Source of the DNA: Deltaproteobacteria bacterium
GTDB taxonomy: Bacteria; Desulfobacterota_B; Binatia; UBA9968
NCBI GenBank assembly: GCA_005879255.1
Contig: VBKY01000017.1
Span: 1-18,358, forward strand
Length of the DNA: 18,358 nucleotides
Direction of reading: 5' to 3'
Under the pieces are notes generated by a model. It was not told the DNA's origin. It did no database searches and saw nothing but the letters and a program-made list of their open reading frames with translations. Below are positions 1 to 18,358 of this stretch, piece after piece. Each line of letters opens with the position of its first letter. Position 1 is the first letter of the stretch. A program made the translations under genes and the position numbers.

Positions 1-324
1 CGCTTCTGGGTGATTTTCAACAATCAGTTCCGCCCGACCCCAGTGGTTACGGCGCCAAACTGGCTGTCGGTCATTCAGCGCGCCATGGAGACCTCGACGC
101 GCGCGGCGACAGCAACCGCGGTGCGGCACCTCTTCGCCATCGCCGAGATCTCGCGGCTCAAGCGCAAAGCCGATGTTGAGGTGCGTATCGTCTCGATTCC
201 CGGCGATTGGTTCCCGCCGGTTCCTGGAACATTCATCAAAGAGACCATGAACAATTTGGCGGATCTCGGCGAGAAGATGGGCGCGGACCCGGCGAGCTGG
301 AGCACCGAACCGCCGGCGTTTTGA
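1..324 (+). CDS. Patatin-like phospholipase, C-terminal fragment (5' end outside window)
   Basis: The frame is open from the first base and stops at 322-324, so only about 107 C-terminal residues are present. The layout matches the end of bacterial patatin-like phospholipases: a short beta-strand segment (WVIFNNQFRP), a helix with a conserved Ser/Thr-rich stretch (LSVIQRAMETSTRA), a helix around HLFAIAEI, the strand VRIVSIPGDW, and a final helix FIKETMNNLADLGEKMGAD. The family hydrolyses acyl chains from phospholipids with a Ser-Asp dyad. Those catalytic motifs (GXSXG, DG[GA]) would lie upstream and cannot be checked. Family membership is inferred from this tail only. The GTG at position 10 is not a real start. 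Confidence 0.6.
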   Translation, partial: RFWVIFNNQFRPTPVVTAPNWLSVIQRAMETSTRAATATAVRHLFAIAEISRLKRKADVEVRIVSIPGDWFPPVPGTFIKETMNNLADLGEKMGADPASWSTEPPAF

Positions 325-484
325 GCGCCGGATCAAATACGCCAAAGTTATCGTGAACAGAGTAAGAGTGCGGAATTGAAATTCCACTTTGCCCGTCAGG
401 ATTTTGTTGTGCGATGGGCACCGTCTGCGACATCTTAAGCCTTCCTTCCATCGCCGCATGGACCTTCGGCGATACTTTCTTTCG

Positions 485-528
485 CTAGGGGAACACGCAC
501 CTAGGAATCAGGGTATGCCGGATACCCT
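485..528 (+). repeat. Dispersed element copy R0 (divergent), upstream of DUF2092 gene
   Basis: This is the most diverged copy. It reads CTAGGGGA at 485-492, then AATCAGGG at 506-513, with the longest hairpin of the set: AGGGTAT (510-516), loop gccgg, ATACCCT (522-528). The hairpin is perfect over 7 bp although its sequence differs from other copies. It ends 157 nt before the ATG at 685. Confidence 0.5.
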
Positions 529-645
529 CTTGGGTGATTTTGTATTTTCATAGGTTGTGTGCCGCTGCGTGCGGTTCGACCGAAGTAAAAATGCGACCTG
601 GTCCGATGATTAACATCTCCAGCGTTGATCTTGATAATCCGCGGC

Positions 646-666
646 TCTGTCGTAAGTAGCGACAGA
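646..666 (+). promoter_or_regulatory. Leader hairpin before the DUF2092 Shine-Dalgarno
   Basis: There is a perfect 7-bp stem, TCTGTCG/CGACAGA, with a 7-nt loop. It ends five bases before the AGGAGAGG ribosome-binding site at 672-679. It is too close to the start to be a terminator of the upstream gene and has no U-tract, so a role in the 5' UTR is the likelier reading. No function is known. Confidence 0.35.
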
Positions 667-684
667 AGGAAAGGAGAGGAACGG

Positions 685-750
685 ATGGAAACTGCATGGT
701 TCTTGAAATTCGCCAGCCCATGATTCGCACGTTTCGGCATAGGTGCCGCG
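685..750 (+). pseudogene. Likely original N-terminus of the DUF2092 gene, cut by TGA at 721
   Basis: ATG 685 has a textbook SD at good spacing and is in frame with the DUF2092 body. Twelve codons later comes TGA (721-723). After it the frame continues with FARFGIGAA into the hydrophobic leader. A single C-to-T change (CGA to TGA) would explain the stop. An ATG overlaps the stop (720-722) in another frame but opens onto a non-protein-like sequence. The nonsense-mutation reading is an inference; a sequencing error is also possible. Confidence 0.55.
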
Positions 751-1539
751 ATGGTGCTGGCGGGCCTAAGCGCGAGTCCTGGCCGTGTAACGGCACAGCA
801 GCCCGAGGCGAAGGCGGCTCCAGCGGAGATCGATCCCAAAGCGATCGAGGCGTTGAAGTCGATGGGATCCCAACTGCGCGCGCTCAAAGCATTCGCGCTG
901 CGATCGGAAACCACGATCGATGAAATACTGGACAACGGCCAAAAGGTCCAATTCGGCGGCACGGTGGATTACCGCGTGCGTCGACCCAACGGGCTCCGCT
1001 TGGAAATCGTTTCCGATCGCCGCCACCGCCAGTACTACTTCAACGGCAAGACGCTCACCCAGTACGGGCCCACCATGAAGTACTACGCCTCGGTTGCCGC
1101 TCCTCCGACGCTGGCTGAGCTGGTGCAAGTTCTTGATCAGAAGTGCGGCCTGGAGATGCCGCTTTCCGACCTCTTTTTATGGGGGACTGATAAAGATGGT
1201 ATCAACGACATCAAGTCCGCTAGCTACATCGGCCCCAGCCGTATCGCCGGCGCGGCCTGCGATCATTATGCCTTTCGCCAGCAGGACGTCGATTGGCAGA
1301 TCTGGATCGAGCGAGGCAAGACCACGTTGCCGCGCAAGCTCGTGATCACAACCACCAGTGAGCCGGCACAGCCGCAATACGTGGCATTGCTGAAGTGGGA
1401 TCTCGCCCCGAAGCTTGACGACAGGACCTTTACCTTCGTGCCGCCCAAGGATGCGCACAAGATCGAAATGACAAGCGCCAGCGCGGCCGCGGGCAAAAAT
1501 AAGCTGGAGGCATGCCATGAAGAAACAGACTATGCATAA
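751..1539 (+). CDS. DUF2092 family periplasmic protein, signal peptide interrupted by in-frame TGA
   Basis: The 262-residue frame matches the DUF2092 family of predicted periplasmic proteins of unknown function. It starts with a helix (PKAIEALKSMGSQLRALKAF), followed by a LolA/LppX-like beta-sheet pattern: VQFGGTVDYRVRRPNGLRLE, the strand YYFNGKTLTQYGP, Trp-rich strands (DWQIWIERG), and RTFTFVPPKDAHKIE near the end. The start is a problem. The best ribosome-binding site (AGGAGAGG, 672-679) serves an ATG at 685 in this same frame, and residues after it would make a normal signal peptide (METAWFLKFASP-stop-FARFGIGAAMVLAGLSA). A TGA at 721-723 interrupts that reading. Starting at 751 leaves a hydrophobic but charge-poor leader with no SD. 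The gene is therefore either recently inactivated or uses the weaker internal start. The next gene overlaps its end by 23 bp. Confidence 0.8.
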   Translation: MVLAGLSASPGRVTAQQPEAKAAPAEIDPKAIEALKSMGSQLRALKAFALRSETTIDEILDNGQKVQFGGTVDYRVRRPNGLRLEIVSDRRHRQYYFNGKTLTQYGPTMKYYASVAAPPTLAELVQVLDQKCGLEMPLSDLFLWGTDKDGINDIKSASYIGPSRIAGAACDHYAFRQQDVDWQIWIERGKTTLPRKLVITTTSEPAQPQYVALLKWDLAPKLDDRTFTFVPPKDAHKIEMTSASAAAGKNKLEACHEETDYA

Positions 1540-1939
1540 ATCGGCCACGCTCCTAAGCGTGCTCCTCGTTGCAACGGGCGTAAATCTCGTGACACCGTGC
1601 GGCGTCGAAGCGCGTAATGTGAACAACACGACGCGCACGAGTGTTAACAGAAACGTCAACGTCAATCGAAACGTCGATGTCAATCGCCACGTGGATGTCG
1701 ACGTAGATGTTGATCGTCACTATCATAACGACTATCACCCGGTCGCGACGGCGGCAGCGGTTACGGCGGCGGCGGTGACCACTGCTGCGGTTGTGGGCTC
1801 GATCGTCCGCGCGCTCCCGCCGTCATGTTCGGCGGTGGTCGTCAATGGCCTGACGTACCAGCAGTGCGGCGGCGCTTGGTATCAGCCGCAATACGCGGGA
1901 ACATCGGTGACTTACGTCGTGGTGAATCCGCCGCGTTGA
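1517..1939 (+). CDS. Small exported protein with Asn/Val/Asp repeat
   Basis: The 140-residue protein starts at ATG 1517, supported by GGAGG at 1506-1510. It has a signal peptide (about residues 1-32). Then comes a low-complexity stretch of alternating N-V/D-V pairs (NVNVNRNVDVNRHVDVDVDV), a His-rich patch (RHYHNDYH), an Ala/Thr/Val-rich hydrophobic segment (about 76-100) that could be a second membrane segment, and a C-terminal part with two Cys (PPSC and QQCGG) and WYQPQYAG. Such proteins occur downstream of DUF2092 genes in Gram-negative bacteria as far as I recall, but their role is unknown. The 23-bp overlap with the DUF2092 gene suggests translational coupling. I assign no function. Confidence 0.75.
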   Translation: MKKQTMHKSATLLSVLLVATGVNLVTPCGVEARNVNNTTRTSVNRNVNVNRNVDVNRHVDVDVDVDRHYHNDYHPVATAAAVTAAAVTTAAVVGSIVRALPPSCSAVVVNGLTYQQCGGAWYQPQYAGTSVTYVVVNPPR

Positions 1940-2161
1940 CGCGCTCCGTGAGCAAGGCTTCCAAAAAGTGCAGAAGTCGGGACTGAGTCTCGGCTAGACC
2001 GAACTGAGTTCGACCACCTGTCGCGCCGTTGGAGTTTGCTGACGGAATGCTTCGCTCACGGCGAAAATCGTTATGGCGCAGGAATACAAGAAATTCACGA
2101 CCGGAATCAGACCGGATGAAAACGCTGGAGTAAAAAATCGAAAGAACGTTAAGGCCGAGAA
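1940..2161 (+). other. Intergenic region, nothing recognised
   Basis: This is 222 bp between the Asn/Val-rich exported protein and the HAD phosphatase. No copy of the dispersed element and no strong hairpin were found. The SD before 2162 is weak (AAGGCCGAG, 2151-2159). Confidence 0.5.
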
Positions 2162-3157
2162 ATGAAAATTCTTGGCGGGCAGTTCCGGCTTCTCATCGGC
2201 GCCATTCTTTTGTTGCCGAGATTGGCTCTTGCTCAAGCGGACGCTCTGCCTTCCTGGAACGACGGCGCCGCGAAGCAGGCCATCGTCGCATTCGTTGCGA
2301 GGGTGACGAACCAAGGCTCGCCCGATTTCGTGCCACTGGCGGAGCGCATCGCGACCTTCGATAACGATGGCACGTTGTGGTGCGAGCAGCCGATGTATGT
2401 GCAGATGGCATTCATGCTCGACCGCGTGAAGAAGCTCGCGCCGAAAAATCCCGAGTGGAAGAACAAGCAACCGTTCAAGGCGGTGCTCGAACGAGATTAC
2501 AAGGCTCTGGCAGTACAGGGCGAGAAAGTCGCGGTCCAGCTCGTCGCTGCCACGCACACAGGAATGTCGTCGGAGGAATTCAACCGCATCGCCGGCGACT
2601 GGATCGCCAAGGCGCGCCATCCGAAATTCCAGCGCGCTTATACCGAGCTGGTCTATCAGCCGATGATCGAACTGCTCGCTTACCTGCGCGCCAACGGCTT
2701 CAAGACTTTCATCGTTTCCGGCGGCGGCGTCGACTTCATGCGTCCCTGGACCGAAAAAGTTTACGGTATTCCTCCCGAGCAGGTGGTCGGCAGCATGGGC
2801 AAGCTCAAGTACGAAATGCGCGACGGCAAGCCGGTGCTGATGAAGCTTGCGGAGGTAGATCACGTCGATGATGGACCGGGCAAGCCCGTAGGTATTCAGA
2901 AATTCATCGGCCGCCGGCCCATCGCTGCCTTCGGCAACTCCGATGGCGACCTGCAAATGTTGCAATACACCGCCGCCGGGAACGGACCGCGCTTCATGAT
3001 GCTCGTGCACCACACCGACGCCGAGCGCGAATACGCCTACGATCGCAAGTCGTCAATCGGACGGTTGGATAAAGCGCTCGATGAGGCGAACGCGAAGGGC
3101 TGGACGGTGGCGGACATGAAAAGAGATTGGAAGCGGATTTTCGGCTTCGAGCGATGA
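2162..3157 (+). CDS. Exported HAD-superfamily phosphatase
   Basis: The 331-residue protein has an N-terminal signal peptide (residues 1-24, ending LALA-Q). All the haloacid-dehalogenase (HAD) phosphatase motifs are visible: motif I DNDGTLW (D67 the expected nucleophile, D69 the acid/base), motif II VSGGG (S186), the basic residue K247 in the IQKF segment, and motif III GNSDGDLQML (D261, D263 for Mg2+). The helical cap between motif I and motif II (about 75-175) matches subfamily I, the phosphoserine-phosphatase-like type. It should hydrolyse a phosphomonoester in the periplasm; the substrate is unknown. No partner gene is obvious. The next gene is convergent on the minus strand after a repeat-rich gap. 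Confidence 0.88.
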   Translation: MKILGGQFRLLIGAILLLPRLALAQADALPSWNDGAAKQAIVAFVARVTNQGSPDFVPLAERIATFDNDGTLWCEQPMYVQMAFMLDRVKKLAPKNPEWKNKQPFKAVLERDYKALAVQGEKVAVQLVAATHTGMSSEEFNRIAGDWIAKARHPKFQRAYTELVYQPMIELLAYLRANGFKTFIVSGGGVDFMRPWTEKVYGIPPEQVVGSMGKLKYEMRDGKPVLMKLAEVDHVDDGPGKPVGIQKFIGRRPIAAFGNSDGDLQMLQYTAAGNGPRFMMLVHHTDAEREYAYDRKSSIGRLDKALDEANAKGWTVADMKRDWKRIFGFER

Positions 3158-3218
3158 AGGAGAACGATTGGAAAATGCAAAGTTCCGGAAAACCGGTAGT
3201 GACTCAATTTAAACGCCA

Positions 3219-3282
3219 GATCCTTCACTGCGTTCAGGATGACAATTCCGATCAAGTGTCATTCTGAGTGCAGCGAAGAATC
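3219..3282 (+). repeat. 26-bp imperfect inverted repeat (REP-like hairpin)
   Basis: The left arm (3219-3244) begins GATCCTTCACTGCG and ends GGATGACA. The right arm (3257-3282) is its reverse complement except for six mismatches, with a 12-nt loop. The sequence, with its TCATTCTGAGTGCAGCGAAG core, belongs to a palindromic intergenic repeat type found in many environmental bacterial genomes. It may also act as a bidirectional terminator between the convergent genes. Confidence 0.65.
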
Positions 3283-3408
3283 TCTCTTGCCGCGATTTGC
3301 TGAAAACCAGCGCCGGCGCACGAAAATGAGTCACTGCGAAAAAACCGCTCTAAAGTCTACCCAAAGATATTTGAAATTTTGGGATAAAGAGAAGACCGGA
3401 AAAACTGT

Positions 3409-3440
3409 GTCTCGCGCAAAGACGCAAAGGCGCCAAGAAC
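3409..3440 (+). repeat. Short repeat with GCGCAAAGACGCAAAG core
   Basis: A purine-rich stretch (CTCGCGCAAAGACGCAAAGG) resembles a common intergenic repeat seen in many uncultivated bacterial genomes. There is only one copy in this window, so repeat status rests on general recognition. Confidence 0.35.
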
Positions 3441-3446
3441 AAAAAA

Positions 3447-3615
3447 ATTCGAAGCACGAAATCCGAAATTCGAAACAATATCAAATGACCAAAATAGGTA
3501 AAATTCCAAACTCCCTTCGGATTCGGTGTTTTGGATTTTCCCGATTTGAGATTTATTTGGCTCTGAGTTTGTTTCGGATTTCGATATTCGGATTTTGGAT
3601 TTGTTTCGCTGGTTG
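3447..3615 (+). repeat. AT-rich imperfect palindrome of GAAATCCGAAA/TTTCGGATTT units
   Basis: The left half contains GAAGCACGAAATCCGAAATT and CGAAACAA. The right half contains TTTGTTTCGGATTTCG and ATTCGGATTTTGGATTTG, roughly its reverse complement, giving an extended imperfect foldback of about 170 bp. Long palindromes of this kind are common non-coding repeats in environmental genomes. No transposase is present. Confidence 0.5.
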
Positions 3616-3804
3616 CTTGGCGCGATAACAATTTTTGTCACTTCAGTTAAGAGCATAATTTGTGAGAGACGAGTTCGCAGACTTCAGCGTGTAAGAATCT
3701 AAAAAGAAGGACAGATTTCAAACGACAGGAAAAAGGGACCATGAAACTCTGCCTGAAAGAACCCCGCAATCTATTTTGGAAGGCAAAGGCGGCCGGTTAT
3801 TCGA

Positions 3805-4146
3805 TCATTGTTGGCCGGCGAAAAACTTCTCCAACACGACGCCGATCTCAGGCACATGCACCGTGGCGACCTCCCAGATGATCTTCAAATCCACATTGGC
3901 ATAGTCATGAGCGACGATGTTACGCATGCCGCGCATTTTTCGAAAGGGAAGGTCGCGGATGACCTGGCGGGTCGCCTGGGTCAGATGCGCCGTGGCCTCG
4001 CCGATGATTTCGATGCGGCGGATCACCGCGTCTTGTTTTTCTGTGTTGGCGCCGAAGTCGGCTTCCGTCGTGCCTTTGACGTAGGAAGCGATCAGCCGCG
4101 CGGCCTCCAGAATGTCGCGCAGCCGGCCGAGTTGGTCAGTTTCCAT
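3805..4146 (-). CDS. hepT: HepT-like toxin (DUF86 HEPN ribonuclease)
   Basis: I start the protein at ATG 4146, giving 113 residues, the usual HepT size; an upstream extension in the same frame is not protein-like. The HEPN RNase motif R-x4-H-x-Y is present as R75-NIVA-H80-D-Y82, along with the conserved RIEIIGEA helix (44-51) and the preceding GTTEADF segment typical of this family. HepT is the toxin of the MntA/HepT type VII system, an RNase silenced when its partner adds AMP to the Tyr of the motif. It overlaps mntA by 11 bp, so the two should be cotranslated. The active-site residues are intact. Confidence 0.87.
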   Translation of the reverse strand: METDQLGRLRDILEAARLIASYVKGTTEADFGANTEKQDAVIRRIEIIGEATAHLTQATRQVIRDLPFRKMRGMRNIVAHDYANVDLKIIWEVATVHVPEIGVVLEKFFAGQQ

Positions 4147-4462
4147 ACAAGCACACGGCGGTGGCCAGAATGTGCTCGCTGGCAAAACGATTCGGTGATT
4201 TTTCCAAAGACGGACGCAGAACAAAATCCACGGGGCGGCCGATCAATTCCTCCGCCTCTCCTGCCATTTCCAGTAAATCAGCCGTGGAGACTGGTGCCGA
4301 CTCGTGGAAGGTCACCAGCAAGTCCACATCGCTGCCGGGATTGGTTTGGCCGCGTGCCGCGGAACCAAAAATCTCCAGCCGCCGGATGTGATGCTTCTCG
4401 CAAAATGGACGTAGCCGCCTTCGTAGATCGTCGGAAGAAAGCGCCTGCGGATCGCTCAACAT
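4136..4462 (-). CDS. mntA: MntA-like minimal nucleotidyltransferase antitoxin
   Basis: I chose ATG 4462, giving 108 residues, because the open frame upstream (to 4579) overlaps a vapC remnant and is not conserved-looking. The nucleotidyltransferase motif G-S-x10-D-x-D is complete (G33-S34, D45, D47 in IFGSAARGQTNPGSDVDLLV), and the third acidic residue is D79 in RPVDFVLR. In the characterised system the enzyme AMPylates the Tyr of the HepT active site. Gene order (antitoxin then toxin, overlapping) matches that system. It lies just after the decayed vapBC pair on the same strand, so the two systems may once have shared a promoter. Confidence 0.85.
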   Translation of the reverse strand: MLSDPQALSSDDLRRRLRPFCEKHHIRRLEIFGSAARGQTNPGSDVDLLVTFHESAPVSTADLLEMAGEAEELIGRPVDFVLRPSLEKSPNRFASEHILATAVCLYGN

Positions 4463-4532
4463 GGCGACAGGATAACCGGCGCACCTGTTGGTTGCAAGCT
4501 TGGCGCCGACGCCGTGATCGTCGTGGTGGAGT

Positions 4533-4610
4533 GCATCTTCGACAAAGATTGTGGTCGCTGGAATCAGACCGGAAAGCATGAACGAGAACGTTGCCGTTAG
4601 GAAGGAGCAT
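4533..4610 (-). pseudogene. vapC: vapC toxin remnant (N-terminal ~26 codons)
   Basis: ATG 4610 shares its A with the vapB stop (TGATG), the classical coupled vapB-vapC junction. The translation MLLPNGNVLVHAFRSDSSDH matches the start of PIN-domain VapC toxins. The catalytic Asp expected in the (L/P)DxN motif reads Asn-Gly here (PNGN). After about residue 26 the frame becomes Arg-rich and unlike VapC, and mntA begins 70 bp later, so the rest of the toxin gene is gone. The identification rests on a short match plus the junction. Confidence 0.6.
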
Positions 4611-4845
4611 CAATCTACCATCCGATCCTCGAGATCGCTCGATCGATTAAGATCAACGCCGGGCAGCGTACCTCCTGTAGACTTGGAAACTGGCAATCGC
4701 ACCCGCGTTGTCGCAGGGGTCTCGACTCGGCGAGCACGGTCTTTAAGCCCTCTTCGACCAGCGAGGTGAGAGTTCGCCCTTGCTCGGCTGCCTTCTTCTT
4801 TGCCCGGCGCAATAGATCGTCGGAGAGTCGAATTGTAGTTCTCAT
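4610..4845 (-). pseudogene. vapB: vapB antitoxin, frameshifted
   Basis: The N-terminus MRTTIRLSDDLLRRAKK is the ribbon-helix-helix DNA-binding domain of VapB antitoxins and continues to about TLTSLVEEGLKTVLAE. The expected C-terminal, toxin-binding part (RVRLPVSKSTGGTLPGVDL, ending RMVD) is present but in the next frame. A single-base frameshift near 4710-4720 is required, consistent with one lost base. The frame with the true C-terminus stops at 4610-4612, exactly where vapC starts. The uncorrected frame ends at 4615 with unrelated residues. No good SD is visible, and an inverted-repeat element starts 15 bp upstream. Confidence 0.7.
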
Positions 4846-4860
4846 AGGTCACGACAATGG

Positions 4861-4995
4861 GGTCAGGCAAACCTTATTGCTATTTCTTGGTTGCGAACTA
4901 TGGTTAAACGAGAACTGGACGGATTGACAAATCGAGAGCTGGCGAAAGAGTTACACCAAGATGGCGGCCAAAAAGATCGATAAGGTTTGCCTGAT
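4861..4995. mobile_element. MITE-like 135-bp element with 17-bp terminal inverted repeats
   Basis: The ends are GGTCAGGCAAACCTTAT (4861-4877) and its reverse complement ATAAGGTTTGCCTGATC (4979-4995), with one mismatch. Weaker symmetry extends inwards (TTGCTATTTCTTGG versus a CCAAAAAGATCGA end). The inside holds a 27-codon frame (ATG about 4901 to TAA 4981) that I do not recognise. There is no transposase, so it would depend on one elsewhere. GGGGTCAGG-type ends resemble repeats linked to REP-associated transposases, which is only a suggestion. It sits directly upstream of vapB and may have separated it from its promoter. Confidence 0.5.
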
Positions 4996-5066
4996 CACCC
5001 CAGATTCACAGATTCATGACCCGGACGGACTCCGACTTCACTTTGGGGGAAATCCCTCTCTTGCTT

Positions 5067-5099
5067 CGGGATGACGAGTCGAACAGAGTCGTCATCCCG
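5067..5099. repeat. Perfect 11-bp hairpin (REP-like)
   Basis: CGGGATGACGA (5067-5077) pairs perfectly with TCGTCATCCCG (5089-5099) around an 11-nt loop. The flanks CTT...GAGCCCTTCGG are typical of a widespread bacterial palindromic intergenic repeat. There is no U-tract and no gene ends nearby, so a terminator role is unlikely. Confidence 0.55.
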
Positions 5100-5304
5100 A
5101 GCCCTTCGGACAAGCTTTGGATAAACTCCGCGAAAAATCTTTTTTCATGTCCGGATTGAGCGGGCATTTGAAATGAGCCAGTGCCAAGTATTCCGCTTCA
5201 TTCGCCTCGGCAGTCATCCCGCGTCTTTGAGGTAAAACTTACCCACGGGTAGCAAGTCTCGCTAAAGAAGAATCGAAACTACGCCGCTTTCGTAGAATTC
5301 TTTG

Positions 5305-5344
5305 CTAAGGGATTTCAACGATAAAATCAGGGAACGCCTTATAG
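5305..5344 (+). repeat. Dispersed element copy R1, upstream of the methyltransferase-like gene
   Basis: CTAAGGGATTT (5305-5315) is followed by 8 nt, AAATCAGG, and CCTTATAG (5337-5344). GATTT and AAATC are inverted repeats of each other. The 3' hairpin is short, AGG/CCT. It ends about 200-300 nt before the possible starts of the downstream gene. Confidence 0.65.
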
Positions 5345-5548
5345 ACAAAAGGCGACCATTCGAATAACCGTTAAAGGGTCCAGCATTTTGCCGTGTGGCC
5401 TTGCGAACTGGCGAGAACATCGGCCAATTGATCAATCTCCTTGCGTAGAGTTATGTCGGGCCGGCGGTGCCCTGCGGTCCAACGCCGATTCGTATTGATA
5501 CGAAGCTTGCCGTGAGGGACCGAGAAAGCCGGGATAGGAAATGGAGTA

Positions 5549-6418
5549 TTGGTCGCCGCCGAGCAGATTGTGAGAAACTTTTCAGTGATAAGAAGCAGCG
5601 CGGATTCAAAAGTAGAAATAGACATAGGTCAGCGCGCTCCAGTGGCGTTACGCGTACGCCGCTATCGCCGTTGGTTGGCGCCGCCTCTCGCGTTGGTTCT
5701 TTTCAGCACGCTGGAGCCATGTTCGTTCGAAGGTGAGCTTCTCGATGACCTGACGACCTGCGCAGGCGTTGTGCTCTCTGCCGTGGGTCAATGGTGGCGC
5801 TTGTGGGCCTGGGGGAGCAATGCGGTTGTGAATCAGTCGGGAATTCGTGATCGCGGTCCGTATGCGTTGATGCGCCATCCACTCTATGCCGGGAACTTTC
5901 TCATTCTTCTAGGCTTGACGGTGACTTTCAACAATCCCTGGGCTTATCCGCTTTTGCTTTTCCCGTTTGCGTACCTCTATCATCTGATCACGCGCGTAGA
6001 TGAACAGCGGATGAATGCACACTTCGGCGCCGATTATCAGGCCTATGCTGAAAAAAACATGTCACGGCTTGTGCCGCATTTCAAAGAACTGAAGGTGGCA
6101 GTGAGCACGACCGCGCCCTTCAATTGGCTTTACGCTTGGCGCAAGGAATACAATTCGTTGTGCGCGGTGATGGCGGGCGTCGCATCGCTGGCAATTTATA
6201 GAGGCGCGCTCCACTACGGTTGGGAACAGACATGGCACGAGAGCCGAGCCTGGTTGTTAGTGATCGGTTTGTGCGGCGTCCTCGCTATCGTACTGAACCT
6301 GAAGCGATACATCGGCCAAAAAATGAATCAAGCGTCATTGCAACTAAGTCCAGGCGCTACGCCCGAAAACGCATTGGCAATTCAAGATTTGGGAGATAAA
6401 AAAACGATATCACCTTGA
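5549..6418 (+). CDS. Isoprenylcysteine carboxyl methyltransferase-like membrane protein
   Basis: The protein has up to 289 residues with about five membrane segments (starting WLAPPLALVLFSTL, TCAGVVLSAVGQWWRLWAWG, NFLILLGLTVTF, SLCAVMAGVASLAIY and AWLLVIGLCGVLAIV). The family signature is clear: RGPYALMRHPLYAGNF, the SAM-binding part of ICMT/PEMT-type methyltransferases, and DEQRMNAHFGADYQAYAE, the E-x8-F-x-x-Y-x-x-Y segment. Bacterial members methylate small, lipid or prenyl substrates at the membrane; the substrate here is unknown. The start is uncertain: TTG 5549 has no proper SD, no ATG is in frame, and GTG 5642 fits the conserved part better. The C-terminal membrane pair (about 205-255) goes beyond the minimal family and could be a family-specific extension. 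Confidence 0.75.
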   Translation: MVAAEQIVRNFSVIRSSADSKVEIDIGQRAPVALRVRRYRRWLAPPLALVLFSTLEPCSFEGELLDDLTTCAGVVLSAVGQWWRLWAWGSNAVVNQSGIRDRGPYALMRHPLYAGNFLILLGLTVTFNNPWAYPLLLFPFAYLYHLITRVDEQRMNAHFGADYQAYAEKNMSRLVPHFKELKVAVSTTAPFNWLYAWRKEYNSLCAVMAGVASLAIYRGALHYGWEQTWHESRAWLLVIGLCGVLAIVLNLKRYIGQKMNQASLQLSPGATPENALAIQDLGDKKTISP

Positions 6419-6528
6419 TTTGCCGTCATCGATGGCCGAAATGATTTTCACGCCTGGCCGCCGACTCGCGCTCCTCAAGCTGCTGAATCCGCCTCTCGCC
6501 CTCACGACGCGGTTCCGGATTAGTCCAG

Positions 6529-6934
6529 AGCAAGCAAGATGCCTACGCCGCAACGGAAGAAGAAGGTGGAAGACCGGTTCCCGGCCTGATGATCTACGTT
6601 TCGACGCGTCGCTGCTATTTTTCAACGCCGACCACTCAAGGATCGTGTAAGGACGGTTATCGCCGAAGCGGGCATGAAGATCGAGTGGTTTCTCTTCGAC
6701 GCCCAGTTAGCCAATCTGCTTGATATGACCGGGGCGGACGCTCTGGAATCGATCCGCGCCGAGTTCGCCGGCCAAGGACTTGTCCTGGCTATTGCCCGCG
6801 CGAAAGGAATGTTTCGCGTCATGCTCGATCGGACAGGCGTTGCGGCGCGAATCGAGCCTGAGCACATATTCCCGACTGTTCACTCCGGCGCGCAAGCATT
6901 TGTCGAGGGCCACGCCACGACAACATTAAGATAA
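6529..6934 (+). pseudogene. SulP-family sulfate permease remnant (linker and STAS domain)
   Basis: Reading three frames in turn gives a continuous SulP tail: SKQDAYAATEEEGGRPVPGLMIY, then RFDASLLFFNADH, then KDRVRTVIAEAGMKIEWFLFDAQLANLLDMTGADALESIRAEF to the end. The last part is a STAS domain, with the TGAD loop and the closing EHIFPTV. Two single-base losses, near 6597 and near 6634-6636, explain both frame changes. The membrane domain (about 450 residues) is missing. The ATG at 6674 lies inside the STAS domain and is not a true start. SulP proteins import sulfate or other anions. This remnant sits among sulfatase genes, which suggests a former sulfur-handling group. Confidence 0.75.
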
Positions 6935-6967
6935 GGCGAAGTTCCGGGGAGGTTGAATCGCGGTGAG

Positions 6968-7111
6968 TCAGCGATCGCCTGCGGAGTTTCCCGACTGTTT
7001 TTCCTTCATGATGCGCAGCAGATCCTTAAAGGACGAGCGTGCAATCATACGGTGAAACTGTGACCGGTAGTTATCGATAAGACTTATGTCATCGACGACG
7101 ACGTCGTAGGC
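6968..7111 (-). pseudogene. mlaC remnant 1 (C-terminal ~47 codons)
   Basis: The minus-strand reading YDVVVDDISLIDNYRSQFHR, continuing to DLLRIMKEKQS, is nearly identical to the C-terminus of the full-length mlaC at 13618-14220 (YDVIIDDISLVDNYRSQFHR...). Upstream of 7111 the similarity stops abruptly and is replaced by the spacer that in the other copies lies beyond the start of mlaC. About 450 bp of the gene has therefore been deleted. There is no start codon. Confidence 0.8.
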
Positions 7112-7212
7112 TGAGTGGCGGAAAGCTCGGAGAACATTGAAGCCCCAATTCCGCATGGACGACAGAGCGCCTAACGCTGCAGCGATTTTTTTGGGATTAA
7201 TAAAAAACTCTC

Positions 7213-7253
7213 CTAAGGGATTTGGGCGCGGCAAATCAGAGATTGCCTGATAG
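7213..7253 (+). repeat. Dispersed element copy R3, immediately upstream of the chimeric gene
   Basis: CTAAGGGATTT (7213-7223), 9 nt, AAATCAGAG, then GCCTGATAG ending at 7253. ATCAG pairs with CTGAT around AGATTGC. It is only 26 nt from ATG 7279, with GGAGG between. If TGATAG acted as a -10 box, transcription would start near 7260 and leave a normal short leader. The 5' flank GCAGCGATT is shared with R5 and R6. Confidence 0.7.
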
Positions 7254-7278
7254 GAAGCTCTTCTCATGGAGGGCAGCT

Positions 7279-8058
7279 ATGTTCAAAGTACGAATGTTCT
7301 CGCGACTCGTGATCCTCGTCTTATCGGCCATGGGTGCGACATCGGCTGTCGCCGCGGAAAGCCCGAAGCCTTCCGGAAAAGTATCCATCGAGACGAAATC
7401 GATTGCCGCCGGCATCGGAGTACTCCCGCTCGACGACCGCTTCGCCGAGCGCGCCGATCCTTCGCTAAAGCCCAGCCACCTGCGCGGGAAGACGAGCTTC
7501 GTGTATCCGTCCGGCACGGTCCGCGTGCCTGAGCGGTCATCGCCGTATACCAAGAACCTTCACCATACGATCGCCGCCGAGGTGGAAATACCTCAAGGCG
7601 GCGCGGATGGTGTGCTCGTCTGCTGCGGCGGCATTGGAGGTGGCTTTACCGTCTTTATGAAGGACGGCAAGCTTTACTGGGAACACAACTACTACAACGA
7701 GGTCCGCTATCGCGTGTCGTCTACCGAAACGATCCCGCCGGGACGAAAGGTGCTTTCTGCCGAGGTGAAGGTCGACAAGGAAGGGAAATTCGAAACAGGC
7801 GGCACCGTAACCTTGCGTCTCGGAAAAAAGGCGATCGGCGAAGGCCGCTTCGAGAAGCAGATCGGCGGCTTCTTTACAGCCAACGAAAGCTTCGACATCG
7901 GCTGCGACACCGTTTCGCCAGTCTCGGACCTGTACGAAACTCCGTTCCCATTCACCGGCAAGATCATCAAGGTGATGGTCGATGTCAGTGAGGCGACGTT
8001 CGAGCAGCTGGCAGAGCAGCACGAGGTCCGTGCGCGGATCGCGATGGCGACGCAGTGA
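7279..8058 (+). CDS. Chimeric exported protein: foreign leader fused to arylsulfatase C-terminal domain
   Basis: ATG 7279 is chosen because GGAGG at 7268-7272 is well placed; the protein is 259 residues. Residues 1-48 (signal peptide cut near AVAA-ES, then PKPSGKVSIETKSIAAGIGV) are almost identical to the start of the small exported protein at 16410. From residue 49 (LPLDDRFAERAD) the sequence is the C-terminal beta-domain of long arylsulfatases: ITAEVEIPQGGADGVLVCC becomes IAAEVEIPQGG..., followed by GGFTVFMKDGKLYWEHNYY and, near the end, SPVSDLYETPFPFTGKIIKV. The catalytic domain, including the formylglycine site, is absent, so it cannot be a sulfatase. The frame is intact over the junction near 7420, so a secreted beta-sandwich protein of unknown role may be made. 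Confidence 0.8.
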   Translation: MFKVRMFSRLVILVLSAMGATSAVAAESPKPSGKVSIETKSIAAGIGVLPLDDRFAERADPSLKPSHLRGKTSFVYPSGTVRVPERSSPYTKNLHHTIAAEVEIPQGGADGVLVCCGGIGGGFTVFMKDGKLYWEHNYYNEVRYRVSSTETIPPGRKVLSAEVKVDKEGKFETGGTVTLRLGKKAIGEGRFEKQIGGFFTANESFDIGCDTVSPVSDLYETPFPFTGKIIKVMVDVSEATFEQLAEQHEVRARIAMATQ

Positions 8059-8081
8059 GGCGGCGTCGAGCAGAAAGCTCA

Positions 8082-8174
8082 AATCGCGCCGTCGATATCG
8101 ACGCCGCGACCAAAGATGTTGACTACATGATCGGCGCCGAAGAGCGATTCATGATCGCGATGGCGCGGCAATGA
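8082..8174 (+). pseudogene. Arylsulfatase extreme C-terminal tail remnant
   Basis: An open stretch of about 30 codons reads NRAVDIDAATKDVDYMIGAE and ends IAMARQ-stop. The tail matches the ends of the other sulfatase pieces (IAMATQ at 8058, AAMARQ at 15854). It has no start and is separated from the chimeric gene by 23 bp. It looks like the end of a second, tandem sulfatase copy. The match is short, so confidence is moderate. Confidence 0.45.
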
Positions 8175-8272
8175 TTTGCGGAGAATTTGAATCATTAACA
8201 CGTTAGTGGACACCGTCGGCAGTAGTATAGATGGCTAGGTAATGATCATATTGGAGCAAAAGAAATAAAACT

Positions 8273-9649
8273 ATGAATACATCGCAGAAGCCGAACATTG
8301 TTTTCGTCCTGATGGACAATCTCGGTTACGGTGAGCTGGGCTGTTATGGAGGCGGCATCACGCGTGGAGCACCGACGCCGCGCATCGATAAGCTTGCAAC
8401 CGAAGGCACGCGACTGACGAATTTCAACGTCGAGGCGCAATGCAGCCCGAGCCGCTCGGCAATCATGACCGGGCGCTTCTCGATTCGATCCGGCACGCAT
8501 TCGGTGCCGATCGGCGGCGGGCTGGATGGTTTGACGCAGTGGGAAACGACGATCGCGAAAACGCTTTCCGCTGCAGGCTACGCCACGGGGCACTTCGGTA
8601 AATGGCATCTGGGCAGCGAGCAGGGCCGCCTGCCGAACGATCAAGGCTTCGACGAATGGTATGGCATCCCGCGCACGACGGACGAGGCCCTCTGGCCCGG
8701 GGAACCGGCAGCCAAAGCGGCGGGCGTCTGCTTTGAGTACATCATGGAAGGCCGCAAAGGCGAAAAGAGCCGAGAGATTGTCGTTTTTGATCTGGAGCAG
8801 CGTCGCCTGATCGATGCTGAGATCACGCGCCGGACTATTGATTTCATGAAGCGCAGCGTGGCCGCTGGCAAACCGTTTTACGCCTACGTTCCCTTCACGC
8901 TGGTGCACTTCCCGACGCTGCCGAATCCGAAGTTTGCGGGCAAGACAGGTTACGGCGATTTTCCCGACGCACTGGCGGAAATGGACGACCATGTGGGCGA
9001 GATCCTCGACGCGATCGATGCGCTAAAGATCCGCGACAACACCATCGTTGTGTTTACAAGCGACAACGGTCCGGAAGCGACCTGGCCCTGGCAAGGATCA
9101 TCCGGTCCGTGGCGCGGCTATTACTTCACGCACATGGAAGGCTCGCTGCGAGTGCCCTTCATCATCAGCTGGCCGGGCAGAATCCCTGCGGGTCGTGTCA
9201 GCAACGAGATCGTGCACGAGGTCGATACCTACACCACGTTCGCCAAGATCGCAGGCGCGTCGGTGCCGCAGGATCGCCCCATCGACGGCGTGGACCAGAG
9301 CGATTTCTTCCTCGGCAAGTCCGACAAATCCAACCGCGATGGTTTCCCCGTGTTTGTGGCTGATCGCCTGGAGGCGGTGAAGTGGCGCAATTGGAAAGTC
9401 GTCTTCTACGACGAGCAGCGAGACTGGTGGACTCCGCCCACCAAGCTCGGCTCGCCCAAGGCGTTCAACCTCATCACCGATCCGAAGGAGGAATACCCTC
9501 AGACAGGACTCCAAAGCTCATGGATAGCGGGCCCGGCCATTAAGGTCATGGTGGATTTCGAGCAAAGCCTGAAGAAGTATCCGTCGATACCACCGGGCGC
9601 GCCGGATCCATACATGCCGCCCGTACGCGCCGCCGCGGGAATGAAATAA
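8273..9649 (+). CDS. Sulfatase (arylsulfatase family, type I)
   Basis: The 458-residue protein has the expected features of a type I sulfatase. There is an N-terminal metal site (MDNLGYGE, D15; the second acidic position is N16). The sulfatase signature CSPSRSAIMTGR carries C57, the cysteine converted to formylglycine. HFGKWHLG (K110, H112) and TSDNGPE (D264, N265) complete the active site. It should hydrolyse a sulfate ester, releasing sulfate. No signal peptide is seen, so it is probably cytoplasmic unless the start is misplaced; the only SD-like GGAG is 16 nt away. It lacks the C-terminal beta-domain seen in the fragments nearby, so it belongs to a shorter subtype and is not their parent. 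The substrate cannot be deduced, and no formylglycine-generating enzyme is encoded here. Confidence 0.92.
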   Translation: MNTSQKPNIVFVLMDNLGYGELGCYGGGITRGAPTPRIDKLATEGTRLTNFNVEAQCSPSRSAIMTGRFSIRSGTHSVPIGGGLDGLTQWETTIAKTLSAAGYATGHFGKWHLGSEQGRLPNDQGFDEWYGIPRTTDEALWPGEPAAKAAGVCFEYIMEGRKGEKSREIVVFDLEQRRLIDAEITRRTIDFMKRSVAAGKPFYAYVPFTLVHFPTLPNPKFAGKTGYGDFPDALAEMDDHVGEILDAIDALKIRDNTIVVFTSDNGPEATWPWQGSSGPWRGYYFTHMEGSLRVPFIISWPGRIPAGRVSNEIVHEVDTYTTFAKIAGASVPQDRPIDGVDQSDFFLGKSDKSNRDGFPVFVADRLEAVKWRNWKVVFYDEQRDWWTPPTKLGSPKAFNLITDPKEEYPQTGLQSSWIAGPAIKVMVDFEQSLKKYPSIPPGAPDPYMPPVRAAAGMK

Positions 9650-9880
9650 ATAAGCAGAAAAAAAATGGCTACAACACCAAAAGCAACCACAATAGCCGAG
9701 CCGGTGCCCGTCACCACAAGTGACACCTGACTCCGCTGGACAAGATCAGCTCGAACGTTGTAGGTAGTCTGCGCGGCTGCCAGTCGCGACAAAAACTGAT
9801 TGGCCACATTGTCATCGCCAGGCTAGAGAAGCTCGACGCTAGGATCTTTTGGTGAAGCATTTTGCGATGTGATCGCTTCT

Positions 9881-9921
9881 CTAAGGGATTTCGAAGCCTA
9901 AAATCAGGACATCACCAATAG
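9881..9921 (+). repeat. Dispersed element copy R2, upstream of aquaporin gene
   Basis: CTAAGGGATTT (9881-9891), 9 nt, AAATCAGG, then CACCAATAG. The GATTT/AAATC pair is perfect; the 3' hairpin is the weakest of the set (GG/CC only). It ends about 296 nt before ATG 10217. Confidence 0.6.
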
Positions 9922-10171
9922 CGAGCTTGAGTTCAGATTTACTAGACTGATTCCCAATAGAGATGTTGCCCGAGAAGTTAGCGTTACAAGAGAAGAAAAT
10001 CGACGCGAAAGCGGATAAGTCCGAAAAGGCGTCTGCGAGGAGTATTTTATGAACGAAAAAAGGCCCGAGCTCTGGGCCATCCAAGAGAGCGAGGAGGAGA
10101 CAAGCGAAGGCGCGCGGATGCCTTTGGCGCAGTAGTAAACCATCTGGTGGTTCGCGATATAAAACAAACGT

Positions 10172-10189
10172 AGTCTCGTTTTGGAGACT
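10172..10189 (+). promoter_or_regulatory. Leader hairpin upstream of aquaporin gene
   Basis: AGTCTC (10172-10177) pairs with GAGACT (10184-10189), loop GTTTTG. It ends 15 nt before the AAGGAGAAGG ribosome-binding site. It could be a 5' UTR stem; there is no U-run, so it is not a typical terminator. Confidence 0.3.
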
Positions 10190-10216
10190 CAGGCTTGAGT
10201 TTCAAGGAGAAGGATC

Positions 10217-10963
10217 ATGAACAGATATATAGCTGAATTCCTCGGCACCTTCGTGCTGGTTTTTGCCAGTTGCGGGAGTGCCGTTCTGGCAGGAGATAAG
10301 ATTGGTTTTCTCGGTGTCTCCCTGGCTTTCGGGCTGTCTCTGCTCGCAATGGTTTATGCCATCGGCCCCATTTCGGGGTGCCATATTAATCCCGCGGTGA
10401 CTGTCGGAATACTAATGAGCAAGAAGATGGATGCGAAGTATGCAGGCGGCTATATAGTGGCCCAGGTTCTGGGTGCCATTGTCGCTGCCGGTCTACTGCT
10501 GCTCATCGCTAAAGGCGCACCGGGAGGCTATGATCCGTCCGTGGCAGGTTTCGCCGCCAATGGTTACGGTGATCACTCTCCGGGTCATTACAGTCTCCTC
10601 TCTGCTTTCCTGGTTGAAATAGTGCTGACCTTCTTTCTGGTTTTTACAGTGCTCGGCGCTACTGACATCAGAGCGCCCGTTGGCTTTGCCGGTATCTCCA
10701 TCGGGTTTGTACTCACGCTCGTACATCTCGTGGGCATTCCTGTGACCAACACTTCGGTCAATCCGGCGCGCAGCATCGGGCCAGCTATTTTTGTCGGTGG
10801 GTGGGCATTAAGCCAGCTATGGGTATTTATTGTTGCGCCTGTGATTGGTGCGGTGATTGCTGCGGCAGTGTATGCAGCAACGCACAGACCGGCTGAGAAG
10901 ATTAGCGTCAGAGAAGCGGAACGTGCGCTGGAGAGCGAGCAGGCTCAAAGGCGCTCAGCGTAA
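10217..10963 (+). CDS. aqpZ: Aquaporin Z (MIP family water channel)
   Basis: The 248-residue protein has six membrane segments and both half-helix signatures: NPA in GCHINPAVTVG (N58-P59-A60) and NPAR in TNTSVNPARSIGPA (N182-A184, R185). R185 is the conserved arginine of the selectivity filter, and H170 in the VHLVGIP segment matches the AqpZ-type histidine, so water rather than glycerol is the likely substrate. The 20-residue tail (EKISVREAERALESEQAQRR) is charged and cytoplasmic. A strong SD (AAGGAGAAGG) precedes ATG 10217. It is a single-gene unit preceded by element R2. The closest familiar proteins are AqpZ of Gammaproteobacteria; acquisition by transfer is possible but unproven. Confidence 0.95.
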   Translation: MNRYIAEFLGTFVLVFASCGSAVLAGDKIGFLGVSLAFGLSLLAMVYAIGPISGCHINPAVTVGILMSKKMDAKYAGGYIVAQVLGAIVAAGLLLLIAKGAPGGYDPSVAGFAANGYGDHSPGHYSLLSAFLVEIVLTFFLVFTVLGATDIRAPVGFAGISIGFVLTLVHLVGIPVTNTSVNPARSIGPAIFVGGWALSQLWVFIVAPVIGAVIAAAVYAATHRPAEKISVREAERALESEQAQRRSA

Positions 10964-11143
10964 CTTAAGTCGGCTACACGGCGGGCGGACACACCGGAGC
11001 AGATGATGACCCCCTGAACAAGGAAGCGATCCACATGTGTCATGGCTAACTCATTGGAGCCTCCACTACCATCAAGCTGCCTCCGCCTTGGGGCATGCTC
11101 GGCTCCCGTCCGGTAATGAATTGGACTGGCCACGCTACAGGTC

Positions 11144-11424
11144 ATTGGTTGGGTTTTTGCGGTGTTCCAAGCCGGGCTCGCCGTTCAAGCGATAATCGGC
11201 GCGGTATGTAACCTCCGGGCGATACCCTGACCGCGAACCTACTCCCCTGGATCTGGTTTTACAGCATCGATCGCCAGATCGGTGTGCGTGCTCTGCAACA
11301 GCTTGAGGAAGGGCCGCCCGAACTCCGGCGGCTTGAACTTCCGAGAAAAAAAATACCGCCGCTGTTCCAGTCTAAGGAATTTAGCGGTCAATATCAGGTT
11401 AATCCTGATTCAGATAGCACATGA
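11144..11424 (+). pseudogene. Possible remnant of an unidentified membrane protein
   Basis: Frame 2 reads IGWVFAVFQAGLAVQAIIGAV, a membrane-segment-like stretch, until a stop after about 28 codons. Frame 1 then runs from 11212 to TGA 11422-11424 and includes TANLLPWIWFYSIDRQIGVR and ALQQLEEGPPELRRLELPRK. These look like coding sequence (hydrophobic segment, then a charged tail) joined by a frameshift near 11212. I do not recognise a family. The second frame runs straight through element R8. Confidence 0.3.
11372..11410 (+). repeat. Dispersed element copy R8, upstream of M48 protease gene
   Basis: CTAAGGAATTT (one change), exactly 9 nt, TATCAGG, then a perfect 6-bp hairpin ATCAGG-ttaat-CCTGAT (11393-11409). 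It gives the cleanest example of the 3' stem. The distance to GTG 11712 is about 300 nt. Confidence 0.6.
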
Positions 11425-11711
11425 TTCTGTAGCATTCTCCGAGAACCCTACATTTCGATTACATTAGCTTAATCGTGAGGCGGGATGGACATCGGGACTT
11501 TGATCGGCAATGTGGTTAGTGGCGGTGTGTGAGGCATCTTGATGGTAATCATCAGCCGCATAAAGGGTGCGATGGCGCGAGCCTAATCCGGATTTAAGCG
11601 AAATTCTCAGATTCCGTGGCGGGCCAAAGCTTACGATAACGGATCGCACGTCCCAAAATAATTCGCTGGAAATGCGGTAAGAGTCGGGCACTGTCCATTC
11701 TGGAAACAATC

Positions 11712-12371
11712 GTGATCTTCGTAAACACACCGCATTCCGTGAGCCGACTTTTTGTTATTTTTCTTTCTCTTGTTATCTCCTCTTGTTCATTGCCTCCGGC
11801 CTTATTTTTACCCGTTGTCAAAGATGACCGGCTCGAAAGGTTTGTGGCCGACGAAGCGGCGAGAATTCTTTTGGTATCGGACCACGCGCACAGAACAACG
11901 CTTTACAGTTTTTATCTCATAAATTTCCCGCGCAAGGACATTTTAGGCCTTAGTCTTGGCGATCATCAGATTTTCATAAGCTACGAATTGAGCCGGCGCG
12001 GTTTCGAGCACACCGGTTACCTTTGGCTGTTCAGACATACCCTTGCCCATGAAATAGCTCATCACGCGTTGGGGCATGGACAGAACGAACATGCGGCGAG
12101 TTTGAACGCCGTGCCTCGTTCTGCGGCCCAAATCAACGCGCGCGACCTCGGTCTGCCGCCGGTCATTTCACTCCGCAACTATTCACTGGCTTCAGAGTTG
12201 GCCGCTGATCGAAAAGCGATGGAGTACTGGCAGAAGTTGGGCTGGGATTGCCGCATCTGGATCGCCCTATTGGAAAGTTTCCTGGCCGAAGGTTACATGG
12301 GCGATGTGCATCATCCAACTGAAGAACGGCTAGGCGAAGCTATTAGGTCGTGCCCCGCGACAGTTTCATAG
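11712..12371 (+). CDS. M48-family metalloprotease lipoprotein
   Basis: The 219-residue protein starts at GTG 11712; no in-frame ATG exists and the SD is poor. A lipoprotein signal with lipobox ISSC (C25) predicts membrane anchoring. The zinc-protease motif HEIAHHALGH (H113, E114, H117) and the third ligand glutamate in ELAADRKAMEYW (E162) match M48/BepA-LoiP-type peptidases, which act on misfolded or envelope proteins in the periplasm. It is shorter than BepA and has no TPR region, so it is closer to the small LoiP/YcaL type. The terminator-like hairpin just after the stop suggests a single-gene transcript. Confidence 0.85.
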   Translation: MIFVNTPHSVSRLFVIFLSLVISSCSLPPALFLPVVKDDRLERFVADEAARILLVSDHAHRTTLYSFYLINFPRKDILGLSLGDHQIFISYELSRRGFEHTGYLWLFRHTLAHEIAHHALGHGQNEHAASLNAVPRSAAQINARDLGLPPVISLRNYSLASELAADRKAMEYWQKLGWDCRIWIALLESFLAEGYMGDVHHPTEERLGEAIRSCPATVS

Positions 12372-12391
12372 AGGGGTTGTAATCTCCCCTT
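12372..12391 (+). terminator. Possible rho-independent terminator after M48 gene
   Basis: AGGGG (12372-12376) pairs with CCCCT (12386-12390), followed by a pyrimidine run TTTCCTT. It starts at the base after the stop codon TAG. The stem is short, so it is weak. A second perfect stem follows at 12401-12418 (ATCCAG-gttaga-CTGGAT). Confidence 0.35.
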
Positions 12392-12741
12392 TCCTTCTCC
12401 ATCCAGGTTAGACTGGATCACCCGCTCAAAATCCCTTTGGATAGATTTCCGAATGGCGAGTTACACACTTGATGCATCCAGTTCTAGATTCCGATCTATC
12501 AATCAAGAGGTTCAACTTAATTCCTAAGGGATTTGGAAAGACAAAATAGGGTATTGCCTGATGGCCCCACTAGCCTAACTTCAATAGGTTCATCGCGACA
12601 AGAAAGTCTGACAACAGCCCAGTCGAAGACGAAGAACGGTAGTGGTTGGAGTTTTTTGAACTTTGGACCCTTGTCTTACTCGGGACACCCGGTTTGATCT
12701 AAGCGATACCAAATGAACTTCAACTAAATGGGGAGGCACTC
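12392..12741 (+). other. Leader region of the Rap1a-like gene
   Basis: Beyond the stems at 12372-12418 and element copy R4 (12524-12564), I see no gene or further structure in this 350 bp. Confidence 0.4.
12524..12564 (+). repeat. Dispersed element copy R4, upstream of Rap1a-like gene
   Basis: CTAAGGGATTT (12524-12534), 8 nt, AAAATAGGG, then TTGCCTGATGG. The 3' hairpin is AGG/CCT with outer AT pairs. Its right half resembles the right end of the inverted-repeat element at 4979-4999 (AAAGA...TAGG...TTGCCTGAT...CCC). It ends 178 nt before ATG 12742. Confidence 0.6.
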
Positions 12742-13119
12742 ATGAAACAATGGATAGTTAGGTTGGTGACTGCTGGTTCTTTGCTCCTGCCGGTTACCGC
12801 CATGCCACTGACACAGGAAGATTTCCTCGTCAAGACGACTCGCGATCTCTTGAATCTGTGCAGCGCTGCTGCCGATGATCCGATGCAGAAAGAAGCTACA
12901 CAAATGTGTCACGGTTACCTCATCGGGGCGGTCCATTATCACGAGGCGGCGGTATCGTTGGGGCGCAAGAGGCTGGTGTGTTTTCCCAATCCGGCGCCAT
13001 CACGAAACGAAGCAGTTGCCGAGTACGTTCAGTGGGCGAAGGCCCGTCCCCAACACATGAATGAACTTCCTGTCGAGACGGAATTTCGATTTCTGATGGA
13101 AAAGTGGCCCTGCAAGTAG
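12742..13119 (+). CDS. Rap1a/Tai immunity-like exported protein
   Basis: The 125-residue protein has a signal peptide (residues 1-20) and GGGGAGG at 12729-12735 before ATG 12742. Four cysteines (C40, C56, C80, C124) and the segments QMCHGYLIGAVHYHEAA, LVCFPNPAPSRNEAVAEYVQ and VETEFRFLMEKWPCK match the Rap1a/Tai family, named for Serratia periplasmic immunity proteins against type VI effectors. Many family members occur far from any secretion system, as here, and their role is unknown, so immunity function should not be assumed. A glycine-zipper lipoprotein follows after 27 bp, probably in the same operon. Confidence 0.75.
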   Translation: MKQWIVRLVTAGSLLLPVTAMPLTQEDFLVKTTRDLLNLCSAAADDPMQKEATQMCHGYLIGAVHYHEAAVSLGRKRLVCFPNPAPSRNEAVAEYVQWAKARPQHMNELPVETEFRFLMEKWPCK

Positions 13120-13146
13120 CACCCGAATGATTGTATGGAGGATCTC

Positions 13147-13422
13147 ATGAAGCGAATTACTCACGTGCCGCTTGCACTTGTGATCGTCTGCAGTATCTGG
13201 GGTTGCGCGGGAATGACGGACACGCAGCAGAGAACGCTAAGTGGAAGCGTGCTGGGCGCTGGCGCGGGCGGAATTATAGGCGCGATTTCAGGTAACGCGG
13301 GAATGGGAGCAGCTATCGGCGCCGGGGTAGGCGCAGCCGGCGGCTTCCTTTATGGCAAGCACAAGGAAGCTGAAGATGAAGCGTATCAGCGGGGCGTGGC
13401 CGATGGCCGACAGTCTCGCTAA
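13147..13422 (+). CDS. Glycine-zipper lipoprotein
   Basis: I use ATG 13147 because ATG 13135 lies in the SD (GGAGG, 13137-13141). The 91-residue product has a lipoprotein signal with a Cys in the WGCAG segment. Then comes a glycine-zipper hydrophobic hairpin (GAGAGGIIGAISGNAGMGAA...GAGVGAAGG) and a short charged tail (KHKEAEDEAYQRG). Such proteins are usually outer-membrane-associated lipoproteins. It probably shares a transcript with the Rap1a-like gene. Confidence 0.8.
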   Translation: MKRITHVPLALVIVCSIWGCAGMTDTQQRTLSGSVLGAGAGGIIGAISGNAGMGAAIGAGVGAAGGFLYGKHKEAEDEAYQRGVADGRQSR

Positions 13423-13617
13423 CTTAGGAGCGCAAGAAGATCAGAAGTTTTTCAATTCAGTAACAGGTTGCCAAAAAGGATACGGTATGCAGGCTAAGCA
13501 CAATGGAATCTTCTGATGTCATTTCAAATCTCTTTCCGTTAGTTCCTTCGATAATCTCAGGACCGGCTCTGAGCACGTTGAAGAACTCGGGGAGTGTTTC
13601 CGCAATCCTGCTGGAAA
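13423..13617. other. Convergent gap, nothing recognised
   Basis: 195 bp between the glycine-zipper gene (plus) and mlaC (minus). An AAATCAGGA string at 13617-13625 lacks the rest of the dispersed element. Confidence 0.4.
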
Positions 13618-14220
13618 TCAGGACCGCTTCTCCTTCAGAATACGCAGCAAATCCTCAAAAGATGAGCGCATGATCACCCTGTGGAACTGGGAACGGTAGT
13701 TGTCGACAAGGCTGATATCATCGATGATGACGTCATAGACCTTCCAATCATCGTCGATGAGGTGCATTTTGTAACTGACGACCAAATCTTTGGCGCCATT
13801 TGTGACAATCTTCGTATCAACCTCTGCGCTATTCGCGTTGTTCCATTCACGCGTGAAGAGAACCGTTGAATTTTCATAAGACCGGATACCGTCAATATAT
13901 GATCTCGCCAACGTAGTCGCAAAAAGCGTGACGAACTCTTGCCTTTCTTCGGGAGTGCGGTTTTCCCAGTGCGGTCCCAAACATCGCTTGGCCATTTCAG
14001 CGAAATCGAATCTAGGCGAGACGACTTGCATAACGTTGGCCCCAAAGGCGTCAATTTCCGCCTTGGAACCAAAGCGCGCGGATTTCAGTATCACGACGAT
14101 CTGTTCCCACGTGCCCTGCAACTGCCCTGTTGGTGTGATGGCGGTTGAGTGCGACGGATACAATAAAGAAATCCCCCAAAAAAGAATTGCTGCAATGGTA
14201 ATTATAAATGTTCGATTCAA
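13618..14220 (-). CDS. mlaC: MlaC/Ttg2D-family periplasmic phospholipid-binding protein
   Basis: This 200-residue protein is of typical MlaC length, with a signal peptide (about 1-27, HSTA-I). Conserved MlaC blocks are visible: VSPRFDFAEMAKRCLGPHW, the RTPEERQEF helix, VDTKIVTNGAKDLVVSYKM, and VYDVIIDDISLVDNYRSQFH. MlaC shuttles phospholipids between outer and inner membrane as part of the Mla pathway with the MlaFEDB ABC complex. No mlaD, mlaE or mlaF gene is nearby, so this is an orphan copy. The only start is TTG 14220 (an in-frame stop lies 27 nt upstream), which is unusual and may mean low expression. Two truncated copies lie at 6968-7111 and 16045-16150. Confidence 0.88.
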   Translation of the reverse strand: MNRTFIITIAAILFWGISLLYPSHSTAITPTGQLQGTWEQIVVILKSARFGSKAEIDAFGANVMQVVSPRFDFAEMAKRCLGPHWENRTPEERQEFVTLFATTLARSYIDGIRSYENSTVLFTREWNNANSAEVDTKIVTNGAKDLVVSYKMHLIDDDWKVYDVIIDDISLVDNYRSQFHRVIMRSSFEDLLRILKEKRS

Positions 14221-14538
14221 CGGCTCTACTTCCCGCCTGGATGGTTACTGTCCTGCACTCATATCATTTCAAAGAAATTGAAGTATCGGTGTTCGGCTGA
14301 TTTTGGCCTGCCTAATTCCTTAGTACCAAGTTCGATGCGCTGCACATTAATGCACGTCAACGTCCCGCCAAACCAACCAGCGATTGTCACATCGGTATCT
14401 GCGATTTGGTGGTCCGTTAGAACCGGTCACAATGAACGGGCTAAGTACCGGAAAGCTCGAAAAACGTTGAAGTCCAAATTCGCGTTGACGATAGAGGACC
14501 GTAATGCCGCAGCGATTCTCTGGGAATGAAAACCTCAT
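14221..14538. other. Spacer between mlaC and element R5, repeated elsewhere
   Basis: No gene. The part from about 14385 (GTATCTGCGAT, later GGAAAGCTCGAAAAACGTTG) is similar to 16150-16290 and, in its last part, to 7112-7212. It is therefore a piece of a repeated module rather than unique spacer. Confidence 0.55.
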
Positions 14539-14579
14539 CTAAGGGATTTGGGCGCCGCAAATCAGAGAATGCCTGATAG
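14539..14579 (+). repeat. Dispersed element copy R5, upstream of small lipoprotein
   Basis: CTAAGGGATTT (14539-14549), 9 nt GGGCGCCGC, AAATCAGAG, GCCTGATAG. It is identical to R6 over the whole element and nearly identical over the flanks (GCAGCGATT... before, GAAGCGCTGCTC after). It ends 122 nt before ATG 14701. Confidence 0.7.
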
Positions 14580-14593
14580 GAAGCGCTGCTCAA

Positions 14594-14602
14594 GGAGGGC
14601 AG
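14594..14602 (+). promoter_or_regulatory. Vestigial ribosome-binding site without its gene
   Basis: GGAGGGCAGC follows element R5 at the same place where, after R3, GGAGGGCAGCT leads into the ATG of the exported protein. Here the ATG and coding region have gone and the sequence becomes unrelated (GCCGTCCCTGG). Confidence 0.5.
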
Positions 14603-14700
14603 CGCCGTCCCTGGCAATAATTCTTCAGGATTGTTCAATAGTAGACAGCAATTCGTGGCAAGTCAGTGGAGCATGAACTAGAGGAAGGGAGGAAAACCGA

Positions 14701-14964
14701 ATGAAGATCCGAAAAGTTATCAGCATTGCAGCTGTCATGGCGATGGTTGCCGTCGGGGCGTGCAAGGAAACACCAACCGATAGACCGGTGTCTGGCAACT
14801 CCAAAGGTGACGGACAACGGGGAGGCGCTGAAGCCGTCGTAGCGCTTCTGCTTGCCCTTCGGCAGCAGTCCGCGCAGCGAGAAATCTCCGCCGAGTGCGT
14901 TCAGACAAGTAAAGAACAAAAAGCGTACGACTGTCTATCGCAAAAATCTCAAGTTCTTCGGTGA
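14701..14964 (+). CDS. Small lipoprotein, unknown function
   Basis: The 87-residue protein starts at ATG 14701 behind GGGAGG (14687-14692). Its signal ends in the lipobox VGAC (C21). The mature part is polar (KETPTDRPVSGNSKGDGQRG) followed by an Ala/Leu-rich helix (AEAVVALLLALRQQSAQRE) and a C-terminal part with two Cys. I do not recognise a family. It follows element R5 and has no clear operon partner. Confidence 0.6.
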   Translation: MKIRKVISIAAVMAMVAVGACKETPTDRPVSGNSKGDGQRGGAEAVVALLLALRQQSAQREISAECVQTSKEQKAYDCLSQKSQVLR

Positions 14965-15048
14965 AGCAGTTTTGAAACGGTCAAAGAAAGGAACACGGAT
15001 AGATTAAAGATTTCGGCAGGGCGAATCACACTTAGTTAGAGGTGCAAA

Positions 15049-15252
15049 TTGAAAGCTAAATCGAAGAGACAACTGCATATCACTTGGGATGAAGCCTGGC
15101 GGGCGGAAAATCAGCGCGAGAAAGCGAGACAAGCGTGCTGTAACGAAATCCCCACCGCTGGTCCTGTGAAACTATTCGCTACGAATGTCGCTAGAGAACT
15201 CCCTAAAGTAAAAGCCGCAGCATTCCGATTTTTGAGCGTGAAGATTCATTGA
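15049..15252 (+). CDS. Possible small protein, unknown
   Basis: This is a 67-codon frame starting at TTG with a weak SD (AGAGGTG). Composition is plausible for a small basic protein (KAKSKRQLHITWDEAWRAE). It has no signal peptide, no family match and no ATG. It may be real or chance. Confidence 0.25.
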   Translation: MKAKSKRQLHITWDEAWRAENQREKARQACCNEIPTAGPVKLFATNVARELPKVKAAAFRFLSVKIH

Positions 15253-15311
15253 TTCCTCGGCGACTTGCCCATTCCCATGTGCACCCACATGGCGCGGACA
15301 CGCAGGCGGTG

Positions 15312-15854
15312 CCGGATAACGTGGCCGTGAGGTACTGAATCGAGCGCATAGCATCACCGCCGAAGTGGAGATTCCCAAAGCGGGTGCCGAAGGCGTGCTG
15401 CTATCTCACGGTGGCAACTCCGGCGGCTACACGTTTTTTATCAAAGACAAAAAGCTCCACTATGTTCACAACTACGTCGGTGCCGAAGAGTTCCACGTCG
15501 AATCAAGAGAAGCCGTTCCCGAAGGAAAGCTGGAATTGCGCTTTGAATTCGAGCCGACAGGAAAACCGGACATCGCCAAGGGAAAAGGCACGGCCGGCCG
15601 CGCGCAGTTCTTATATCAATAACAAGCTTGCTGGTCAGGGCGCTATCCCCGTCACGATTCCGTTGCTGATAAGCCTGGGCGAAGGACTGAACGTGGGCCG
15701 CGACCCGGGCTCGCCGACCTCGAAGTTATACCAGCCGCCGTTCGAGTTCACCGGCAGAATTTACAAAGTGACGGTGGACGTGTCCGGCAAGATGATTCAG
15801 GACACCGAAGAGGAGATGAAGGCATTCGCGAAGGCGGCGATGGCGCGGCAGTAG
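15312..15854 (+). pseudogene. Arylsulfatase C-terminal domain pseudogene
   Basis: The reading begins near PDNVAV (frame broken around 15325), continues EVLNRAHSITAEVEIPKAGA and GGYTFFIKDKKLHYVHNYV to GRAQF, then needs a one-base shift near 15610 (an extra T) to continue INNKLAGQGAIPVTIP and NVGRDPGSPTSKLYQPPFEF, ending AAMARQ-stop at 15854. This is the same beta-domain as in the chimeric gene at 7279, from a different parent copy. The catalytic domain is absent and there is no start or SD. Confidence 0.75.
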
Positions 15855-15864
15855 AGAGGGTATT

Positions 15865-16044
15865 ATGGCGAGACGCGCACAAAGGAAATCAACTAACAAA
15901 AGGACCGAGAAAAAAACCGCACGGAAGGAAAACGTCAAAGGGCTTCAGCGCGCAGGTCCCCAGCATATTAAGAAGCCGTCCCTCAGTCGGGCGCGCTTCT
16001 GCGCGCGTCGAAGTCTCCAACGCCCGTTCCGGCTCGGCAAACCT
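15865..16044 (+). other. Possible truncated start of another gene (Lys/Arg-rich)
   Basis: ATG 15865 opens a basic N-terminus (MARRAQRKSTNKRTEKKTAR) ten bases after the sulfatase wreck. The frame then runs antisense through the mlaC remnant to 16164, so only the first 30-60 codons could be original. Basic leaders like this occur on some arylsulfatases and small nucleoid proteins. No decision is possible. Confidence 0.2.
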
Positions 16045-16150
16045 TTCGTCTCGACTGCGCTTCCCCCAGTGCGAGCCCAAGCAGCGCTTCGCCATTTCAG
16101 TGAAGTCGAATCTAAGCGAGATGACTTGCATCATTTTGGCCCCAGGCTAT
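16045..16150 (-). pseudogene. mlaC remnant 2 (internal ~30 codons)
   Basis: On the minus strand, MMQVISLRFDFTEMAKRCLG followed by SHWGKRSRDERF matches residues of full-length mlaC (VMQVVSPRFDFAEMAKRCLG, PHWENRTPEERQEF). Similarity stops on both sides; nucleotide identity extends a little upstream (GCCTGGGGCCAA... versus GCCTTTGGGGCCAA...). No start or stop codon of mlaC remains. Confidence 0.75.
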
Positions 16151-16291
16151 CTGCGATCTCGTGATGTGCTAGAACCAGTCGCAATGGACGACTAAGCAAC
16201 GGGGAGGCCCGAAGGATTAGTCGAGCTCAACCCATATAGAGGGACGGGTCGCCGTCACACCGCAGCGATTCTTTGGGAATGAAAACCTCAT

Positions 16292-16332
16292 CTAAGGGAT
16301 TTGGGCGCCGCAAATCAGAGAATGCCTGATAG
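16292..16332 (+). repeat. Dispersed element copy R6, upstream of exported protein
   Basis: CTAAGGGATTT, GGGCGCCGC, AAATCAGAG, GCCTGATAG: identical to R5. The flank GCAGCGATTCTTTGGGAATG is also shared. It ends 78 nt before ATG 16410; a 50-bp insertion relative to R3 lies between. Confidence 0.7.
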
Positions 16333-16409
16333 GAAGCGCTGCTCGGCGGCAATAGAATGCTCCCTGGTTGAGAACAAAAATACTCGTCAAGCAAAAAAGG
16401 AGGACAGCT

Positions 16410-16856
16410 ATGTTCAAAGTACGAACGCTCTCGCGACTCGTGATGCTCGTCTTATTGACCGTGTGTGCGGCAACGGCTGTCGCCGCGGACAGCCCGAAGC
16501 CTTCGGGAAAGGTGTCGATCGAGAGCAAGTCGATCGCTGCCGGTGTCGGTGTTACCTGGGGCGAAGGAAAACTGAGCTTCAAAGGCAAGGACTACCCGTT
16601 CTCCATCGACGGCCTGACGGTCGTGGACTTTGGGATTAGCAAAGCAAGCGCCACCGGCGACGTTTATAACTTGACCGACGTCGCGAAGTTCGCCGGAACG
16701 TACGTCGCCGCTGAAGCTGGCTTTGCTTTGGCCGGCGGCGTGGGCGGCATGGTGCTGCGCAATCAGGACGGCGTGGTTATGCACGTACGCTCGACATCCA
16801 AAGGCGCCAAGCTGCAGCTAGGACCAAGCGGGCTGTCCATCAAGCTCAAGAACTAA
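16410..16856 (+). CDS. Small exported protein, unnamed conserved family
   Basis: ATG 16410 is supported by AAGGAGG (16397-16403). The protein has 148 residues with a signal peptide to about residue 26 (AVAA-DS). The mature part reads SGKVSIESKSIAAGVGVTWG, then KLSFKGKDYPFSIDGLTVVD, SATGDVYNLTDVAKFAGTY, a Gly/Ala-rich segment (AGFALAGGVGGMVLRNQDGV) and a short beta end (GPSGLSIKLKN). I know proteins with this pattern (W-G-x-G, YPF-x-IxGL, VYNL-x-D, GTY, Gly-rich, NQ-x-GV) from several Gram-negative groups but cannot give a family name or function. Its first 48 residues were duplicated and fused to the sulfatase domain at 7279. Confidence 0.75.
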   Translation: MFKVRTLSRLVMLVLLTVCAATAVAADSPKPSGKVSIESKSIAAGVGVTWGEGKLSFKGKDYPFSIDGLTVVDFGISKASATGDVYNLTDVAKFAGTYVAAEAGFALAGGVGGMVLRNQDGVVMHVRSTSKGAKLQLGPSGLSIKLKN

Positions 16857-16947
16857 ACAATAGGGATGGTCACCGTTGCTGCTACGTAATGATTTTGCAA
16901 CCGCAAATGAGAGTCGTGTAGCAGCACCCTGACCCGGTGAAGAGCCG

Positions 16948-17467
16948 CTTGCACAAAAAGGATTCACCCGCGGCGCCAATTTAATCGCCGAAAAGTTTAT
17001 CGACAAAGCGGTAAAGGACGACAAGCCCTTCTTCGTATGGTTCAACACGACCCGCATGCATGTCTGGACGCACTTGAAGAAGAAAACGGAAGGGAGAACC
17101 GGGATCGGCCTGTATCCCGACGGTGTGGTGGAGCATGGCGAGATGGTCGGCGAGCTGCTCGACAAGCTCGACGATCTCCGCATCACGGACAACACCATCG
17201 TCATTTATAGCACCGACAACGGCGCGGAGATCGTGTCGTGGCCGGACGGCGGGTGCGCGCCTTTTCACGGCGAGAAGGGCATGGGAAGGCGGGCATCGGG
17301 TGCCGCTCCTCCTGCGCTGGCCCGGTGTCATCAAGCCGGGCACACAGGTCAACGAGATCATCGCCCACAACGACTGGCTGCCGACATTTCTCGCGGCCGC
17401 CGGTGAGCCGAACATCAAAGAGAAGCTGCTCCCCATGCGACGAATCTTGGACCTTCGCGTCGCCTAG
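16948..17467 (+). pseudogene. Arylsulfatase central domain pseudogene
   Basis: The frame reads TRGANLIAEKFIDKAVKDDK, PFFVWFNTTRMHVWTHLK, GLYPDGVVEHGEMVGELLDK, then IVIYSTDNGAEIVSWPDGG and FHGEKG: the middle of a long arylsulfatase, including the metal-binding STDNGAE motif. A frame change near 17285 is needed to continue WEGGHRVPLLLRWPG, VIKPGTQVNEIIAHNDWLPT and FLAAAGEPNIKEKLL. It lacks the N-terminal part with the formylglycine Cys and the C-terminal domain. An in-frame TGA at 16930-16932 closes the frame upstream. It cannot be active. Confidence 0.8.
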
Positions 17468-17866
17468 CCCGCTCATTTTGGCGGGCTGTGGTGCCATTGA
17501 ACGGTGCGGAGCCGGGGAAAAATCGATCCGCTTTCAATACACGCTCGTGCTGCCACCTGCGCGACAGCGATGCAAACGTTTTCTTGCTTCGCGGTGTGTT
17601 GCCTCACAAATTGTTCGGCTTGGCGCAGAGCTTGCGGGTCACCGGCCGATCGCGACCTCGCCCGACCCGCACTCGACGACCGGACTCGGTCCCTTGCTTA
17701 CAGGACTCGAAGAGCTAGCATTCTTTGGCTGAGGAATTTCGTAATAAAAATCAGGGCGACCCTAATAGCGACCGGAAGTTCAGAATAAAACTCGACGGAG
17801 AGACAAAACGATAAATGATCGCTGTGCCAACCTCTCGCGGCGCGCCTTAACCAGGAGAGGTGAAAC
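17468..17866 (+). other. Gap before phospholipase D-like gene
   Basis: 399 bp. Open frames here do not look like protein. Element copy R7 is at 17729-17768. Nothing else was recognised. Confidence 0.4.
17729..17768 (+). repeat. Dispersed element copy R7, upstream of phospholipase D-like gene
   Basis: CTGAGGAATTT (two changes), 8 nt, AAATCAGGG, then CGACCCTAATAG. The 3' hairpin is AGGG-cga-CCCT, with paired bases that differ from R8 and R5 but remain complementary. It ends 99 nt before ATG 17867. Confidence 0.6.
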
Positions 17867-18358
17867 ATGATTAGTCAATATCACTTGGACAAAAGCATGT
17901 TGTCGATTCTCGCAGTGGCCTTCCTTGTAGGGGCGTGCAGTCCCGCGGTCAACTGGGATTACCCGCGCAAGCCGTCAAGTACCTTCGCACAGCCGGAGAC
18001 CACCACCGTCGGCGCGCTGTTTCAGGAAGCGGCCGAAAAACATCCGGACCTATCCGGTTTCGCCATCATTCGACAAGGCGGTCCCGCGTTCATGGCCCGG
18101 CTGGCGATGGCTGAGTTGGCTGAAAAGACTTTGGATGGCCAGTACTACATCTGGGATGGCGACACTACCGGCCTGATCTTGGCCGACCGGCTGTTGCGTG
18201 CCGCGGACCGCGGCGTCCGCGTGCGCTTGTTGATCGACGACCATTATATGACGGAAGCCAGAGACGCCAGCATTGCGGCGCTCGACGCACATCCCAACAT
18301 CGAGATCCGTTTCTTTAACCCGGTGAGGAACCGGCGTTGGCGCATCATGAGCTTCTTG
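17867..18358 (+). CDS. Phospholipase D-family lipoprotein (cardiolipin-synthase-like), N-terminal part
   Basis: ATG 17867 has a strong SD (AGGAGAGG, 17853-17860). The frame is open for 164 codons to the window end. A lipobox LVGAC (C24) predicts a lipoprotein. The mature part contains FMARLAMAELAEKTLDGQYY, IWDGDTTGLILADRLLRAAD and RGVRVRLLIDDHYM, followed by ALDAHPNIEIRFFNPV. This is the region preceding the first HxK(x4)D motif in ClsC/YmdC-type phospholipase D enzymes, which make cardiolipin or transfer phosphatidyl groups. The catalytic HKD motifs lie beyond the window and cannot be checked. Confidence 0.85.
   Translation, partial: MISQYHLDKSMLSILAVAFLVGACSPAVNWDYPRKPSSTFAQPETTTVGALFQEAAEKHPDLSGFAIIRQGGPAFMARLAMAELAEKTLDGQYYIWDGDTTGLILADRLLRAADRGVRVRLLIDDHYMTEARDASIAALDAHPNIEIRFFNPVRNRRWRIMSFL

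Follow-up and report, generated by a model that had tools for sequence, protein, structure and literature searches.

Within the 18,358-nt stretch of DNA analyzed here (the window), an element of approximately 41 bp recurs upstream of genes that mostly encode exported or envelope proteins. Its recurrence raises the question of whether it acts as a promoter or operator, is transcribed as a leader RNA, or has spread as a mobile repeat.

Copies of the element in the window

The repeated element is real. A sequence-only model, trained in part on the same eight copies, detects eight full plus-strand elements with E-values of 9e-12 to 6e-9 (Table 1), and the pattern TAAGGGATTT-N6/11-AAATCAG occurs five times in the window and never in 200 dinucleotide shuffles. 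Moreover, a PWM built from 90 elements outside the window ranks these eight copies highest (scores 30 to 43), followed by 14321 on the minus strand (20.1) and 487 on the plus strand (10.9), against a maximum of 6.2 in 25 shuffles; this test is not fully independent, as models seeded from the window found the outside copies. A preliminary description had listed nine copies, all on the plus strand. Eight are upheld as full elements, the copy at 485 proves to retain the 3′ half only, and a tenth copy, full and on the minus strand, had been missed. As most window genes lie on the plus strand, the plus bias of the copies is by itself little evidence of orientation. Stronger evidence comes from the minus-strand copy, which lies upstream of a minus-strand gene; the orientation of the element therefore follows that of the gene.

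A 93-nt stretch is common to copies 7213, 14539, and 16292, the outer two being 67% and 96% identical to the middle one, and a 154-nt repeat, 85% identical, is also found behind copies 7213 and 16292. This trio lies in a duplicated stretch, and the full copies thus amount to about seven independent ones. Elsewhere in the window, a glycine-zipper gene follows the Rap1a-family gene, and one weak Rfam match (10055–10102) lies away from the element copies.

Table 1. Element copies and −10-like boxes in the window. Offsets are counted after the GAT of the palindrome.
Feature	Position	Strand	Context
Partial element (palindrome only)	506–525	+	E 0.0024; inside the 485 copy; DUF2092 gene 751–1539 comes next on the plus strand
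Full element	5305–5345	+	203 nt 5′ of methyltransferase-like gene 5549–6418 (PEMT)
Full element, duplicated trio	7213–7253	+	~25 nt 5′ of ATG 7279; protein without Pfam match
Full element	9881–9922	+	294 nt 5′ of aquaporin gene 10217–10963
−10-like TAGACT	9943–9948	+	Offset 23, copy 9881
Full element	11372–11410	+	301 nt 5′ of gene 11712–12371 (without Pfam match of its own)
−10-like TAGCAT	11430–11435	+	Offset 20, copy 11372
Full element	12524–12565	+	176 nt 5′ of Rap1a-family gene 12742–13119
−10-like TAGGTT	12585–12590	+	Offset 22, copy 12524
Full element	14284–14323	−	E 7e-8; 63 nt 5′ of minus-strand MlaC-family (mlaC) gene 13618–14220
Full element, duplicated trio	14539–14579	+	~120 nt 5′ of small exported-protein gene 14701–14964
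Full element, duplicated trio	16292–16332	+	~77 nt 5′ of ATG 16410, EipA-family gene
−10-like TAGAAT	16353–16358	+	Offset 22, copy 16292
Full element	17729–17769	+	97 nt 5′ of gene 17867 (weak PLDc_2 match below the Pfam cutoff)

Architecture and placement relative to genes

The core of the element is a palindrome with the consensus ATCAGG-N5-CCTGAT, in which at least four of six paired bases are kept in 92 of 99 cases; a distal block repeats the half-site (CTMAGG...) 22 bp upstream. These blocks are fixed across copies, while the spacer bases vary at fixed unconserved positions. Further downstream, in a region outside the element models, a −10-like TAnnnT lies at offset 22 after the GAT in 28 of 96 copies (background 0.0175 per position, P = 2.5e-26) and in all seven copies of G486, the Planctomycetes MAG; 54 of the 96 have no TAnnnT at offsets 21–23. 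The −10 peak does not rise above shuffles in the window alone or in the genome G001 alone, and no such box occupies the expected place after copies 7213 and 14539, that of copy 7213 having perhaps decayed. The −10 box had previously been sought in TGATAG, TAATAG, or TTATAG at the 3′ end of the element; this block is instead the right half of the palindrome, and the −10 enrichment lies approximately 20 bp further downstream. The fixed offset therefore places the palindrome near −42, reaching into the −35 position, where the hexamer starts with TTGA in 13 of 99 copies and with another sequence in 86.

Random or largely intragenic placement, which would have pointed away from a promoter function, was not seen: 5 of 96 copies lie inside ORFs of at least 120 aa, vs 74% of 20,000 random positions. 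A same-strand gene is faced by 63 of the 96, and for 20 the first ORF faced is on the opposite strand. Moreover, the element is present at both members of two orthologous gene pairs from the window and G001, namely the aquaporin genes (56% identity) and the gene at 11712–12371 with its 59% identical counterpart, a Peptidase_M48-matching protein. The promoter or operator proposed in the preliminary description is thus supported, with intergenic, mostly gene-directed copies, a −10-like box kept at constant spacing, and further copies in other genomes.

Occurrence in other genomes and linkage to regulator genes

A strict pattern gave 18 single matches in genome contigs, where about 15 are expected by chance; those at L009, where the third block is present, and L015, whose genome G486 holds seven further matches, are genuine. 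Model R3, applied to 14 of the 17 other pattern-match genomes (leaving out L011, L017, and L019), found nothing in 11, only the original match in G477 and G482, and a true carrier in G486. The same strict pattern matched viral contigs three times, judged by eye to be chance. An earlier and narrower model, R1, detected the element in 2 of 97 relatives of G001 at E ≤ 0.01, one being G001 itself. With model R2 (E ≤ 0.003, about one false genome expected), it was found in at least 27 of 395 genomes from the phylum of the 'Deltaproteobacteria' MAG, G001 included; R2 counts are lower bounds because 16 candidates were scored per genome. All 14 carriers searched again yielded the element, at 1 to 20 copies per genome. 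The phylum of the Planctomycetes MAG contributes 6 of 294 genomes (G486 included), and a further phylum 3 of 299 with weak R3 matches; R3 found none in 299 genomes of another phylum, a set without a known positive and so a weak negative.

In some carriers the element accompanies two-component genes. It lies upstream of an operon of a HisKA_3 kinase and a LuxR-type regulator in G403; in G001, it is flanked by two LuxR-type regulators that follow a HisKA_3 kinase. In 11 of 25 further genomes, the top-scoring match to one NarL/LuxR-type regulator has an element no more than 3.5 kb away (0.15 expected, at a radius chosen after the loci had been inspected); in the other 14, it has none nearby. Relatives of the regulator also occupy element loci in three of five Planctomycetota-side genomes besides G486. 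G138 and G470, which possess elements, yield no match to the regulator at 1e-40; G484 and G489 possess regulator matches (47% and 50% identity) and no detected element, and the window itself contains no regulator gene. Several features expected of a NarL/FixJ operator are thus present: an inverted-repeat site recurring before several genes, a fixed position relative to a σ70-type −10 (28 of 96 copies, short of significance for the window copies by themselves), and, in carrier genomes, a linked receiver-GerE regulator and HisKA_3 kinase.

Interpretation and comparison with known systems

Judged from sequence, the element is likely the tandem operator of one HisKA_3/NarL-type two-component system that probably works by class II activation on mostly envelope and exported targets. 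As a cis-regulatory part of the promoter, it would offer two tandem sites to a NarL/FixJ response regulator (LuxR-type HTH) whose partner is a HisKA_3 histidine kinase. Of these sites, the proximal one would be the palindrome, centered approximately 42 bp before the start and extending into the −35 position, and the distal one the half-site repeat two helical turns (22 bp) upstream. Upon a presumed signal, phosphorylated regulator would most likely occupy both, and the σ70-type promoter would then be switched on by class II activation, a mode we prefer because the right half-site mostly replaces the −35 hexamer. The window would then be a dense cluster of predicted targets.

The same operator could instead serve repression, the regulator covering the −35 region and blocking polymerase until released. 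Its palindrome overlaps the −35 position and 13 of 99 copies have TTGA at the start of that hexamer, in keeping with repression, but the 86 without it imply many promoters that are weak unaided, and a second, upstream site would better suit activation; we therefore regard repression as unlikely. Similarly unlikely is a genuine operator of a different regulator encoded elsewhere, with the NarL-type genes merely among its targets. This would account for the 14 of 25 unlinked genomes and the two carriers without a close regulator, and two G001 element contigs begin with the end of a σ54-type activator gene. Linkage to kinase and regulator genes in the other 11 argues against it, as does a promoter that, judged from the −10-like box only, is σ70-like rather than σ54-like.

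A mobile repeat (REP- or MITE-like) landing in promoter regions, also raised previously, is very improbable, because the copies vary freely at fixed unconserved positions while their blocks stay fixed, and because orthologs in another genome keep the element. The density of copies in the window and an IS200-like transposase gene on the contig of L009, the first outside copy, would fit such a repeat, but the near-identical trio lies in the duplicated stretch, carriers have 1 to 20 copies each, and the −10-like box stays in register despite lying outside the element. Near-identical copies with sharp ends and unrelated flanks, the hallmark of REP and MITE sequences, were not found among the copies compared. 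The suggested leader RNA, i.e. a hairpin, riboswitch, or thermometer at the transcript 5′ end, is scarcely credible, given that the inferred transcription start falls downstream of the element. An inverted repeat able to fold and a variable distance to the start codon would suit it, but with the −10-like box 3′ of the element, the element should escape transcription from that promoter, and no Rfam family reaches the gathering score in the window.

If the element is such a two-component operator, it would tie an orphan motif to a particular response-regulator group in bacteria that are represented largely by metagenomes, and regulons could then be predicted from sequence where genetics is absent. 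We tentatively propose, as a possibility, an undescribed and mainly envelope-related regulon under one HisKA_3/NarL-type system, common to Desulfobacterota-like bacteria and some Planctomycetota, which in the window lineage may have formed a regulon island from duplicated gene-plus-operator units. Nine full putative operators lie within 18 kb here, whereas the entire draft genomes of the carriers searched again have 1 to 20 matches each; a regulon island would exemplify regulon growth by duplication of operator-gene units.

Among proteins of solved structure, those nearest in sequence to the G403 regulator are VraR (E = 1.4e-40), NarL (7.6e-34), and DevR (3.3e-29), whose known sites differ from the element palindrome. 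TCAGG-N5-CCTGA resembles the NreC site, TAGGG-N4-CCCTA, with arm spacing one base apart. Assignment to an NreC regulon by site was rejected, the consensus being ATCAGG-N5-CCTGAT, and the Pfam-scanned downstream genes include no nitrate/nitrite respiration family. A literature search with the motif strings returned no bacterial operator paper, judged by title. NreB/NreC of staphylococci and bacilli pairs a kinase with a NarL-family regulator, as proposed for the element, and in the accessible text of two reports the regulator, once phosphorylated, recognizes a GC-rich palindrome and increases transcription (PMC5694512, PMC8139620). The targets of NreB/NreC are nitrate/nitrite or sulfur genes, whereas those predicted for the element are mainly envelope and exported proteins, and the element differs further in the second upstream half-site of its conserved unit. 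For Desulfovibrio vulgaris, the accessible text describes a majority of response-regulator sites as palindromes with arms of 4–6 bp, 3–8 bp apart, and five of the regulators as LytR or NarL type (PMC3333781). ATCAGG-N5-CCTGAT fits this range of arms and spacing from related bacteria, and compared by that general description, the element may match the motif of one of the Desulfovibrio vulgaris regulators (PMC3333781).

Copies of the element in the window and beyond

The element is strikingly dense in the window. A sequence-only covariance model, run on the window without filters, recovered eight full copies where the preliminary description had placed them (starting at 5305, 7213, 9881, 11372, 12524, 14539, 16292 and 17729), but only the 3' half of the ninth, at 485. 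The main correction concerns orientation: all copies had been assigned to the plus strand, and a further full copy lies on the minus strand, 63 nt before an MlaC-family gene of that strand, and the element therefore turns with its gene. Five matches of TAAGGGATTT-N6/11-AAATCAG occur in the window, versus none in 200 shuffles. The same ten sites were ranked highest by a PWM built from the 90 non-window rows of the copy alignment, A5 (tenth site 10.9; best of 25 shuffles 6.2), a test of incomplete independence because the outside copies came from models begun with window copies. A longer duplicated stretch is common to copies 7213, 14539 and 16292, around which repeats of 103 nt (82%) and 154 nt (85%) are found.

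Coordinates of features in the window and on one outside contig
Feature	Position	Strand	Remark
Ninth full element	14284-14323	minus	covariance model
3' half of element	506-525		covariance model
MlaC-family gene	13618-14220	minus
Segmental-duplication remnant	6968-7267		MlaC fragment
Segmental-duplication remnants	7268-7421, 13942-14044, 16042-16144, 16399-16552
HepT-like and nucleotidyltransferase genes, adjoining	3805-4579	minus	Pfam HepT-like E 1e-23; NTP_transf_2 E 8e-15; resemble HEPN/MNT toxin-antitoxin pair
Sulfatase fragment	17056-17467		broken-looking gene
Overlapping frames	15365-15854		broken-looking, near second relative of 7279 gene
Intergenic, low-complexity, repeat-like	3240-3640		runs resemble dispersed filler sequence (by eye)
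IS200-like (Y1) transposase gene	L009 2382-2801	minus	E 6e-10; contig of first outside copy

Scanning one genome per species with a strict pattern yielded 18 single matches, one of which, in contig L009 ('Deltaproteobacteria bacterium CR_Sed_300A_bin.10'), contained all three element blocks. Its source genome, G001, holds at least 11 matches to the first search model (R1, E <= 0.01) and at least 14 to the second (R2, E <= 0.5). With R2 at E <= 0.003, at least 27 of 395 genomes of this phylum match, G001 counted, and 14 carriers re-searched with R3 (E <= 0.01) hold from at least 1 to at least 20 matches each, most in G129. The Planctomycetes genome G486 (MAG GWF2_50_10, L015) has at least eight; with itself counted, at least 6 of the 294 genomes in that phylum match at E <= 0.001, compared with 0/299 and 3/299 in two other phyla. 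All of these cross-genome counts were obtained with fast filters and should be read as lower bounds; the model E-values are rough.

Anatomy and placement of the probable operator

The copies share the consensus CTMAGGTATTTCGAAG-N3-AAAATCAGGGATTTCCTGATAG, whose right part forms a palindrome of 17 bp, ATCAGG-N5-CCTGAT, with at least four of six symmetric bases kept in 92 of 99 copies. The half-site is repeated as CTMAGG 22 bp upstream. Beyond the reach of the search models, 28 of 96 copies carry TAnnnT at offset 22, counted from GAT (background 0.0175 per position; P 2.5e-26), and 42 carry it at offsets 21-23; in G486 the figure is 7/7. A general -10 matrix found the same offset best across all 76 copies (-1.28; the top-scoring of 200 shuffles reached -2.67); its peak did not exceed shuffles for the window or G001 alone. 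Were TAnnnT the -10 box, the palindrome would by arithmetic be centred at about -42, its right end would lie over the -35 hexamer, and the spacer would measure 17 bp. In the window, a plausible -10 accompanies four copies (at 9943, 11430, 12585 and 16353); copies 7213 and 14539 have none where expected, and theirs may have decayed after duplication.

ORFs of at least 120 aa contain 5 of 96 distinct copies vs 74% of 20000 random positions, a count that misses small genes because ORFs were picked greedily by length. A same-strand ORF is faced by 63 copies (median 142 nt) vs 12% of random positions, an opposite-strand ORF by 20 vs 10%, and a locus end by 8. The in-register TAnnnT and the scarcity of copies within ORFs support the earlier promoter/operator reading. 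The element is most likely a promoter-linked tandem operator of one NarL-type two-component system.

Putative target genes

As had been proposed, the Pfam-scanned putative targets in the window are mainly exported or envelope proteins. A DUF2092 gene lies behind the partial copy; the other targets are a PEMT-like methyltransferase, aquaporin, an M48-like protein, Rap1a with a glycine-zipper protein, MlaC, a small exported protein, EipA, a weak PLD match and one unassigned protein. The aquaporin and the product of the gene at 11712 share 56% and 59% identity with G001 proteins, and both relatives have an element 50-54 nt upstream; Pfam gave no match for the 11712 protein itself and a weak Peptidase_M48 match (E 1.2e-4) for its relative. 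Another G001 element precedes a LuxR-type regulator gene; the gene behind that regulator matches STAS weakly and, on visual inspection, has an MlaE-like part. A window element precedes the mlaC-family gene. Targets elsewhere include OAD_beta and TerC membrane proteins (several genomes), DUF3300, DUF748/AsmA, PilZ and others, setting aside 14 of 40 scanned genes with no Pfam match or unlike envelope proteins. In loci L096, L114, L122, L123 and L163, elements repeatedly precede OAD_beta-family (G218, G313, G372) and TerC-family (G313, G372, G191) genes, in part beside kinase/regulator genes.

Linkage to a two-component regulator

Two-component proteins are prominent among the 40 genes scanned near outside copies: a LuxR-type regulator and hybrid kinase in G001, and in genome G403 a HisKA_3 kinase (named relatives from Syntrophobacterales and a Deltaproteobacteria MAG). 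In G403 the element stands ahead of a kinase-regulator operon. Relatives of both genomes' regulators were found by tblastn inside element loci of further genomes. Queried in 40 genomes, the G403 regulator matched in 30 at 1e-40, and the best match per genome was taken. In 11 of the 25 genomes compared, this match lay no more than 3.5 kb from an element, against 0.15 expected (tail P 7e-20); the radius was chosen with the loci already in view. The set leaves out G403 and G001, the two genomes that had suggested the link, and G138 and G470, which carry elements and have no match to this query at 1e-40. A regulator relative also lies in an element locus in 3 of 5 Planctomycetota-side genomes other than G486. 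Against this linkage, the best match is unlinked to any element in 14 of the 25, and the elements of G138 and G470 occur with no such regulator match. G484 and G489 have regulator matches and no elements, as does G481 (37% identity).

The interest lies in the density in the window and the cross-phylum linkage to one regulator group. A literature search with motif strings returned no paper on such an operator by title; the D. vulgaris response-regulator motifs, held in the figures and supplements of PMC3333781, lie outside this comparison. Among known systems, the G403 regulator has sequence matches to VraR, NarL and DevR. The NreC site is TAGGG-N4-CCCTA. NreC binds a GC-rich palindrome (PMC5694512, PMC8139620).
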